Source of the DNA: Gelidibacter pelagius
Lineage (GTDB): Bacteria > Bacteroidota > Bacteroidia > Flavobacteriales > Flavobacteriaceae
DNA: 64,000 bases
NCBI RefSeq assembly: GCF_017581925.1
Contig: NZ_JAGEVG010000010.1
Location: forward strand, 62,001-126,000
Direction of reading: 5' to 3'
Numbering within the stretch: the stretch's first letter is position 1; each line of letters begins with the position of its first letter. The notes below the pieces were generated by a model. It saw only the letters and a program-made list of their open reading frames with translations. It was not told where the DNA came from and did no database searches. Positions 1-64,000 of the stretch are shown here, in pieces. A program made the position numbers and the translations under genes.

Positions 1-2
1 GT

Positions 3-434
3 AATTCGGTTAATTCGGTGCATTATTTTTCTGTGTTGCCTTATAGTTTGGATGGAAAGGCGGTGTATAAAGATTATTTAGGTTCGAAAGAAATCAAGGG
101 TAAAGACTATCACAAAGTTAAAATTACCTTTTCTGAAGATGGTGGAGGTGAGGATTTCGATGATGAATTTATATATTGGATAGAAAAGAATGGGTCTACA
201 GTAGATTATTTAGCCTATTCCTATAAAGAAATTGATGGAAGTTTAGGATTGCGATTTAGGGAAGCTTATAATATAAGAGAGATTAGCGCATTGCGTTTCG
301 CAGATTATAACAATTTCAAACCCGCTATTGCAGATGTTGTTCTTGAGGAGTTGGATGACTTATTCATTAATGATGAACTCCAGCTACTTTCAAAAATAGA
401 GCTTAAGAATATTGAGGTGGCTATCCTTAATTAA
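3..434 (+). CDS. DUF6503 family protein, 5' end cut by window start
   Basis: The reading frame is open from base 3 and has no stop before the first possible start (GTG at 18), so the true start lies upstream of the window. The visible 143 residues match my memory of flavobacterial DUF6503 proteins: a KDYLG segment, then GGGEDFDDEFIYWIEK, DYLAYSY, RFREAYN, and a C-terminal LLSKIELKNIEV. These proteins are usually secreted or lipoproteins of unknown function with a beta-rich fold. The signal peptide would be in the missing part. It converges on the histidine phosphatase gene and overlaps its 3' end by 8 bp. The family call is from memory; no function can be assigned. Confidence 0.65.
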   Translation, partial: NSVNSVHYFSVLPYSLDGKAVYKDYLGSKEIKGKDYHKVKITFSEDGGGEDFDDEFIYWIEKNGSTVDYLAYSYKEIDGSLGLRFREAYNIREISALRFADYNNFKPAIADVVLEELDDLFINDELQLLSKIELKNIEVAILN

Positions 435-936
435 TGGTAAGTAACACGTCTGAGGTAGTTCCGTTGCCGATAGTTACAATATAAATATTGCCGTTATTTG
501 AATCTTCAATGTCATTGTATTTTTCTTGCCCAATCACGGCATTCACAAATTCTGGAATGGTGTTGCTGTGGCCTACCACCAAAACTGTTTTACCTTTTGT
601 TGCTTCCTTAAACGCCTCATCATAACTGCTGCTTACATTGTACTCAATGATCTCCAAACGATTATTTTCGGCGGTTGGTTGTGCTGTTTCTTTTGTTCTG
701 TTAAAGTTTGTGGAATATACGGCATCAAAAGGAATGTGTTGCAAGATGATGCTCCAGTTTTGTGCTCTTTGATGCCCTTCTTTAGTTAAATGCGCATCCT
801 TTTCTGATGAATCACTACGGTCTTTTTCGGCGTGACGAATAAAATAATAGGTCGTGGTTTCTGAATGCGTTTCCTCTTGTGCTAATGAACTGATTGAAAA
901 AAATGTGATGCAAATGATGATGAGATAGCGTATCAT
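427..936 (-). CDS. Secreted histidine phosphatase (SixA/phosphoglycerate mutase-like)
   Basis: 169 residues. An N-terminal hydrophobic segment (about residues 3-19, ending SSLAQ) looks like a Sec signal peptide, so the enzyme should act in the periplasm. It is followed by the branch-2 histidine phosphatase signature YYFIRHAEK (the phospho-accepting His is in RHAE), a conserved YSTNFNRTKETAQPT segment and the second catalytic His in VLVVGHSNTIP. The substrate cannot be read from sequence; relatives dephosphorylate proteins or small phosphorylated metabolites. It lies 23 bp downstream of deoD on the same strand and may be co-transcribed with deoC and deoD. Its last 8 bp overlap the convergent DUF6503 gene. 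Confidence 0.85.
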   Translation of the reverse strand: MIRYLIIICITFFSISSLAQEETHSETTTYYFIRHAEKDRSDSSEKDAHLTKEGHQRAQNWSIILQHIPFDAVYSTNFNRTKETAQPTAENNRLEIIEYNVSSSYDEAFKEATKGKTVLVVGHSNTIPEFVNAVIGQEKYNDIEDSNNGNIYIVTIGNGTTSDVLLTIN

Positions 937-959
937 GGACTTCGTGTTTAGAAAAATTA

Positions 960-1658
960 TTAAGCCAAATCTAAGGCAATTTCGATCATCTCCTTAAAGG
1001 TGGTTTCTCTTTCCAATGCCGTGGTGCGTTCTCCAGTAACCAAGGAATCTGATATGGTCAAGATACTTAACGCATTCACATTGTGCTTGGCGGCCACTGT
1101 GTACAGACCTGCAGTTTCCATTTCAACACAAAGAATCCTGAACTTCGACCATTTTCTATAGGATTCAAAATCATCGGCATAAAACTCATCACTGGTCAAA
1201 ACGTTTCCTGCCTTTAACGGGATGTTTTTGGCTTTTGCGACGTCGACTGCTTTTTGAAACAGACCGAAATCTGCCGTAGGTGCATAATCTGCACCACCAA
1301 AGCGCAATTCATTGATACCAGAAGTCGAGGAGGCCGCCATGGCCAAAACAATGTCTCTCAACTTAACATCTTCTTGATAAGAACCAGCGCTTCCTACTCT
1401 TATAAGATTTTTGACATCATATTCAGTAATCAATTCGTGGGCGTAAATAGAGATGCTGGGGACTCCCATTCCCGAGCCCATCGTCGAAATAGGTTTGCCT
1501 TGGTAGGTGCCAGTATAACCAAGCATACCTCTAACATTGTTAAAACGTTTAGGATTGTCAAAAAATGTTTTGGCGATCCATTTTGCTCTTAATGGATCTC
1601 CCGGGAGAAGAATAGTTTCTGCAATCTCTCCTTTTTTAGCTTCAATATGTACACTCAT
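960..1658 (-). CDS. deoD: Purine-nucleoside phosphorylase, DeoD type
   Basis: 232 residues, the normal length for hexameric DeoD. It phosphorolyses purine (deoxy)nucleosides to base plus (deoxy)ribose-1-phosphate in the cytoplasm. Visible signatures are [13 protein letters not shown] near the N-terminus (phosphate-binding Gly/Arg), a central RVGSAGSYQ, and the nucleoside-binding EMETAGLY near residue 180 followed by SDSL, which contains the catalytic Asp. The gene sits 35 bp downstream of deoC on the same strand. The two products act in one pathway: DeoD makes deoxyribose-1-phosphate and, after a mutase step not encoded here, DeoC splits deoxyribose-5-phosphate. Confidence 0.95.
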
Positions 1659-1693
1659 GGGATTAGATTAATCCCTAAAGATAAAGATTAAAA

Positions 1694-2350
1694 TTAAGCT
1701 GAAGCTATTTTATCAGTCATCATTGCAACTCCAGATGAAGTTCCAATTCTGTCTGCGCCTGCATCGATATATTTAAGGGCAGTTTCCCGATCTTTTATAC
1801 CCCCAGAAGCTTTTATTTTCGCCTGATCTCTAACAATTTTCTTAATGATTTTTACTGCGGTCAAAGTAGCACCGCTTTTTGAAAAGCCGGTTGAGGTCTT
1901 TATAAAATCAACTTTGGCGTCCAAACAAATTTCACAGATCTTGACGATTTCGTTTTTAGAAAGTTCACTAATTTCAATAATCACTTTAAGTGGAATTTTG
2001 CCAATTGCATTTTTGACATCTGAAATATCCTTAAAAACAGCTACATAATTTTTGCTTCTAAGGAAACCTATGTTAATTACCATATCAATTTCATCGGCCC
2101 CTTCATTAATAGCATTTTTAGCCTCAAAAACCTTAGCTTCTGTAGCCATAGCTCCCAAAGGAAAACCAACAACAGTAGCAACTTTTACGGATGTTTTTGA
2201 AAGTAATTGTTTGGCCAAGGCAACATAAGAACTATTCACGCAAACCGCATAGAATTCATATTTCTTTGCTTCGTTGCATAAATCGATTATCTGCCTCTCA
2301 GTTGTGCTTGGCTTTAAAAGGGTGTGGTCTATAAATTGATTTATGGTCAT
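1694..2350 (-). CDS. deoC: Deoxyribose-phosphate aldolase
   Basis: 218 residues. A class I aldolase that cleaves 2-deoxyribose-5-phosphate to acetaldehyde and glyceraldehyde-3-phosphate. The N-terminal IDHTLLKPS, the Schiff-base Lys in FIKTSTGFSKSGAT, and KASGGIKD near residue 180 (the second active-site Lys) are all present, so it should be active. The ATG is preceded by an AT-rich leader and looks like the first gene of a deoC-deoD-phosphatase transcription unit. No CytR- or DeoR-like operator was recognised upstream. Confidence 0.95.
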   Translation of the reverse strand: MTINQFIDHTLLKPSTTERQIIDLCNEAKKYEFYAVCVNSSYVALAKQLLSKTSVKVATVVGFPLGAMATEAKVFEAKNAINEGADEIDMVINIGFLRSKNYVAVFKDISDVKNAIGKIPLKVIIEISELSKNEIVKICEICLDAKVDFIKTSTGFSKSGATLTAVKIIKKIVRDQAKIKASGGIKDRETALKYIDAGADRIGTSSGVAMMTDKIASA

Positions 2351-2702
2351 AAGTATTTTGTAGGTTAAGTGTCGTAAAAATACGATAAACGGTTGTCTCT
2401 TTAAAGTAATTTAGCGTTTATTAGATGAACGGTTAAAAATTGAAATGCAAAAATCCATTAATTGGCTTGGTCTGAGATTAATAGGTTTTAACATCTTTTA
2501 ATTAAACGTCAGCAAACAATATTTACGTTTGAATAGCCCAAAAAGACTACGATAAATGGAGAATTAACTTACATTTATCAAATGTTTAACATTCTTCATT
2601 AAATATAATTTATACGAATGGATTTTAATATTCCGTGGCTTAGCATCGATTAAAAGGAGAATTCAGTATTGATACATCTTTTGGCTCAATTGAGATCTTA
2701 GT
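2351..2702. other. 352-bp intergenic region without a recognisable gene
   Basis: AT-rich spacer upstream of deoC and downstream of the gene ending at 2703. It must contain the deoC promoter. The only structure I can see is the inverted repeat listed at 2551-2579 and a weaker 6-bp inverted repeat (AAACGT at 2504-2509, ACGTTT at 2525-2530). No RNA gene or open frame of note. Confidence 0.5.
2551..2579. repeat. Inverted repeat, 8-bp perfect arms
   Basis: GATAAATG at 2551-2558 and CATTTATC at 2572-2579 are exact reverse complements separated by 13 bp. There is no following T-tract, so an operator or a cruciform is more plausible than a terminator. It is about 200 bp upstream of the deoC start and about 120 bp from the neighbouring gene's stop. 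In AT-rich DNA it could also be chance. Confidence 0.35.
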
Positions 2703-3095
2703 TTAATCAGATATGTTTTTCATATTGGATATTATCTTGTGTACCCAAACGATGGCATCACTTAAGTTTTCAAAAATCTCATAAGGCTTGTGAAAAAACT
2801 CCTGTTCATATTCGGCATTTCTGCGCATAAGGGCAGTTTTTGGAATGATGGCAATAGCAATCAAATTTGGAATTTTTTCGGCCTCTGGATAAATTAAAGG
2901 GTTTACAGCATAGGATTTTACCCGATTGGAGATATATACCATGTTTTTTCCACTAAAATGCTCTTGCACAATGGTGTTGAAAATATCATTGTGATCAGGC
3001 TCTATGACAACACCTTCCTTAACTTGGTTGATAATGAATTCATCAAAAATAAAGACTTCGCTATCCTCAAAATTGTAATACTTTATAATCCCCAT
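2703..3095 (-). CDS. Conserved small cytoplasmic protein, possibly STAS/SpoIIAA-like
   Basis: 130 residues with no signal peptide or membrane segment. It starts MGIIKYYNFEDSEV, has alternating predicted strands and helices (for example IFDEFIINQVKEGVVIEP and KNMVYISNRVKSYAVNP), and ends in an amphipathic helix (YEIFENLSDAIVWVHKII). The pattern, with a parental-fold core and a final helix reading DAIVWV, resembles the SpoIIAA/STAS-like proteins common in Flavobacteriaceae, but I cannot show this from motifs. It stands alone between deoC and clpB on the same strand. Function unknown. Confidence 0.7.
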   Translation of the reverse strand: MGIIKYYNFEDSEVFIFDEFIINQVKEGVVIEPDHNDIFNTIVQEHFSGKNMVYISNRVKSYAVNPLIYPEAEKIPNLIAIAIIPKTALMRRNAEYEQEFFHKPYEIFENLSDAIVWVHKIISNMKNISD

Positions 3096-3158
3096 TTGAA
3101 TATGTTTTGGCTGTAAACGTTAAATTACAACATCAAAGGCATTTTTCTTGACTCATTT

Positions 3159-3200
3159 GAAAAAAAAACAGCACTCATCTTTTTCAAGACTTGTGCTGTT
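3159..3200 (-). terminator. Rho-independent terminator of clpB
   Basis: Arms AACAGCAC (3167-3174) and GTGCTGTT (3193-3200) with an 18-nt loop. Read on the minus strand the hairpin is followed by eight or more U residues (the A-run at 3161-3168). It lies 73 bp past the clpB stop. Confidence 0.7.
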
Positions 3201-3272
3201 CCTAACCAACCAATTATTATGAAAAATCCTCTCGGACTTTTTAAACACTGACATTTGAGATGTCAACGTTTG

Positions 3273-5885
3273 CTATTTCTGGACGTCGTCTACCAATTGA
3301 TCTTGGTTTCTAAAGACCAGTTTATTGTTGAAAGAATCTAACAAGACGATGCTTTCTGAGCTTATCTTGCCTGCGAGTAACTCTTTACTCAGTTCATTCA
3401 ATACTTCTTTTTGTATGACACGTTTTACAGGTCTTGCTCCATATTCAGGATTGTAGCCTTTCTCCGCTAAATACGCAGTAGCCTCATCTGTGGCGTCAAA
3501 AGTAATGCCTTGTTTATCCAACATTCTTGTCAAGCCTTTCAATTGTAGGCCTACTATTTCAATAATGTTTTGTCTTGATAAGGGGGTGAACATTATAATA
3601 TCGTCAATCCTATTTAAAAACTCAGGACGCACATTTTGTTTTAATAAACCTAATACTTCGATTTTTGCAGATTCAACGGCAGTGGCGATATCTTTTGTCG
3701 CCTCAAAACGCTGCTGGATGATGTCACTTCCCATATTGGAAGTCATAATGATGATGGTGTTTTTAAAATCTGCAAGACGACCTTTGTTATCTGTCAAGTG
3801 GCCTTCATCCAAAACCTGCAATAAAATATTAAAAGTATCTGGATGTGCTTTTTCTATTTCGTCTAGCAAGACCACTGAATATGGCTTCCTTCTCACGGCT
3901 TCAGTCAGCTGCCCACCTTCATCGTAACCAACATATCCTGGAGGCGCACCAATCAGTCGGCTGACGCTGTGACGTTCTTGGTATTCACTCATATCAATCC
4001 GTGTCATCGCGGCTTCATCGTCAAAAAGATATTCCGCTAAAGCTTTCGCCAATTCGGTCTTTCCTACGCCCGTAGTTCCTAAAAATAGAAACGTACCAAT
4101 GGGTTTTTGCGGATTTTGTAGTCCTGCGCGGCTCCTTCTCACGGCATCACTCACGGCAATTATGGCTTCTTCCTGCCCAACCACGCGTTTATGTAATTGT
4201 TCTTCTAATTTCAAAAGCTTTTCTCTATCGCTTTGTAACATTTTGGTCACAGGAATACCTGTCCATTTGGCCACAACTTCTGCGATATCCTCATAAGTTA
4301 CTTCCTCTTTGATCAAAGAGCTTCCCGATTGGTTGGCCTGCAATTCCTTCTGAAGTTTCTCGAGCTCCTCTTGGGCGTCCTTGATTTTTCCATAGCGAAT
4401 CTCGGCTACTTTGCCATAATCGCCCTCACGTTCAGCGCGTTCTGCTTCCAATTTAAAGTTTTCTATATCGGATTTAGCGATTTGAATATTGTCCACCACT
4501 TCTTTTTCACTCATCCATTTGGCATTCATCTCATTCCGTTCTTCTTTAATGTTGGCAAGTTCAGAGCGTAGGTTCTGCAATTTGCTTTCATCTTTTTCAC
4601 GCTTAATGGCTTCGATTTCAATTTCCAACTGCATCACTTTTCTATCCAAAACATCGAGCTCTTCAGGCTTTGAGTTGATTTCCATGCGTAATTTAGAAGC
4701 CGCCTCATCCATAAGGTCAATGGCTTTGTCCGGTAGAAACCTGTTGGTAATATAACGTTCCGATAATTCTACGGCACCAATAATGGCCTCGTCTTTAATT
4801 CGTACTTTATGATGGGTTTCATACTTCTCCTTAATTCCACGTAAAATGGAGATTGCACTTTCAGTATCCGGCTCGTCAACCATTACTTTTTGGAAACGAC
4901 GTTCCAAGGCTTTATCTTTCTCAAAATACTTTTGATATTCATCAAGTGTCGTCGCTCCAATGGCGCGCAATTCACCTCTTGCCAAAGCTGGTTTTAGAAT
5001 GTTGGCTGCGTCCATGGCGCCTTGTCCGCCTCCTGCACCAACAAGGGTGTGGATCTCGTCAATAAACAACACAATGTCTCCTTCACTTGAAGTGACTTCT
5101 TTGATAACGGCCTTTAAGCGTTCTTCAAATTCGCCTTTATACTTGGCACCTGCAATGAGCGCTCCCATATCTAAAGCAAAGACCTGCTTGTCCTTTAAGT
5201 TCTCAGGAACATCACCATCTATAATACGGTGGGCTAAACCTTCTGCAATCGCTGTTTTACCTGTGCCAGGTTCTCCAACTAGGATTGGATTGTTTTTGGT
5301 ACGACGCGACAGAATTTGCAGGATTCTTCTAATTTCTTCATCACGTCCAATCACCGGATCCAATCGGCCGTCCTTGGCCATTTGGTTAAGGTTCTTGGCG
5401 TATTTGTTCAGAGAATTATAAGTATCTTCCTGACTTTGTGAAGTCACGCGATCTCCTTGACGCAATTCGTCAATACCAGCAGTCAAAGCTTTTTCAGTAA
5501 CACCTTGGTCTTTTAGCATTTGAGCTATTTTGCTGTCCGATTTAAAAACAGCCAAAAGTAAATGTTCGATGGAAACATAGTCATCCTTCATCTTCTTTGC
5601 GATGATAGATGCCTCATTCAGCGTTTTGTTCGCCTCTCTGGAGAGCATGATGTCGCCACCAGATACCTTAGGAAAACTTTCTAATTGCTTGTCTAAGGTC
5701 TGTTCTAAAAGATTCATATTGACATTCAATTTTTTAAGAAGGAATGGCAATACGTTTTCGTCAACTACAGAAATAGCTTTAAAAATATGCTCATTTTCTA
5801 TTTGTTGATGGCCATAACCTTGCGCGAGCTGTTGAGCGTGCTGAATGGCCTCTTGTGATTTTATGGTATAATTGTTAAAGTTCAT
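3273..5885 (-). CDS. clpB: ATP-dependent protein disaggregase ClpB
   Basis: 870 residues, close to E. coli ClpB (857). A hexameric AAA+ chaperone that pulls polypeptides out of aggregates together with DnaK. Order of domains: N-terminal Clp repeat domain (about 1-145), first AAA+ module with Walker A GEPGTGKT and Walker B VLFIDEIHTLVGAG, the long coiled-coil middle domain (about 410-530) that distinguishes ClpB from ClpA/ClpC, second AAA+ module with GTTGVGKTELAKALAEYLF and VVLLDEIEKAHPD, and the C-terminal D2-small domain (YGARPVKR). All ATPase motifs are intact. It is monocistronic. No CIRCE element is visible upstream; the leader just before the ATG contains a short CCCG/CGGG hairpin. Confidence 0.97.
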   Translation of the reverse strand: MNFNNYTIKSQEAIQHAQQLAQGYGHQQIENEHIFKAISVVDENVLPFLLKKLNVNMNLLEQTLDKQLESFPKVSGGDIMLSREANKTLNEASIIAKKMKDDYVSIEHLLLAVFKSDSKIAQMLKDQGVTEKALTAGIDELRQGDRVTSQSQEDTYNSLNKYAKNLNQMAKDGRLDPVIGRDEEIRRILQILSRRTKNNPILVGEPGTGKTAIAEGLAHRIIDGDVPENLKDKQVFALDMGALIAGAKYKGEFEERLKAVIKEVTSSEGDIVLFIDEIHTLVGAGGGQGAMDAANILKPALARGELRAIGATTLDEYQKYFEKDKALERRFQKVMVDEPDTESAISILRGIKEKYETHHKVRIKDEAIIGAVELSERYITNRFLPDKAIDLMDEAASKLRMEINSKPEELDVLDRKVMQLEIEIEAIKREKDESKLQNLRSELANIKEERNEMNAKWMSEKEVVDNIQIAKSDIENFKLEAERAEREGDYGKVAEIRYGKIKDAQEELEKLQKELQANQSGSSLIKEEVTYEDIAEVVAKWTGIPVTKMLQSDREKLLKLEEQLHKRVVGQEEAIIAVSDAVRRSRAGLQNPQKPIGTFLFLGTTGVGKTELAKALAEYLFDDEAAMTRIDMSEYQERHSVSRLIGAPPGYVGYDEGGQLTEAVRRKPYSVVLLDEIEKAHPDTFNILLQVLDEGHLTDNKGRLADFKNTIIIMTSNMGSDIIQQRFEATKDIATAVESAKIEVLGLLKQNVRPEFLNRIDDIIMFTPLSRQNIIEIVGLQLKGLTRMLDKQGITFDATDEATAYLAEKGYNPEYGARPVKRVIQKEVLNELSKELLAGKISSESIVLLDSFNNKLVFRNQDQLVDDVQK

Positions 5886-6046
5886 AATATCTGGCCCGTT
5901 AAACCGGGTGTTTTATTTATACGTTAGTATTTTTATTTTATATGTTCTGCTCCTTAATTGGAGGAATCTTTTATTAAATTCGTTGTCGTTTTCATTCTGT
6001 ATTTCAATTACCTTACCAAGTCACAAAGCACGACAAAATGTCGTTT

Positions 6047-6089
6047 AACACCAGTAATAGCGTGACGTTTCGTCAGCATGTAAGGTGTT
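6047..6089. repeat. Nested inverted repeat upstream of clpB
   Basis: Outer arms AACACC (6047-6052) and GGTGTT (6084-6089) enclose an inner perfect hairpin TGACG-TTT-CGTCA (6063-6075). It is about 160 bp upstream of the clpB start. It could be a protein-binding site, a leader structure or a remnant repeat. Confidence 0.4.
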
Positions 6090-6353
6090 GCGCTTATGAT
6101 CGACTGTAGTATAAAATTATTTAAAATTTGGGTGAGTAAAGAGCTATTTAGAATAACTTTAACGCGCAGGTGAATGCTGATTTTGAGAATAACGATTAAC
6201 GATTGAAGAATGTTGGGATTTGAACAAAGAATAAAGAACAAGGAATCAAGACGTATTAATCTACAAGCATGAGAAGTTAGGGGTGAGTGGTGATGACTGA
6301 TGACCGAAATACGGGATGCGCAGCAATAATCGTAATTGATGGCTAACTGAGGG

Positions 6354-6392
6354 CTGCCGACTGCCGACTGAATACTAATACTGAATAACGAA
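6354..6392 (+). repeat. Degenerate short tandem repeat
   Basis: CTGCCGA occurs twice in tandem (6354-6360 and 6361-6367) and runs into CTGAATAC-TAAT-ACTGAATA, which has mirror/direct similarity. It looks like slippage-born low-complexity DNA in the ytxJ upstream region. Confidence 0.5.
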
Positions 6393-6432
6393 GTTTAATT
6401 CGGGCTTTTAAATCTTTGCGTAGGTTTGTGTC

Positions 6433-6440
6433 TACCTTTG
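6433..6440 (+). promoter_or_regulatory. -7 box upstream of ytxJ
   Basis: TACCTTTG matches the Bacteroidota consensus TAnnTTTG. A second match, TAGGTTTG, lies at 6421-6428. Either would give a leader of about 140-155 nt before the ytxJ ATG at 6585. Confidence 0.45.
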
Positions 6441-6584
6441 TGGTTGTGACATCACTATCCAAGATTAGTTACTTCATAAGGAAGTCAATTTTGAATAGCA
6501 GAGATTAGATCAACCGATGGCAGAATTCAAACCAAAGCTCAATTAAAAAACAAATAATAACAATAAAAAATAAATAATACTTAC

Positions 6585-6995
6585 ATGGGACTATTTAATA
6601 AATTATTCGGTGCTTCTGCAGATTCGGCAACCGGTTCGGATCAACTGAAACAAAATAACGAAACGCCTTGGATTGATTTGAATAAAATGGAGCAATTGGA
6701 TGATATTGTAGAAAAATCTAAAACTAAAACACAATTTCTTTTCAAACATTCCACGCGATGTGGTATCAGTAGAATGGTAATTGGCCAGTTTAAGAGAGAG
6801 TATCAGCTTTCTGATAGCGAAGCCGATCTTTATTATTTAGATTTGTTGGCCCACAGAGCGATTTCTAATGAGATTGCGGAAAAATTTCAGGTCATGCACC
6901 AATCGCCCCAATTATTGGTGATCAAGAATGGCGTAGTGGTCGCCCATGAAAGTCATAGTGGAATTAATAATATGGAATTAGGACAGCTTGTTTAG
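6585..6995 (+). CDS. ytxJ: Bacillithiol-system redox protein YtxJ (monothiol thioredoxin-like)
   Basis: 136 residues, cytoplasmic. The core is a thioredoxin-like fold: TQFLFKHSTRCGISRMV contains the single active-site Cys (C-G-I-S instead of the two-Cys CxxC), followed by LYYLDLLAHRAISNEIAEKF and the cis-Pro region HQSPQLLVIKNG. This is the pattern of YtxJ/BrxC, which removes bacillithiol from proteins in Firmicutes; bacillithiol is also made by Bacteroidota. The N-terminal 25 residues are low-complexity and hydrophilic. It is followed by a strong terminator shared with the convergent lipoprotein gene, and so is probably monocistronic. Confidence 0.85.
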   Translation: MGLFNKLFGASADSATGSDQLKQNNETPWIDLNKMEQLDDIVEKSKTKTQFLFKHSTRCGISRMVIGQFKREYQLSDSEADLYYLDLLAHRAISNEIAEKFQVMHQSPQLLVIKNGVVVAHESHSGINNMELGQLV

Positions 6996-7075
6996 TAAGT
7001 GCTATCAATTGAGCGGAACAATTGAGAGATTTAAGTGAAAGTCACCGTTGTTTGTTTTATGAGATTTGTGAACAT

Positions 7076-7111
7076 AAAAAACTCCCAAAATAATCTTCTG
7101 GGAGTTTTTTT
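7076..7111. terminator. Bidirectional terminator between ytxJ and lipoprotein gene
   Basis: AAAAAACTCCCA (7076-7087) pairs perfectly with TGGGAGTTTTTT (7099-7110) around an 11-nt loop. A/T runs on both sides make it usable in both directions between convergent genes. Confidence 0.85.
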
Positions 7112-7114
7112 ATT

Positions 7115-8296
7115 TTAGTTCCGCATTTTATACGAACTGATAATCTGCTTTAACTTTAGTTTCAAGTCTTCGCCAGTATCATAGACCATATCAGCATTAG
7201 AAGGAAAGTGCATACGTCTATTGCGCAATAATTCCCGGTCATGGGCATTCAGTGCCCGCTCATCGCCTTTTACAGTAGCGAAGAAATTTTCAAATATAAA
7301 TTCGCTGTTGATTGGAAACACATCTAAGGTCTGTTCGTTTTTTAAATCTATATAAACGACATCTGCAAGGACCTGGGTAGATTTGAATTGGTGATATTCA
7401 AAAAAGCGCGCCCTTACATTGATGACATTATCAATTTTGATATCATTTCCCAAGCTATCCTTCATGACATTTCCTTTACTGTCTTTTTGATACTTCCAAC
7501 CATCTACAATTTGCTTCTCTCTAAGCAATTGCTTTTCGTTAAATCTTTCCGGAGAAATATTGATGCGTTTCAACTGTAATGCCATGGCATAATCATAATC
7601 TATTCGATCATCAGGAAGGGCGTGATAAACCGTCCAGAATTGATTCAATCCATAGGTGTCAAAGTTCAATAGATCATCTTCCAATCGCTTTGGAATGATT
7701 TGGTCGGTTTGGTTTTCAATCGTCACAATAACATAGTCAGATCCGAGATTATGAGCCTCTTGCATTAAATTGCGAACGTCTTTATACTTTGGGTTAATAC
7801 GATCAATATACTGAAATGTCGCGTACGCTTCTTTAATGTCCTGTTTGTTATTTGAATCAAGGAGTGACAATCCAGAATCGTACATATAAGCAGAAACTTC
7901 GTTGCGGGATTGGGCAATGACATGCGAATAATCTTTAAAGTCCAAACGGAGTGGCTTGTTGCCAATTTGTAGTGGTAAGATAGGTTTGATCTTTTCTTGA
8001 CGCGAATTTAAGTTGAGATAAATTTCGTAAATGTTTTTGTAATGCTCAGGATTGCCGTCTTTTCTGAAGTGCTTGATGGTATTCAAATCGCGGTCAACGG
8101 CTTTTTCAAAAGCATTTTTGAGCATCACCACAAAATCTTGTTTGCGATCTTTGTTTTTGTTGTTTTCGAGTTTCCTTAAGGCATCTTCAATGGCCAAATC
8201 ATAATTACCAGAATGAAGCGCCTTTTCGATTTGCTTTTTACCGCTGCAAGAAACAAGTCCTAAAATAAGTACAGTGAAGAGTAGTTTTGCTTTCAT
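7115..8296 (-). CDS. Lipoprotein of unknown function
   Basis: 393 residues from the ATG at 8296. I prefer this start to one 17 codons upstream because it gives a clean lipoprotein signal: MKAKLLFTVLILGLVSC with the lipobox Cys, followed by SGKKQ. The mature protein begins with helical repeats (IEKALHSGNYDLAIEDALRKL, TPR-like) over about residues 20-190, then an alpha/beta region with DYVIVTIENQTD and NVRARFFEYHQF, and a C-terminal segment with a YDTGEDLK stretch. It probably sits in the periplasm or on the outer membrane. The same family is common in flavobacterial genomes but I know no function for it. Confidence 0.8.
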   Translation of the reverse strand: MKAKLLFTVLILGLVSCSGKKQIEKALHSGNYDLAIEDALRKLENNKNKDRKQDFVVMLKNAFEKAVDRDLNTIKHFRKDGNPEHYKNIYEIYLNLNSRQEKIKPILPLQIGNKPLRLDFKDYSHVIAQSRNEVSAYMYDSGLSLLDSNNKQDIKEAYATFQYIDRINPKYKDVRNLMQEAHNLGSDYVIVTIENQTDQIIPKRLEDDLLNFDTYGLNQFWTVYHALPDDRIDYDYAMALQLKRINISPERFNEKQLLREKQIVDGWKYQKDSKGNVMKDSLGNDIKIDNVINVRARFFEYHQFKSTQVLADVVYIDLKNEQTLDVFPINSEFIFENFFATVKGDERALNAHDRELLRNRRMHFPSNADMVYDTGEDLKLKLKQIISSYKMRN

Positions 8297-8391
8297 AAAT
8301 CTGGTATTTAATTTGTTAAAGTTAAAGGATTCCAAAATACATGCCAAATGTAAAAGTTGGAAGTTAGAAGGCTTGGAGCTTTAAGTAATTG

Positions 8392-8511
8392 ATTCCCACC
8401 AGTGGGTTTTGATACCGCGAGCCTTGCCTCGAAAAAAAAAGACAATCGATCATTCACACCTCGTGGGCTTACCCGCTCTTGGCGGTCGGAAGGACCCCGA
8501 GGATCTTGATT
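8392..8511 (+). repeat. Dispersed intergenic repeat, copy A (120 bp)
   Basis: Begins ATTCCCACCAGTGGGTTTTG with a perfect CCCAC-CA-GTGGG hairpin, has a central run of A before GACAATCGATCATTCA, a second structured part with CCGC-TCTTG-GCGG, and ends CCCCGAGGATCTTGATT. Homologous, ungapped or nearly so, to copies B (21184), C (31907) and D (36149). It lies between two minus-strand genes. A 119-codon minus-strand frame runs through it; I regard that frame as spurious. Confidence 0.8.
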
Positions 8512-8581
8512 AAATAAAAAAGCACGAAAATTAGTCGTTACCAATCTCCGTGCTTCCAACTTCATGCTTCGTGCTCCCAGC

Positions 8582-9877
8582 TTATTGTTTTTTCTTCTTT
8601 TGATTATAAATAGGTAGCAATTGTGTTGAAACTTCACCAAATCCAATTCTGGTGCCGTCTTTTTCACAATGGCCCCTCATGATGACCGTATCGTAGTCAT
8701 TGATGAATTTACGCTCTGTGCCATCCTTCATTTTTATGGGCTTTTCACCTCTCCAGGTCAATTCCAACATTGAGCCATAGGAATCTTCAGTAGGCCCTGA
8801 AATAGTGCCACTTCCCATCATGTCTCCTGAATTGATAGGACAGCCGTTAATAGTATGGTGTGCCAATTGCTGTGACATATTCCAATACATATACTTAAAA
8901 TTGGATTTGCTCACGATGGTTTCTTTGGCGTCTTTTGGACGTATTGCTACTTCCAAACTGATATCATATCCTTTTTTACCTTTCGATTTTAAATATGGCA
9001 GAAGCGGTTTGATAGGCTTCGGACTTTCCACTTTGAAAGGCTCCAAAGCATCAAGGGTAACGATCCATGGAGACATGGATGATGCAAAACTTTTTGCCAA
9101 GAATGGTCCTAATGGTACATATTCCCATTTTTGGATATCTCGCGCAGACCAGTCGTTAAAAAGTACCAGGCCAAAAATATATTCTTCCGCCTCATTGACT
9201 GGGATTGATTCGCCCAAATCGTTGGCATCTGTGGTAATAAAAGCCATTTCCAATTCAAAATCGATCAACTTGGAAGGGCCGAAAACTGGTTCAGAAGCGC
9301 CGTCTGGTAAGGTTTGACCTTGAGGTCTGTTTATAGGAATTCCCGATGGGATAATCGAAGAGCTCCGTCCGTGATAGCCTACTGGAATGTGCAGCCAGTT
9401 TGGCATCAACGCATTTTCAGCACCTCTAAACATAGTCCCTACATTGGTGGCATGCTCAAGGCTCGAATAAAAATCGGTATAATCCCCAACCTGAACCGGT
9501 AATTGCATTTCTATTTCATCCAATCTAAAGCAGACGATTTCTTTATGTTTGAGATTGTTCTTTAATGTGGTGTTATTACTGTCAAAAATCTCAGCGATTC
9601 TATTTCTAACTGAACGCCATGTTTTACGGCCATCGGCAATGAAATCATTTAAGGTGTCCTGAAGAAAAATATCATCAGTCAACGCAATCCCGTCAAAATA
9701 ACCCAATTGATGAAGTGCGCCAAGATCGATGGCTGTGTCACCAATTCGGGTGCCAATCGTTATGATATCATCTCGGGTTAAAAAAACACCAAAAGGAATG
9801 TTTTGTATAGGGAAATCAGAGTTCTTTCCCACGTGAAGCCACGACGTACGATCGGGGTTATTTGCTGATATAGACAT
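8582..9877 (-). CDS. fahA: Fumarylacetoacetase
   Basis: 431 residues from the ATG at 9877 (MSISANNPDRTSWLHV), which matches the usual family start; an ATG 13 codons further upstream gives an unconserved extension. It hydrolyses fumarylacetoacetate to fumarate and acetoacetate, the last step of tyrosine/homogentisate catabolism. Visible: an SH3-like N-terminal domain (about 1-115), then the FAH fold with GYHGRSSSI, metal-binding acidic residues in LIDFELEMAFI, FNDWSARDIQKWEYVPLGPF, and GDMMGSGTISGP. No other homogentisate gene is in the window. Divergent from glyA. Confidence 0.95.
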   Translation of the reverse strand: MSISANNPDRTSWLHVGKNSDFPIQNIPFGVFLTRDDIITIGTRIGDTAIDLGALHQLGYFDGIALTDDIFLQDTLNDFIADGRKTWRSVRNRIAEIFDSNNTTLKNNLKHKEIVCFRLDEIEMQLPVQVGDYTDFYSSLEHATNVGTMFRGAENALMPNWLHIPVGYHGRSSSIIPSGIPINRPQGQTLPDGASEPVFGPSKLIDFELEMAFITTDANDLGESIPVNEAEEYIFGLVLFNDWSARDIQKWEYVPLGPFLAKSFASSMSPWIVTLDALEPFKVESPKPIKPLLPYLKSKGKKGYDISLEVAIRPKDAKETIVSKSNFKYMYWNMSQQLAHHTINGCPINSGDMMGSGTISGPTEDSYGSMLELTWRGEKPIKMKDGTERKFINDYDTVIMRGHCEKDGTRIGFGEVSTQLLPIYNQKKKKQ

Positions 9878-10017
9878 AGTTTTGCTATTAATTTGTTTTA
9901 TATTAAATCTATTCAAACCTACATATTTTTTTTAATTTAAAAAGAAAAAAAGACTTAAAGTTATGTTGTTTTTGAGGAAATCCCAATTCGATTAAATTCA
10001 GATGAATAATTCTTTTT

Positions 10018-10051
10018 TTGACCTAATTAACTATTGTATTTAGTATTTTTG
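10018..10051 (+). promoter_or_regulatory. Predicted glyA promoter
   Basis: TTG at 10018-10020 (inside a TTTTTTTG run) and TATTTTTG at 10044-10051, 23 bp apart, fit the Bacteroidota -33/-7 pattern. The transcript would start about 65 bp before glyA and would include the palindrome at 10080-10105. Confidence 0.5.
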
Positions 10052-10079
10052 GGGAAATGTTTAATTTACAATGTCAAAT

Positions 10080-10105
10080 GAGATTTCCGCCTTCGCGGGA
10101 ATGAC
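10080..10105 (+). repeat. Palindromic intergenic repeat, copy 1
   Basis: ATTTCCGC and GCGGGAAT pair around a CTTC loop, inside GAGATTTCCGCCTTCGCGGG and AATGAC. The same element in reverse orientation is at 15786-15808, where the stem is CCAC/GTGG instead of CCGC/GCGG: a compensatory change. Here it falls in the glyA leader, ending 14 bp before the ATG. Confidence 0.65.
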
Positions 10106-10119
10106 TAAAAATCTAATTT

Positions 10120-11391
10120 ATGCAACGTGACCAACAAATATTTGAGCTTATAGAAGCTGAAAAAGAAAGACAATTAAACGGTTTAGAGCTTATTGCTTCA
10201 GAGAACTTTGTGAGCAATCAGGTAATGGAAGCCGCCGGATCGGTGTTAACCAATAAATACGCCGAGGGCTATCCTGGAAAGCGCTATTATGGTGGTTGTG
10301 AAATCGTAGATGAGGTGGAGCAATTGGCCATAGATCGTGCCAAGGCGCTATTTGGAGCTGATTATGCCAACGTGCAACCGCACTCTGGAAGTCAGGCAAA
10401 TACCGCAGTTTATTCTATGTGCTTAAAGCCCGGAGATAAAATTCTTGGTTTTGATCTGTCGCATGGTGGCCATTTAACTCATGGGTCTCCAGTGAATTTT
10501 TCGGGAAAACTTTATGATCCTTCTTTTTATGGAGTGGATAAAGCTACTGGATTGATTGATTATAATCATTTGGAAGATACGGCCAAAAAGGAAAAACCAA
10601 AGATGATTATTGCCGGTGCATCAGCCTATTCGCGAGATATGGATTTTAAAGCTTTCAGACAGGTTGCTGACCAAGTTGGTGCTGTTTTGATGGCAGATAT
10701 TGCACATCCTGCGGGTTTAATTGCAAAGGGTATTTTGAATGACCCAATGCCACATTGTCATATTGTGACCACAACCACGCATAAAACCTTGAGAGGTCCA
10801 AGAGGAGGGATGATCATGATGGGAGCGGATTTTGAAAACCCATTCGGAATGAAAACTCCAAAAGGTAACTTAAGAATGATGTCTTCTTTATTGGATTCTG
10901 GAGTTTTCCCAGGAAACCAAGGAGGTCCATTGGAACACATTATTGCGGCTAAGGCTATTGCATTTGGAGAGGCTTTGACCGATGATTTTATGCAGTATAT
11001 GTTGCAGGTCAAGAAAAATGCCGCTGCTATGGCAAAAGCTTTTGTAGCTAAGGATTATCATATTATTTCTGGTGGAACGGACAATCATATGATGTTAATT
11101 GATCTGAGAAATAAAAATTTAACCGGTAAAGTTGCTGAAGAAGCCTTGACGAAAGCCGATATTACGGTGAATAAAAACATGGTGCCTTTTGACGATAAAT
11201 CGCCATTTGTAACCTCAGGTATCCGTATTGGAACTGCTGCAGTGACTACCAGAGGCCTGAAAGAAGCTGATATGTCAACCATTGTTGATTTGATCGATGA
11301 GGTCTTAAGTAACCACGATGATGAAGGTAAGTTGAATGCTGTAGCCGAAAAGGTGAATGCAATGATGAAAGGGAAGCCTTTGTTTTCGTAG
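10120..11391 (+). CDS. glyA: Serine hydroxymethyltransferase
   Basis: 423 residues. A PLP enzyme that interconverts serine plus tetrahydrofolate and glycine plus methylene-tetrahydrofolate, supplying one-carbon units. Landmarks: LIASENFVS near the N-terminus, [38 protein letters not shown], and the PLP-binding Lys in [15 protein letters not shown]. Everything expected is present. A palindromic repeat occupies the leader and a strong hairpin follows the stop. Confidence 0.97.
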
Positions 11392-11419
11392 TTAACGTCA
11401 AACTTATATCTACCAAACC

Positions 11420-11459
11420 AGACCTCACAGGTTTCAAAAACCTGTGAGGTCTTCCTTTT
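11420..11459 (+). terminator. Terminator of glyA
   Basis: AGACCTCACAGGTTT (11420-11434) and AAACCTGTGAGGTCT (11438-11452) form a perfect 15-bp stem with a 3-nt loop, followed by TCCTTTT. Related hairpins with the same AGACCT start occur at 49530 and 53294. Confidence 0.75.
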
Positions 11460-11481
11460 CCTGCTATTTGAAAATCATTGA

Positions 11482-13044
11482 TTATTCTTCAAAAACCACA
11501 TGTTGATAAGCGCCCAAATCAGGAGCAGCGGTCCGTGATACGTTTAAAATATCAAACGGCACTGAATTTGAAAGCGGATTATTCCCAATAACGTTAATGG
11601 CCGCGGATTCTTGTCCGATAATCAACTTATTTTTGGACGTATCCATAAAGTCAGGTTCTTGGTTGAATACGATATTTTCATATAAGGCTAAATTGTCAAA
11701 ATCATAGTTTGGATCGGATCCAAATTTGTCATTCGGATCATTAAACCTGATCAGACAATTGGTAAATTTAAAATTGAAAGCAGCACCTTCCTCTTCCTCC
11801 ACAAGAAACTCCGGATTGTCATTTCCATAAATAATACAATTGTTAAAATTGGCTGCGGACAAGGCATTGGTAACGACAGTGTCGTCTTCCAAAATCAAGA
11901 AATTGTTGAGATATAGTGCAGGAAATTGCCTAAAACTACTGGACCAATAATTGGCAATGGTGCAATGGGTAAAGTTATATGTGCCTCCATAGGTGCCCGC
12001 AAAAGCAGATTGCCCCGCATTGTTCAATACAAGGTTTTCTGCCGTAATGGAAGTGGCACGTCCTAAAATCCCGAAGTTACTTGAATTATATATTTTGGAA
12101 TTTTTGATCGTTAATTTTGGAATGGCAGCGGTGGGGTTGTTCTCGGCCAAAATACCAATGGTGGCATTTTTAATCGTTGCAAAATTGATTTCATTTTCCT
12201 TACTGCCTTGAAATAACCAGATGGTGCCCCATTGTCCTGGAATATTATCAAACAAAGGCTCTAATCTATCGCTTTCAAAAATGACCTCGTTGGCCATTGT
12301 AGTTTGATCGGGACTGAATTGTCCATTGACTTTTAAAGAAGCGTTATTGGTCACCAATAAACCGGAATTCGCATGGAAGTGCACACGCGAGCCAGCTTCG
12401 ATTGTTAAGGTTTTGTTTTCGCCAACTGCCGCATAGCCATAAATCACATAAGGCTTATCTTTTGTAAAAGTCAACTCGGCATCGGTTAAGAACCGTCCTT
12501 GAACGTTGGTCTCATCATCATTACCATCGCCATCCACATCAAAGGTCAATGTTTCGACAATCCCCTGAGCATCTCGATTTGGGTAAATAAAAACAGCGTC
12601 TTTGACCAAGGTCACCAAATCCACTTTTTGAAAGTTGGATCCGCTGTCAAATTCGATGGCATCGGTATATAAAAATTGGTTATTGGCAGTACCAACACTT
12701 TGGATATCAAAAGTAGTCTCTATAAAAATATACATACTGTCCTTTGCCAAAATTTCTACATTCTGAAATTCTTTTCCAGCAATACCATCAACGTTGAGTC
12801 GGTAGTTGGATGCTTGGCCTTGACCTAGGCGCAGGGTAGGGATGGAGATGTCTTTGTTGCTGCGGTTATAGACTTTCAAATTATAAGTACTTGATCCAAT
12901 ATTGGAAAATACCGTATCTAAATAGACTGTATCTTTTGAAAAGGTCAAAGCACCATTACTTGGTTCGAAATCGAAATCTTTTCGGCATGAACTCCATAAG
13001 ATCAAAGTAGAAATAGTAAGAATAAAATAAAAGCTTCTTTTCAT
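11482..13044 (-). CDS. Lipoprotein with right-handed beta-helix repeats
   Basis: 520 residues from the ATG at 13044; four codons upstream there is another ATG, but MKRSFYFILTISTLILWSSC is the better lipoprotein signal. After an Ig-like or HYDIN-like region (DTVYLDTVFSNIGSSTYNLKVYN, about residues 35-160) come repeated beta-rung segments (TLTIEAGSRVHFH, INFATIKNATIGILAEN, KLTIKNSKIYNSSNFGIL, FTHCTIANYW, FNNCIIYGN, FTNCLIRFN), typical of a parallel beta-helix. The C-terminus DLGAYQ is common in choice-of-anchor Q type proteins. Probably exposed on the cell surface or in the periplasm, perhaps binding or cleaving glycans; no catalytic motif is identifiable. Confidence 0.8.
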   Translation of the reverse strand: MKRSFYFILTISTLILWSSCRKDFDFEPSNGALTFSKDTVYLDTVFSNIGSSTYNLKVYNRSNKDISIPTLRLGQGQASNYRLNVDGIAGKEFQNVEILAKDSMYIFIETTFDIQSVGTANNQFLYTDAIEFDSGSNFQKVDLVTLVKDAVFIYPNRDAQGIVETLTFDVDGDGNDDETNVQGRFLTDAELTFTKDKPYVIYGYAAVGENKTLTIEAGSRVHFHANSGLLVTNNASLKVNGQFSPDQTTMANEVIFESDRLEPLFDNIPGQWGTIWLFQGSKENEINFATIKNATIGILAENNPTAAIPKLTIKNSKIYNSSNFGILGRATSITAENLVLNNAGQSAFAGTYGGTYNFTHCTIANYWSSSFRQFPALYLNNFLILEDDTVVTNALSAANFNNCIIYGNDNPEFLVEEEEGAAFNFKFTNCLIRFNDPNDKFGSDPNYDFDNLALYENIVFNQEPDFMDTSKNKLIIGQESAAINVIGNNPLSNSVPFDILNVSRTAAPDLGAYQHVVFEE

Positions 13045-13195
13045 TATCGTTATCAATTCATATTGAAATTCAAAAATATGACTTTTGAAATTATGAATTC
13101 ATAAGAACCACTTATTTAATTCCCACCTGTTGTTTTAATTAGTGAAACTCAATTTTTAAAAATTCCGCAGCAATGCATTAAAAATTGATAGTTGT

Positions 13196-13265
13196 CCCGA
13201 TAGCTCTCGGGGTACTCCCGCTGAAAAGTGGAATCTTCAAGTTTAATATCCCGAGGTTCTTGATT
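13196..13265 (+). repeat. Probable 3' fragment of the dispersed repeat, with a CCCGA/TCGGG hairpin
   Basis: Starts with the hairpin CCCGATAGCTCTCGGG (13196-13211), and ends with CCCGAGGTTCTTGATT (13250-13265), which matches the end of copy A (CCCGAGGATCTTGATT) at 14 of 16 positions. The last base is the first base of the neighbouring gene's stop codon. The middle does not align convincingly. Confidence 0.4.
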
Positions 13266-14011
13266 CATTGTTTTTGACTTTCCTTTAAAATCTCCCGAAA
13301 CTCTTCACTATATTCCAAGAACTTATCAACGAGATAAATTCTATTTTTCGATTGTAAAAGAGAAGATGACATTTCTTTGGATTCGCAATAGGCAAAATAG
13401 AGGTGTTTATAATCTTTTGTGATGTTCAAATTCAATACTAAAAATTGGTCATTGAAGAATTTATCTGATTTGAATAACGTATCAAAATCGTCTGAGGTAA
13501 TGGTGGTTTCGACTGTTTCAAATTCTCTAGGTGTTTTTCTTTTGAAAAGCTTTATAATACTTTCTCCAATAGCCATGAGGTCTAAAGGACCTGTATTTGG
13601 TTTTTTATATTTATAACCATGTTTTTTGATGTCATTTTGAAACTGTTGGTTAAGTGTTTTACTTGCCGTTTCTTCATTCATCTCTTTAGAAGTGATAGCA
13701 CCTTGGATCTCTACTTCATCCAGTTCATTCACCATCTTTCTGAGTTCAAATACTGGTGTGTCCATAAGGTGCGATTCAGTTACCATGAGTTGATTGGTAT
13801 GATGAAACAGGGAACTAAAAATCAGGGTGTCGTTGATTTGTGCGTAAATTTTAAAATTACCGTTACCATCAGTCGAAGTGATGCTTTTTGAGGTGATATT
13901 CATGATTTTAGCTCCGGAAATTGGAGCTTCAGCATCATAAAGTGTTCCAGTAATGTTCTGGGATAACATCATTGTGGACCAAAGACAGAAGAGGATGGTA
14001 ATTTTAGTCAC
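13265..14011 (-). CDS. Secreted protein with carboxypeptidase-like regulatory domain
   Basis: 248 residues. The N-terminus MTKITILFCLWSTMMLSQ is a Sec signal. Residues about 20-95 (ITGTLYDAEAPISGAKIMN, STDGNGNFKIYAQINDTLIFSS) form a CarboxypepD_reg-like Ig fold, the same module found at the N-terminus of TonB-dependent receptors. The rest is mostly helical and ends in a charged helix. Such free-standing proteins are common in Flavobacteriaceae; their role is unknown. It lies upstream of the beta-helix lipoprotein on the same strand with a 220-bp gap. Confidence 0.75.
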   Translation of the reverse strand: MTKITILFCLWSTMMLSQNITGTLYDAEAPISGAKIMNITSKSITSTDGNGNFKIYAQINDTLIFSSLFHHTNQLMVTESHLMDTPVFELRKMVNELDEVEIQGAITSKEMNEETASKTLNQQFQNDIKKHGYKYKKPNTGPLDLMAIGESIIKLFKRKTPREFETVETTITSDDFDTLFKSDKFFNDQFLVLNLNITKDYKHLYFAYCESKEMSSSLLQSKNRIYLVDKFLEYSEEFREILKESQKQ

Positions 14012-14103
14012 TAAGCAAAGAGATTGATTACCATCAAATTAAACCATTATAGTTTCTTAAAAGTGAGGCGTTAAGAGACTTTAACAATCATTTTAACCTT
14101 AAT

Positions 14104-14493
14104 TTAACTAAACAGGGTTCTAATCTCTTCAGTAATTCGTGCGGGTTTCATGTTTTCTTGGGAGACCAGACACCACTTGGTTTCAGAAGAGGCTAACAGC
14201 TTGTCAGTGTTTTTATTATAAATCTCAACCATCCGAACGCAAGTGACGCCACCTGATTCTTTGATGTAGGTTTTAAGCTTGAGTACATCACCTAAAACAG
14301 CTGGGTTTTTGTATTCAATGGTATGTTTAAGAAGGATCCAGAAATAATCCGATAGTATTTTTTCCGTTGCTTTTGTGTGCCAATGCTCTTCTGCAACATC
14401 TTGCACCCACTGTACATAACGGACATTATTGACGTGGTTGAGGTTGTCCAAATCGTCTTGGGTTACAATGATGTATATTTCGAAGGTTTGCAT
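14104..14493 (-). CDS. Acyl-CoA thioesterase, 4HBT/YbgC-like hotdog fold
   Basis: 129 residues, the standard length. LDNLNHVNNVRYVQWVQDVAEEHW carries the conserved Asp/His/Asn of the 4-hydroxybenzoyl-CoA thioesterase family (usually D-x-x-x-H-V/M-N), followed by the strand-rich core (TIEYKNPAVLGDVLKLKTYI, TCVRMVEIYNKNT, SETKWCLVS). It hydrolyses acyl-CoA thioesters in the cytoplasm; the acyl chain cannot be told from sequence. It lies 65 bp downstream of the glutaminyl cyclase gene on the same strand. Confidence 0.9.
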   Translation of the reverse strand: MQTFEIYIIVTQDDLDNLNHVNNVRYVQWVQDVAEEHWHTKATEKILSDYFWILLKHTIEYKNPAVLGDVLKLKTYIKESGGVTCVRMVEIYNKNTDKLLASSETKWCLVSQENMKPARITEEIRTLFS

Positions 14494-14558
14494 AAATGTT
14501 GTTTTAGATTGTTTGGAACATCCTAATCGTTTTTTTTTTTGGCTTTCGAATGAGGTCT

Positions 14559-15593
14559 TTATTTAACAAAAACTTCCACTTCAAATAGTTTGTCCCACTC
14601 TTTCCCTGTAACAAAAATGGTTTTGGTGTCTGGATTATAAGCAATGCCATTTAAGACATCTAAAGTTTGATGTTGTTTAACCAGTTTTTGAAGCGGTGAA
14701 AAGTCGATTACACCCTCAACCGCACCATTTTCAGGGTCGATGATCAAAACACCGTTGCGTTGGTAAATATTGGCGTAGATTTTCCCTTCTATATATTCCA
14801 ATTCATTCAAACTATCAATTTTACCTGTATTGGTGTATATTTGGATATAATTATCTTCAGCAAGTGTTTCTGGATTGAGCTTCCATATTTTATTGGTGCC
14901 ATCGGTTTTATAGATCACCTTTCCGTCGTTGCATAAGCCCCATCCTTCTTTGCTTTTTCCGTAATTGAAACTGCCGGTTTTTTCAAATGTATCAATACTA
15001 TATATAAATCCAATATTTTCTTTCCAAGTGAGTTGGTAAATATTATCGTTCATTATAGTAAGTCCTTCTCCAAAGTATTGATTGCCTAAATTGATATTCT
15101 TAAGAACTCCACCCGTTTTATAATCTACTTTTCTAAGTTTGGATTTTCCGTATTGTCCAGTGCTTTCATATAAAACGCCATCATGAAATTCCAAGCCTTG
15201 CGTGTAGGAGGTGATATCATGCGGATATTCATTCAGAATTTTATAGCTGTAAATTTTTGGGGCAACATTGTTTAAAATAGTCAAGTTGGTGGACGTCTCT
15301 TCAGTAGTTTCACCATAAGTGACTTTTGCTGTGATAATGTGCACGCCAAGGGTTAAATTCGTAACCTTGAAGTTTTCTTCGATCGGAGTTGCATCAATTT
15401 TGTAGTTTATATTAGTGATCGTTTTGTTTTTTGGGTTTTCTATGGTCAGTTTAATGGTTTCGCCAAGTGCTGTCGTATTGTTTTTAGCGTCAGTTGTGAT
15501 GGAAAAACTACTTTTTTTACCATTCGGATTGTCACCACAAGTCCATAGAAAAAGACTTAAAACAATGATTATGAAAAGTTTAGTTGAAGACAT
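14559..15593 (-). CDS. Glutaminyl-peptide cyclotransferase (plant-type), lipoprotein
   Basis: 344 residues. The signal MSSTKLFIIIVLSLFLWTC has a lipobox Cys (TCGDNPNGK follows). An Ig-like segment (about 30-105, ITNINYKIDATPIEENF) precedes a five-bladed beta-propeller of the Glu_cyclase_2 family: HDITSYTQGLEFHDGVLYESTG, YFGEGLTIMNDNIYQLTWKE, GKSKEGWGLCNDGK and LNGIAYNPDTKTIFVTGKEWDKLFEV. Enzymes of this family cyclise N-terminal Gln to pyroglutamate. It should act in the periplasm, perhaps blocking the N-termini of exported proteins. Confidence 0.9.
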   Translation of the reverse strand: MSSTKLFIIIVLSLFLWTCGDNPNGKKSSFSITTDAKNNTTALGETIKLTIENPKNKTITNINYKIDATPIEENFKVTNLTLGVHIITAKVTYGETTEETSTNLTILNNVAPKIYSYKILNEYPHDITSYTQGLEFHDGVLYESTGQYGKSKLRKVDYKTGGVLKNINLGNQYFGEGLTIMNDNIYQLTWKENIGFIYSIDTFEKTGSFNYGKSKEGWGLCNDGKVIYKTDGTNKIWKLNPETLAEDNYIQIYTNTGKIDSLNELEYIEGKIYANIYQRNGVLIIDPENGAVEGVIDFSPLQKLVKQHQTLDVLNGIAYNPDTKTIFVTGKEWDKLFEVEVFVK

Positions 15594-15647
15594 ATTGATG
15601 ATATATTTTTGGGCAAGGTATTTAAATAAATTCAGTTTTGAAAATCA

Positions 15648-15677
15648 TTGCAAAAGTAGTAAAAGTTTGTATCTTTG
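15648..15677 (+). promoter_or_regulatory. Promoter of the SRP RNA gene
   Basis: TTG at 15648-15650 and TATCTTTG at 15670-15677, with a 19-bp spacer, are an excellent Bacteroidota promoter. The RNA would start 5-6 bp later, at the conserved GGCAAG. Confidence 0.8.
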
Positions 15678-15681
15678 CAGC

Positions 15682-15777
15682 TGGCAAGTCCTACACAACC
15701 AGCTCCTGCTGAATCCTCCAGGGCGGGAACGCAGCAAAGGTAAGTGGTCGTAGCGGTGTGATGTAGGTAGCTTGCCT
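15682..15777 (+). ncRNA. ffs: Signal recognition particle RNA (4.5S type)
   Basis: About 96 nt. The ends pair (GGCAAG at 15683-15688 with CTTGCC at 15771-15776). The apical part carries the SRP hallmark: TCCAGGGCGGGAACGCAGCA, i.e. the C-AGG ... GGGAAC tetraloop ... GCAGCA internal loop that binds the Ffh M domain. The following run of nine T residues, with the closing stem, makes an intrinsic terminator. SRP RNA delivers membrane and exported proteins to FtsY/SecYEG. An ORF on the opposite strand (15632-15817) is a shadow of this RNA. Confidence 0.93.
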
Positions 15778-15785
15778 TTTTTTTT

Positions 15786-15808
15786 ATTCCCACGAAGGTG
15801 GGAATCTC
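15786..15808 (-). repeat. Palindromic intergenic repeat, copy 2
   Basis: ATTCCCAC and GTGGGAAT flank a GAAG loop, followed by CTC. In reverse complement it reads GAGATTCCCACCTTCGTGGG plus AAT, matching the copy at 10080 in 20 of 23 positions; two of the three differences are a paired G-C to A-T change in the stem. It directly follows the ffs terminator. Confidence 0.65.
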
Positions 15809-15883
15809 CAACTTCAACTTCTTACATTCTCATTAGTCACTTCCTTTTCAAATTCAAATTCATTTAAACTTTAGATTATATCG

Positions 15884-15891
15884 TATTTTTG
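15884..15891 (+). promoter_or_regulatory. -7 box for the SDR gene
   Basis: TATTTTTG fits TAnnTTTG and is 38 bp before the ATG at 15930. Confidence 0.5.
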
Positions 15892-15929
15892 AAAAATTAA
15901 GTATTCTTAATTTTAACTAATACGCGAAC

Positions 15930-16733
15930 ATGTCTAAAGTTGTTTTAATTACGGGAGGTTCTTCAGGAATTGGAAAATCCATTGGTGAATTCTTGACCGA
16001 GAAGGGATTCATAGTTTATGGTACCAGCAGAAACCCTAAAGGGTATTCAGACAGTAAATTCAATTTGGTTAGACTGGATGTTTCTGATGTTGATTCAATA
16101 GATGATGCAATTAATACAGTCATAACTCAACGTGGACGTATAGATGTACTGATTAACAATGCCGGCGCGGGAATAACAGGCCCCATTGAGGAAATTCCCG
16201 ATGCCGAAATCCAACGTAATTTTGACACTAATTTCTTCGGTCCCATTCGGGTTATTAAAGCGGTTCTACCACAAATGAGGGTGCAAAAATCCGGTCTGAT
16301 TATCAATATTACTTCTATTGCTGGATATATGGGCTTACCCTATAGAGGGGTTTATAGTGCGAGTAAAGGGGCTTTGGAATTGATAACGGAAGCTTTCCGA
16401 ATGGAAATCAAGGATTTTAATATCCATATGACCAATGTTGCTCCAGGTGATTTTGCTACCAATATTGCTGCGGGTCGTTATCATGCGCCTGTTTTGGAAC
16501 ATTCGCCATACAAAGAAACTTATGGGAACACTTTAGAACTAATGAATGCACATGTAAGCGAAGGGAAGGATCCTCAAATAATGGCAAGTGCAATCCATGA
16601 AATTATCAATACACAAAATCCAAAAGTCCATTACAAAATAGGAGAATTCATGCAAAAGTTTTCAATTGTTTTAAAACGAATTTTGCCTGATAAAGTTTAT
16701 GAGAAAATGTTGATGAAGCATTATAAATTGTAA
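15930..16733 (+). CDS. Short-chain dehydrogenase/reductase
   Basis: 267 residues, classical SDR. NAD(P)-binding TGGSSGIGKS near residue 8, NNAGAG, catalytic Ser in INITSIAGYMG and Tyr/Lys in YSASKGALELITEAFRME. The C-terminal extension (FSIVLKRILPDKVYEKMLMKHY) is basic and amphipathic, as in the SDRs often annotated as oxidoreductases of lipid or retinol-like substrates. The substrate is unknown. It precedes the aldolase gene by 116 bp on the same strand. Confidence 0.9.
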   Translation: MSKVVLITGGSSGIGKSIGEFLTEKGFIVYGTSRNPKGYSDSKFNLVRLDVSDVDSIDDAINTVITQRGRIDVLINNAGAGITGPIEEIPDAEIQRNFDTNFFGPIRVIKAVLPQMRVQKSGLIINITSIAGYMGLPYRGVYSASKGALELITEAFRMEIKDFNIHMTNVAPGDFATNIAAGRYHAPVLEHSPYKETYGNTLELMNAHVSEGKDPQIMASAIHEIINTQNPKVHYKIGEFMQKFSIVLKRILPDKVYEKMLMKHYKL

Positions 16734-16802
16734 GGATTCTCAAGCAGTGATGATGTTGATATGTTTTAATTAAAATTCCATCAACATCTTTGTTATTAAT
16801 CG

Positions 16803-16810
16803 TAACTTTG
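16803..16810 (+). promoter_or_regulatory. -7 box of the aldolase gene
   Basis: TAACTTTG matches TAnnTTTG and lies 39 bp before the ATG at 16850. It is inside an upstream extension of the frame, which supports the later start. Confidence 0.55.
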
Positions 16811-16849
16811 CGCCACGTTAAAACACAACTTATATACATACTATTATTT

Positions 16850-17503
16850 ATGAAATTTTTTATCGATACTGCTAATTTAGAGCAAATTAAGGAAGCCCAA
16901 GACATGGGGATTTTAGATGGTGTCACCACCAATCCGTCGTTGATGGCCAAGGAGGGCATTACAGGGACCGACAATATTATGAAGCATTATGTTAACATTT
17001 GCAATTTGGTAGATGGTGATGTCAGTGCAGAGGTTATTGCTACAGATTTCGAGGGCATGGTAAGAGAAGGAGAAGCTTTGGCTGAACTTCACGATCAGAT
17101 TGTGGTCAAATTACCTATGATCAAAGATGGTGTGAAGGCTTGTAAATACTTTAGTGATAAAGGTATTAAAACCAATATGACTTTGGTGTTTTCTGCAGGT
17201 CAGGCATTATTGGCAGCAAAAGCCGGGGCAACTTATGTGTCTCCTTTTATCGGTCGTTTGGATGATATCTCCACTGACGGATTAAACCTAATTGCTGAAA
17301 TTAGAATGATCTATGACAACTACGATTTTGAAACTGAAATCTTAGCAGCATCTGTACGTCACACCATGCATGTTATTGACTGTGCAAAATTAGGAGCTGA
17401 TGTCATGACCGGACCTTTGAGTTCTATTACTGGATTGTTAAACCATCCTTTAACGGATATTGGCTTGGAGAAATTTTTGTCTGATTACAAAGAAGGAAAC
17501 TAA
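16850..17503 (+). CDS. fsa: Transaldolase-family protein, fructose-6-phosphate aldolase type
   Basis: 217 residues from the ATG at 16850 (MKFFIDTANLEQI); a start 20 codons earlier would place the promoter inside the gene. This is the short TalC/Fsa subfamily of transaldolases. DGVTTNPSLMAKEG, VVKLPM (with the expected Schiff-base Lys) and SPFIGRLDDI are present. Whether it acts as transaldolase or as fructose-6-phosphate aldolase cannot be decided from these motifs; the length and N-terminus favour the short family. Followed by a strong terminator. Confidence 0.9.
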   Translation: MKFFIDTANLEQIKEAQDMGILDGVTTNPSLMAKEGITGTDNIMKHYVNICNLVDGDVSAEVIATDFEGMVREGEALAELHDQIVVKLPMIKDGVKACKYFSDKGIKTNMTLVFSAGQALLAAKAGATYVSPFIGRLDDISTDGLNLIAEIRMIYDNYDFETEILAASVRHTMHVIDCAKLGADVMTGPLSSITGLLNHPLTDIGLEKFLSDYKEGN

Positions 17504-17523
17504 TTCCTTACTATATATTAAAT

Positions 17524-17554
17524 AAAAGAGGCTTCAATAATGAAGCCTTTTTTT
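17524..17554. terminator. Terminator between fsa and the TlpA-like gene
   Basis: AGGCTTCA (17529-17536) and TGAAGCCT (17541-17548) with an ATAA loop, A-rich before and T7 after. The genes on both sides converge on it; the T-run reaches into the 3' end of the minus-strand gene. Confidence 0.85.
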
Positions 17555-18980
17555 AATCATTGAGTTCTTTTAATTTGTCTTCAAATTGACTGTGGAACAT
17601 ATTGTAATAGGTGTCCACAATACGCATCTCGCTGTCTACTAGGATTATTTTATAAACTGTGTTGAGCACCAAAGTCTGTTTGGCGTTGAAAGGATCTTTG
17701 AATTGGTATTCGCTGTCAATCGGAAACTTAAACTCATCTAAGGTTCTTTTCCAATATTTCTTATCGCTATCATTTATGTTAATGGCTATAAAATTGATAT
17801 TTGGATACTTCTTCTTTAAATCCCTGATTTTATAATGACTGTTCTTATAGTGGATTTTTAAGTTTGACGACCAAAAATAAATTACGGTGGGTTGTGTGAT
17901 CAAATCACTAAATTTATGATTCTCGTTGTTGTAGCTCACCAATTCAACATCAGGAATAATCTTACCAGGTTTTAATTTATTTATGGCGCTGGACAGCCTT
18001 TCAATGTATACTCTATCATCAGCATTTGTTGTTTTTTGTAAATAGGATGCAATAACTTGTTTGACGGCCATCGTATCTTCACACATCGAGATAAAGTCGC
18101 GAGCGGTATTTTTCAATAATTTGTTTTTTATAGTATCGTTGGTGATGCGCTCGTTCATCAGCCTTAGTTTTTCTAAATTATAAACCACTGAATTTCTATT
18201 GAAAACTGCATCTTCTGGAGCGTTGGCATAAAACTCCTTTAATGCCATGTTGTTGAAATGGGAGTATAGAAAGCGATTGTAAATAAAGAAATCTCCTAAA
18301 GAACCAATATTGTAGTCAATATCCTTTCTATAATCATAAAAACTTGAAGGTAAGTTTTTGTAGTCTTTTAAATTCTTATAGCCATAATATGCAAAGGGAT
18401 ACATTTCCTTGGCGCTGTAATAGCTATAATTGACACTGGTTTCCGCAACTCTATCAAAAAGAGGGGACAGGTTTCTTTTGTCAGAAAACTCAGAGAGCCC
18501 ATTTAACCGTTCTGTCCGTGAAGAATCGATATAACTTTCAAATTTCTCGGGCTCCATTTGGGAGAAATTTATAAAATTGGCTTGGTCGGCTTCATTTTCA
18601 AGAAAAATCTTGATCAAAAAGTTATTCTTTCTAGCACCATCACCAGTAAATACCAGGGATTCATCAAAATCAATAGTGTTCAATCGCAACATAACACTAT
18701 CTCTTGGTTCTAAAAGGACCATTTGGTATTGGCCTCCGTGAATAAAGGTGTACAGACCTGATTTTAACGGGGATAGTTTGGTGAAAAAGCGATTGTTTTT
18801 ATTTAGGAAAAGCGTATCTGAGTTTTCTACTTGAGAATTTGGAGAGAATAACAAGACGTAATCATTAGTTGGATTAATAATCTCACCTCCAAAATAGGCA
18901 GATCGATTAGCCTCATTAGCATCTTTTTTGCAACTGAAAAGCGTTGTCAAAAGCATTAATGATATAATGTAAATTCTCAT
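17553..18980 (-). CDS. TlpA-like lipoprotein lacking the CxxC active site
   Basis: 475 residues. MRIYIISLMLLTTLFSC is a lipoprotein signal. An N-terminal DUF4369-like beta region (about 25-130), a helical middle, and a C-terminal thioredoxin-like domain (about 340-475: LVSYNNENHKFSDLITQPTVIYFWSS ... INFIAININDS) are visible. Where TlpA/ResA proteins have WCxxC, this protein has WSSNLKIHYKNSH, with no cysteine. It therefore cannot do dithiol exchange in the usual way and may be a binding or structural paralogue. Probably attached to a membrane facing the periplasm. Confidence 0.8.
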   Translation of the reverse strand: MRIYIISLMLLTTLFSCKKDANEANRSAYFGGEIINPTNDYVLLFSPNSQVENSDTLFLNKNNRFFTKLSPLKSGLYTFIHGGQYQMVLLEPRDSVMLRLNTIDFDESLVFTGDGARKNNFLIKIFLENEADQANFINFSQMEPEKFESYIDSSRTERLNGLSEFSDKRNLSPLFDRVAETSVNYSYYSAKEMYPFAYYGYKNLKDYKNLPSSFYDYRKDIDYNIGSLGDFFIYNRFLYSHFNNMALKEFYANAPEDAVFNRNSVVYNLEKLRLMNERITNDTIKNKLLKNTARDFISMCEDTMAVKQVIASYLQKTTNADDRVYIERLSSAINKLKPGKIIPDVELVSYNNENHKFSDLITQPTVIYFWSSNLKIHYKNSHYKIRDLKKKYPNINFIAININDSDKKYWKRTLDEFKFPIDSEYQFKDPFNAKQTLVLNTVYKIILVDSEMRIVDTYYNMFHSQFEDKLKELND

Positions 18981-19157
18981 AAACTAAGGGGTTTCTGGAG
19001 CTGGTTGCGTTGTAAACAAAAATAAAACTTGTTTGTGCATCAAGCTGTTAAGGCGCTGTTAAATGTTTGGATATCTATGGGTGTTAGGGCCTTATATCCT
19101 TTATAAATGCTGATATTTTCAAAAAAAGTGTGGAACTAAGCAGCAGTTTAAATATAG

Positions 19158-20846
<1,689 letters not shown>

Positions 20847-20861
20847 TTGCATGTCATTATC

Positions 20862-20892
20862 GAAAACCCTGAAGCGATTCAGGGTTTTTTTA
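20862..20892. terminator. Terminator after the ABC-F gene
   Basis: AAAACCCTGAA (20863-20873) pairs with TTCAGGGTTTT (20878-20888), GCGA loop, T-run to 20891. It also serves the convergent DUF2007 gene, whose stop overlaps its end. Confidence 0.85.
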
Positions 20893-21126
20893 TATTTCCA
20901 ATTCAGCTTTTACGGCTTCTACTATAGGAATCGCATGATCTAACTCTTCTTTAGATACATAAAGTTCTTGAAATCCTTGAAAGGAAGATCCGAATCCTGC
21001 CATTCTTGCAGATTCAGATTCATCCTTCACAATGGCATTGATGCCAACACTATCCAAACGGTCCACAACCAATTGAACTATAATGAAGGTTCCAGAAAAA
21101 ATTTTCACATAATCATTGTCTACCAT
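20890..21126 (-). CDS. DUF2007-like putative signal-transducing protein
   Basis: 78 residues from the ATG at 21126 (MVDNDYVKIFSGTF); a start six codons upstream is possible but gives an unusual extension. YVKIFSGTFIIVQLVVDRLDSVGINAIVKDESESA followed by FQELYVSKEELDHAIPIVEAV is the ferredoxin-like beta-alpha-beta-beta-alpha pattern of DUF2007. The domain is small and cytoplasmic; its role is unknown. Stand-alone. Confidence 0.8.
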   Translation of the reverse strand: MVDNDYVKIFSGTFIIVQLVVDRLDSVGINAIVKDESESARMAGFGSSFQGFQELYVSKEELDHAIPIVEAVKAELEI

Positions 21127-21183
21127 AGTCTCAAATATTAGCAATTAAGATACAAAAAATAACCTCATAAAACTATCTGTTTT

Positions 21184-21301
21184 ATTCCTATCAGTGGATT
21201 TTAAAACCTCGATATTTACCTCGGTCAAAAAGACAAATCCTTATTCATACTTAGAGGGCTTGCCTGCCCGTACCGGTCTTATGGGCCTGAAGTTTTTGAT
21301 T
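21184..21301 (+). repeat. Dispersed intergenic repeat, copy B (118 bp)
   Basis: ATTCCTATCAGTGGATTTTA at the start, GGTCAAAAAGACAAATCCTT in the middle, CTTAGAGGGCTTGCCTGCCC then GTACCGGTCTTATGGGCC in the distal hairpin, and TTTTTGATT at the end. The distal part can pair GCCC with GGGC, with CCG-TAC-CGG inside. It lies in the divergent gap between the DUF2007 and fasciclin genes. Confidence 0.8.
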
Positions 21302-21414
21302 TTGTAACTTTAAATCGAAAGTGTTTAAAGTTAAAATGAAAACCGATATTTAAAAAATAACGTAGGTATGCTGAATGAAATAACATTCACAATTTAATTT
21401 TAAAAAATAATATT

Positions 21415-22020
21415 ATGAAAACGACAAAATTATTTAGCATCGCACTCATATTGGGTTCAGTTTTCTTGGGACCATCTGTTTCTGCTCAAGAAAAGATGAT
21501 GAAGAAACAAGAGAAAATGATGAAACAAGAAACAAAAATGGTAGGTGGTGCTGAAATGTATCCTACAAAAAACATTGTGGAAAATGCTGTCAACTCTAAA
21601 GATCATACAACCTTGGTGGCTGCAGTCAAAGCTGCAGATTTAGTAGATGTGCTTTCAAGCGAAGGGCCTTTCACTGTATTCGCCCCTACTAATGCCGCCT
21701 TTGATAAATTACCAAAAGGCACTGTTGAAGCCTTAGTTATGCCAGAAAACAAAGAAAAACTCCAAGCAATTTTGACTTATCATGTTGTTGCGGGTAAATG
21801 GAACGCTGTGGATATTGCAAAATTAATAAAGAACGGTAATGGAAAAGCAGTCATAAAAACTGTAGCAGGTGGAATATTAACCGCTTGGAACAAAGGGAAG
21901 GATGTTTATGTGACTGATGAAAACGGAAACTCAGCTAAGGTAACCATTGCTGACGTTAATCAATCTAACGGAGTGATTCACGTTATTGATACCGTACTCT
22001 TACCTGGGATGGCAAAATAG
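21415..22020 (+). CDS. Secreted fasciclin-domain protein
   Basis: 201 residues. MKTTKLFSIALILGSVFLGPSVSAQ is a Sec signal peptide. It is followed by a Lys/Met-rich linker (KMMKKQEKMMKQETKMV) and one FAS1 domain (about 50-200): TLVAAVKAADLVDVLSSEGPFTVFAPTNAAFDKLP, the YHVVAGK centre, and the H2 region NGVIHVIDTVLLP. FAS1 proteins are extracellular or periplasmic adhesion-type proteins; the ligand is unknown. The linker is a met-rich repeat-like stretch of unknown use. Followed by a strong terminator. Confidence 0.93.
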   Translation: MKTTKLFSIALILGSVFLGPSVSAQEKMMKKQEKMMKQETKMVGGAEMYPTKNIVENAVNSKDHTTLVAAVKAADLVDVLSSEGPFTVFAPTNAAFDKLPKGTVEALVMPENKEKLQAILTYHVVAGKWNAVDIAKLIKNGNGKAVIKTVAGGILTAWNKGKDVYVTDENGNSAKVTIADVNQSNGVIHVIDTVLLPGMAK

Positions 22021-22058
22021 AATCCTCTTTTATAGCGGTTAGCGAAAATAGCACATAC

Positions 22059-22090
22059 AAAAAAACCACCTTGGATGAGGTGGTTTTTTA
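22059..22090. terminator. Terminator between fasciclin gene and DUF6952 gene
   Basis: AAAAAACCACC (22060-22070) pairs with GGTGGTTTTTT (22079-22089), 8-nt loop, usable from both sides. Confidence 0.85.
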
Positions 22091-22106
22091 TATGATAATA
22101 TTTATG

Positions 22107-22364
22107 CTACTTGTCTATCGATCCCGTGACGCGAGACATAAAATTGTTTAGAGCCTCCTTGTTGGGAGTGCCTTCTTTTATCATTTTATGTACTTCCAAT
22201 GCGCCATACATATTAGAGAGAAGTTCTCCAATTACATCGAGTTCTTCATCTTTTAAGGAAGGTACCTCTGTGAGGTTTTCCAATGTTTCAATGGTCTCTA
22301 TGACAAAATCTTCATCATTGTCCTCAATAAATTGAGTGAGATGTCTAATTACTGGTAACTTCAT
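22107..22364 (-). CDS. DUF6952 family small acidic protein
   Basis: 85 residues, acidic and all-helical in appearance (MKLPVIRHLTQFIEDNDEDF, then VIETIETLENLTEVP, and LDVIGELLSNMYGALEVHKMI). It contains no cysteine. Its start overlaps the end of the thioredoxin gene by 20 bp, so the two are almost certainly translationally coupled, and the peroxiredoxin gene lies just upstream of both. I recall the same arrangement in other Flavobacteriaceae. Function unknown; the context points to peroxide or thiol homeostasis. Confidence 0.8.
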   Translation of the reverse strand: MKLPVIRHLTQFIEDNDEDFVIETIETLENLTEVPSLKDEELDVIGELLSNMYGALEVHKMIKEGTPNKEALNNFMSRVTGSIDK

Positions 22365-22659
22365 TGACTAAATCTTTTAAAACTTCATACTTGTTGGTCT
22401 GTACCTGATTGACGAACGTTCCATTTTTGAAAACTGCAAAAGTAGGTAAGTTGTCTACATTGGCTAATTTTCTTGATTCTGGAAATTTTTCCGCATCGGC
22501 CATCACAAAGGTCATGTTTTCATTTTCAGTTGCCAGCTTTTTAAATCTCGGCTTCATAATTCTACAATTACCACACCAGGTCGCTGAATATTGAACAACG
22601 ACAGTTTCATTATCTGATACCAATTGCCCTAAATTGTCTTGATCTAATTCCTTTACCAT
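22345..22659 (-). CDS. Thioredoxin-family protein (CGNC active site)
   Basis: 104 residues, one thioredoxin domain, no signal peptide. The active site is YSATWCGNCRIMKPRF (C-G-N-C, not the classical C-G-P-C), and the cis-Pro is in VDNLPTFAVFKNG. It should be a cytoplasmic dithiol oxidoreductase. It lies 103 bp downstream of the peroxiredoxin gene and overlaps the DUF6952 gene by 20 bp, so it is a good candidate for the reductant of that peroxiredoxin. Confidence 0.92.
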   Translation of the reverse strand: MVKELDQDNLGQLVSDNETVVVQYSATWCGNCRIMKPRFKKLATENENMTFVMADAEKFPESRKLANVDNLPTFAVFKNGTFVNQVQTNKYEVLKDLVNEVTSN

Positions 22660-22762
22660 ATTATTAAATTTTATAATTAATGAAACTTCCTGTCGGGTGA
22701 CAGGAAGTCAAATTCCAATTCAATTCCAATAGATTGAATCTTTTTTCCCTGCCTTTAAAGGC

Positions 22763-23407
22763 TTAGTTTGAAAGAGTTTTCAAATACTCAGCAGTAGCTT
22801 TTGAAGTCGCTTGCATTGCATCTTTACCTTCTTCCCAGTTTGCTGGACAAACCTCTCCTTTTTCTTGTACGTGCGTATAAGCATCGATCAAGCGAAGATA
22901 TTCCTTAACATTTCTTCCTAATGGCATGTGATTGATGCTTTCATGAACAACAGTTCCTTCTTCATCAATAATATAGGTGGCTCTGTAGGTTACATTGTCA
23001 CCTTCAACAGTTACAACACCGGTATCTTCATTGTAAGTTTCATTGGTAATATCTAAAATATCCAATGTTGATGCTAAGTTTCTATTGGAGTCGGCTAAAA
23101 TTGGATAAGTTACCCCTTCAATACCGCCGTTATCTTTTGTTGTGTTTAACCATGCGAAGTGAACTTCAGCAGTATCACAAGAAGCACCAATAACAATTGT
23201 ATTGCGTTTTTCAAATTCAGCTAAATCAGCTTGGAAAGCGTGTAATTCCGTTGGACATACAAAAGTGAAATCTTTTGGATACCAAAATAAAAGTACTTTT
23301 TTATTATTTTTTGTTGCTTCTTCAAGAACGTTAAGGCCGAAAGTTTCGCCCATTTCATTCATTGCGTTAACAGTTAGATTTGGAAATTTTTTTCCTACAA
23401 ATGACAT
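22763..23407 (-). CDS. 2-Cys peroxiredoxin (AhpC/TSA family)
   Basis: 214 residues. Reduces hydrogen peroxide and organic peroxides. The peroxidatic Cys is C51 in FTFVCPTELHAF; the resolving Cys is at about residue 187 in KGEVCPANW, so it is a typical 2-Cys enzyme. The conserved Arg is in HMPLGRNVKEYLRLIDA. First gene of the peroxiredoxin-thioredoxin-DUF6952 set. A -7 box is present upstream. Confidence 0.95.
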   Translation of the reverse strand: MSFVGKKFPNLTVNAMNEMGETFGLNVLEEATKNNKKVLLFWYPKDFTFVCPTELHAFQADLAEFEKRNTIVIGASCDTAEVHFAWLNTTKDNGGIEGVTYPILADSNRNLASTLDILDITNETYNEDTGVVTVEGDNVTYRATYIIDEEGTVVHESINHMPLGRNVKEYLRLIDAYTHVQEKGEVCPANWEEGKDAMQATSKATAEYLKTLSN

Positions 23408-23442
23408 AGTTTATAATTTTTAATGGTTCATATTTTCAAGAA

Positions 23443-23450
23443 CAAAACTA
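23443..23450 (-). promoter_or_regulatory. -7 box of the peroxiredoxin gene
   Basis: On the minus strand the bases read TAGTTTTG, matching TAnnTTTG, 35 bp upstream of the ATG at 23407. Confidence 0.5.
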
Positions 23451-23602
23451 CCCATAACATAGAGTATTAACTATAGAAATTGATTATATAAAATTATATT
23501 GCTATAAGTTTTATCAATGCATTGGAATGAATGGTGACTGGCGATTCGAAATAAGTCACTGATTTGCAACTTGGCAATATAGTTTCATTAAGGTGCGATT
23601 TG

Positions 23603-23634
23603 ATTCCATCCAGCGGGTTTTGAAACTTCAAGCA
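23603..23634 (+). repeat. Probable 5' fragment of the dispersed repeat
   Basis: ATTCCATCCAGCGGGTTTTG followed by AAACTTCAAGCA resembles the first 30 bp of copy A (ATTCCCACCAGTGGGTTTTG ATACCGCGAGCC). The rest of the repeat is missing: the sequence runs directly into the nhaC stop codon (23637). Confidence 0.4.
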
Positions 23635-23636
23635 GT

Positions 23637-25124
23637 TTAAGCGTTGTCCGTAGTTAGTTCTCTGATTTTTATTCGGAAAGCAGCGAACAATAAGGTCATA
23701 AATGGACTTAGCCAGTTAAAAACGGCATATCCCGCATAGTGTAGGGTGTCAACACCCAAAACGCCACTGTGATATGCCCCACAGGTATTCCAGGGCACCA
23801 AAACCGACGTGACCGTTCCACTGTCCTCAAGAGTCCTAGAAAGGTTTTCAGGAGCCAACCCTTTATCTTTATAGGCTTGTGCATACATTTTACCAGGAAC
23901 TACGATAGCTAAATATTGATCGCTCGCCGTAAGATTGAGTGTCAAACAGCTGGCCACCGTACTTGCAAACAGGCCAAATGTGGTGTGGAATAATTTCAAG
24001 AGCGCTTTGCTGATTGCGGAAAGAGCACCTATGGCATCCATTATGCCACCAAAAACCATCGCACATAAAATCAGCCAAACAGTGCCTAACATGCTGGTCA
24101 TTCCTCCAGAGGCAAAGAGACCTTTTAAAGCTTCATTTTCTGTTGGTATTGCTGTTTCAACCGTAATGGCATCCATAATGCCTTTATAGCCGGTAGTGAA
24201 GTTCAAAGAAGTGCCGCCACCTATGGCCGCTACTATATTTGGTTGGAATATTAATGCTGCAAGACCGCCCAAAAGGGTGCCTCCCAAGAGAGCAACAAGT
24301 GGAGGTGTCTTTTTTATAATTAATATGATGACTATTGCGGGTACCAAAAACAACCAAGGGCTTACATTAATTGCCGAATTGAGTGCGGTTAGAATTCCTT
24401 CGGTATTTGCTGACCCTGTGGTGTCAATGTTTAAACCGATAACCACAAAAACAATCAAGGTGATGGTTAATGTTGGTACTGTTGTATAGAGCATATATCT
24501 GATGTGTGTAAACAGATCAGTTCCGGCCATCGCTGGAGCCAGGTTAGTCGTGTCACTCATTGGTGAGATTTTATCTCCAAAATACGCTCCGGAAAGGATA
24601 GCACCAGCAGTCATCCCTAATGAGACTCCTAAGGCTTGTGCAATACCAATAAGCGCAATACCAACAGTTGCCGATGTGGTCCAACTGCTTCCTGTAGCTA
24701 CAGAAATAATGGCACAGATGATCACACATGCAGCCAAAAATATCGTTGGATTTAAAACCTGCAACCCATAATAGATCATAGTTGGAATAATACCGCTAAT
24801 CAACCAAGTGCCGGCAAGTGCGCCGACCATGAGAAGAATGATAATGGCGGTAGCAGTAGATTTTATGTTTTCTGAAACTTCCTCCAACATTTGTCCGAAC
24901 GTAACTTTATTGTAGACACCCACAACAGCCGCAACGGCGCCTCCCAATAATAATACAAACTGGTTGGAGCCACTCAACGCATCACCGCCGTACACATAAA
25001 CATTATAAGCTAACATGGCTACCAGAGCAAATACCGGAATTAAAGCTTCCCATATATTTAATTCCTTGTTTTCAACGATGTGTTCATCCTGAGGTTCTCT
25101 TGGTTTAATGTCTTGGCTTTGCAT
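23637..25124 (-). CDS. nhaC: Na+/H+ antiporter of the NhaC family
   Basis: 495 residues with about 12 hydrophobic helices, preceded by a 25-residue hydrophilic N-terminus. Typical stretches: ATGSSWTTSATVGIALIGIAQ, AGAILSGAYFGDKISPMSDTTNLA (the most conserved NhaC segment), and LTASDQYLAIVVPGKMYAQAY with DSGTVTSVLVPWNTCGAYHSGVLG. It exports Na+ in exchange for H+ across the inner membrane. Stand-alone. It complements the NhaA gene at 57.4 kb. Confidence 0.95.
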   Translation of the reverse strand: MQSQDIKPREPQDEHIVENKELNIWEALIPVFALVAMLAYNVYVYGGDALSGSNQFVLLLGGAVAAVVGVYNKVTFGQMLEEVSENIKSTATAIIILLMVGALAGTWLISGIIPTMIYYGLQVLNPTIFLAACVIICAIISVATGSSWTTSATVGIALIGIAQALGVSLGMTAGAILSGAYFGDKISPMSDTTNLAPAMAGTDLFTHIRYMLYTTVPTLTITLIVFVVIGLNIDTTGSANTEGILTALNSAINVSPWLFLVPAIVIILIIKKTPPLVALLGGTLLGGLAALIFQPNIVAAIGGGTSLNFTTGYKGIMDAITVETAIPTENEALKGLFASGGMTSMLGTVWLILCAMVFGGIMDAIGALSAISKALLKLFHTTFGLFASTVASCLTLNLTASDQYLAIVVPGKMYAQAYKDKGLAPENLSRTLEDSGTVTSVLVPWNTCGAYHSGVLGVDTLHYAGYAVFNWLSPFMTLLFAAFRIKIRELTTDNA

Positions 25125-25332
25125 ACGGAAAAAGTCGGTTAGAAGTTATAGTACGTAATGTTACGATTTTCGACAAACCTATGCAAATCAATTTGGAGTA
25201 CTACTTTTATGGAACACAGATAACACTGATCTTAGCAGATCTAAAATGATTGGTTTAAGATACAAAACCTCTTACTTCCTTTCATGGATTTTATGATTTG
25301 GAATTTAGTAATCTAAATATTAGATTTTGAAT

Positions 25333-26535
25333 TTATTCTAAAATATTCAGTTCCTTCATGCATTCTCGCATCATATCGTAAGTTCTTTCAATATCGGCAT
25401 CCAATCCAATAGAAAAACGGATCAATCCATCGCTAAGGCCCATTTCTTTTTGCTCTTCTATTGGAATTTCAGACGAAGTTGAGCTTCCAGGAGCAGAAAA
25501 TAAAGTCTTATAAAATCCGAGGCTCACAGCAAGATAACCCAGGTTTTGTTTTTGCATCAATTCCATTAAGGCATTGGCCTTTTCCAAAGAACCTACATCA
25601 AGGGTCAACATGCCTCCAAATCCGTACTTTTTGTTCATCATAGTTTTGAATAACTCATGAGAAGGATGTGATGCCAAGCCAGGATAAACCGTTTTTAAAC
25701 CGTCTTTCTCAAGCTTCTCTGCCAAGTATTGGCCATTCATACTGTGCTGTTGCATCCGAATATGTAGCGTCCGTAAATTTTTCAATATAGATGCCGCTCT
25801 CAAACTATCCATGGTCGCGCCTAACAACATGCAAGCACCGTCATTGACGTTCCTTAAATCGTCTATAAAGGCTTGGGTGCCACAAATGACACCACCCACA
25901 GTGTCACTGGAACCATTGATGAACTTGGTCAGACTATGAATGACAACATCCGCTCCCAATTGCGCTGGTGAAATCGATAAAGGAGAAAACGTATTGTCAA
26001 CCACAAGTTTTAAATTGTGTTTCTTCGCCAACTTTGCCAATCCGGCAACGTCTGCAACCTCCAATAAAGGATTACTTACCGATTCACAATACAAAACCTT
26101 TGTTTTTGGTGTAATGGCGGCTTCAACCACATCTAACTTAGTGATATCAACAAATGAGGTCTCTATCTTAAAACGAGGTGTGAAATTCTTTAAAAAAGCA
26201 TAAGTGCCACCATAAATTGTCCGGCTTGAAACAATATGGTCCCCCGCATCACAAAGTTGCATTAAAACTGATGTAATAGCACCCATTCCTGAAGCGGTCA
26301 CATTAGCAGTTTCCGTGCCTTCCATTGCCGCTAAGGCTTGACCTAAATAGAGGTTGGAAGGTGTGGAGTGGCGTGAATACAAATAGCAACCGTCTGCATT
26401 TCCCTCAAAGGTGTCAAACATGGTCTTTGCGGAAAGAAACGTGTAGGTGGAAGAATCGGATATTGAAGGATTAACTCCTCCAAATTCTCCAAAGTATTGT
26501 AAATCTTGTATGTTATTTGCTGGTTTAAATGCCAT
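25333..26535 (-). CDS. PLP-dependent trans-sulfuration enzyme, methionine gamma-lyase-like
   Basis: 400 residues of the Cys/Met metabolism PLP family. SRHSTPSNLYLGQALAAMEG, the SGMGAI loop, DNTFSPL, the PLP Lys in IHSLTKFINGSSD, and GTQAFIDDLRNVNDGACMLLG are all present. The divergent Lrp/AsnC regulator next to it is the arrangement known for methionine gamma-lyase (mdeA with its Lrp-type regulator), which splits methionine to methanethiol, ammonia and 2-oxobutyrate. Cystathionine gamma-lyase/synthase activity cannot be excluded from sequence. Confidence 0.85.
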   Translation of the reverse strand: MAFKPANNIQDLQYFGEFGGVNPSISDSSTYTFLSAKTMFDTFEGNADGCYLYSRHSTPSNLYLGQALAAMEGTETANVTASGMGAITSVLMQLCDAGDHIVSSRTIYGGTYAFLKNFTPRFKIETSFVDITKLDVVEAAITPKTKVLYCESVSNPLLEVADVAGLAKLAKKHNLKLVVDNTFSPLSISPAQLGADVVIHSLTKFINGSSDTVGGVICGTQAFIDDLRNVNDGACMLLGATMDSLRAASILKNLRTLHIRMQQHSMNGQYLAEKLEKDGLKTVYPGLASHPSHELFKTMMNKKYGFGGMLTLDVGSLEKANALMELMQKQNLGYLAVSLGFYKTLFSAPGSSTSSEIPIEEQKEMGLSDGLIRFSIGLDADIERTYDMMRECMKELNILE

Positions 26536-26585
26536 CTTATTGTCTTTATATAAGTTTTAATTGATTCAAATATCCTCTATTTTAG

Positions 26586-26662
26586 ATGATTTATCAATAT
26601 ATGTGACTAAATTTAGGTTTTATATCTAAATATGTATAATTTTATAGATTTTTATAAATCAT
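26586..26662. promoter_or_regulatory. AT-rich palindromic region between the PLP enzyme and Lrp genes
   Basis: ATGATTTAT (26586-26594) and ATAAATCAT (26654-26662) are exact inverted arms 59 bp apart; between them lie the perfect palindrome CTAAATTTAG (26607-26616) and another CTAAAT (26626-26631). Lrp-type proteins bind several AT-rich palindromes, so this is a likely control region for both divergent genes. Confidence 0.45.
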
Positions 26663-26702
26663 TTTATACTTTTATTTTCTTTCAACTGAAAATTTTTCTT
26701 TT

Positions 26703-27161
26703 ATGAATTTTGATGACATCGATAAAAAGCTTCTCAAGCTCCTTCAAGATAATAGCAAGCGGACCAATAAAGAACTCTCTAATATACTCAACCTCTCAGT
26801 AACGGCGGTTTACGAACGCATTAGGAAATTGGAAAAAGAGGGCATCATCTCAAAATACGTAGCTTTAGTTCAAAAGGAGAAAGCCAACAAAAAATTCGTG
26901 GCGTTTTGCCATGTGAAACTCGTGCAACATACGCAAGACTATATCAATAAGTTTGAAAAAGAGGTTGCAAATCTTGCAGAAGTGATGGAATGTCACCATA
27001 TTAGTGGTGATTATGATTATCTCTTAAAAGTTATTGTATCAGACATGGAAGCTTTTAGAGAGTTTATGGTCAATAAGTTAACATCCATCAACCATATTGG
27101 CAGTACCCATAGCATGTTTGTGATCAATGAGGTCAAACATACGACTGCTATAACCATCTGA
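26703..27161 (+). CDS. Lrp/AsnC family transcriptional regulator
   Basis: 152 residues. N-terminal helix-turn-helix (DDIDKKLLKLLQDNSKRTNKELSNILNLSVTAVYERIRKLEKEGII, about 4-47) and C-terminal RAM/AsnC ligand domain (about 65-140; VMECHHISGDYDYLLKVIVSDM carries the effector-binding glycine-aspartate motif). Divergent from the methionine gamma-lyase-like gene, which it probably controls in response to an amino acid. The CPBP gene follows after 5 bp. Confidence 0.93.
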   Translation: MNFDDIDKKLLKLLQDNSKRTNKELSNILNLSVTAVYERIRKLEKEGIISKYVALVQKEKANKKFVAFCHVKLVQHTQDYINKFEKEVANLAEVMECHHISGDYDYLLKVIVSDMEAFREFMVNKLTSINHIGSTHSMFVINEVKHTTAITI

Positions 27162-27166
27162 TTCAA

Positions 27167-27793
27167 ATGCATTCAGTCACCTACAAGCTCACTGAATTTT
27201 TCTTGATTTTCATAATCTTACCCATAAGTTTTGCCTTAGATTATCCTTTTATTATCAAAGCTTTACTTGCAGTTTCTGGATTTGCTTATGTCATCTATGT
27301 TTTGTTAAAAGTTGAGGGTAACAAATTCAGAATTGCACCAAACTTACAGTGGCAATTCTTTTGGAAACATGTTGGTATTAAACTGGTAATCATTGCCTTT
27401 TTGACCATTGGATATATGTGGCTTACGGCTAAATCAGATCTATTTCATGTCCTTTACCAGAAACCGAAACTTTGGGTGGTCATTTTGTTTGCCTATGCGA
27501 TGTTTTCCGTCTATCCACAAGAATTAATTTACCGCACTTTGTATTTTCAACGGTATGCTTCTCTTTTTAAAAGCAAATCACTTTTTATTTTCGTTAATGC
27601 TATCGTGTTTTCATTGGCACATATTTTCTATAGAAACCCGCTGGTCATGTTGATGACTTTTTTAGGAGGTATTCTTTTTGCTTTGACTTATGATAAAACA
27701 AAATCGACGCTTTTAGTGTCCATTGAACACGCCATATATGGATGTTGGCTGTTTACGGTGGGGATGGGGCAAATGCTTGGATTTCCTGACTAA
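27167..27793 (+). CDS. CPBP-family intramembrane protease-like protein
   Basis: 208 residues with about six hydrophobic helices. The three CPBP (Abi, Rce1-like) motifs can be seen: YPQELIYRTLYF (canonical E-E-x-x-x-R; here the first Glu is Gln), FSLAHIFY (F-x-x-x-H), and IEHAIYG. These residues form the metal-binding active site in Rce1. The first-Glu replacement makes activity uncertain, although I recall the PQELIYR form elsewhere in Flavobacteriaceae. It starts 5 bp after the Lrp gene and should be in the same transcript. Confidence 0.85.
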   Translation: MHSVTYKLTEFFLIFIILPISFALDYPFIIKALLAVSGFAYVIYVLLKVEGNKFRIAPNLQWQFFWKHVGIKLVIIAFLTIGYMWLTAKSDLFHVLYQKPKLWVVILFAYAMFSVYPQELIYRTLYFQRYASLFKSKSLFIFVNAIVFSLAHIFYRNPLVMLMTFLGGILFALTYDKTKSTLLVSIEHAIYGCWLFTVGMGQMLGFPD

Positions 27794-27869
27794 GGATTGG
27801 AGTTCAAAACTTATAATTCAAGAATCATAAAATCGCAGGTCGTAATTCGGAAAAGGTCAATCAAAATCG

Positions 27870-27877
27870 TATTTTTG
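27870..27877 (+). promoter_or_regulatory. -7 box of lpdA
   Basis: TATTTTTG matches TAnnTTTG, 34 bp before the ATG at 27912. Confidence 0.5.
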
Positions 27878-27911
27878 TACTCAATTTTAACAAACATCAA
27901 AAAACAATTTT

Positions 27912-29312
27912 ATGAATTCATATGATGTAGCCATTATTGGCTCTGGCCCAGGAGGATATGTAGCAGCAATCCGTTGTGCACAATTAGGCATGAAAACTGC
28001 AATTATTGAAAAATATTCAACTCTTGGTGGCACCTGCCTCAATGTTGGTTGTATTCCCAGTAAAGCCCTTTTAGATTCTTCTCATCATTATGAAGATGCT
28101 GTTAAGCATTTTGAAGAACACGGGATTGAAATTCCCGGCGATATAAAAGTGAACCTAAAGCAAATGATCTCCCGTAAGCAAGCGGTTGTTGATCAAACTA
28201 CTGGTGGTATTGACTTCTTGATGAAGAAAAACAAAATTGATGTATATCAAGGTTTGGGATCATTTAAAGACGCCACACATATCACGATCAAAGGTGAGAA
28301 AACAGAAGAGATTGAAGCGAAACACACCATTATTGCTACTGGCAGTAAGCCGTCCAATTTGCCTTTTATTGACTTGGATAAAGAGCGCATTGTCACGTCA
28401 ACAGAAGCATTAAAGCTTGAAGAAATTCCAAAGCATTTAATTGTTATTGGAGGTGGCGCCATTGGTTTGGAGCTTGGACAGGTCTATAGAAGATTGGGTT
28501 CAGAAGTCACAGTTATTGAATACATGGATCGCCTCATTCCTACTATGGATGCTGGATTATCAAGAGAATTGAACAAGGTGTTTAAAAAGGCTAAATTCAG
28601 TATCAACGTATCGCATCAGGTTAAATCTGTTGAGCGTAAAGGAGATGAGGTTATTGTTAAAGCGGATAACAAAAAAGGTGAAGAAGTTGAGTTCAAGGGT
28701 GATTATTGCTTGGTTTCAGTTGGTCGACGTCCTTATACAGACGGACTTAATGCCGAGGCTGCAGGGGTGAAATTGACGGATAGAGGACAGGTTGAAGTCA
28801 ACGAACATTTGCAAACCAATGTCAAAAATATTTATGCTATTGGAGATGTAGTAAAAGGTGCGATGTTGGCACATAAAGCTGAAGAAGAAGGCGTTTTTGT
28901 GGCTGAAACATTAGCGGGCCAAAAACCACATATCAATTACAATTTAATTCCTGGTGTCGTATATACTTGGCCAGAAGTGGCTGCTGTTGGAAAAACAGAG
29001 GAAGAATTGAAAGAAGCAGGAGTAGCGTATAAATCAGGACAGTTCCCTATGCGTGCTTTAGGTAGAAGTAGAGCGAGTATGGACTTGGACGGGTTTGTTA
29101 AAGTCCTAGCGGATAAGCAAACCGATGAAATTCTTGGAGTTCATATGATTGGAGCTCGTGCTGCCGATATGATTGCTGAAGCGGTTGTAGGAATGGAATT
29201 CAGAGCGTCTGCGGAAGATATTTCACGTATCTCCCATGCACATCCAACGTATACGGAAGCGCTTAAGGAAGCGGCTTTGGCGGCTACCGATGATAGAGCA
29301 TTGCATATCTAA
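27912..29312 (+). CDS. lpdA: Dihydrolipoyl dehydrogenase (E3)
   Basis: 466 residues. FAD-binding GSGPGGYVAAIR, redox disulfide C42/C47 in GGTCLNVGCIPSK, NAD-binding GGGAIGLELGQVYRRLG, the second FAD motif YAIGDVVKGAMLAHKAEEEG, and the catalytic His-Glu in HAHPTYTEALKEA. It reoxidises dihydrolipoamide of the pyruvate, 2-oxoglutarate, branched-chain and glycine cleavage complexes. No complex partner is adjacent. Monocistronic, with its own promoter box and terminator. Confidence 0.97.
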   Translation: MNSYDVAIIGSGPGGYVAAIRCAQLGMKTAIIEKYSTLGGTCLNVGCIPSKALLDSSHHYEDAVKHFEEHGIEIPGDIKVNLKQMISRKQAVVDQTTGGIDFLMKKNKIDVYQGLGSFKDATHITIKGEKTEEIEAKHTIIATGSKPSNLPFIDLDKERIVTSTEALKLEEIPKHLIVIGGGAIGLELGQVYRRLGSEVTVIEYMDRLIPTMDAGLSRELNKVFKKAKFSINVSHQVKSVERKGDEVIVKADNKKGEEVEFKGDYCLVSVGRRPYTDGLNAEAAGVKLTDRGQVEVNEHLQTNVKNIYAIGDVVKGAMLAHKAEEEGVFVAETLAGQKPHINYNLIPGVVYTWPEVAAVGKTEEELKEAGVAYKSGQFPMRALGRSRASMDLDGFVKVLADKQTDEILGVHMIGARAADMIAEAVVGMEFRASAEDISRISHAHPTYTEALKEAALAATDDRALHI

Positions 29313-29328
29313 AAATAAAATTCAAATT

Positions 29329-29365
29329 GAAAAAGGGCGAATGCATCTGCATTCGCCCTTTTTCA
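29329..29365. terminator. Terminator after lpdA
   Basis: TGAAAAAGGGCGAATGCA (29329-29346) pairs with TGCATTCGCCCTTTTTCA (29348-29365): a nearly perfect 17-18-bp stem that can work both ways for the convergent genes. Confidence 0.85.
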
Positions 29366-29366
29366 T

Positions 29367-29963
29367 TTATACTTCTTGAAGTAAATCTATAATGCGAAGT
29401 TTCTTATTGTAATCGGCTTCGTTTACATCTCTGATCAGGCAATAGGCATTTACAGCTTTGTCTTTTACCTTTTTAAAGAGCTCTTTCATGGTACAAGGTC
29501 CATATTCCTTAGAGCGCTGGATATAGTAGAATTCATGTTCAGTGATAAGCTCTGATGCCTTTTTAAGATATTTTTCCTTTAGGTATTTTTGGACGTCGTC
29601 TTTATTGTTTATCGAGGTTTTGTAATCGGTGGCGTTTATAAAAAACGAATAATCCTCGGAAGCTTTCTGGTTTAAGACCAGTACGTCTTTATCTTTATAA
29701 TACGCCTTGATCAGCACAATACCATCTTCAGTGGTAATGGACAGGAAATTGGAATTTATAAAACTCCATCTTGTCTTGGTGACTTCATTATTTTCAGAAA
29801 TGACCAATTCATTGTTCGGTTTAAAAACATACATTGCCTTGGCATCTTCAATGCCATTGATCAAAACCCATTCTTGATTGATAAACTGATTGTCATGATG
29901 CAGTGAATAATCAAAAGGTTCTAAATTTGGGACAATATTATATAAGTAATTTCTCAAGGCCAT
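29367..29963 (-). CDS. Uncharacterised cytoplasmic protein, possible C-terminal GYF_2-like domain
   Basis: 198 residues, no signal. The N-terminal two thirds (LVISENNEVTKTRWSFINSN, LNQKASEDYSFFINATDY) look beta-rich. The last 60 residues (FYYIQRSKEYGPCTMKELFKKVKDKAVNAYCLIRDV) have the Y-Y ... GP-(x)3-EL pattern of GYF_2/DUF4339 domains, which are protein-interaction modules. I know no function. It stands alone with terminators on its downstream side. Confidence 0.7.
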   Translation of the reverse strand: MALRNYLYNIVPNLEPFDYSLHHDNQFINQEWVLINGIEDAKAMYVFKPNNELVISENNEVTKTRWSFINSNFLSITTEDGIVLIKAYYKDKDVLVLNQKASEDYSFFINATDYKTSINNKDDVQKYLKEKYLKKASELITEHEFYYIQRSKEYGPCTMKELFKKVKDKAVNAYCLIRDVNEADYNKKLRIIDLLQEV

Positions 29964-30120
29964 AGGATAGGATAAGTTAAATTAAAACATCAAATCTTTT
30001 CTATTTTATTTAAAGCTACATTATATTTTTCAAACACCATCATTTGAACGATTTAGGGAGGTTTTTTCAGATGAAATGTAAATTCCGAGTTGTTTTTCAT
30101 ATTAAAAAGTAGATTTTAGT

Positions 30121-30155
30121 AATAAAAAAGGGCGAAACTGTTTTGTTTCGCCCTT
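30121..30155 (-). terminator. Terminator of the PA-M28 peptidase gene
   Basis: AAGGGCGAAAC (30128-30138) and GTTTCGCCCTT (30145-30155) pair perfectly, and read on the minus strand the hairpin runs into UUUUUUAUU. It is 26 bp past the stop of the peptidase gene. Confidence 0.85.
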
Positions 30156-30180
30156 CGGTATTAATAGAATTGTATTTGGT

Positions 30181-31749
30181 TTACTGGCTGACTTTATCAA
30201 CGATAATTCGATCTTCCCTATTGGCCAATTTCCAAGCGGTGTAGAACACCAATTTCGTTCTGTTTTCCAACAGGTCATATTCAATCTTGTCTGGCGTGTC
30301 AGACGGTCTGTGATAGTCGTCATGCGTACCGTTAAAATAGAAAATGACCGGTACGTTGTTCTTTGCAAAATTATAGTGGTCTGATCTGAAGTAAAAACGG
30401 TTCGGATCATTGTCATCATTAAATGTATAATCCAAAGTAACATTCGTGTATTTACTATTGGCTTCTTCAGAAACATTGTGGAGGTCCGTACTCAATTTAT
30501 CAGAACCGATCAAATAAATGTAATTTCTATCGCCTTCACGTTTTGGATCTATTCTTCCAATCATGTCGATGTTGAGATTGGCGATGGTGTTTTCCAATGG
30601 AAAAATAGGATTCACATCGGTATAATAACTTGAGCCTAAAAGACCTTTTTCTTCACCGGTAACATGTAAAAATAAGATAGAACGCTTTGGGCCATGGCCG
30701 GCATTTTGTGCCAATTTAAATGCTTCTGCAATCTCTAGAAGGGCCACGGTTCCTGAACCATCATCGTCCGCTCCGTTATATATTTCGCCATCTTTAATGC
30801 CTTCGTGGTCTAAATGCGCAGATAGAACTAAAACTTCATCTGGTTTTTCAGAACCTTTAATAAACGCCAACACATTTTCGGAATTGACATCTTCAGAATG
30901 ACTGGTCACTTTAATCTCCAAATTTGTTGCAATGTCTTTTGAAGTTTTATTCGTTTCAATATCCGCTAATAGTGCCTTTCCTAATTTGTCACTGATTAAA
31001 ATCTGAATCATAGCATCTTGTTTGTCCTTAAGTGTAATACGACCATCACGACCAGATTTGGCCGCAGCCTGCATAAAGTTTGAAACCATTTTTAAGTAGG
31101 CTTCGTCCATAACTAATATGACTTTGGCGCCTTTTGTTTTAGCCACTTCTCTTTTGGATGAAAGCGCCTGTCTTCCTACTGACCATTTGGTATCTTCTTT
31201 GGATCCTGTAGTCACATAAGTACCATCGTCATTTTTTGGCTCTCCTGCTTTGATCAAAACAATTTTATCTTTAACGTCCAAACCAGAATAGCTTGAGTAA
31301 TTTTCAGCTTCTATACCATAGCCAGCGTATACAATATCAGATGCCGTTATGGTTTGAGAGGATGCAGCACCAGCAGTTACAAAATCAGTATAATTTTCAA
31401 ATTTGACGCCGTTCACTGTGATGTCAGTTTCTGGAGATTTTTGATTGACTAAAGGCACATCCTGAAAGTAATCACCATCTGAGAGTGGCGAAGGAATTCC
31501 AAGTGAAATATATTGTTCCTTTAGAAACTCAACAGCCATCTTCTGGCCCTTAGAACCTGTATCACGGCCTTCAAATTCATCTGATGCGAAAGTGTATAAT
31601 AATTCTTTTAATTCATCAGAAGTAATGGTGTTTCCATATACCGTTGGATCAACAGAAACGGTTGTTTCAGGCATGGTTGCCTGTTGTTGACTTGATCCGC
31701 AAGCAAAAATGCTTAGTGCAATACTTGCAATAATAAGAGACTTTTTCAT
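30181..31749 (-). CDS. M28 family aminopeptidase lipoprotein with PA domain
   Basis: 522 residues. MKKSLIIASIALSIFAC is a lipoprotein signal. A protease-associated (PA) region occupies roughly 110-290. The M28 catalytic domain has all co-catalytic zinc ligands: H312 (SAHLDH), D328 (NGADDDGSG), E366/E367 (TGEEKGL), D395 (NLNIDMIGR), and H480 (DDYHRPSDTPD). It should be a zinc aminopeptidase in the periplasm or on the outer membrane. A paralogue lies just upstream on the same strand (32061-33101). Confidence 0.93.
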   Translation of the reverse strand: MKKSLIIASIALSIFACGSSQQQATMPETTVSVDPTVYGNTITSDELKELLYTFASDEFEGRDTGSKGQKMAVEFLKEQYISLGIPSPLSDGDYFQDVPLVNQKSPETDITVNGVKFENYTDFVTAGAASSQTITASDIVYAGYGIEAENYSSYSGLDVKDKIVLIKAGEPKNDDGTYVTTGSKEDTKWSVGRQALSSKREVAKTKGAKVILVMDEAYLKMVSNFMQAAAKSGRDGRITLKDKQDAMIQILISDKLGKALLADIETNKTSKDIATNLEIKVTSHSEDVNSENVLAFIKGSEKPDEVLVLSAHLDHEGIKDGEIYNGADDDGSGTVALLEIAEAFKLAQNAGHGPKRSILFLHVTGEEKGLLGSSYYTDVNPIFPLENTIANLNIDMIGRIDPKREGDRNYIYLIGSDKLSTDLHNVSEEANSKYTNVTLDYTFNDDNDPNRFYFRSDHYNFAKNNVPVIFYFNGTHDDYHRPSDTPDKIEYDLLENRTKLVFYTAWKLANREDRIIVDKVSQ

Positions 31750-31906
31750 TAAAATATAAATTATATGTAAGTGAAATGCGATATTACGAAAAACACAAGA
31801 ATTTAAGTTTTAATTCTCAATTCATTTAACAAACTTTAACAAAGAACTATAGATTTCCTGTGAAATTTGATGAGTTGCTATCACGACCTAAGATTTATTG
31901 GCATTT

Positions 31907-32026
31907 ATTTCACTAGTGGGTTTTAATTCCAACAAACTTGCTTTGATCAATAAAAGGGAATTTCTTATTTATATTTCGTGGACTTGCCCATCCGTACCGG
32001 TCTGATGGGCTCCGAGATTCTTGAAT
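31907..32026 (+). repeat. Dispersed intergenic repeat, copy C (120 bp)
   Basis: ATTTCACTAGTGGGTTTTAA at the start; centre GATCAATAAAAGGGAATTTC; distal part GGACTTGCCCATCCGTACCG then GTCTGATGGGCTCCGAG; end ATTCTTGAAT. The distal hairpin is the best of the family: GCCCATC pairs with GATGGGC over 7 bp. It lies between the two M28 peptidase genes. Confidence 0.8.
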
Positions 32027-32060
32027 AGCACATTTTTATTAGGTGCTACTTCAATTTTCC

Positions 32061-33101
32061 TTAAATTTTATCGACTTTAAGGCGCTCTTCGCTATTGGCA
32101 AGATACCAAGCAGTTGAAAATATAAGTTGCGCTCGTTTTTGCAATAAAGGATAGTTGATTTTGTCCGGTGTATCGGTAGGTTGATGGTAATCTTGATGTT
32201 CGCCGTTGAAATAAAATATGACGGGAATGTTTCTGTAGGCAAAATTATAATGGTCAGAGCGGTAATAATAACGGTTGGAATCGCCTTCTGCATTATATCT
32301 ATAGTCGAGTGTTAAATTTGTGAATTGGTTGTTTGCTGCTTCAGAGATATAGTGGAGCTTCGTACTCAATCTGTCCGCACCAATGATATAGACGTAATTT
32401 TCTTGTTGCTTTTCTTCATGGGCCTTATCCACACGTCCTATCATGTCAATGTTCAAATTGACTACGGTGTTGTCCAAGGAGTAAATTGGATGCTTAACAT
32501 AATAACGGGAGCCTAAAAGACCAGATTCTTCAGCAGTCAAATGCAAAAATAGAATACTGCGCCTGGGGCCATGTCCATCTTTTTTTGCCAGTGCAAAGGC
32601 TTGGGCCATCTCCATAACTGCAGCGGTACCTGAGGCATTATCATCAGCTCCAAAGTAGGTGTCATCATTGGATATGCCTAGATGGTCTAAATGAGCAGAA
32701 ATCACAATGACTTCTTCAGGAAGTTCTGAACCCTCAATAAAAGCAACAACATTTTGGGAGCTTGGACTGTCTTTTGAGAAATAGGATTTCGGAATTCTTT
32801 GATAATAATTATCATAACCCAAAGGAGAAGGGATGTCATTGTCTACATAAAAGTCCTTAAGAAAGTTAGAAGCTCTATGATATCCTATTCTACCTGTTTC
32901 TCTACCTTCAAATTCTTTTGAGGACAAAGCGTAAACATGGGTACTCAATTCTTCAGGTGTAATTGTGAGACTATATTTTATAATGGTTTCGGGATCCTCG
33001 AAAACAATACTTTCTTTTAGATTTTCAATTTTCTGCGTATATCTAATATTCGCACAAGAACCAACAAGTGTTAGTGCGGAAGCAATGAAAAGTGCTTTCA
33101 T
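32061..33101 (-). CDS. M28 family aminopeptidase lipoprotein without PA domain
   Basis: 346 residues. MKALFIASALTLVGSC is a lipoprotein signal. It aligns with both ends of the neighbouring 522-residue paralogue: the N-terminal block (ELSTHVYALSSKEFEGRETGR, then IPSPLGYDNYYQRIP) and the catalytic block (AHLDH, GADDNASGT, TAEESGL, NIDMIGR, DYHQPTDTPD). The roughly 175-residue PA region between them is cleanly absent. All zinc ligands are kept, so it should be an active aminopeptidase with different substrate access. Confidence 0.92.
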   Translation of the reverse strand: MKALFIASALTLVGSCANIRYTQKIENLKESIVFEDPETIIKYSLTITPEELSTHVYALSSKEFEGRETGRIGYHRASNFLKDFYVDNDIPSPLGYDNYYQRIPKSYFSKDSPSSQNVVAFIEGSELPEEVIVISAHLDHLGISNDDTYFGADDNASGTAAVMEMAQAFALAKKDGHGPRRSILFLHLTAEESGLLGSRYYVKHPIYSLDNTVVNLNIDMIGRVDKAHEEKQQENYVYIIGADRLSTKLHYISEAANNQFTNLTLDYRYNAEGDSNRYYYRSDHYNFAYRNIPVIFYFNGEHQDYHQPTDTPDKINYPLLQKRAQLIFSTAWYLANSEERLKVDKI

Positions 33102-33202
33102 TTATCAAGGATTAATTAGCGGCCAAATAAAACGAAAAAAAAGGGAATATAGAAGTAATCCCTCATTTTTGTGATGTATTTCAATCGTGTATTCAAGTGA
33201 CT

Positions 33203-33613
33203 CTATTGTTCTTCAAAATCCTCCAAATCAGGGAATTCTTCAGTTTCTAAGATTTCATATTTGGAAGTGTCCATATCCATATCCAATTCCTCCATATCCA
33301 AACCTTCCAAAATTTCTTTCGAATCTTCGATAGAAGCTTCTTTCTTTAGCTCCAACTCTTCAAGATCTCCAACTTCAGCCGTGTTAAAAATGGATTTATA
33401 CGTAGTTAAAACTAATGAAATGACCGTCAATATGAAGATTAATTGCACTGTTTTTTTCGGCAATTGTTTCCGTTTAGATATATAAAATGCAATAAACCCG
33501 AAAATAAGTGCTGCTACAGCTGGTAAATAGGCTATTTGTGATAACGGTGTCACAGCCAAAATCAATGCTAAAACTGCAGCGATAAATCCTAAAACAATAA
33601 AAAGAGATCTCAT
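33203..33613 (-). CDS. Small membrane protein with acidic C-terminal tail, unknown function
   Basis: 136 residues. Three hydrophobic helices (about 3-22, 27-45, 55-72) are followed by a strongly acidic tail of about 60 residues (SIEDSKEILEGLDMEELDMD, ending EEFPDLEDFEEQ). The basic loop SKRKQLPKK between helices 2 and 3 suggests the tail and this loop lie on different sides or interact. Its start is 3 bp from the stop of the DUF3108 gene on the same strand, so the two are one operon. I do not recognise the family. Confidence 0.75.
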   Translation of the reverse strand: MRSLFIVLGFIAAVLALILAVTPLSQIAYLPAVAALIFGFIAFYISKRKQLPKKTVQLIFILTVISLVLTTYKSIFNTAEVGDLEELELKKEASIEDSKEILEGLDMEELDMDMDTSKYEILETEEFPDLEDFEEQ

Positions 33614-33616
33614 AGT

Positions 33617-34399
33617 TTAATTTTTTAATCCGGTTGCTGATTTAATTTTAAGTTCGCCGTTACCCACTGGAATTTTAAATTTCGCATAAACGGGAACCTT
33701 ATTGGCGTCTGCCGTGAGGTACAATAGATTATCATTTGAGCCGCCCTTAAGAACATCCTTGTTTTTAAGAGATAACGACAATTTATAACACTCTTTTTTA
33801 CCAATAGCAGTGTTGATGGTTTCTTTGCTTACATATTTCACACTGATAACCATTTCTTCATTGTCAAAAAGAACCTTAAAGTTTTGGACATCGCCAGGTG
33901 TGGCTTTATGGATATCCAAATTGCGGATATGGTAAATGGTTGACACAATATCTTTGGTGCCACCATTAATTTTGACAGTAGCAGTTTTATCAAAAATTTC
34001 ACCTTTGCCATTCTTTTTGCGCATAAGACTTTTAACGGAATTGGTCTTATGGCTGAAGGTGTATTGCATAAACTTATAGTAGCTACCTTCATTAATATCT
34101 CGCTTATATAAGTATGGTGTCAAGCTTGTTGGACTGACATAACTCTCATAAAGATCACGAATTTTGAAAAAACCATCCCATTTGGTATAAGTTGCAGCAG
34201 TACACTTGAGGTGTAAAAGTGTCGCATTTGACGTTTTGACCTGACCGGTTTCCATAGTCACTTGTGCAATTTCCGTCATTAGTGCAGACATATTATAAGA
34301 GGCGGTAAAGGTTAGCTTTTCTCCCACTGCAATGGTTTTATTTTGAGCAAATAACATCGCGCTGAACATTAAAAATGTAATAAAAAAGATGTGTTTCAT
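33617..34399 (-). CDS. DUF3108 family secreted protein
   Basis: 260 residues from the ATG at 34399, giving the signal peptide MKHIFFITFLMFSAMLFAQ; 17 codons further upstream is an alternative start with no clean signal. GEKLTFTASYNMSALMTEIAQVTME, DLYESYVSPTSLTPYLYKRDINEGSYYK, and the C-terminal TADANKVPVYAKFKIPVGNGELKI fit the beta-sheet-rich DUF3108 family. These are periplasmic proteins of unknown role. First gene of a pair with the acidic-tailed membrane protein. Confidence 0.85.
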   Translation of the reverse strand: MKHIFFITFLMFSAMLFAQNKTIAVGEKLTFTASYNMSALMTEIAQVTMETGQVKTSNATLLHLKCTAATYTKWDGFFKIRDLYESYVSPTSLTPYLYKRDINEGSYYKFMQYTFSHKTNSVKSLMRKKNGKGEIFDKTATVKINGGTKDIVSTIYHIRNLDIHKATPGDVQNFKVLFDNEEMVISVKYVSKETINTAIGKKECYKLSLSLKNKDVLKGGSNDNLLYLTADANKVPVYAKFKIPVGNGELKIKSATGLKN

Positions 34400-34622
34400 G
34401 TTTGAAAATAAGATGTCAAAGATATTTATATAAACATTAATAATCCTCATATTATATATAAGGTTTTATGTGTTTCTTTCTACAGCCCAACAGTGATGGG
34501 AATTGTTAAATAATTCCCAAATTAGCAAACGCATTAATGATTAGGTCTTTTGAGACAGCCGGTAGGAAGTAATAAATGTAATTTTATGGTAGAACTAATA
34601 ATAACTTTAAAATACAAACATT

Positions 34623-34808
34623 ATGAACTCAGATCAATTTGAAGGTAAATGGAAACAAATTAAAGGTGAATTTAAAAAGAAATATGGAAAAATCACCAAT
34701 GATGAATATACAGAAGCTGAAGGTAACTTTGATAAGTTAGCTGGAAAAGTGCAAGAGCGCTATGGTAAATCCAAAGAAGATTTAAAAAAGGAAATTGATA
34801 ACTGGTAG
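34623..34808 (+). CDS. CsbD family stress-response protein
   Basis: 61 residues, very hydrophilic. MNSDQFEGKWKQIKGEFKKK begins the CsbD pattern (W-K-Q-x-K-G), and LAGKVQERYGKSKEDLKKEI completes the two-helix repeat. CsbD/YjbJ proteins are among the most abundant stress-induced small proteins in many bacteria; their molecular role is not known. A perfect terminator follows, so it is monocistronic. Confidence 0.93.
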   Translation: MNSDQFEGKWKQIKGEFKKKYGKITNDEYTEAEGNFDKLAGKVQERYGKSKEDLKKEIDNW

Positions 34809-34828
34809 GATGCCATTATTGATTTAAA

Positions 34829-34865
34829 GAAAGGTTCTCAAACAATTTGTTTGAGAACCTTTTTA
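34829..34865 (+). terminator. Terminator of the CsbD gene
   Basis: AAAGGTTCTCAAACA (34830-34844) and TGTTTGAGAACCTTT (34848-34862) form a perfect 15-bp stem with a 3-nt loop, then T residues. Confidence 0.88.
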
Positions 34866-35053
34866 TTAATACCCAAGGCTAATTAATAGGATATAGTTGC
34901 GCCTCTCAAAATCAATAATAAAATATAAGAAACTGAAATTTGTCGTCCCATCGACTTTTTAGATTTGGGTAGAAAAATTATATGTAATTATTGCGGATTG
35001 TATTCTTGCATCCCAAATCATTTGAAAAATATTACTATCAATATAATAAAATC

Positions 35054-35254
35054 ATGGAAAAGCCAGAAGAAAAAAAACAGAACAACAGGAAGGAAGATGA
35101 AAAAAGAAATCCTGATTCAGAAAGAAATATGCCATCCAAAGAAAAAGAGTGGGATCCTAATCGGGATATTGAGTCGGATGTGACAGATGAAGAAAAAATA
35201 AAACACCTTAAAGGTGTTAAACTACCCAAAACATCAAACACGAATGAAAAGTAA
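35054..35254 (+). CDS. Small charged protein overlapping trxA
   Basis: 66 residues from the ATG at 35054 (an in-frame ATG at 34991 gives an unlikely hydrophobic extension). More than half of the residues are charged: MEKPEEKKQNNRKEDEKRN at the start, then KEWDPNRDIESDVTDEEKI, and KGVKLPKTSNTNEK at the end. It should be intrinsically disordered. It overlaps the thioredoxin start by 11 bp in another frame, which suggests translational coupling. The second half is less repetitive and looks like conserved protein. Function unknown. Confidence 0.6.
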   Translation: MEKPEEKKQNNRKEDEKRNPDSERNMPSKEKEWDPNRDIESDVTDEEKIKHLKGVKLPKTSNTNEK

Positions 35255-35540
35255 TTTTAATGAAATAATTAATTCAGAAACCCCCGTTTTAGTGGATTTT
35301 TACGCAGAATGGTGTGGTCCCTGTAAAACTTTGATATCAATTTTGGAAGAAGTGAAATCAGAATTGGGTGATGCCATAAAAATCATAAAAATTGATGTTG
35401 ACAAAAACCACTTGTTAGCGACCAATTATCGAGTTAAGAGCGTACCTACGCTGGTGCTTTTTAACGATGGGAATCAGGTTTGGCGACAATCTGGAGTATT
35501 ACAGAAAGGCGATTTAATCAAGGTATTACAATCTCATTGA
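35244..35540 (+). CDS. trxA: Thioredoxin
   Basis: 98 residues from the ATG at 35244; a start ten codons earlier lies inside the upstream gene and gives an atypical extension. Classical active site VDFYAEWCGPCKTL, cis-Pro in KSVPTLVLFNDGN, and the usual C-terminal helix. A cytoplasmic general disulfide reductase. It is coupled by an 11-bp overlap to the small charged protein upstream. It differs from the CGNC thioredoxin near 22.5 kb. Confidence 0.9.
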   Translation: MKSNFNEIINSETPVLVDFYAEWCGPCKTLISILEEVKSELGDAIKIIKIDVDKNHLLATNYRVKSVPTLVLFNDGNQVWRQSGVLQKGDLIKVLQSH

Positions 35541-35638
35541 TTTCTTTTGACATTAATACCTAAACTAAAGAAACTGACCAATATCATTGTTGCTATTCTG
35601 GTATTGCTGTATCTTGGTGGAATAAAACAAATAACATC

Positions 35639-36094
35639 ATGTATACTAACTTAGACGAGAACGCCAGCTTAAAGATTCTCAAAAACGATTATTTAGGGCA
35701 TTTATCCTATATCTATCAGAACAGACCGTTTGTTGTTCCCATCACCTATCATTATGATGCCGAGAGAAATGTTATCATTTGCTATTCTGCTGAAGGTCAT
35801 AAAATGAATGCGATGAGAAAAAACAATGAAGTAGCATTTAATATTGTGGATGTTGATGGGCTTACCAATTGGAAATCGGTTATGGTTCACGGCAAATTTG
35901 AACAACTCTTCGGTAGTGATGCTAAGTCTTATCTACATGTTTTTTCTTTAGGAATCAAAACGCTAATCGCTGAGAAGGAATTGAAAGAATTGAGCTTTAT
36001 TAGTGAGTTTTCGAGTAAGGCGATCAACGAAAACATTCCTATGATTTTCATCATTAAAGTGGAAGAAGTCACAGGTAAGATGAGGAAAGACTAA
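35639..36094 (+). CDS. Pyridoxamine-5'-phosphate-oxidase-like flavin-binding protein (Nim-like)
   Basis: 151 residues. YLGHLSYIYQNRPFVVPITYHYD, then IICYSAEGHKMNAMRKNNEVAFNIVDVDG and WKSVMVHGKFEQL, is the split-barrel FMN-binding fold (Pyridox_ox_2) shared by Nim-type proteins. Relatives bind FMN, F420 or haem; this short bacterial type usually binds FMN and has an unknown reductase role. It follows trxA by 98 bp on the same strand. A hydrophobic 35-codon frame overlaps its start. Confidence 0.85.
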   Translation: MYTNLDENASLKILKNDYLGHLSYIYQNRPFVVPITYHYDAERNVIICYSAEGHKMNAMRKNNEVAFNIVDVDGLTNWKSVMVHGKFEQLFGSDAKSYLHVFSLGIKTLIAEKELKELSFISEFSSKAINENIPMIFIIKVEEVTGKMRKD

Positions 36095-36148
36095 ATCAAT
36101 CCACAATTTTTTCATGCTTCTTAAGAGCAGAACGCTCCATAATGATTA

Positions 36149-36265
36149 ATTCCTACGAGTGGGTTTTTCACCTGAGGCATGACTTAATCAAAAAGACGAT
36201 TTCTTATTCATTCTTAGAGGACTTGCCTACTCGTGTCGGTTGGACTGAACATGAGACTCTTGATT
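36149..36265 (+). repeat. Dispersed intergenic repeat, copy D (117 bp)
   Basis: Start ATTCCTACGAGTGGGTTTTT; centre AATCAAAAAGACGATTTCTT and ATTCATTCTTAGAGGACTTG; distal part CCTACTCGTGTCGGTTGGAC; end GAGACTCTTGATT. Its distal hairpin is the least conserved of the four copies. It lies 54 bp past the flavin-binding protein gene. Confidence 0.75.
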
Positions 36266-36364
36266 GATGAAAAGGAGGGTTTATTGGGCTCTCACTAATT
36301 AAAAGAATTCAACTTCACTTTCAAACATTTTAAAATTTTAGATCTTATCTTAAATATTTGATAA

Positions 36365-36396
36365 TAAAAAAAGCCTTCAATTGAAGGCCTTTTTTA
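36365..36396. terminator. Terminator before the FMN glutamate-synthase-like gene
   Basis: AAGCCTTCAA directly followed by TTGAAGGCCT (36371-36390) with A-run before and T-run after. It is placed to end transcripts from either convergent side. Confidence 0.75.
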
Positions 36397-36434
36397 TGTT
36401 CAGTATGTCATAGCGGTTTGATGCGCTTTTTTAA

Positions 36435-38024
36435 TTACTTCATGATACGTGTCAATTGGAAAAATTTCTGGTAGCTTTCCGGAATCGTATTGATGTCCAA
36501 CAGAGAATTTGGTTCCATATATGGATAAATCTCGTCGTAGGTTTTCACATCGTACAGACCAACCCTTTTGCTAATATGGTTACGTGTCAATTCACTTGGA
36601 TCATTTAAACCTGCTGCAGCAACAAGTTCCAAAAAGCTATGTATTGTAGCCTCATGATATCTCTTGGCTCTTGGCCATTTATCTTCTACAACCAATCCTT
36701 TTACTAAAGATGCATTTTGAGTGGCAACTCCCGTCGGACAGGTGTTCAGGTTACATTGTAAAGCTTGGATACATCCTACGGCCAACATCATGGCTCTTGC
36801 ACTATTGCAACCATCTGCACCAAGTGCTATGGCTCTGGCCATGTGGAATCCTGTAATGATTTTTCCGGCTACAATAAGTTTGATTTCTTTTCTTAATCCG
36901 AAACCGACCAAGGTGTCGTGAACAAAAATGAGTCCTTCACGAAGTGGCATTCCCATTGAGTTCGAAAATTCCACTGGAGCAGCACCTGTACCTCCTTCAC
37001 CACCATCAATAGTGATAAAGTCAGGGGTTATACCGGTGTAAATCATCGCCTCACAAAAATCCATGAATTCTTGTTTTCTTCCTAAACACAATTTGAATCC
37101 AATCGGTTTTCCGTCACTTAAATCTCTAAGGCGCTTGATGAAATGCATAAACTGAATAGGATCTGCAAAAGCAGTATGCGACGGTGGTGAATGGACGGCA
37201 ATTCCAGGCTTTACGTGTCTTATTCGGGCTATTTCTTCGGTGTTTTTTGCAGCTGGCAATATCCCTCCATGGCCAGGTTTCGCACCTTGAGATAGTTTTA
37301 TTTCAATCAATTTTACTTGAGGTCTCGTGGCATTCTCTCTAAAGGTAACGTCATTAAACGTACCATCATCATTTCGGCACCCGAAATAACCTGTTCCAAT
37401 TTGCCAGATAAGGTCACCGCCATGCTCTAAGTGGTAATCACTGATTCCACCTTCACCAGTATTATGGGCAAAATGACCCATTTTGGCACCTTTGTTCATT
37501 GCGAGAACCGCATTCTTACTCAATGAGCCAAAACTCATGGCAGATATATTCAATAAACTTGAAGAATAAGGTTGTTTACAGTCTTTACCACCAATCAATA
37601 GTCTCGGAAATTCTCCAATTTCTTTCGGGTTCTGCTTTGCGTACATGGAGTGTTCTAGCCATTCATAACCTGAGTGGTAGAGGTCCATTTGCGTCCCGAA
37701 AGGTTCAGTGTCAGTTTGACCTTTTGCTCTTCGATATATCAATGATCTTAAGATACGATTTAAGGGTCTGCCTTCGGTATCGGTCTCAACAAAATATTGC
37801 ATGATTTCAGGACGAATAGACTCAAGCATATATCGAGCCCGCCCAATTAAAGGGAAGTTTCTTCGGATGGTATGACTCGTTTGAAAGATATCAAAAACAC
37901 CCAACATTATTAATGGAATGATGATAACAAAAGCCCATAAGATAGGGCTCCATAATAGAGCGATTCCAATGATTGCTACTACTACGATAACAGAAATTAA
38001 AATAAATTGTTCGCGAACTTTCAT
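36435..38024 (-). CDS. Membrane-anchored FMN-binding glutamate-synthase-like protein
   Basis: 529 residues. Two hydrophobic helices at the N-terminus (about 8-45: ILISVIVVVAIIGIALLW and ILWAFVIIIPLIMLGVF) precede a FMN/Fe-S domain homologous to the synthase domain of glutamate synthase: NISAMSFGSLSKNAVLAMNKGAK, GEGGISDYHLEHGGDLIWQIGTGYFG, KLSQGAKPGHGGILPAAK, DGGEGGTGAAP, and the iron-sulfur Cys cluster in CIQALQCNLNTCPTGVATQ. There is no glutaminase domain, so it is not a complete GOGAT. The physiological substrate is unknown; the membrane anchor suggests coupling to a membrane redox partner. Confidence 0.9.
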   Translation of the reverse strand: MKVREQFILISVIVVVAIIGIALLWSPILWAFVIIIPLIMLGVFDIFQTSHTIRRNFPLIGRARYMLESIRPEIMQYFVETDTEGRPLNRILRSLIYRRAKGQTDTEPFGTQMDLYHSGYEWLEHSMYAKQNPKEIGEFPRLLIGGKDCKQPYSSSLLNISAMSFGSLSKNAVLAMNKGAKMGHFAHNTGEGGISDYHLEHGGDLIWQIGTGYFGCRNDDGTFNDVTFRENATRPQVKLIEIKLSQGAKPGHGGILPAAKNTEEIARIRHVKPGIAVHSPPSHTAFADPIQFMHFIKRLRDLSDGKPIGFKLCLGRKQEFMDFCEAMIYTGITPDFITIDGGEGGTGAAPVEFSNSMGMPLREGLIFVHDTLVGFGLRKEIKLIVAGKIITGFHMARAIALGADGCNSARAMMLAVGCIQALQCNLNTCPTGVATQNASLVKGLVVEDKWPRAKRYHEATIHSFLELVAAAGLNDPSELTRNHISKRVGLYDVKTYDEIYPYMEPNSLLDINTIPESYQKFFQLTRIMK

Positions 38025-38545
38025 CTCTTAAATGGATTTAAAATGCAAATATACTATTACAAAATCGGATTGCATACTAAAACGAAATAGTTTAAATAAA
38101 TTTCTGTATCATTTAATTCAATACGTGAAAGTGGCGTTGAAAAAACGCTCTTTTTATAATGATTTTAAATAATAATTGAAGTACGAAAAGTTGTATTATA
38201 AAATAAAAGATATCAAGTTTTTTAAGATTGATTTACGGAGTTTTGAAGGGAGATAAAAGTGAGTCATTCAGAAGCTTTTAAATCCTTAGAGGAACTTAAA
38301 TCAGCAGTAAAAAAAGAAGAAGAACGTCTCGAAGAGCAAACACCTCTTTAAAAAGAAAAGTAACTGGTATCACATTTATAAAACTTTGCTGAATATCCAC
38401 AGGTTTGTCATTTCTGGAATTTATCTTTACAGAATTAAAATCGGCTTCAAACTTTGTTGAGCGTAAATTTTATCCTCAATCTGATTTCATTTGAATAAGC
38501 TTTAATTTAATTATAATAATCAAATTTTAAAATTTATCAAAAGAT
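38025..38545. other. 521-bp intergenic region upstream of the MFS gene
   Basis: The genes on its two sides diverge. AT-rich; it contains a possible 30-codon frame at 38259 and must contain promoters for both flanking genes. No other structure recognised. Confidence 0.5.
38259..38351 (+). CDS. Possible 30-residue protein or gene remnant
   Basis: GTG start preceded by GAAGGGAGATAAAA, a plausible ribosome binding site in an otherwise SD-poor genome. The peptide (SHSEAFKSLEELKSAVKKEE, ending ERLEEQTPL) is highly charged and would form an amphipathic helix. It could be a real small protein, the broken 5' end of a lost gene, or chance. There is no independent support. Confidence 0.25.
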   Translation: MSHSEAFKSLEELKSAVKKEEERLEEQTPL

Positions 38546-39712
38546 TTGACGACATCAAAACTTTCAAACTCAGTCCTGTATCTCATGAGCTTTTCTGCAG
38601 GTCTGGTGGTAGCCAACTTGTATTATAATCAACCTCTTTTAAATCTTATTTCTGAGACCTTTGGCGTTACGGAAGCTGCAGTAAGCAATGTGGCCTTAGC
38701 AACACAATTGGGTTATGCGTTTGGTTTATTGTTTATAATCCCTTTGGGAGATAAGCTTTCCAATCATAAAATCCTTCAATTTGATTTCATCCTCATGATT
38801 ATTGCACTTGTTGCGGCGGGAATGTCCCAAACATTATTTGCCTTGGTGATCAGCAGTTTCTTTATAGGGTTTACTTCGGCAATTCCGCAGTTGTTTGTTC
38901 CAATGGCAGCTCAAATGTCTGATGAAAAGGGGAGAGGCCGTGCTATTGGTATCGTCATGAGCGGATTGTTGATTGGGATTTTGGGCAGTCGTATTGTCAG
39001 TGGTTTTATTGGCGACATGTATGGTTGGCGTGTCATGTATTATGCGGCCACAGTTTTGATGGTAATCTTGTTTATCATTTTAAGATGGAAGCTCCCTAAT
39101 TTGAAACCAAATTATAATGGAAGCTATGGCAATTTAATGCTATCGCTTTGGCATTATTTTAAAACAGAACCGTCATTGCGTTTAGCCGCTTTAAGAGGCG
39201 CATTGGGCTTTGCTGGTTTAAGTGCTTTTTGGACGACTTTGGTTTTTCTAATGGAAGATTCTTTTGGCTATGGCAGTACGATTGCTGGAGCTTTTGGAGT
39301 ATTTGGAATAGCCGGAGCTCTCGGCGCCACAGTGGTTGGTAAATTGAACGATAAGATCAGTAAAAATAAGATCATTCTTTATTCGGCGATTTTGCTCGTT
39401 GTCTCTTGGTTGATTTTCCTGATCTCTGCCGAATCCATTATCGGACTGATTTTGGGGGTTGTTTTGGTGGATTTAGGATTACAGGCGCTGCACATTACCA
39501 ATCAAAACATTATTTTCTCTAAAAACCCTGAAGCTCGAAACCGTGTCAACACCATCTATATGGTCGGATTTTTTATAGGTGGTGCTATAGGAACCACATT
39601 GGGCGCGATAGCGTGGCAACACCTGGGGTGGACGGGAGTAAGTTGGTTGGGCATAGGTCTATCTGTATTAATATTAATAGTGCATCTATTTTTTAGAAAA
39701 AAAACAATATAA
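38546..39712 (+). CDS. MFS transporter (drug/arabinose-efflux type)
   Basis: 388 residues, 12 predicted helices. The start is a TTG (38546): an in-frame stop lies six codons upstream and the next ATG is inside helix 1. Family marks: YYNQPLLNLISETFGV in helix 1-loop, GDKLSNHKILQFDF in loop 2-3, PMAAQMSDEKGRGRAIGIVMSG (helix 4-5), and the C-terminal half with KLNDKISKNKI. Probably a proton-driven exporter; substrate unknown. First gene of a long plus-strand run, 6 bp before the DsrE-like gene. Confidence 0.92.
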   Translation: MTTSKLSNSVLYLMSFSAGLVVANLYYNQPLLNLISETFGVTEAAVSNVALATQLGYAFGLLFIIPLGDKLSNHKILQFDFILMIIALVAAGMSQTLFALVISSFFIGFTSAIPQLFVPMAAQMSDEKGRGRAIGIVMSGLLIGILGSRIVSGFIGDMYGWRVMYYAATVLMVILFIILRWKLPNLKPNYNGSYGNLMLSLWHYFKTEPSLRLAALRGALGFAGLSAFWTTLVFLMEDSFGYGSTIAGAFGVFGIAGALGATVVGKLNDKISKNKIILYSAILLVVSWLIFLISAESIIGLILGVVLVDLGLQALHITNQNIIFSKNPEARNRVNTIYMVGFFIGGAIGTTLGAIAWQHLGWTGVSWLGIGLSVLILIVHLFFRKKTI

Positions 39713-39718
39713 AAATAT

Positions 39719-40258
39719 ATGAAAACTACACTTAAATTGCTCGTCGTTCTAATGGCACTGAGTTTCCAAAATACACTGAACGCACAAGATTGGGAAACAC
39801 CAATTATTGAAGGTTACGGTAAAATTGTCCATTATGACGAGGCACTGAATAAGCCAGATCCAACCAAAGAATACAAAATAATTTTCCATATCAAGGACGG
39901 AAAGGAGCGCGAGAACGTTAACGAAGGCCTTTGGAAAATAGCAAGGCTCATTAATCTTATGGGCAGTTATAAGGTGTCTCAAGAGAATTTGAAAATTGTT
40001 GCCATCATCAGCGGAACCGCAACACCTTTTGTGGTAACAGACAGGGAACATCAAAAGAGAGAACAAAGGATCAACCCAAATCTGGATTTGTTAAGTAAAT
40101 TAAAACAGCATAACGTAAAAATTTTAGTTTGCGGACAGGCTTTGGGGAAACATAAAATAGATCCAGCTAAAGATCTCAATCCTTATATTGAGATTACGAC
40201 ATCCTCTCTCGTGGCGCTCCCCAGTTATCAAATGGAAGGCTATGTCCCTATGTTTTAG
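39719..40258 (+). CDS. Secreted DsrE-family protein
   Basis: 179 residues. MKTTLKLLVVLMALSFQNTLNAQ is a Sec signal. The mature part has the DsrE/YchN alpha/beta pattern: EYKIIFHIKDG, GLWKIARLINLMGSYKVSQEN, LKIVAIISGTATPFV, LLSKLKQHNVKILVCGQALG. The single Cys in ILVCGQA is at the place of the DsrE active-site Cys. Periplasmic DsrE proteins are linked to sulfur trafficking in some bacteria; the role here is unknown. Coupled to the MFS gene by a 6-bp gap. Confidence 0.85.
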   Translation: MKTTLKLLVVLMALSFQNTLNAQDWETPIIEGYGKIVHYDEALNKPDPTKEYKIIFHIKDGKERENVNEGLWKIARLINLMGSYKVSQENLKIVAIISGTATPFVVTDREHQKREQRINPNLDLLSKLKQHNVKILVCGQALGKHKIDPAKDLNPYIEITTSSLVALPSYQMEGYVPMF

Positions 40259-40309
40259 TTGCTTTGCGTAAGCATCGTTTTGAAAATTATAACAAAACTT
40301 TAATAAAAA

Positions 40310-40333
40310 TTAGTTCGTAATGTTGTGAACTAA
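40310..40333. promoter_or_regulatory. Palindromic operator, site 1 (upstream of GbsR/MarR gene)
   Basis: TTAGTTC (40310-40316) and GAACTAA (40327-40333) are perfect 7-bp inverted arms with the spacer GTAATGTTGT. The palindrome ends 3 bp before TATATTTA (40337-40344), which differs from TAnnTTTG only in the last base. It is 25 bp before the regulator's ATG, so autoregulation is likely. See the twin at 40895. Confidence 0.75.
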
Positions 40334-40358
40334 GCGTATATTTAGGAAAAAGTTAGAA

Positions 40359-40844
40359 ATGGCACTTTCAAAAGAGAAACTAAAATTGATTGAAGAGATA
40401 GGTCTTCGTTTGGAAACAAGATTACAAATTGCACCTTTAGCAGCTCGAATATATGCTTTATTGACGTTGTCATCTTATGATGGCTTGACCTTTGAGGAGA
40501 TTCGTGAGATTATTGGTTCGAGTAAAAGCTCGACATCGGTGAATTTGAATGTACTTACACAATTAAAGCATATTGAATATTACACGAAATCAGGTGACAG
40601 GAAACGTTACTTCCGCGTGACTAAATATTTTCAGTTGACAACTTTAGAAGCGTATTTGGAATCTTTGGATAATGAGATGACCTTGGTTGAAAAAATCAAT
40701 GCTTATAATAAAGTGCATTTTCCGGAGAAATTTACAAATGAAAAATCCTTGGGAGATATTACGACAGATTACTTAAGAAAGATGCAAGCGCTTGTTGCAA
40801 TTACAATTGAAAAAATCAAGACACATCAAATTTCAGAAGAATGA
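40359..40844 (+). CDS. GbsR/MarR-family transcriptional regulator
   Basis: 161 residues. A winged helix of the GbsR type: EEIGLRLETRLQIAPLAARIYALLTLSS, then GLTFEEIREIIGSSKSSTSVNLNVLTQ as recognition helix, and the wing KHIEYYTKSGDRKRYFRVT. The C-terminal helices form the dimer and effector part. GbsR of Bacillus senses choline to control glycine-betaine genes; flavobacterial members mostly sit next to efflux systems. Twin palindromes before this gene and before the META gene are its probable operators. The nearest pump is the upstream MFS gene. Confidence 0.9.
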   Translation: MALSKEKLKLIEEIGLRLETRLQIAPLAARIYALLTLSSYDGLTFEEIREIIGSSKSSTSVNLNVLTQLKHIEYYTKSGDRKRYFRVTKYFQLTTLEAYLESLDNEMTLVEKINAYNKVHFPEKFTNEKSLGDITTDYLRKMQALVAITIEKIKTHQISEE

Positions 40845-41166
40845 TTTATCGTTAAATATTTAAAGATAGAACTTTAACAATAGTTTACAATTATTTAGTT
40901 CGCAATGTTATGAACTAATCTTAAATTTGTTGTTGATCTATGACTTTGAATTATGGATCATCAATCAGACATTGGGTCAAAGAAAATGGTTAGAGATACA
41001 GTGTTTTTCGATGAAGTTAAATAACTCTTAATATTTAATGGTTATTTACAAGGAGGTATGATTGTTGAAAAGTAACGGATTATTCTTAAATGAATAACCA
41101 ACATATCCAATAGGCGTAGCCGCAAAAGAATAAAAAACAAAATTGAATTAACTTAAAAACAAAACA
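40845..41166. other. 322-bp control region upstream of the META-domain gene
   Basis: Contains operator site 2 and its promoter near the start, leaving an untranslated leader of about 230 nt. Inside the leader AAGGAGGT (41050-41057) touches an ATG that opens only a five-codon frame. I see no riboswitch class that I can name. Confidence 0.5.
40895..40929 (+). promoter_or_regulatory. Palindromic operator, site 2, with promoter
   Basis: TTAGTTC (40895-40901), spacer GCAATGTTAT, GAACTAA (40912-40918), then 3 bp and the consensus -7 box TAAATTTG (40922-40929). Arms, 10-bp spacer length and the 3-bp distance to the -7 box are identical to site 1; the spacers match at 8 of 10 positions. The palindrome covers where a -33 element would be, so binding should repress. 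Confidence 0.75.
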
Positions 41167-42018
41167 ATGAAAATTAAAATTGTCACATTAGCTCTTATAG
41201 CTTTCACAGTCATGAGCTGTAATACCGGAAAAAAGTCAAATTCCAATTCTGAAACTTCAGAAGACGATGCTGAAATGACCACCCCTGAAAATACGAATGA
41301 TGTGCAGTCCATCGAAAACACAAAATGGATCATCACCACCTTGGAGGGGCAGGATATGTCAGATCGAGAAAAGAATGGACAGATTATTTACTTCACATTA
41401 AATTCAGAAGAGAATACCGTTCATGGGTTTTCAGGATGTAACACGTTCATGGGGACGTATACCATAGAAGAGGGCAATCGGATTTCATTTTCTCAATTGG
41501 GATCAACCCGAATGGCTTGTCCAGATGCAAAAATTAATGAATCGCAAATATTGAGCATTTTTGAAAATGCTGATAATTTCACTATTTCCGACGGTAAATT
41601 GGCTCTAAATAAAGCAAAGAGAGCGCCATTGGCAGAATTTAAAAAAGGAGAGATGGACCTTGAGCCGATTGTTGAGAAATATTGGAAGTTGAAAACCTTG
41701 GAAGGTCAGGACATCAAAATGGCAGATAACCAAGAACAGGAAATCTATTTCAGATTACAGTCTCAGGGGAACCGAGTCACTGGATTTGCAGGTTGTAACA
41801 CGATTAATGGAGAATATACTTTGGAAGAAGGAAATCGTATTCGCTTTAAAGGCATGTTGACCACTTTAAAAGCCTGTCCAGATGTAGATGTCAATGAATC
41901 GGAGTTTCTAAAAATCTTTGAACTTGCAGACAACTATACCATTGTAGATGACGTGTTGAGTTTAAACGTCGGTAGAAGAGCGCCTTTGGCAGTATTTGAA
42001 GCCGTTTATTTCGACTAA
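41167..42018 (+). CDS. Lipoprotein with two META (HslJ-like) domains
   Basis: 283 residues. MKIKIVTLALIAFTVMSC gives a lipoprotein. An acidic Ser/Asn/Glu linker precedes two tandem META domains: the first about 45-150 (ENTKWIITTLEGQDM, then HGFSGCNTFMGTYTIEEGN and RMACPD), the second about 170-280 (KYWKLKTLEGQDIKM, then TGFAGCNTINGEYTLEEGNR and LKACPD). The copies are about 40-50 percent alike by eye, so a domain duplication is evident. META/HslJ proteins are heat- or stress-induced. Probably controlled by the GbsR/MarR regulator through site 2. Confidence 0.9.
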   Translation: MKIKIVTLALIAFTVMSCNTGKKSNSNSETSEDDAEMTTPENTNDVQSIENTKWIITTLEGQDMSDREKNGQIIYFTLNSEENTVHGFSGCNTFMGTYTIEEGNRISFSQLGSTRMACPDAKINESQILSIFENADNFTISDGKLALNKAKRAPLAEFKKGEMDLEPIVEKYWKLKTLEGQDIKMADNQEQEIYFRLQSQGNRVTGFAGCNTINGEYTLEEGNRIRFKGMLTTLKACPDVDVNESEFLKIFELADNYTIVDDVLSLNVGRRAPLAVFEAVYFD

Positions 42019-42113
42019 TCTTATGCATAGAAATAATGCCTCTGATTTTTGACTATAAATTATCCAAGGCAATTTGAAATTATATATTTATTAATCAATT
42101 TAAAACTTGAAAA

Positions 42114-43187
42114 ATGAACACAACCTTAAAAAAGCTTAAAGACATCAGTTCGGAAAACTGTATTACCATCATCATGAATTCCCACCGAACGAAGCCTGAT
42201 TACCTTAAAGACGAATTAGTCCTTAAAAATCATATCAAAGAAGTTGAAACAAGACTTCTTGCAGATACGACGAAAAAGGATGCAACAAAATTAATTGACA
42301 AATTGCACGCCCTTGCCGCAGACATTGATCACAGTCGTAATTTGGACAGCTTATTACTTTTTGTAAATCATGATGTTGCCGAATTCTCAAGGTTGCCCAT
42401 AAAAGTTGTAGATCGTGTGATTATCGATAACACCTTTGCTACAAGAGATTTAGTGCGGTCTATTCACGCTGAATCCCACTATTACTTATTGGTTTTGAGT
42501 CAGGATAAAGCACGCTTAATTGAGGCATTGAATGACAAGGTCGTTAAAGAATTTGGATCACCATTTCCTATGGAAAACCAACAATCCTTTGCCAAAAACA
42601 AAACGCAAGCAGCTACTGCATCGCGACAGTCAAGTTTGATCGGTGAGTTTTTCAATCAAGTGGATAAAGAAGTGAACAGTATTAGAAAACAAAATCCACT
42701 TCCAGTTTTAATTTCCACCGTTGAAGAAAATTATTCTGAATATTTAAAAGTCGCCGATGAAAAGCAGAGTATTTACGATACGTATTTAAACAAAAATAGA
42801 ATGGCTGAAAAAGATCACGCCATCGTTTCAGAAGCTTACAAGATCATTGAAACCTACAATACCAAAAGAAATAATGACCGAAAAGCAGAATTGCTAAAAG
42901 CGGTCTCTGAGAATAAATTCTTAAGTGATACAAATGATATTTGGAGAGCTATTTCCCAAGGAAAAATTCAAACGCTTTTCATTGAACAAGGTTTATTTCA
43001 ACCAGCAATTTTAGAAGATGATAAAATTGTTTATGTATCCGAAGATCATAGAACCGACAAAGATGTCATAGACGATATTTATGATGAGATGATTGAGATG
43101 AATATGGATTTTGGAGGTGATGTTGTTTTCCTTCCAAAAGGAGAATTAGATAAATTCAACGGATTTGGTGCCGTAACACGCTACTAA
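42114..43187 (+). CDS. Bacterial archaeo-eukaryotic release-factor-like protein (baeRF3 type)
   Basis: 357 residues, cytoplasmic. Three parts can be seen: N-terminal domain (about 1-125, CITIIMNSHRTKPDYLKDEL ... LLLFVNHDVAEFSRLP), middle domain (about 130-250, HYYLLVLSQDKARLIEALND), and a C-terminal alpha/beta domain (about 255-357, ENKFLSDTNDIWRAISQGKI then LFIEQGLFQPAI and GGDVVFLPKGEL). This is the architecture of eRF1/Pelota-like proteins. There is no GGQ motif, so it should not release peptides. Family baeRF3 and the related hibernation factor Balon bind ribosomes; a similar stress role is an inference. Confidence 0.8.
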   Translation: MNTTLKKLKDISSENCITIIMNSHRTKPDYLKDELVLKNHIKEVETRLLADTTKKDATKLIDKLHALAADIDHSRNLDSLLLFVNHDVAEFSRLPIKVVDRVIIDNTFATRDLVRSIHAESHYYLLVLSQDKARLIEALNDKVVKEFGSPFPMENQQSFAKNKTQAATASRQSSLIGEFFNQVDKEVNSIRKQNPLPVLISTVEENYSEYLKVADEKQSIYDTYLNKNRMAEKDHAIVSEAYKIIETYNTKRNNDRKAELLKAVSENKFLSDTNDIWRAISQGKIQTLFIEQGLFQPAILEDDKIVYVSEDHRTDKDVIDDIYDEMIEMNMDFGGDVVFLPKGELDKFNGFGAVTRY

Positions 43188-43536
43188 AAGTTCTTGCATA
43201 TTAGAATAAACATTGGTTATTAGTAAGTTTTTTAGCTAATGCCTATTTATTTTGGTTGTAGTGTCTCTCGAGAACTGTTTTCGATATTGAAATTCTTTAG
43301 TTGATCATTAACAACAAAAAGTTGACATAACCTTTCAAAGCAAAGCAAATAATGTATGGGATTTTGAAAACAGCATCTTACTTTTTAGCAATTTCTTATA
43401 GAAGAATTCTTGGCAATTTAATTTAAACGCTAATTGTCTGTGAGTTAGTTACAATCAAGTCTTTGTTCTATGTTCTATAAGCGTAGCGATCTTGATTCTA
43501 CATCAAAAAAATGATTAATATTTAAATACTTTTAAA
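43188..43536. other. 349-bp intergenic region, nothing recognised
   Basis: AT-rich, no reading frame of note, no clear hairpin with T-run, no promoter that stands out. It separates the baeRF-like gene from the SDR gene and presumably carries a terminator or promoter I cannot identify. Confidence 0.4.
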
Positions 43537-44349
43537 ATGGATGTTCAAAAAAAATATATAGTAATTACTGGAGGAGCTGGAGGCATAGGACAAGCATGTG
43601 CTCAAGTTTTTAAGGATCAACCAATAATTCTAACTGATTATTCACAAGATCAAGTTGATAAAGCCGTCGAAACTTTGTTAAAAGAAGGTTTTGATGTGTC
43701 AGGAATTTCTTGTGATATTACCGATAAAATAGATATAGATAAGCTTACCAAATTTGTTTCCAACAAAGGTGCACTAAAAGCATTGATACATACTGCTGGA
43801 GTAAGTGGAACAGTTAAAGACCTCAAAAAAGTGTATACCATCGATTTGATTGCTACAGAGCTTTTAGTCGATGCCTTTTATGAGCTTGCCGAAAAAGATT
43901 CGGTAGCTGTATTGCTTTCTTCTATGATGGCGCATGCTGTTCCTGCAAACTCTGAGTATGATGAAGCGCTTATCAATCCGCAAGCAACAGAATCCTTTGA
44001 TATTGTAAGTAAGTTTGTGGATGGTTCTTCAGATACGATGTACAATTTCGCAAAACGAGGTGTTCATTTGCTCACCCATAAAAACGCGAGTAAGTGGGGC
44101 GGGAAAGGTGCGCGAATCGTAACCGTTTCTCCTGGAGTCATTGAAACTCCAATGGCATTGAAAGCAGCTGCAGAACATCCTGAACGAATGGAAAAGATAA
44201 AACAGGCGACACCTTTAAAACGTAACGGTCAACCTGAAGATGTTGCTGGAGTTGTTCATTTTTTAACCACTGATGCCGCCAGTTTTATTACTGGTACTGA
44301 TATTTTAGTGGATGGTGGGGTTATTCAGAACATTAAAAAAATGGGATAG
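43537..44349 (+). CDS. Short-chain dehydrogenase/reductase
   Basis: 270 residues. Cofactor loop TGGAGGIGQA at residues 10-19, HTAGVSG in place of NNAG, the catalytic Tyr/Lys in YNFAKRGVHLL, SPGVIETPMALKA, and the C-terminal FITGTDILVDGG. A longer than usual insert between the catalytic Ser (LLSSMMAH) and Tyr (about 50 residues: AVPANSEYDEALINPQATES) may shape the substrate pocket. Substrate unknown; the first of three SDRs in this plus-strand run. Confidence 0.9.
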   Translation: MDVQKKYIVITGGAGGIGQACAQVFKDQPIILTDYSQDQVDKAVETLLKEGFDVSGISCDITDKIDIDKLTKFVSNKGALKALIHTAGVSGTVKDLKKVYTIDLIATELLVDAFYELAEKDSVAVLLSSMMAHAVPANSEYDEALINPQATESFDIVSKFVDGSSDTMYNFAKRGVHLLTHKNASKWGGKGARIVTVSPGVIETPMALKAAAEHPERMEKIKQATPLKRNGQPEDVAGVVHFLTTDAASFITGTDILVDGGVIQNIKKMG

Positions 44350-44372
44350 AATCTGTGTGATTAAAAAACATC

Positions 44373-44897
44373 GTGATGGAACACAATACATCGATATGGA
44401 CTATTGGACATTCAACCAGAACTTTTGAAGAGTTTTCGGAGTTGCTCAAGAATGATGAGATAGCACTGCTTATCGATGTACGACGCTTCCCAGGTTCGCG
44501 AAAATTTCCGCAGTTTAATACAGAAACCCTCGAATCCGCTTTACTTGAAAATGGAATTGAGTATAAACATATAGAAGCTTTGGGTGGACGACGCAAAGCT
44601 TCCCAAGACTCTAAAAACACCGTATGGAATCACCCGTCCTTCAGAGGTTATGCCGATTATATGGAAACTTCTGAATTTAAGGATGCTTTCAAAACATTGG
44701 AGTCCTTGGCTTCTGAAAAAAGATGTGCCATGATGTGTTCTGAAGCCGTTTGGTGGCGTTGTCATCGTTCAATGATTTCAGATCAATTAAAAGCAAATGG
44801 TTGGAAAGTCATTCATATTATGGGAGAAAACCAGCATCAAGAGCACCCATACACAAAACCGGCAAAAGTAGAAGATGGGCAACTGTCCTATCATTAA
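44373..44897 (+). CDS. DUF488 domain protein
   Basis: 174 residues. IWTIGHSTRTFEEFSELL at the N-terminus, LLIDVRRFPGSRKFPQFN, the EALGGRRKAS loop, and the conserved Cys pair CSEAVWWRCHRSMISD. This is the standard DUF488 family, found widely in bacteria and likely nucleic-acid related by its conserved CxE...CHR pattern, but without proven function. It lies 23 bp after the SDR gene and 26 bp before the epimerase-like gene, in one operon. Confidence 0.92.
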   Translation: MMEHNTSIWTIGHSTRTFEEFSELLKNDEIALLIDVRRFPGSRKFPQFNTETLESALLENGIEYKHIEALGGRRKASQDSKNTVWNHPSFRGYADYMETSEFKDAFKTLESLASEKRCAMMCSEAVWWRCHRSMISDQLKANGWKVIHIMGENQHQEHPYTKPAKVEDGQLSYH

Positions 44898-44923
44898 ATA
44901 ATAATTATGTCAATTAACGCCTC

Positions 44924-45946
44924 ATGACAAAGAAAAATATTTTACTTACAGGTGCCTCCGGAACGGTGGGTTTTGAAGCCTTAAAACAGCTTATAGAAAA
45001 AGGTAGATACACTATTTCGGTTTTTGATAAAAAGACGAAGCTTTCAGAAGAGAAATTAGAACCATTCGCAAATCAAATTAATCTTATTTATGGGGATATT
45101 TCAAATCCGAAAGACTTAGAGTCTATTAAGAACATCGATGCCGTAATTCATTTGGCTGCCATCATTCCGCCATTGGCTGATGAGCATCCAGAGCTCGCGA
45201 AAAAAGTAAATACTGAAGGCACCCATCATCTTATTAAACAATTGGAAGCGCATTCTCCAAAAGCATTTTTTATGTACAGCTCCAGCATTTCTGTATATGG
45301 TGATCGTATCGAAAATCCGTATATAAAGGTTGGTGATGCACTTACTCCGAGTGAAGGTGATGCCTACGGCGAAACCAAGATTGCCGCAGAGAAGTTGCTC
45401 CAAGAAAGCCATTTGGATTGGACAATTTTCAGATTGGCAGCCATAATGGGCAATCATAAGATGAGCAAATTGATGTTCCATCAGCCTTTAAACACGGCTT
45501 TGGAAATTGCTACACCACGAGATACGGCGCGCGCTTTTGTGAATGGCATTGAGAAACAGCAGGAACTGTCCAAACGGATTTTCAATTTGGGAGGCGGTGA
45601 AAGTTGCAGAATCAGTTATGAACATTTTCTGGAACGTTCTTTTGCAGTTTTCGGATTGGGAGCGGTCGATTTTCCGGAACATGCGTTTGCGGATAAAAAT
45701 TTTCACTGTGGATTTTATGCTGATGGCGATGATTTAGAAAATATCGTTCAGTTTAGAACGGATAGTTTGGAGGATCATTTTGAAATGGAGGCTAAAAAAG
45801 TATCCTCACTTAAAAAAACTGCCGCGTCAATTTTTAAAAAACCCATAAAATGGTATTTGCTAAAAAAATCAGAACCTTATCAAGCCTTTAAAACAAAAGA
45901 CGCTAAACAAATGCACCATTATTTTAATCTAAAACCCAAATCATGA
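44924..45946 (+). CDS. NAD(P)-dependent epimerase/reductase (extended SDR)
   Basis: 340 residues. Rossmann TGASGTVGFEALKQL at residues 9-23, DAVIHLAAIIPP, Ser in FMYSSSISVYGD, and the Tyr/Lys pair in YGETKIAAEKLL. The C-terminal part (SRAFRMH-like pocket missing; ends KPIKWYLLKKSEPYQAF) is basic. Such proteins act on nucleotide sugars or small carbonyl compounds; the substrate cannot be assigned. Its last 4 bp (ATGA) overlap the DUF2141 start, so they are co-translated. Confidence 0.88.
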   Translation: MTKKNILLTGASGTVGFEALKQLIEKGRYTISVFDKKTKLSEEKLEPFANQINLIYGDISNPKDLESIKNIDAVIHLAAIIPPLADEHPELAKKVNTEGTHHLIKQLEAHSPKAFFMYSSSISVYGDRIENPYIKVGDALTPSEGDAYGETKIAAEKLLQESHLDWTIFRLAAIMGNHKMSKLMFHQPLNTALEIATPRDTARAFVNGIEKQQELSKRIFNLGGGESCRISYEHFLERSFAVFGLGAVDFPEHAFADKNFHCGFYADGDDLENIVQFRTDSLEDHFEMEAKKVSSLKKTAASIFKKPIKWYLLKKSEPYQAFKTKDAKQMHHYFNLKPKS

Positions 45947-46359
45947 AAATCTTAATTCTATATCTATCATTCTTAACCAGCTTTTTCGGAAACGACAATC
46001 CGGAGTTGACCATTAACGTTCAAAACATTAAATCTCTTAAAGGCGAAATCATTATTGGCGTTTTTAATACGGATAAGGACTTTTTGAAAGAAGGTGTGGC
46101 CATCAAAAATTATACAATTGCTATCGATGAAGCTACCGAAACCATTGTAATTAGCGATTTGCCAAAAGGTGAGTATGCCGTGTCCTTATATCATGATGAA
46201 AATTCTGACAAGGAGTGCAACCGTAATTTCCTTGGAATTCCAAAGGAAGGTTATGGCTTTTCGAACAATGTAAAACCAAAATTCTCGGCGCCGTCCTATG
46301 AGGACTGTAAATTTACATTGTCAGAAAATAAGGTCTTAGATATTGCATTACGGCACTAA
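45943..46359 (+). CDS. DUF2141 family secreted protein
   Basis: 138 residues. MKILILYLSFLTSFFG is a short signal peptide. The mature part is an Ig-like beta sandwich: LTINVQNIKSLKGEIIIGVFN, ETIVISDLPKGEYAVSLYHDEN, and FLGIPKEGYGFSNNVKPKFSAP, the signature segment of DUF2141. Periplasmic, unknown function. Coupled to the epimerase-like gene by the ATGA overlap. Confidence 0.93.
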   Translation: MKILILYLSFLTSFFGNDNPELTINVQNIKSLKGEIIIGVFNTDKDFLKEGVAIKNYTIAIDEATETIVISDLPKGEYAVSLYHDENSDKECNRNFLGIPKEGYGFSNNVKPKFSAPSYEDCKFTLSENKVLDIALRH

Positions 46360-46487
46360 TCATAAAGTAATCCCTTTATTATTGCTAAGCTGATTCATGT
46401 CATTGATATTATCTGTTATTCGATTTAACTTAGCTTTTAATAAGCAACGACTTAGAAGTTTAAATTAATACATTAAAAATTAAAATT

Positions 46488-47126
46488 ATGGAACCAACTT
46501 TCTTAAAATCAATCAAAAGCGCCATCAAACATTGGTATATTCCTTTACTTGTAGGGATATTTTTTATCATTGTCAGTATTGTGGCATTTACTTCGCCAGG
46601 AAGTTCACTGCTCACTTTGTCCTTTCTTTTTGCATTGTCGTTTTTATTTGGCGGCATTTCAGAGACGCTCTTTTCAATAGTCAATAGACACCAATTGGAA
46701 AATTGGGGTTGGTCTTTAGCCTTCGGGATTCTTACTTTTATTGTAGGAATTTCTCTTATGAGCCATCCTGCACTTTCAATAAGTGTCATGGCATTCTATA
46801 TTGGTTTTATCATCCTTTTCCGTTCGGTTTCTGCCATAGGGTTTGCTATGGACGTCAAAAGATATGGCGATAAAAATTGGGGCGTATTATTGGTATTAGG
46901 AATTTTAGGAACTATTTTTTCCTTCATCCTCATCTGGAATCCGTTGTTTGCAGGAATGAGTATGGTGGTCTTGATAGCGCTGAGTTTCATGTTTGCAGGA
47001 CTCTTCAGTATCGCTTTAGCATTTCAGCTAAAGAGATTGCATAAATCGTCTAAAAAGATATCCGCAGAACTAAGAAAACGTTACGATGAATTAGTGAAAG
47101 ATATTGACAAAGAATGGAACTCATAA
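46488..47126 (+). CDS. HdeD-family (DUF308) membrane protein
   Basis: 212 residues. Six hydrophobic helices in three repeated pairs (WYIPLLVGIFFIIVSIVAF; LSFLFALSFLFGGISETLFSIV; GWSLAFGILTFIVGISLM and so on), each followed by a small loop, then a basic coiled tail (RLHKSSKKISAELRKRYDEL). HdeD of E. coli belongs to acid resistance. The tail here is longer than usual and would be cytoplasmic. It stands between the DUF2141 and GNAT genes with about 110-130 bp on each side. Confidence 0.9.
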   Translation: MEPTFLKSIKSAIKHWYIPLLVGIFFIIVSIVAFTSPGSSLLTLSFLFALSFLFGGISETLFSIVNRHQLENWGWSLAFGILTFIVGISLMSHPALSISVMAFYIGFIILFRSVSAIGFAMDVKRYGDKNWGVLLVLGILGTIFSFILIWNPLFAGMSMVVLIALSFMFAGLFSIALAFQLKRLHKSSKKISAELRKRYDELVKDIDKEWNS

Positions 47127-47238
47127 TACTTGTGTGCACTGAAAATAAATTTATTTGAGATGCCGTTATCACTAATGTTATTAAAGGATTCTCAATTCCC
47201 TGACTTTAATAGCTTGTGTAAACCTTAAAAAATCAGAC

Positions 47239-47700
47239 ATGAACATTAGAAGAGCAACTTTAGAAGATCTTGAATCTGTGCACCAAATCGAAACTTTAAG
47301 TTTTAACGATGGAAGTTATCCGCCATTTGTTTTAAGGCAGTTGTTTGATATTTCCCATGAGTATTTCTTGGTCGCTGAAGAGGAGGGAAAGGTTCTCGGT
47401 TATGTGCTGGGTAATATCAATAAAAACACAAGTCAGGGTTGGCTGCTGTCATTAGGCGTTCACCCTGAAGCACGCGGAAAAAAAATTGGAAAACTACTCA
47501 CAGAAAAACTTGTTGAACTCCTTGAAAACGATTTAAGCACAGAAATTTGTTTGACCGTCCACCCTGATAATGCATCTGCCAAAAAAATATATGAGGATCT
47601 CGGATTTAAATCGGTGAAGACTTTCGATAATTATTATAATGACCTTGAAGCACGGTTATTAATGAAAAAACAACTCATAACTTTAAGATTCAACGCTTAA
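47239..47700 (+). CDS. GNAT N-acetyltransferase (RimI-like)
   Basis: 153 residues. MNIRRATLEDLESVHQIET opens the GNAT fold; acetyl-CoA-binding motif A is in LLSLGVHPEARGKKIGKLLTEKL (R/Q-x-x-G-x-G/A), then ICLTVHPDNASAKKIYEDLGFK (motif B). It may acetylate a protein N-terminus (RimI type) or a small amine. It lies 12 bp before the amidohydrolase gene. Confidence 0.92.
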   Translation: MNIRRATLEDLESVHQIETLSFNDGSYPPFVLRQLFDISHEYFLVAEEEGKVLGYVLGNINKNTSQGWLLSLGVHPEARGKKIGKLLTEKLVELLENDLSTEICLTVHPDNASAKKIYEDLGFKSVKTFDNYYNDLEARLLMKKQLITLRFNA

Positions 47701-47712
47701 AAGACATCATAT

Positions 47713-49458
47713 ATGAAACCATCCATTTGCATTGTTTTAGTGCTGACCTTATTTTTTAACTGTAAAGACAGTGAAAAAACGGATGTCAGTGATAAAAATT
47801 CCTCTGAAATTTCTCAACTATTCTATAATGGCGATATCATTACAATGGCATCGGATCAGGCAGAATATGCAGAGGCTGTAGTTGAGGAGAACGGCAAGAT
47901 TGTTTTTGTTGGAAGTCAGAAAGATGCCGAATCAAAATATGAAAATGCCAAGAAAATAGACCTTAACGGAAAGACTTTATTACCAGGATTTATCGATCCA
48001 CACAGTCATTTTGGGATGGTTTCCAATACGATGGGGCAGGTTGATCTTAACCCACAACCCGTGGGAACGGTGGTCAATATTGAAGATATTTTAAAGAAAT
48101 TAGAAACGTTCAAGGAAGAGCGCAACATTCCAGACGGCGAATGGATTTTTGGTTGGGGTTACGATGATGGAGAGTTAGCCGAAAAACGCCATCCTACCAA
48201 AAGAGACATCGATAAAGTATTGCCAAACAATCCTGTGTATTTACAACATACCAGCGGACACATGGGCGTTGCGAACACTTTGGCACTCGAAAAACTGAAT
48301 GTCAACTCAGAAAGCAAAAGTCCGGAAGGTGGCAACATCGAGCGTTTTCCCAATTCAAAAGAACCGACAGGATTGGTGCAAGAGACTGCCATGTATCCTT
48401 TTGTAGGCAATATGCTTGAGATCCTGGCGAAGGATCAGGCAACCTATTTTGATACGACGCAAGAGTACTATGCGTCCAATGGGATCACTACGGCGCAAGA
48501 TGGTATGACCGATAGAAATACCATTCGGTTTTTTCAATCGCAAGCCGATGCGGGAAAATTAAATATCGATTTGGTTTCACTGGCAGGTTATGCGGAATTG
48601 GATAGCAATGTTAAAGACAGTACTCTGCATTTCAAAAACTACAAAAACGGATTTAAAGTTCAGGGCACAAAAATCGTAGCCGACGGTTCTCCTCAAGGAA
48701 AGACGGCATTTTTCACCGAGCCGTTTCTAACCGAAGTGCCTGGTTGCCAAGTCGATTGTAGAGGTTTGCCAAGTTTAACTCAGGAAACTATAAACACCTT
48801 GTTTCTTATCGCTTATGAAAATGAAAACCAATTATTTATTCATTGTAATGGCGATGCCACGGTGGATATGATTATTGAAGCACATGAAAATGCCTGTAAA
48901 CAATTAAACCAAGCTTTGGATAAAGACCGAAGGACGATTATCATTCATGCTCAGTTTGCGCGTCCGGACCAATTGAAAACATTTGTAAAATACAACATGG
49001 AACCGTCATTTTTCACCAATCACGCGTTCTTTTGGGGCGATGTCCACGTAGAAAATTTAGGAAAAGAAAGAGCACATTTCTTAAGTCCGATGGTTTCCGC
49101 CAAGAAATTAGGATTAAAGCCTACAAATCATTCTGATGCGACGGTAACGCCAATCGATCCGCTTTTCACGATTTGGTCTGCGGTAAATCGTGTGTCACGT
49201 TCAGGTGCTGTTATTGGCGACGCCGAGAGAACAACGCCGTACTTGGCAATACAAGCCATTACAAGCAACGCCGCTTATGAGTATTTTGAAGAGGACTTAA
49301 AAGGTTCTTTATCTGAAGGTAAATTGGCGGATTTTGTGATTTTGGATAAAAATCCTCTAAAAGTGGAACCTATGGACATCAAAAACATTCAGGTTTTGGA
49401 AACGATCAAAGAAGGAAAGACGGTGTTTAAAAGGAAATTGAATATCGCTTCAAAGTAG
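47713..49458 (+). CDS. YtcJ-like amidohydrolase lipoprotein
   Basis: 581 residues. MKPSICIVLVLTLFFNC is a lipoprotein signal. An amidohydrolase of the exoenzyme-regulatory/YtcJ type: GKTLLPGFIDPHSHFGM carries the metal-binding HxH-like site, then GITTAQDG, HCNGDATVD, IIHAQFARPDQ, TNHSDATVTPIDPLF and the C-terminal GKLADFVILDKNPL. It hydrolyses an amide or related bond of a small molecule in the periplasm. It is translated 12 bp after the GNAT gene. Confidence 0.93.
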   Translation: MKPSICIVLVLTLFFNCKDSEKTDVSDKNSSEISQLFYNGDIITMASDQAEYAEAVVEENGKIVFVGSQKDAESKYENAKKIDLNGKTLLPGFIDPHSHFGMVSNTMGQVDLNPQPVGTVVNIEDILKKLETFKEERNIPDGEWIFGWGYDDGELAEKRHPTKRDIDKVLPNNPVYLQHTSGHMGVANTLALEKLNVNSESKSPEGGNIERFPNSKEPTGLVQETAMYPFVGNMLEILAKDQATYFDTTQEYYASNGITTAQDGMTDRNTIRFFQSQADAGKLNIDLVSLAGYAELDSNVKDSTLHFKNYKNGFKVQGTKIVADGSPQGKTAFFTEPFLTEVPGCQVDCRGLPSLTQETINTLFLIAYENENQLFIHCNGDATVDMIIEAHENACKQLNQALDKDRRTIIIHAQFARPDQLKTFVKYNMEPSFFTNHAFFWGDVHVENLGKERAHFLSPMVSAKKLGLKPTNHSDATVTPIDPLFTIWSAVNRVSRSGAVIGDAERTTPYLAIQAITSNAAYEYFEEDLKGSLSEGKLADFVILDKNPLKVEPMDIKNIQVLETIKEGKTVFKRKLNIASK

Positions 49459-49459
49459 C

Positions 49460-49575
49460 GTTTCAATAATGTTCTTAGTTTTTTCATTGAAACTGATCGG
49501 TAAACAAGAATAATAAAGATACAAAAACAGACCTACAAGGTTTTGAAAACCTTGCAGGAATGAAAACCTTGCAGG
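49460..49575 (+). repeat. Inverted and direct repeats after the amidohydrolase gene
   Basis: First, GTTTCAAT (49460-49467) and ATTGAAAC (49486-49493) frame a T-rich loop. Then CTACAAGGTTTTGAAAACCT (49533-49552) forms a hairpin, and the 14-mer GAAAACCTTGCAGG occurs twice (49545-49558, 49562-49575), a period of 17 bp. The second arm of the hairpin has been duplicated. The hairpin belongs to the same AGACCT family as those at 11420 and 53294. Confidence 0.55.
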
Positions 49576-49634
49576 CTGAAAACTAATATCATTAACCCCA
49601 ATAAATAATAACAATAACAATAAATAATTAAACA

Positions 49635-50408
49635 TTGGAGATATCAAAATTATTTGACTTAAAAGGAAAAACCGCGATAGTCACAGGCGGGGCAAATGGA
49701 ATAGGAAAAGCAACAGCGTTGTTGTTAGCAAAACACGGTGCAAATATATCCATTGGCGATTTCAATTTGGAAGATGCCCAAAAAACAGCTAAAGAAATTG
49801 AAGCCCTGGGAGTCAAAGCGATTGCAGTGTCTTGTAATGTTCTAAAGGATGACGATTTAGTCAATCTAATAGATACCACGGTAAAGGAATTGGGCGGCAT
49901 CCACATTTTGATAAATAATGCTGGCGGTGGTGGTGGCGGACGTGAAAATCCGTTCAAAATTTCTGTTGACGATATCAAACGCGATTATGAACTCAATGTA
50001 TTCAGTGGTTGGAGGTTATGCCAATTGGCAGTGCCACACATGAAAAAAGAAGGTTATGGCTCTATTATTTTTACAACATCGATGTCGAGTATCAATAGAA
50101 GCCCAAACATGAGTGGTTATGGCGGATCGAAGGCAGCAGTCAATCATACCGTTGCCAACTTAGCCCATGATTTTGGGCCTGAAGTACGCATCAATGCCGT
50201 TGGACCAGGAGCAACTCGGACAGCGGCTTTAGAAAGTGTGCTGACACCAGAAATTGAAGCCACCATGTTGAAGCATACACCAATCAAACGTTTGGGAACT
50301 GCCGATGATATTGCTGGTGCGATGTTATATTTTGCTGCGCCAATTTCGGAATGGGTGAGTGGTCAAACACTTTTTGTGAATGGTGGTGGCGAGCAAACTT
50401 TGGAATAA
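49635..50408 (+). CDS. Short-chain dehydrogenase/reductase
   Basis: 257 residues. The start is TTG (49635): an in-frame stop lies two codons upstream and the N-terminus EISKLFDLKGKTAIVTGG is complete. TGGANGIGKA, NNAGGGGGGRENPF (a glycine-rich loop longer than usual), Ser in FTTSMSSINRS, Tyr/Lys in YGGSKAAVNHT, and VGPGATRTAAL. The pattern recalls 7-alpha-hydroxysteroid dehydrogenase-like SDRs, but the substrate is not certain. Confidence 0.92.
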   Translation: MEISKLFDLKGKTAIVTGGANGIGKATALLLAKHGANISIGDFNLEDAQKTAKEIEALGVKAIAVSCNVLKDDDLVNLIDTTVKELGGIHILINNAGGGGGGRENPFKISVDDIKRDYELNVFSGWRLCQLAVPHMKKEGYGSIIFTTSMSSINRSPNMSGYGGSKAAVNHTVANLAHDFGPEVRINAVGPGATRTAALESVLTPEIEATMLKHTPIKRLGTADDIAGAMLYFAAPISEWVSGQTLFVNGGGEQTLE

Positions 50409-50645
50409 TCAATTTAAATAAGATTGATGCACAGTCAATTTTAAAACCTACTTATATTTGCCGCGGTCGAAAATTGTAGAGATTTCTGCTTTATGATTTT
50501 CGACTGTGATTTTTAGTGATAATCTATTTTCTTAGCGATTGGTTCGCAAGTGATGGGCATTTTTATCATAGAACTAAATAAAAGCTTAAGCACGTACCAC
50601 GAATAATGTGAAATTACAAATAGCAGATATAAAACTTCGCAACCA

Positions 50646-51548
50646 ATGGCTAAATTATTAAATAATCGATGGTTTTTATTCATCGTAATTTCCCTCACTT
50701 GGGGAAGTTCCTTTATTTTGGTTAAAAAGTCTTTACTCGGATTTTCGCCTTATGAGATTGGCGCTATTCGAGTGGCAATTTCTGGTCTTTTACTTGGTTT
50801 TATTGGTCTTCCTGCCATTTTTAAAATGCCTCGCAAAACATTGTTTTGGGTGATTGTTGCAGGGTTCTTCGGGAATTTTTTACCTATGTTTCTATTTCCA
50901 ATAGCCCAACAGAAAGTGAGCAGCTCATTAGCAGGAATTTTAGACGCCTTGTTTCCGATGTTTGTCTTAGCCTTTGGGTTTCTGTTTTTCGGAATAAAAA
51001 GCAGATGGTCTCAAGTGCTGGGTGCGGTCATAGGTTTTTTAGGCGCAGCAAGTCTTATCTATTTTTCTGAGGTCAATACCGATAGTTCCCAATTTTGGTA
51101 CGCCATGATTGTCGTGTTGGCAGGTGCTTCTTATGGGATCAACGCCTTGTTGATAAAGGAAAAAATCCCCAATCTCTCTTCCATCAAATTAACTGCCGCC
51201 GTATTTACGTTTTGGGCTTTTCCTTCTTTGGTCATATTGTTTTTTACGAACCTGTTTCAAAATTTTGAATGGAACTCTGAAAGGACGGAAGCCATGGGTT
51301 ATCTCGGATTTTTAAGCATTTTTGGGACCGCTGTGGCTATGTCTCTATACTACAAACTCATTCAAAATACATCTCCTGTTTTTGCGAGTTCCGTGAGTTA
51401 TGTTTTGCCTATTGTAGCCGTAATCTGGGGCGTTTTGGATGGCGAGAAATTTACATTTTGGTATCTCATTGGCGCTGTTCTAATCGCTATAGGCATCTAT
51501 CTCATTCGTGAAAAGAAAATAAATCCCTATTTGCCGCCACCCAAATAG
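50646..51548 (+). CDS. DMT-family (EamA) transporter
   Basis: 300 residues, ten predicted helices arranged as two EamA repeats (about 10-140 and 150-290). SLTWGSSFILVKKSL in helix 1, IGFLGAASLIYF, and the second-repeat YVLPIVAVIWGVLDGE (the conserved Pro-Glu region). It is likely an exporter of small metabolites or amino acids. No partner is coupled to it. Confidence 0.92.
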   Translation: MAKLLNNRWFLFIVISLTWGSSFILVKKSLLGFSPYEIGAIRVAISGLLLGFIGLPAIFKMPRKTLFWVIVAGFFGNFLPMFLFPIAQQKVSSSLAGILDALFPMFVLAFGFLFFGIKSRWSQVLGAVIGFLGAASLIYFSEVNTDSSQFWYAMIVVLAGASYGINALLIKEKIPNLSSIKLTAAVFTFWAFPSLVILFFTNLFQNFEWNSERTEAMGYLGFLSIFGTAVAMSLYYKLIQNTSPVFASSVSYVLPIVAVIWGVLDGEKFTFWYLIGAVLIAIGIYLIREKKINPYLPPPK

Positions 51549-51747
51549 TCAGTCTGAAGGTTATGGTATTTCGATAGTTTAACATCTTCTTCTTCTTGTG
51601 AAAAAGAATTCAAGTTTTATGAATTCTTTATGGTCGTGGATTTGTTAAAACACTCAAAATTTACTATATTATCCGAATCGAGAAAATAACGCCAAAACTT
51701 AAGTTTTGCTCCTTGATTCATAGGAGGTTTGCGTTGTTTTTTTTTGC

Positions 51748-51767
51748 TGCAGACCGCAGCTTTTATC
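51748..51767 (+). terminator. Weak hairpin after the EamA gene
   Basis: GCTGC-AGACC-GCAGC followed by TTTTA, about 200 bp past the EamA stop. It is short-stemmed but could be a terminator or a leader element of tmm. Confidence 0.35.
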
Positions 51768-51840
51768 ATTGAATCGAATTAATAATTGTCTGTCGATGAT
51801 TCTTGGAGTAAGAATCCATTTACAGATGCAAAACCTATAA

Positions 51841-53256
<1,416 letters not shown>

Positions 53257-53293
53257 GCTCACTTAACTTTAGGACGTTTAATTTATAATATTT

Positions 53294-53341
53294 AGACCTC
53301 ACCGGCTGCCGAATATTTCGGAACTGTGAGGTCTTTTTTTT
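53294..53341 (+). terminator. Terminator of tmm
   Basis: AGACCTCAC (53294-53302) and GTGAGGTCT (53326-53334) enclose an inner hairpin CCGAA-TAT-TTCGG (53309-53321), and a run of T follows. Confidence 0.8.
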
Positions 53342-53405
53342 ACAGTGATCCACTTTATGATAGAAAAAATATCTTAATTTAACCAAATAAACGCTGGCTT
53401 TCAAT

Positions 53406-54857
53406 ATGAATTGGATTATACTCGCAGAAATTGCCTACGCACTTTTGGTGATTTTCGTTATTTTAAGAGTGCTGCTTGATACACGAAGTAGTACAAAAGC
53501 ATTGGCATATATCCTTTTTATTATATTCGTTCCGTTCATTGGAATGATTTTTTATTTTACGGTAGGAATCAATTACCGAAAACGAAAACTCTATTCCAAA
53601 AAGATTGTTGACGACGAGCCTTTTCGGAAAAGCATTAAGGAGAGAATGAACTTCTATTCCGAATCGATAAGCAATTCAGGTTTGGTAGCTTCAGAGTATC
53701 AGAACCTATCAGAGTTTATCCTTCGTTCGGGATTCAGTCCGTTAACGGCAAACAACAAAGTGAAACTACTTGTCAATGGCGAAGAAAAATTTCCTGAATT
53801 ATTAAAAGCTTTAGAAAGCGCCAAATCGCACATTCATATAGAATATTATATTTATGAAGACGATATCACGGGAAATTCTGTCGCAGACGTCTTGATCAGA
53901 AAAGCGCAAGAGGGCGTTGAGGTCCGATTTATGTATGATGATTTTGGCAGTCGTCTCGGAAAGTCATTCATCAAAAAACTGGAGGATGCTGGAGTTCAAA
54001 CCATTCCTTTTTATAAGATCATCTGGTACGCTTTTGCCAACCGGCTCAATTATCGGAATCACCGAAAAATCATTATTATTGATGGCACCATTGGATTTAT
54101 TGGCGGCATCAATATGAGTGACCGATACAGAAACGATTTTAAGAAAGAAAATCATTTATATTGGCGTGACACCCATTTGATGATTGAAGGTCAAGCCACA
54201 GCTTATTTACAGTATTTATTTTTGTGCGATTGGAATTTTTGTAGCCCAACACGTTTTGACTATAGTAAGGTTTATTTTCCAGACCAAACCAAACATGAGA
54301 CTATAGACAATGATGTTGTACAGATAGCCGCCTCAGGACCAGATAGTCCTCAGCCAGTAATTTTCTATTCATTATTGGAGGCTATTGGTTCTGCAAAGAA
54401 AAAAATTTATATCGCAAGTCCGTATTTTATTCCTGGTGAAAGTTTAATGGATGTGTTGATTATAGCCGTTCAGAGCGGATTGGACGTCAAAATTATAATT
54501 CCGGGAATATCCGATTCCAAAATGGTTGATGCCGCAGCAAGAGCCTATTATACGGAGTTGCTTCAATTTGGCGCTAAAATATATAAATACAACAAAGGCT
54601 TTATTCACGCAAAAACTATGGTTATTGATGATAATTTAGCGATCGTTGGGTCGGCAAATATGGATTACAGAAGTTTTGACCTCAATTTTGAAGTCAATGC
54701 CATGGTGTACAGTAAAGAAATCACAAAACAACTCACTGCAGTATTTGAGGAGGATTTGAAGGATTCAGAACTTATCGATGCGGAACAATGGCTCAGCCGT
54801 CCCAAATACATGAAATTGTGGGAAAGAATGGTGCGTTTATTATCGCCGTTTCTCTAA
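53406..54857 (+). CDS. cls: Cardiolipin synthase
   Basis: 483 residues. Two N-terminal membrane helices (about 3-23 and 33-55) precede two phospholipase-D domains with H-x-K-x4-D motifs: HRKIIIIDG at residue 219 and HAKTMVIDD at 401. It joins two phosphatidylglycerol molecules to cardiolipin and glycerol in the inner membrane. Cardiolipin commonly rises under osmotic stress. It lies 150 bp after tmm, behind a terminator. Confidence 0.95.
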   Translation: MNWIILAEIAYALLVIFVILRVLLDTRSSTKALAYILFIIFVPFIGMIFYFTVGINYRKRKLYSKKIVDDEPFRKSIKERMNFYSESISNSGLVASEYQNLSEFILRSGFSPLTANNKVKLLVNGEEKFPELLKALESAKSHIHIEYYIYEDDITGNSVADVLIRKAQEGVEVRFMYDDFGSRLGKSFIKKLEDAGVQTIPFYKIIWYAFANRLNYRNHRKIIIIDGTIGFIGGINMSDRYRNDFKKENHLYWRDTHLMIEGQATAYLQYLFLCDWNFCSPTRFDYSKVYFPDQTKHETIDNDVVQIAASGPDSPQPVIFYSLLEAIGSAKKKIYIASPYFIPGESLMDVLIIAVQSGLDVKIIIPGISDSKMVDAAARAYYTELLQFGAKIYKYNKGFIHAKTMVIDDNLAIVGSANMDYRSFDLNFEVNAMVYSKEITKQLTAVFEEDLKDSELIDAEQWLSRPKYMKLWERMVRLLSPFL

Positions 54858-54949
54858 AAACTCGTAAGTTTTTATATGTATTATTCCCTTGAATTAGATG
54901 TTTAAAATTTAGAGTGAATAAAATCTTTAAAAACAAATAAATAAAAAAT

Positions 54950-55696
54950 ATGAAAAATTTAAAAGATCACGTCGTCATAGTTACCGGCGGAGCAGCAGGA
55001 ATAGGAGGAGCAATCACGACGGTTTTGACAGAAAGAGGGGCCTGCATTGTAGCTGTAGACCTCAATGAAAGGGCAGGCAAGGAAAAGGAAAGGTCAAATC
55101 CAGAGCAGATTGTATTTTTAAAAGGCGATATCTCTAAAGAATCCGTGGCTAAGGAAGCTGTTAAAATGGCGATTTCAAAGTTCGGGAAGTTGACCGGATT
55201 GGTTAATAATGCACACGCATCGAGACAAAAGCCTTTGATGGAATTAACTGTAGAAGATTGGGCGCTTTCTATGGATACTGGATTGTCCGGTACCTTGAAC
55301 TTTATGAAAGCTGCCTATCCTGAGCTTAAAAAAACGAAAGGCGCCATCGTCAATTTCGGATCTGGTGCCGCATTGTTGGGGCAAAAAAATCAAGCAAGTT
55401 ATGCAGCCGCCAAAGAAGCTATCCGCGGATTATCGCGTGTGGCCGCCAACGAGTGGGCGGGAGATGGCATACGGGTTAATATTGTATGTCCATTGGCATT
55501 TACCGAAGGTGTTGCCCAATGGAAAGAAGCCCATCCTAAACAATATGAGGAAGTAGCTGGTAAAAATCCGATGAACCGTTTTGGCGACCCACAGAAGGAT
55601 ATTGCCCCTGTAGTTGCATTTCTTTTAAGCGACGACAGTCAGTATATGACTGGACAAACACTTATGGCCGATGGTGGTGACATTAAATTGACATAG
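54950..55696 (+). CDS. Short-chain dehydrogenase/reductase
   Basis: 248 residues. TGGAAGIGGA at residues 12-21, NNAHASR, the Ser in VNFGSGAALLG (Gly-Ser-Gly), Tyr/Lys in YAAAKEAIRGL, and the C-terminal YMTGQTLMADGG. The final catalytic residues are in place. Substrate unknown. It lies between cls and the NDH-2 gene. Confidence 0.92.
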   Translation: MKNLKDHVVIVTGGAAGIGGAITTVLTERGACIVAVDLNERAGKEKERSNPEQIVFLKGDISKESVAKEAVKMAISKFGKLTGLVNNAHASRQKPLMELTVEDWALSMDTGLSGTLNFMKAAYPELKKTKGAIVNFGSGAALLGQKNQASYAAAKEAIRGLSRVAANEWAGDGIRVNIVCPLAFTEGVAQWKEAHPKQYEEVAGKNPMNRFGDPQKDIAPVVAFLLSDDSQYMTGQTLMADGGDIKLT

Positions 55697-55802
55697 TAAG
55701 TCAGGGACAAATGAGAGGGGGTGACACGCATTAGACCTTTGATTTTTTTAGCTTTTCAAGCATTTGTGTTTCTTAAGTTAAACATCAAAAAAACCAAAAA
55801 AC

Positions 55803-57098
55803 ATGCAAGAAAAACATATTGTCATAATAGGAGGTGGATTTGCGGGAGTGAATTTGGCTAAGCAATTGGGAAATAAAAAGGGATTGAGAGTCACTTTGGT
55901 GGATCGGAATAATTACAATTTTTTTCCACCTTTATTGTACCAAGTCTCTACAGGGATGTTGGATATTTCAAGTATCTCCATTCCATTCCGGACACTTTTT
56001 ATTGGTAATAAAAATTTGTTTTTTAGGATTGGCGAATTGGAAGAAATCCTTCCTGAGCAGAAAAAAGTCAAACTCTCCACGGGAGAAGTTCACTACGATG
56101 CATTGGTTCTCGCCACTGGTACAGAGAGCAATTATTTTGGTATGAAGAATATCGAAAAAAATGCGTTGCCAATGAAAACGGTCAATGATGCCATAAAATT
56201 GAGAAACTATCTCCTTATGGAAGGTGAAAAGTACACCTATTGTACTGATGAGGATGAAAAGCGTAAAATGCGAAATATTGTGATTTCTGGCGCTGGACCT
56301 TCTGGAGTTGAGATTGCGGGGATGATTGCCGAAATGCGCAAGCGAAAACTTAAGGAAATTTATCCCGAATTAGAAAGTGAACGGTTAAATATCTATTTGG
56401 TAGATGGTGCACCAACGGTATTGCCACCAATGAGTGAGAAATCGCAAAAATATACTCTCAAAATCCTAAAGAAGCTGGGCGTCATTGTGAAGTTGAATAA
56501 AATGGTTTCCGATTTTAAGGAAGATAGAGTCTTCTTTAAGGATGGCGATACAATCGAAACCAAAACCTTGATCTGGACGGCAGGTGTGACGGCAATGAAA
56601 TATAAAGGACTTCCAGAAGATTGTTACGATGAGACCGTTCGTATTCGTGTTGATGCTTTCAATAAAATTGAACATTGTGATGGTATCTATGCCATTGGCG
56701 ATACCTGCATTCAAACTACCGACCTCAATTTTCCTAATGGACATCCACAGTTGGGAAGCGTGGCACAGCAACATGGAAAGACTTTGGCGAATAATTTTAT
56801 TGCCATGGCAAACAACAACAAATTGAAACCATTTAAGTACAATGATAAAGGCGCAATGGCTATTATTGGTGATCAAAAGGCGGTGGCTGATATGACCTTT
56901 CCAAAAGTCACACTTACAGGTTGGTTGGCATGGTTTTCTTGGTTATTTGTCCATTTATTACTCTTGGTAAGTTATCGAAACCGGTTTAGAACATTTTGGA
57001 ATTGGTTCAATGCCTACTTGGGCAAAGGCCAATCTCAAGGGATCATGATTGGAAAATTCCCAAAAGATGCACCTTTGTCGAACAAAAGTGAAACGTAA
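55803..57098 (+). CDS. ndh: Type II NADH dehydrogenase (NDH-2)
   Basis: 431 residues. FAD-binding IIGGGFAGVNLAKQLG, substrate loop NNYNFFPPLLYQVSTGMLD (typical NDH-2), NAD-binding ISGAGPSGVEIAGMIAEM, and the C-terminal FAD motif GIYAIGDTCIQ with QLGSVAQQHGKTLANN. A hydrophobic stretch near the end (LTGWLAWFSWLFVHLLLLVSY) is the membrane-anchor of NDH-2. It passes electrons from NADH to menaquinone without pumping protons. Its use next to NhaA fits Na+/pH stress, but that is inference. Confidence 0.92.
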   Translation: MQEKHIVIIGGGFAGVNLAKQLGNKKGLRVTLVDRNNYNFFPPLLYQVSTGMLDISSISIPFRTLFIGNKNLFFRIGELEEILPEQKKVKLSTGEVHYDALVLATGTESNYFGMKNIEKNALPMKTVNDAIKLRNYLLMEGEKYTYCTDEDEKRKMRNIVISGAGPSGVEIAGMIAEMRKRKLKEIYPELESERLNIYLVDGAPTVLPPMSEKSQKYTLKILKKLGVIVKLNKMVSDFKEDRVFFKDGDTIETKTLIWTAGVTAMKYKGLPEDCYDETVRIRVDAFNKIEHCDGIYAIGDTCIQTTDLNFPNGHPQLGSVAQQHGKTLANNFIAMANNNKLKPFKYNDKGAMAIIGDQKAVADMTFPKVTLTGWLAWFSWLFVHLLLLVSYRNRFRTFWNWFNAYLGKGQSQGIMIGKFPKDAPLSNKSET

Positions 57099-57315
57099 AT
57101 TCCTTTGGTTGCATTCTATATTCTGTTAGCGAATAATAACATGAAGAAGGGGATAATAGGTTTAAAATGGTCTTTAGTTGTGAGATGTCTTAATATTTGC
57201 TTGAGAATTTCTAACCAAAAGTGTCAAATGTTTGATGTTTTTGTTAATAATACAGCGAAAACAAAATTTTTACAAAAATCGATTCCCGTTATTTAGCTTT
57301 TTTACATTGAAAGTG

Positions 57316-57323
57316 TATCTTTG
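57316..57323 (+). promoter_or_regulatory. -7 box of nhaA
   Basis: TATCTTTG matches TAnnTTTG, 35 bp before the ATG at 57359. Confidence 0.5.
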
Positions 57324-57358
57324 AATTACAATACACATACAAAGTCTATTTCACGTCG

Positions 57359-58669
57359 ATGATAAAAAAACTAATCGTTACCCCACTTCAGAAATTTGTT
57401 AAAATTGAAAGTTTTAGTGGTATCTTATTGATGATTGCCACTATTATAGCTCTTGCATGGGCAAACTCACCTTTTGGTGAGTCTTACCGAGAAATTTGGC
57501 AATATGATATTGGTATTATTACCAAATCTTTTGAATTTTCACTTCCCGCTGTCTTATGGGTTAATGATGGTTTGATGGCAATATTCTTCTTTTTGATTGG
57601 ATTGGAAATCAAACGTGAATTAGTCATTGGTGAATTGAACACAACCAAAAAAATAGCCTTTCCGCTCGTTGGTGCATTGGGCGGCATGGTGATTCCGGTA
57701 GGGCTATTCCTCTTGTTGAATCAAAATCCTGAAACGGTAAAAGGTTGGGGTATTCCTATGGCAACAGATATTGCCTTTTCCTTGGCCATCCTGAATGTTA
57801 TTGGGAAACGTGTCCCTTTAAGCTTAAAAATATTCCTTACAGCTTTTGCCATTGTGGACGATATTGGAGCTGTATTGGTCATTGCTCTGTTTTATAGTGG
57901 AAGCATTAATACAACACTTTTATTGATCGCCCTTCTCTTATTGGGTGTTTTATACCTAATTTCTTATAAAGGCTACTATTCGAAATACACCATGCTGATC
58001 TTAGGCGTAGCTATTTGGTTCTTGTTCTACTTTGCCGGCATACATCCTACAGTCGCTGGTATTATGTTGGCCTTTTCTGTGCCTATCAGACAAAAGATAG
58101 ATACTTCCACATTCTTACAACATTTAAATATTGTTTATAAGGATATTAAAAATTCGATTGTCCTACAGCAACCGATACTTTCAAATGAACAATTGGAAAA
58201 CATCAACGATTTACAAGATTGGACAGCAAAATTTAGGTCGCCTTTACAAAATTTAGAGCGCAGTTTGCATGGTTGGGTCGCCTATTTTATAATTCCAATT
58301 TTTGCACTTGCCAATGCAGGGGTAATGATAGATAGTTCAGTAGAATTGGATACAGCATTAGTAATAAACATTGTCTTAGCTTTAATTGTTGGAAAAAGTG
58401 TTGGTGTAACAACTTTTGTGTTGTTGGCCAAAAAGATTAAAATCATAGAAGTACCTAGTGACATAAACTTCAAACAGATCATAGGTGTTTCATTTTTAGC
58501 TGGAATTGGATTTACGATGGCTATTTTCATTGCAAGTTTAGCTTTTGTCACCCATCCTGAATATATCGATTCGGCCAAGATTGGTATTCTCATAGGATCA
58601 TTTATTTCAGCTATTATCGGTTATACCCTTCTAAAGATGGCGACTAAAAAGCCCCCACAATTGCCCTAA
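57359..58669 (+). CDS. nhaA: Na+/H+ antiporter NhaA
   Basis: 436 residues with 12 predicted helices. Helix-2-3 segment WVNDGLMAIFFFLIGLEIKRELVIGEL, the adjacent essential acidic pair D167-D168 in FAIVDDIGAVLVIALFY (E. coli Asp163/164), and FALANAGV. A hydrophilic loop of about 60 residues (YKDIKNSIVLQQPILSNEQL onward) between the two halves is longer than in E. coli NhaA (388 residues) and accounts for the extra length. It exports Na+ for H+ in the inner membrane. Confidence 0.96.
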   Translation: MIKKLIVTPLQKFVKIESFSGILLMIATIIALAWANSPFGESYREIWQYDIGIITKSFEFSLPAVLWVNDGLMAIFFFLIGLEIKRELVIGELNTTKKIAFPLVGALGGMVIPVGLFLLLNQNPETVKGWGIPMATDIAFSLAILNVIGKRVPLSLKIFLTAFAIVDDIGAVLVIALFYSGSINTTLLLIALLLLGVLYLISYKGYYSKYTMLILGVAIWFLFYFAGIHPTVAGIMLAFSVPIRQKIDTSTFLQHLNIVYKDIKNSIVLQQPILSNEQLENINDLQDWTAKFRSPLQNLERSLHGWVAYFIIPIFALANAGVMIDSSVELDTALVINIVLALIVGKSVGVTTFVLLAKKIKIIEVPSDINFKQIIGVSFLAGIGFTMAIFIASLAFVTHPEYIDSAKIGILIGSFISAIIGYTLLKMATKKPPQLP

Positions 58670-58821
58670 AATCATCAATATTGACAAGAAAGGCAAAGCG
58701 TTGAGGTTTTAGAATAATTTTTCATTATCAAATAAGCAGCGGAATAATAGTGATTCTTGGAATTATGTAGAGTTTTTAAATGACCCTGTAGCATGTCTTC
58801 CAATTTTAGAATGAGCTTTTC

Positions 58822-59928
58822 ATGACCGAATTTTTCGAAACATACAAGTCACCTTTCATCTATGGAGCCAGCGTTATTGCGATTGTAATCGTACTTCATA
58901 TCATCACCAATATTTTAAATAAGTGGTTGATGAAAAAAGAAGCTCAAAAGTTTTTGGGCACTCCAGAAAAACCTATTTATATATTAAAACGGACCTTAAA
59001 TGTTCTTTGGATTGTTTTAGGGCTCATTGCTTTGAGCTTTATTTTTGTTGATAGGGAAAAAGATGAAACCTTAATTGGATATTTTAAACTGGTAGGTTAT
59101 TTGGGAGGTGTTGCAGTAATCACTATTGTCTTGGCAACCCTCGGTAACTTATGGTTTAAACATAAGATTCAGGAGAAAACGCTACTTGGCTATGATCCCA
59201 CAAGCTTTAAGTTCTTGCGTTATGTGGTCGTTTTTATAATTTGCTTTATTGGTGTACTTTTTGGTTTGATGGCATTCCCATCACTCCGTGGTGTTGCACA
59301 GACTGCCTTGGGGGGCGCTGGAGTGATCGCTCTTATTGCAGGGGTGGCATCTCAAGAAGCATTATCAAACTTGGTAGGCGGACTTTTTATTATTTCATTT
59401 AAGCCTTTTAAAATTGGAGATATTGTAAAAGTTAGTGATACCATGGTAGGAACGGTCACGGACATAACCTTGCGCCATACCATTATCCGAAACTTTGAAA
59501 ATAAGATGATCGTGATTCCGAATGCGGTCATCAATAAAGAGAAGTTGATCAACTACGATTTGGGTGAACTGAAGTGCTGCGAACATATAGAAATGAATAT
59601 TTCTTACGAAAGTGATATTGATTTGGCCAAACAGATCTTACGCGAAGAATGTGAAAATCATCCTTTAATTCTAGATAACCGTTCCATAAAGGATAAAAAA
59701 GATGGCAAACCATTGATAAGAACGGCAATGACCAGAATCAATGATTCTTCATTGACCATTAGAGCCTGGGCCTGGGCCAGAAATTATAGCGATTCTTTTT
59801 CCTTAAAATGCGATGTTTTGGAAAGTACCAAAAAACGCTTTGATAAAGAGGGTGTTGAATTGGCATTCCCTACGAGAACTGTCTATGTAAACAATAACGG
59901 GGAGAAGCAGACAAAGGATGAGATTTAA
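58822..59928 (+). CDS. MscS-family mechanosensitive channel
   Basis: 368 residues. Four or five membrane helices, the pore helix TALGGAGVIALIAGVASQEALSNLVGG (glycine/alanine-rich TM3), then the beta domain (KPFKIGDIVKVSDTMVGTVTDITLRHTIIRNFENKMIVIPNAV) and the alpha/beta C-terminal domain. It opens under membrane tension after osmotic downshock and releases solutes. It closes the plus-strand run. Confidence 0.93.
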   Translation: MTEFFETYKSPFIYGASVIAIVIVLHIITNILNKWLMKKEAQKFLGTPEKPIYILKRTLNVLWIVLGLIALSFIFVDREKDETLIGYFKLVGYLGGVAVITIVLATLGNLWFKHKIQEKTLLGYDPTSFKFLRYVVVFIICFIGVLFGLMAFPSLRGVAQTALGGAGVIALIAGVASQEALSNLVGGLFIISFKPFKIGDIVKVSDTMVGTVTDITLRHTIIRNFENKMIVIPNAVINKEKLINYDLGELKCCEHIEMNISYESDIDLAKQILREECENHPLILDNRSIKDKKDGKPLIRTAMTRINDSSLTIRAWAWARNYSDSFSLKCDVLESTKKRFDKEGVELAFPTRTVYVNNNGEKQTKDEI

Positions 59929-60044
59929 AGTGAACAGCTCTAATGCTATTCTAAACTAAATCATCATCCCTTATTACCAACAAAGCATGACCTTATTGGA
60001 TGGTAATAATTGTCCGTATCCTCTGGAATCTTATACTTCTTCTT

Positions 60045-60251
60045 TTATAAAGAACAACCGGCCCCAGTCTTCTTAACGCCTAATTTTATCAAAATTGTTT
60101 CCAATAAGCACCATTTTGTGAATGCCGATTGTATTAAATTAACTCCGATAAATACTGTAAACCACATCCAATTTGGATTGACGTAAACAGTGAGTACAAC
60201 ACTTAATAATACCATTGTACCTACGATAACTCTAAAATATGTGTTTAGCAT
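60045..60251 (-). CDS. Small YgaP-like membrane protein (DUF2892)
   Basis: 68 residues. Two hydrophobic helices (YFRVIVGTMVLLSVVLTVYV and WMWFTVFIGVNLIQSAF) and a C-terminal tail CLLETILIKLGVKKTGAGC, with Cys residues as in DUF2892/YgaP membrane domains. It lies 19 bp after the PII-like gene, so it is in the RND operon. Role unknown. Confidence 0.85.
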   Translation of the reverse strand: MLNTYFRVIVGTMVLLSVVLTVYVNPNWMWFTVFIGVNLIQSAFTKWCLLETILIKLGVKKTGAGCSL

Positions 60252-60270
60252 TTTATTTGATTTTTTAAGT

Positions 60271-60576
60271 TTAAATATGTCTTTCTATTGGAACCACAAC
60301 CGCTCTTACAGCATTGCTGGTTTCTAATTTTGAATTGAAGTCGGCTATCGCATTGAATAAGTCGTCAATGTTTTCATTCTCTGTAAATGAGAAAAATAAA
60401 CGCGACTCATTACTGAACTTTTCGCTGGCAAACCAACTTGAAGTCATTACAACAGACGATCCATTTTTATATCCGTCAATATCAGAACTACTAAAGTTGT
60501 GAATATTCGCATTTTTGAAGAGCCTTAGAACATCTTTTCTAAACTCTTCGACTGAGGTAACGATTACTAATTTCAT
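60271..60576 (-). CDS. Small PII-like protein downstream of an RND pump
   Basis: 101 residues. MKLVIVTSVEEFRKDVLRLF, then NANIHNFSSSDIDGYK, and at the C-terminus AVRAVVVPIERHI. This is the beta-alpha-beta ... beta-alpha-beta order and the C-terminal strand of PII (GlnB-like) proteins, and similar genes occur next to RND pumps in Flavobacteriaceae. It starts 8 bp after the pump gene and 19 bp before the DUF2892 gene. PII-like proteins bind nucleotides or metabolites and regulate transporters; the ligand here is unknown. Confidence 0.72.
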   Translation of the reverse strand: MKLVIVTSVEEFRKDVLRLFKNANIHNFSSSDIDGYKNGSSVVMTSSWFASEKFSNESRLFFSFTENENIDDLFNAIADFNSKLETSNAVRAVVVPIERHI

Positions 60577-60583
60577 GATTTTC

Positions 60584-63500
60584 TTATTTATGATTTTTAT
60601 TTTCTATCATATAGTACACCAACGGCACAACCAATAAGGTCAACACAGTGGACACGATAGTTCCGCCCATCAAGGAAATGGCCAAGCCTTGGAAAATCGG
60701 GTCGAATAGGATCACAAAGGCACCTATGACCACCGTTCCTGCAGTTAGAAGGATTGGTGTCGTTCTTACGGCACCAGCTTCAATAACGGCTTGTTTCAAT
60801 GGGACACCATCCGCAGTCCGTAAATTGATGAAGTCAATTAATAAGACCGAGTTCCGCACCATAATTCCAGCCAAAGCAATCATTCCAATAAATGAAGTTG
60901 CCGTGAAAAATGCGCCCATGATCCAGTGGCCCAGTATAATTCCTATTAAGGATAGCGGAATGGCTACCATCATGACAATCGGTGCTTTAAAGTTTTGGAA
61001 CCAACCAACAATCAGGATGTAGATCAAAATAATGGCACCTAAAAAGGCAATTCCTAAATCTCTAAATACTTCTAAGGTAATTTGCCATTCGCCATCCCAT
61101 TTCACCGTATAATTATCTTCAAAATCTGGTTGACCTAAATACATTTCATTAAGTTCATAACCTTGTGGTAAAGGGATTTCCTTTAACTTGTCTTCCATGC
61201 CTAAAATGGCGTAGGCAGGACTTTCCAAATCGCCAGCCATATCCGCCAATACATAGACCACGCGCTTTTGATTTTTACGATAAATACTCTTAGCAGCTAT
61301 GGTTTTATTTATAGTCACCAAATCGGCAATCGGGATCATATTTCCTTGGATGGACTTGACTTTCAACTGTGAAATATCCGAAATACTGGATTTTTCTTTT
61401 TCAGCCAAAGCCAATATCAGACCCACTTGATTGCTCGCATCTTCATCATACAAGGTAGTAATGGCGTTGTTTGATAAGGCCATATTCATGGTATAAGTAA
61501 TTTGCTGTGGCGCTACGCCGTATAGCATGGCTTTCTCCTTGTTAATAACAAACTGGTATTCAATTTGATCATCTTCAACCATCCAATCGATATCTACGAC
61601 ATCATCCGTGTTTCTCAGAATCTCTTGAATATGATCAGCAATCTTTATTTGCTCGTCATAATCCGGACCATAAACTTCAGCGACAATGGTGGACAGTACA
61701 GGAGGTCCTGGTGGAACTTCCACTAATTTCACATTGGCATTAAATTTTGCGGCAATTTTCTGAATATCAGGACGTAGCAATTTAGCCACATCATGACTTT
61801 GCGCTTTACGATCATTTTTATCAATTAAATTCACTTGAATATCCGCCATATTGCTGCCCCCACGTAAATCGTAATGACGCACCAAACCGTTAAAAGTAAT
61901 AGGAGCGGAGGTCCCGATATAATTTTGATAATTGACTACTTCTGGACGGGTGGATAGATACTGAGAAATTTCTTGAGCTACCATTCCAGTACGTTCCAAG
62001 GTAGTGCCAGCTGGCATATCAATGACTACTTGGAATTCATTCTTGTTGTCAAAAGGCAACATTTTTACAGCCACCGAATTCGTGAAAAACAGCAACATTG
62101 TTCCTATTAAAACCGCAAATGTTCCTGCTAAAAATATCCAACGTTTCCTTGTGCTTTCTAATAATGGACCTTCTAATTTGTTATAAAGTTTATAAATAAA
62201 GGTTTCTTCCAACGGTTTTTCAACTTTTTCAACTTTCCCTTTCTTGTCTTTTTCTCTTAAGAAAATATAGCCCAAATAAGGCGTAATGGTCAATGCCACA
62301 AAAAGCGATAATATCATGGCAATAGAGGCTCCAATTGGCATAGGTGCCATATAAGGTCCCATTAACCCAGATACAAATGCCATTGGTAAAACAGAGGCGA
62401 TTACTGTTAATGTTGCTAAGATCGTTGGGTTTCCAACTTCGTTAATGGCGTATAAAGCAGCTTGTTTAAATGGGAGGCGCTTCATCTTAAAGTGCCTATG
62501 CATGTTTTCTGCAATAATAATGGAGTCATCCACTACAATTCCTGTTACAAACACTAAAGCGAACAACGTAATTCGGTTGAGTGTGTAGTCCATCATATAA
62601 TAGCTCAGCAAGGTCAGTGCGAAGGTGATTGGAACAGATAAAAACACAACCAATCCACCACGCCAGCCCATGGCAAGCATCACTACAAGTGTTACGGCAA
62701 AAATAGACCCTATCAGGTGCCACAGCAGCTCTGAGACCTTTTCTGACGCTGTTTCACCGTAGTTTCTGGTGATTTCGACATGGACATCATCTGGAATTAA
62801 TGTGCTGCGTAAATGCTCTACTTTATCAATGATGACTTCGGCAATTTTCATGGCATCCGCACCTTTTCGTTTCGCAACGGAAATGGTCACTGCTGGATAT
62901 TCTGATTTAAAATCCGAAGCTTTCTTACTGCCTTGACCAAAGCCCAAACTCACATAGTTCTGAGGGACTTCTGGGCCATCGATAATGTCTGCAATTTGCT
63001 TTAAATAAATTGGCTGATTTTGTTGTACGCCAACGACGAGGTTTTCAACATCCGTAGCCGTTTTTAAAAACTTCCCTGTGTTTACAAGAAACTCCGTGTC
63101 GTTTTTATCGAAACTTCCAGAGCTTAGTTGACTATTGTTGGCTTTGATCATTTCAGAAACCGAAAGGAAATCCAAACCGCTTGCCGCTAGTTTATCTTTA
63201 TCTAAGACGACGCGCAATTGACGATCTCTTCCACCGATTTTATGGGTGATAGCGACATCGTTTACCTTTTTAATCTCGGCTTCCAATTCTTGTGTTATTT
63301 GGCCTAACTGGTAATCATCGTAATTTTCACTCCACAAGGTTAAACCTAACATCGGTACATCATCAATGGCACGGGTTTTCACCAGTGGAAATGTGACGCC
63401 TGCGGGCATTTGATCCATGTGCTTATTGATCTCGTTGTATAATTTTACAAACGAGCGCTCAATATCCTCACCCACATAAAACTGCACGATAACCATGCCC

Positions 63501-63778
63501 TGTTCTTTCATTGACGTAGAATAAACATATTCCACACCTTTGATATTCGAAATTAATTGCTCTAAAGGCTTGATGACACGTGATTCGACCTCCGTTGGAC
63601 TTGCGCCTGGGTAGCCCACAAAAATATCAGCCATTGGCACATCAATCTGTGGTTCTTCTTCACGCGGAATTAAAAACGAACTGTACACACCAACCACGGT
63701 AAATACGATCATCAAAAGCACTGTGAGCTTCGATTGTATAAACACTTTTGCAATTTTACCTGCGATACCTTCTTTCAT
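60584..63778 (-). CDS. RND efflux pump inner-membrane subunit
   Basis: 1064 residues, 12 helices, two large periplasmic loops. The N-terminus IAKVFIQSKLTVLLMIVFTVVGVYSSFLIPREEEP is typical; LDKDKLAASGLDFLSVSEM lies in the porter domain; the proton-relay Asp pair in GIVVDDSIIIAENMHRH (TM4) is intact; TRNYGETASEKVSELLWHLIG starts helix 2. This HAE-like pump exports toxic compounds across the envelope with an adaptor and an outer-membrane channel. The adaptor gene is cut off at the window end; a PII-like and a DUF2892 gene follow. Confidence 0.95.
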   Translation of the reverse strand: MKEGIAGKIAKVFIQSKLTVLLMIVFTVVGVYSSFLIPREEEPQIDVPMADIFVGYPGASPTEVESRVIKPLEQLISNIKGVEYVYSTSMKEQGMVIVQFYVGEDIERSFVKLYNEINKHMDQMPAGVTFPLVKTRAIDDVPMLGLTLWSENYDDYQLGQITQELEAEIKKVNDVAITHKIGGRDRQLRVVLDKDKLAASGLDFLSVSEMIKANNSQLSSGSFDKNDTEFLVNTGKFLKTATDVENLVVGVQQNQPIYLKQIADIIDGPEVPQNYVSLGFGQGSKKASDFKSEYPAVTISVAKRKGADAMKIAEVIIDKVEHLRSTLIPDDVHVEITRNYGETASEKVSELLWHLIGSIFAVTLVVMLAMGWRGGLVVFLSVPITFALTLLSYYMMDYTLNRITLFALVFVTGIVVDDSIIIAENMHRHFKMKRLPFKQAALYAINEVGNPTILATLTVIASVLPMAFVSGLMGPYMAPMPIGASIAMILSLFVALTITPYLGYIFLREKDKKGKVEKVEKPLEETFIYKLYNKLEGPLLESTRKRWIFLAGTFAVLIGTMLLFFTNSVAVKMLPFDNKNEFQVVIDMPAGTTLERTGMVAQEISQYLSTRPEVVNYQNYIGTSAPITFNGLVRHYDLRGGSNMADIQVNLIDKNDRKAQSHDVAKLLRPDIQKIAAKFNANVKLVEVPPGPPVLSTIVAEVYGPDYDEQIKIADHIQEILRNTDDVVDIDWMVEDDQIEYQFVINKEKAMLYGVAPQQITYTMNMALSNNAITTLYDEDASNQVGLILALAEKEKSSISDISQLKVKSIQGNMIPIADLVTINKTIAAKSIYRKNQKRVVYVLADMAGDLESPAYAILGMEDKLKEIPLPQGYELNEMYLGQPDFEDNYTVKWDGEWQITLEVFRDLGIAFLGAIILIYILIVGWFQNFKAPIVMMVAIPLSLIGIILGHWIMGAFFTATSFIGMIALAGIMVRNSVLLIDFINLRTADGVPLKQAVIEAGAVRTTPILLTAGTVVIGAFVILFDPIFQGLAISLMGGTIVSTVLTLLVVPLVYYMIENKNHK

Positions 63779-63890
63779 AATTTGCCCCCTTTAATTCCCC
63801 CAAATGGGGAATACTGTTGCGGGATAGTTTTTTAGTTAATACTTATTTTATTGTTTAAACTGATAACTGCGATTACTTAAACAATAATGT

Positions 63891-64000
63891 TCAGTTTGTT
63901 TCATTTTCGACACTCTTCTCATTGGGAACGGTTGGGGATGGGATTATTTTTGCTCCATTATAAAGTTTTCCCTCGGCAGAAACGATATAAGTCTCATCTG
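63891..64000 (-). CDS. C-terminus of an RND periplasmic adaptor, cut by the window end
   Basis: The minus strand is open from the window edge to a TGA at 63891-63893 (35 visible residues). DETYIVSAEGKLYNGAKI is the usual end of a membrane-fusion (HlyD-type) adaptor barrel; it is followed by a hydrophilic tail with PSPTVPNEKSVENETN. It lies 112 bp before the pump start on the same strand, as expected for an adaptor-pump operon. Confidence 0.7.
   Translation of the reverse strand, partial: DETYIVSAEGKLYNGAKIIPSPTVPNEKSVENETN

Follow-up and report, generated by a model that had tools for sequence, protein, structure and literature searches.

IS608 and ISDra2 transpose by a single-stranded, hairpin-guided cut and paste which favours the lagging-strand template, and pairing between a guide and the cleavage site is a feature of both. 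Elsewhere in the IS200/IS605 family, the IS200 type has tnpA only, with subterminal hairpins and a right terminus of TTCATT or TTGATT, and inserts 3' of a short T-rich target without inverted repeats or target duplication (PMC6006769). Transposase-free relatives are described as PATEs in Haloquadratum walsbyi (PMC3119063) and as a PATE-like element in Halanaerobium (PMC7290912). Palindromes near their termini are related to IS605-type ends, inverted repeats and target duplications are missing, the copies are heterogeneous and some forms arose by core deletion. REPs linked to RAYT/TnpA-REP are likewise palindromic, intergenic, multicopy and associated with Y1 enzymes (PMC6006769, PMC3733652).

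Here we analysed a 64,000-nucleotide stretch of the Gelidibacter pelagius genome (the window), which carries several copies of a structured repeat. Hairpin order, right terminus, target and lack of inverted repeats and duplication are those of the IS200 type (PMC6006769), and the ends are homologous by profile; the repeat differs in lacking tnpA, in its length (forms of ~118, ~96 and ~40 bp, all too short to code for a transposase), in a stronger hairpin 1 and in ~20 extra nt within hairpin 3 of the longest class. It resembles PATEs in all of the traits listed above, but its ends, host phylum and target are different, and the transposase of the parent group was not found in nine Gelidibacter drafts. 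The palindromic, intergenic, multicopy and Y1-linked character is common to REPs, whereas the repeat is longer, has three hairpins, shows no GTAG/CGTC foot at its left hairpin and lies apart from the Y1 loci examined. We conclude, with a probability of about 0.9, that the repeats derive from a tnpA-only IS200/IS605-family transposon as non-autonomous, ends-only elements of the PATE type, which would work like the mechanistic models IS608 and ISDra2. This identity rests on homology to IS200 ends, the target and junctions, the absence of inverted repeats and, at the sites able to tell, of duplication beyond ATT, lineage-specific insertions and the divergence of copies.

Copies in the window and in the genome

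A sequence-only reading of the window had listed four full-length copies of an unnamed intergenic repeat in one orientation (A to D in Table 1). With these four set aside, a profile of the other 21 aligned copies (25 in all) recovered every one of the four on the + strand at 8392–8511, 21184–21301, 31909–32024 and 36149–36265 (E-values 1.1e-27, 8.9e-24, 2.8e-26 and 1.2e-21, respectively), and the reversed window gave no matches at E ≤ 10. The end-to-end alignment and the shared sequence blocks described for the four copies were confirmed in the sequence, and all four are located between the larger ORFs of the window, with a 119-aa ORF (8308–8667, − strand) crossing copy A. Their common orientation holds within the window but not beyond it, with 61 copies on the + strand and 15 on the − strand in the fetched stretches of the same genome. 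Three further features were missing from the first list, namely a left-end piece, a weak partial match and a decayed copy that the profile also failed to detect in the window. The site of the decayed copy is also filled in four sister species (filled in G000, G003, G005, G007 and G008, empty in G001, G002, G004 and G006).

Table 1. Repeat copies and parts of copy A in the window
Feature	Position	Strand	Basis
Copy A, full length, 118-bp class	8392..8511	+	profile; absent at orthologous site of G007 (G. japonicus)
Copy A hairpin 1 (CCCACCAGTGGG), first bases of left end	8395..8406	+	sequence; DNA fold of family consensus
Copy A hairpin 2, IS200-type left-end subterminal hairpin	8418..8431	+	sequence; counterpart in 13 left ends of tnpA-bearing elements
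Copy A hairpin 3, right-end hairpin	8459..8502	+	sequence; right ends of tnpA-bearing elements
Copy A right terminus ATCTTGATT (family consensus TTCTTGATT), putative right cleavage sequence	8503..8511	+	sequence; right-end statistics
Copy B, full length	21184..21301	+	profile; absent at orthologous site of G008 (G. gilvus)
Copy C, full length	31907..32026	+	alignment, profile
Copy D, full length	36149..36265	+	alignment, profile
Old, strongly decayed copy	~13138..13254	+	alignment of orthologous sites
5' piece of copy, left end only	23600..23633	+	direct-repeat family D3; sequence
Weak partial copy, profile positions 7-70	2608..2692	+	E 8.9e-6

The family is far larger than a handful of copies, with similarity above controls. 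A covariance model found 57 copies in the whole genome, BLAST with copy C alone as the query returned 23 places, and 76 copies including short forms and fragments were counted in 1.19 Mb of own-genome stretches fetched around known copies. Most of these (69/76) lie mainly outside heuristic ORFs, in sequence with a coding fraction of 0.83. The family consensus matched five of nine genomes of the genus and none of 30 others; there was no match to this consensus in phages or plasmids, and viral contigs gave no matches to two left-end patterns. Substitutions among copies are mainly C to T (0.159) and G to A (0.129). The repeats spread within one genus, and most look decayed by now. The 40-bp form may be mobile by itself, or may be made in place by deletion between two CCCCGAGG repeats; the patterns used to find it tolerated 3 or 4 mismatches and are thereby biased towards young copies. 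Among the titles listed for Gelidibacter, repeats and genomes, none concerned such a repeat.

The two ends are not inverted repeats of each other. In sequence and folds the termini, CCCACC... and ...TTCTTGATT, show near-terminal palindromes without terminal inverted repeats. Hairpin 1 forms in the DNA fold of the typed family consensus and is absent from the RNA fold, while the interior of hairpin 3 is ~20 nt longer in the 118-bp class than in the 96-bp class.

Insertion sites and homology to IS200-type ends

Empty orthologous sites were sought for 18 of 30 profile matches on syntenic contigs, those covering at least 86 model positions. Four of the 18 copies had clean empty sites, with insertion just 3' of a host ATT; the other 14 had no base-precise lineage-specific empty site. 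No target-site duplication was detectable beyond ATT, which is carried by the element's own right end, at the sites able to tell. Such sites are those of copy B and of one at G000:C5:132601 (with TTTATT on the left and TTGATT on the right); at copy A a duplication of up to six bases is possible because the host site is itself TTGATT. Across the genome, TTNATT forms the left flank in 47 of 71 anchored copies, against 0.35% of all positions, and TTTATT in 29 of 71, against 0.12% (of the 76 copies, five that lacked an anchor on the left and six that lacked one on the right were left out of the flank statistics). As regards a possible bias to the lagging-strand template, copies tend to be oriented with local GC skew (Fisher test, p 0.022; Mann-Whitney test, p 0.006), a comparison in which the 76 copies are not independent.

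The homology to transposon ends was detected with profiles built only from tnpA-bearing elements of other genera. Sixteen loci (14 from Flavobacteriaceae and two cyanobacterial plasmids) were scanned for ends, giving 14 left ends, with anchors picked by eye, and 11 right ends. The two plasmids, matched by the Nitrospinota consensus (see below), had provided the lead to the parent type. In the 1.19 Mb scanned, of which copies occupy 0.58%, 19 of the 20 best left-end matches and 18 of the 20 best right-end matches were on the repeats, all on the matching strand, while ten column-shuffled profiles each placed none (left) and none or one (right) of their best matches on copies. The right-end matches are individually weak (best E 0.38) and some lie on hairpin 2.

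The tnpA-bearing elements share the layout of the repeats. TTTAAT (9/14) or TTTATT (2/14) precedes the left end, in which ATNCCNCG or a close variant of it is followed by a hairpin; tnpA comes next, and the right end reads GATACCNCG-hairpin-GGT..TTNATT in 11 of the 16 loci. The strong form of hairpin 1 was absent from the 14 left ends read. TnpA identities are 51–76% for the 14 Flavobacteriaceae loci (L309–L322), three of whose tnpA genes contain internal stops, and by our own reading this TnpA belongs to subclass 1.1 of PMC6006769. The stems covary between elements, with 100% of left-end cells paired compared with 75.7% in shuffles, and 97.2% of right-end cells compared with 81.8%. All left-end covariation measures were above shuffles, the weaker ones at 28/500 and 18/500, and two of five right-end measures were not (60/500, 290/500). 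The right end of L308, which is the same as that of L307, and the left end of L319, which breaks one outer pair if included, were removed by hand from these alignments.

Empty sites in sister species, the target motif and the homology to IS200-type ends bear out the earlier proposal of a mobile, transposase-dependent element. We propose that hairpins 1 and 2 represent the left end, and hairpin 3 with the terminal TTGATT the right end, of a transposon that would have lost the tnpA between them. A Y1 HUH transposase, probably supplied in trans, would have recognised the folded ends as single-stranded DNA, making one cut 3' of a TTNATT in the host and another behind the TTGATT of the element itself. 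The element would then have been rejoined 3' of another TTNATT, most easily at DNA that is single-stranded during replication. The cognate transposase was presumably once present in the lineage and later lost.

Transposase search and alternative readings

The cognate tnpA was not found in the nine Gelidibacter drafts, where 32 Y1 matches were listed in 31 loci and the best significant tblastn match in those loci had 36.5% identity over 63 aa, compared with the 51–76% given above. Other partners were considered and rejected. A TnpB partner is not indicated, with PF07282 in none of nine genus genomes compared with six of 14 control genomes. At L015 a second, 3'-only copy lies 1.2 kb away, and a full-length partner between the two copies was rejected because the intervening ORF (1686–2822) reads like a host sensor kinase. 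The Y1 genes of the genus were also considered as neighbours, but the sequence flanking them gave no significant copy.

Several RAYT-like and IS200-like Y1 genes do occur in these genomes, and REPs are also palindromic, intergenic and free of target duplication, so the repeats could be a RAYT-type REP family moved by a REP-associated tyrosine transposase of the genome, as the sequence-only reading had suggested in calling them REP-like. This is improbable. No significant copy was found within 1.5 kb of the Y1 genes in the 31 loci searched (best E 2.3), and the palindromes seen beside the 20 Y1 loci read are different ones, of types such as GCCCTGAAAGGGC, AGCTCCGTAGGAGC, GACCTGTCAGGTTTTAAAAACCTGACAGGTC and GCGAGCGTCCCGCTCG. 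Furthermore, a GTAG-type foot is absent at the left hairpin, where TTNATT precedes hairpin 1 in the 47 copies mentioned above, the repeat is far longer than a REP, and the IS200-end profiles find it directly.

A second suggestion, that of a dispersed multicopy non-coding RNA whose fold is under selection, finds some encouragement in the stability of the consensus fold (RNA z −2.8, DNA z −3.0), in stems that covary between elements of different phyla and in a three-way-junction fold that, between copies, scores slightly above shuffles (equalled by 21 to 68 of 500). Between copies, however, the long-hairpin fold is at chance (81.6% of cells paired compared with 80.9%, 68/500; other measures 51 to 181 of 500), RNAalifold retains hairpin 1 alone and without a double change, and C to T and G to A changes dominate the substitutions. 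Rfam gave no match at the repeat in a gathering search of the window and a permissive search of five loci, and the top pairs in a column-pair scan of 25 copies were mostly non-structural. Covariation is clear only between elements, where the need for recognition by a Y1 transposase would lead one to expect it in the ends. Single-stranded transposon ends fold in this way, and we regard a selected RNA as very improbable.

Least credible is a classical MITE, moved by a DDE transposase and duplicating 3 bp (ATT) at its target. ATT does occur at both sides in 41 of 66 copies anchored at both ends (and ATG at both in one), but terminal inverted repeats are absent, 10 of the 17 copies with a left triplet other than ATT still have ATT on the right (a few of these could reflect anchors shifted by one base), no detectable duplication at the sites able to tell extends beyond the element-borne ATT, and the ends are homologous to those of IS200. 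Of the earlier interpretation, mobility is supported, while the classical MITE, the structured RNA and, by the tests applied, the RAYT-type REP are not.

Nitrospinota and the meaning of ends-only elements

Unexpectedly, the left-end motif was also present in 19 of 77 genomes from the phylum of a Nitrospinota MAG, mostly with the same layout where read. From 32 left-end matches listed in 30 loci of the MAG, the 16 that have CTTG where hairpin 2 would lie were aligned, and 15 of these show the layout; past the motif, most of the remaining matches differ in sequence, so the total of 138 matches includes some that are not this element. No tnpA was found beside the left-end matches (tblastn, E 1e-3, loci L248–L306), and the sole Y1 match of the MAG differs both in type and in the repeats that flank it. 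It is conceivable, if rather unlikely, that a strong hairpin 1 followed by TTTT (CCCACCAGTGGGTTTT) marks a distinct mini-element lineage common to Gelidibacter and Nitrospinota, spreading without a parent transposon in the same genome, in which case ends-only elements would have moved between phyla, mobilised by a non-cognate or transient Y1 enzyme. That two distant phyla have the same layout while a parent transposase was found in neither set of genomes searched raises the testable question of what moves ends-only IS200 elements.

As the repeats keep only the folded ends of an IS200/IS605 element and have lost the enzyme, they represent a known kind of element, of which they are a well-marked example, rather than a new regulatory RNA. 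They also provide a clean case in which fold covariation appears when source elements are compared but is not clear among the dispersed copies, which warns against calling such repeats regulatory RNAs. An unnamed structured repeat now becomes a mobile element with boundaries, a target and a parent family, hence genomes carrying it can be annotated.

Copies, size classes and anatomy of the repeat

The four copies A–D, aligned end to end as one intergenic family in the sequence-only reading, do belong together: a profile built without them recovered all four (E 1e-21 to 1e-27) and found no match in the reversed window. The further copies anticipated elsewhere in the genome were also present, with 23 places detected by BLAST using copy C alone, 57 copies by a covariance model with 25 copies as input, and 76, including short forms and fragments, in own-genome stretches totalling 1.19 Mb that were retrieved from the surroundings of known copies. 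Matched lengths of these 76 were at least 105 nt in 35 cases, 75–104 nt in 22 and shorter in 19. A 96-bp class lacks ~20 nt inside hairpin 3, while a 40-bp form, the left hairpin joined directly to the right terminus, occurs 13 times in the own genome and six times across three sister genomes (≤3 mismatches; its backward pattern gave no matches at this setting). The typed consensus was present in 5 of 39 genomes searched, all Gelidibacter (5/9 of the genus), and in 0/30 other genomes of the family and order sample. One copy in genome G005 is identical in G. maritimus F6074, flanks included.

In the consensus, a host ATT is followed by hairpin 1 (CCCACCAGTGGG), TTTTAATACC, hairpin 2 (CGAGG-CTTG-CCTCG) and a 26-nt linker; hairpin 3, similar to hairpin 2, begins CCTCG-T-GGG-CTTG, and the repeat terminus is GAGGTTCTTGATT. 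Hairpin 1 forms in the DNA fold of the consensus and is absent from the RNA fold. Guide-sequence pairing is a known feature of IS608.

Insertion sites and genomic placement

The suggestion of a mobile element proved right, as empty sites and IS200-type ends account for the repeat. Among 30 profile hits, 18 were long enough for an empty-site test (one syntenic contig set), and four gave clean empty sites (see table). Insertion at these four was directly 3′ of ATT (ATC in two relatives at 132601), and the right edge of the element was its own ATT. The target-site duplication looked for was not seen beyond ATT: at copy B and 132601 the left flank reads TTTATT and the right TTGATT, hence any duplication is limited to ATT, whilst copy A, inserted at a host TTGATT, is uninformative. 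The other 14 tested copies had no base-precise, lineage-specific empty site, two of them representing an old site filled in five species. This ancestral filled site, together with the lineage-specific empty sites, indicates insertion in the common ancestor of the five species and again later.

Positions of repeat copies and other features (G000–G008, nine Gelidibacter genomes; G000, own genome; G007, G. japonicus; G008, G. gilvus)
Feature	Position	Observation
Copy A	window 8392-8511 (+)	empty orthologous site in G007
Copy B	window 21184-21301 (+)	empty orthologous site in G008
Copy C	window 31907-32026 (+)	between the two M28 peptidase paralogues
Copy D	window 36149-36265 (+)	
Own-genome copy	G000:C5:132601	empty orthologous site in G007 and G008
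G. japonicus copy	G007:C10:104675	empty orthologous site in G008
Old site	window 13138-13254	filled in G000, G003, G005, G007, G008; empty in G001, G002, G004, G006
Adjacent M28 peptidase paralogues	window 30181-31749 and 32061-33101	261-nt stretch 70% identical
Small SRP RNA, Bacteroidales type	window 15675-15781	RF04183, 103.6 bits
Y1 + putative HemF-type frame, L029	G000:C15:49389	
Y1 + putative HemF-type frame, L126	G007:C4	
Y1 + putative HemF-type frame, L120	G008:C24	
Y1 + putative HemF-type frame, L128	G005:C12	
Y1_Tnp domain, L026	G000:C8:138053-138382	within 1276-aa open frame

The left flank was TTNATT in 47 of 71 anchored copies (background, 0.35% of all positions) and TTTATT in 29 of 71 (background, 0.12% of all positions). 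Most copies (69/76) lay mostly outside genes (heuristic ORFs; coding fraction 0.83). Neighbouring gene pairs of the 64 classifiable copies were co-directional in 42 cases, convergent in 16 and divergent in six, against a background of 284, 75 and 100, respectively. A terminator-like hairpin with T-run preceded 11/76 copies, compared with 12/3,800 random positions, coding positions included; a T-rich target may be the cause of this placement. Orientation tended to follow local GC skew (plus with positive, 48; plus with negative, 13; minus with positive, 7; minus with negative, 8), with Fisher p 0.022 and Mann-Whitney p 0.006 for 76 copies that are not independent of each other, a bias that single-strand transposition would be expected to give.

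Related ends in other bacteria and the parent transposon type

In the species-genome collection, the exact left-end pattern matched 15 stretches, 13 in Gelidibacter and two in one Nitrospinota MAG, which itself held 138 matches to a relaxed pattern (control, 1). From 32 printed MAG hits, 16 were selected for CTTG at the hairpin 2 position and aligned, 15 showing the three-hairpin layout within ~99 bp; the remaining printed hits had hairpin 1 too, with a downstream sequence that was mostly different and ran into other palindromes. With one mismatch allowed, 19/77 genomes of the MAG's phylum matched (control, two matches in two genomes), and the layout was visible by eye in 25 of 28 loci read, some degraded. 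Hairpin 1 is common to two phyla. The fetched phylum loci (L279-L306, L248-L277) carry ~99-bp mini-elements with the layout of the Gelidibacter repeat, and a parent tnpA was not found in them.

Plasmids of two cyanobacteria carry a tnpA-bearing element whose right end agrees in 35/37 bases with the 3′ end of the consensus from Nitrospinota. As a protein query, the cyanobacterial TnpA matched 71/397 Flavobacteriaceae genomes, many weaker matches being other Y1 types; 14 loci (L309-L322) encode a TnpA of the cyanobacterial-plasmid group (51–76% identity), and their elements have the repeat's end layout, providing the coding element with related ends that had been sought. Profiles of 14 left and 11 right ends of tnpA-bearing elements, none from Gelidibacter, were scanned against own-genome stretches. 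Although repeats make up 0.58% of bases, 19/20 best left-end and 18/20 best right-end hits fell on them on the matching strand, part of the right-end hits on hairpin 2; with ten column-shuffled versions, no left-end hit and never more than one right-end hit fell on the repeats.

Covariation, proposed as a further check, was present between elements, with no clear excess between the 25 copies. In between-element alignments, which were entered by hand and contain the Nitrospinota consensus besides a single Gelidibacter sequence, the right-end stem was 97.2% paired (81.8% shuffled) with 21 cells changed on both sides (6.6 shuffled), and the left-end stem 100% paired (75.7% shuffled) with 16 double changes (5.4 shuffled), each reached by 0/500 shuffles; two further right-end measures were not above shuffles (60/500 and 290/500). 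Between copies, the long-hairpin fold showed no pairing excess (81.6% vs 80.9% shuffled, 68/500), and a three-way-junction fold a slight one (21 to 68 of 500 shuffles as high) that kinship alone can produce. Most substitutions among copies are C→T or G→A. Because covariation is seen between elements with no clear excess between copies, the ends were evidently shaped while part of source elements, and the dispersed copies look decayed.

Transposases of the genus and classification

PF01797 was found in 7/9 Gelidibacter genomes. Among 31 Y1 loci of the genus, the parent TnpA had its best significant match at 36.5% over 63 aa, so that the drafts yielded no parent enzyme; the enzyme that last moved the elements is inferred. 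TnpB was not found in the nine genomes. In the Nitrospinota MAG, which may be incomplete, the single Y1 gene belongs to a different type and is flanked by an inverted repeat of its own.

Several Y1 loci were observed alongside. An IS200-like TnpA of 151–154 aa in G000, G005, G007 and G008 (L024, L109, L110, L111) has similar flanks and GCCCTGAAAGGGC-type palindromes around it, and looks resident, not mobile. In four sister species a RAYT-like Y1 domain shares one open frame with a putative HemF-type coproporphyrinogen oxidase, and palindromes resembling GACCTGTCAGGT...ACCTGACAGGTC lie close to the linker and within it. The L026 frame presumably resembles an Eco57I-type methylase.

Enzyme classes used here follow PMC6006769. 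The features of the repeat agree with PATEs, ends-only and transposase-free derivatives of IS200/IS605 transposons, as reported from Haloquadratum (PMC3119063) and Halanaerobium (PMC7290912). We classify the repeat as a new PATE family derived from IS200, for which mobilisation in trans, a defining feature of PATEs, is putative.
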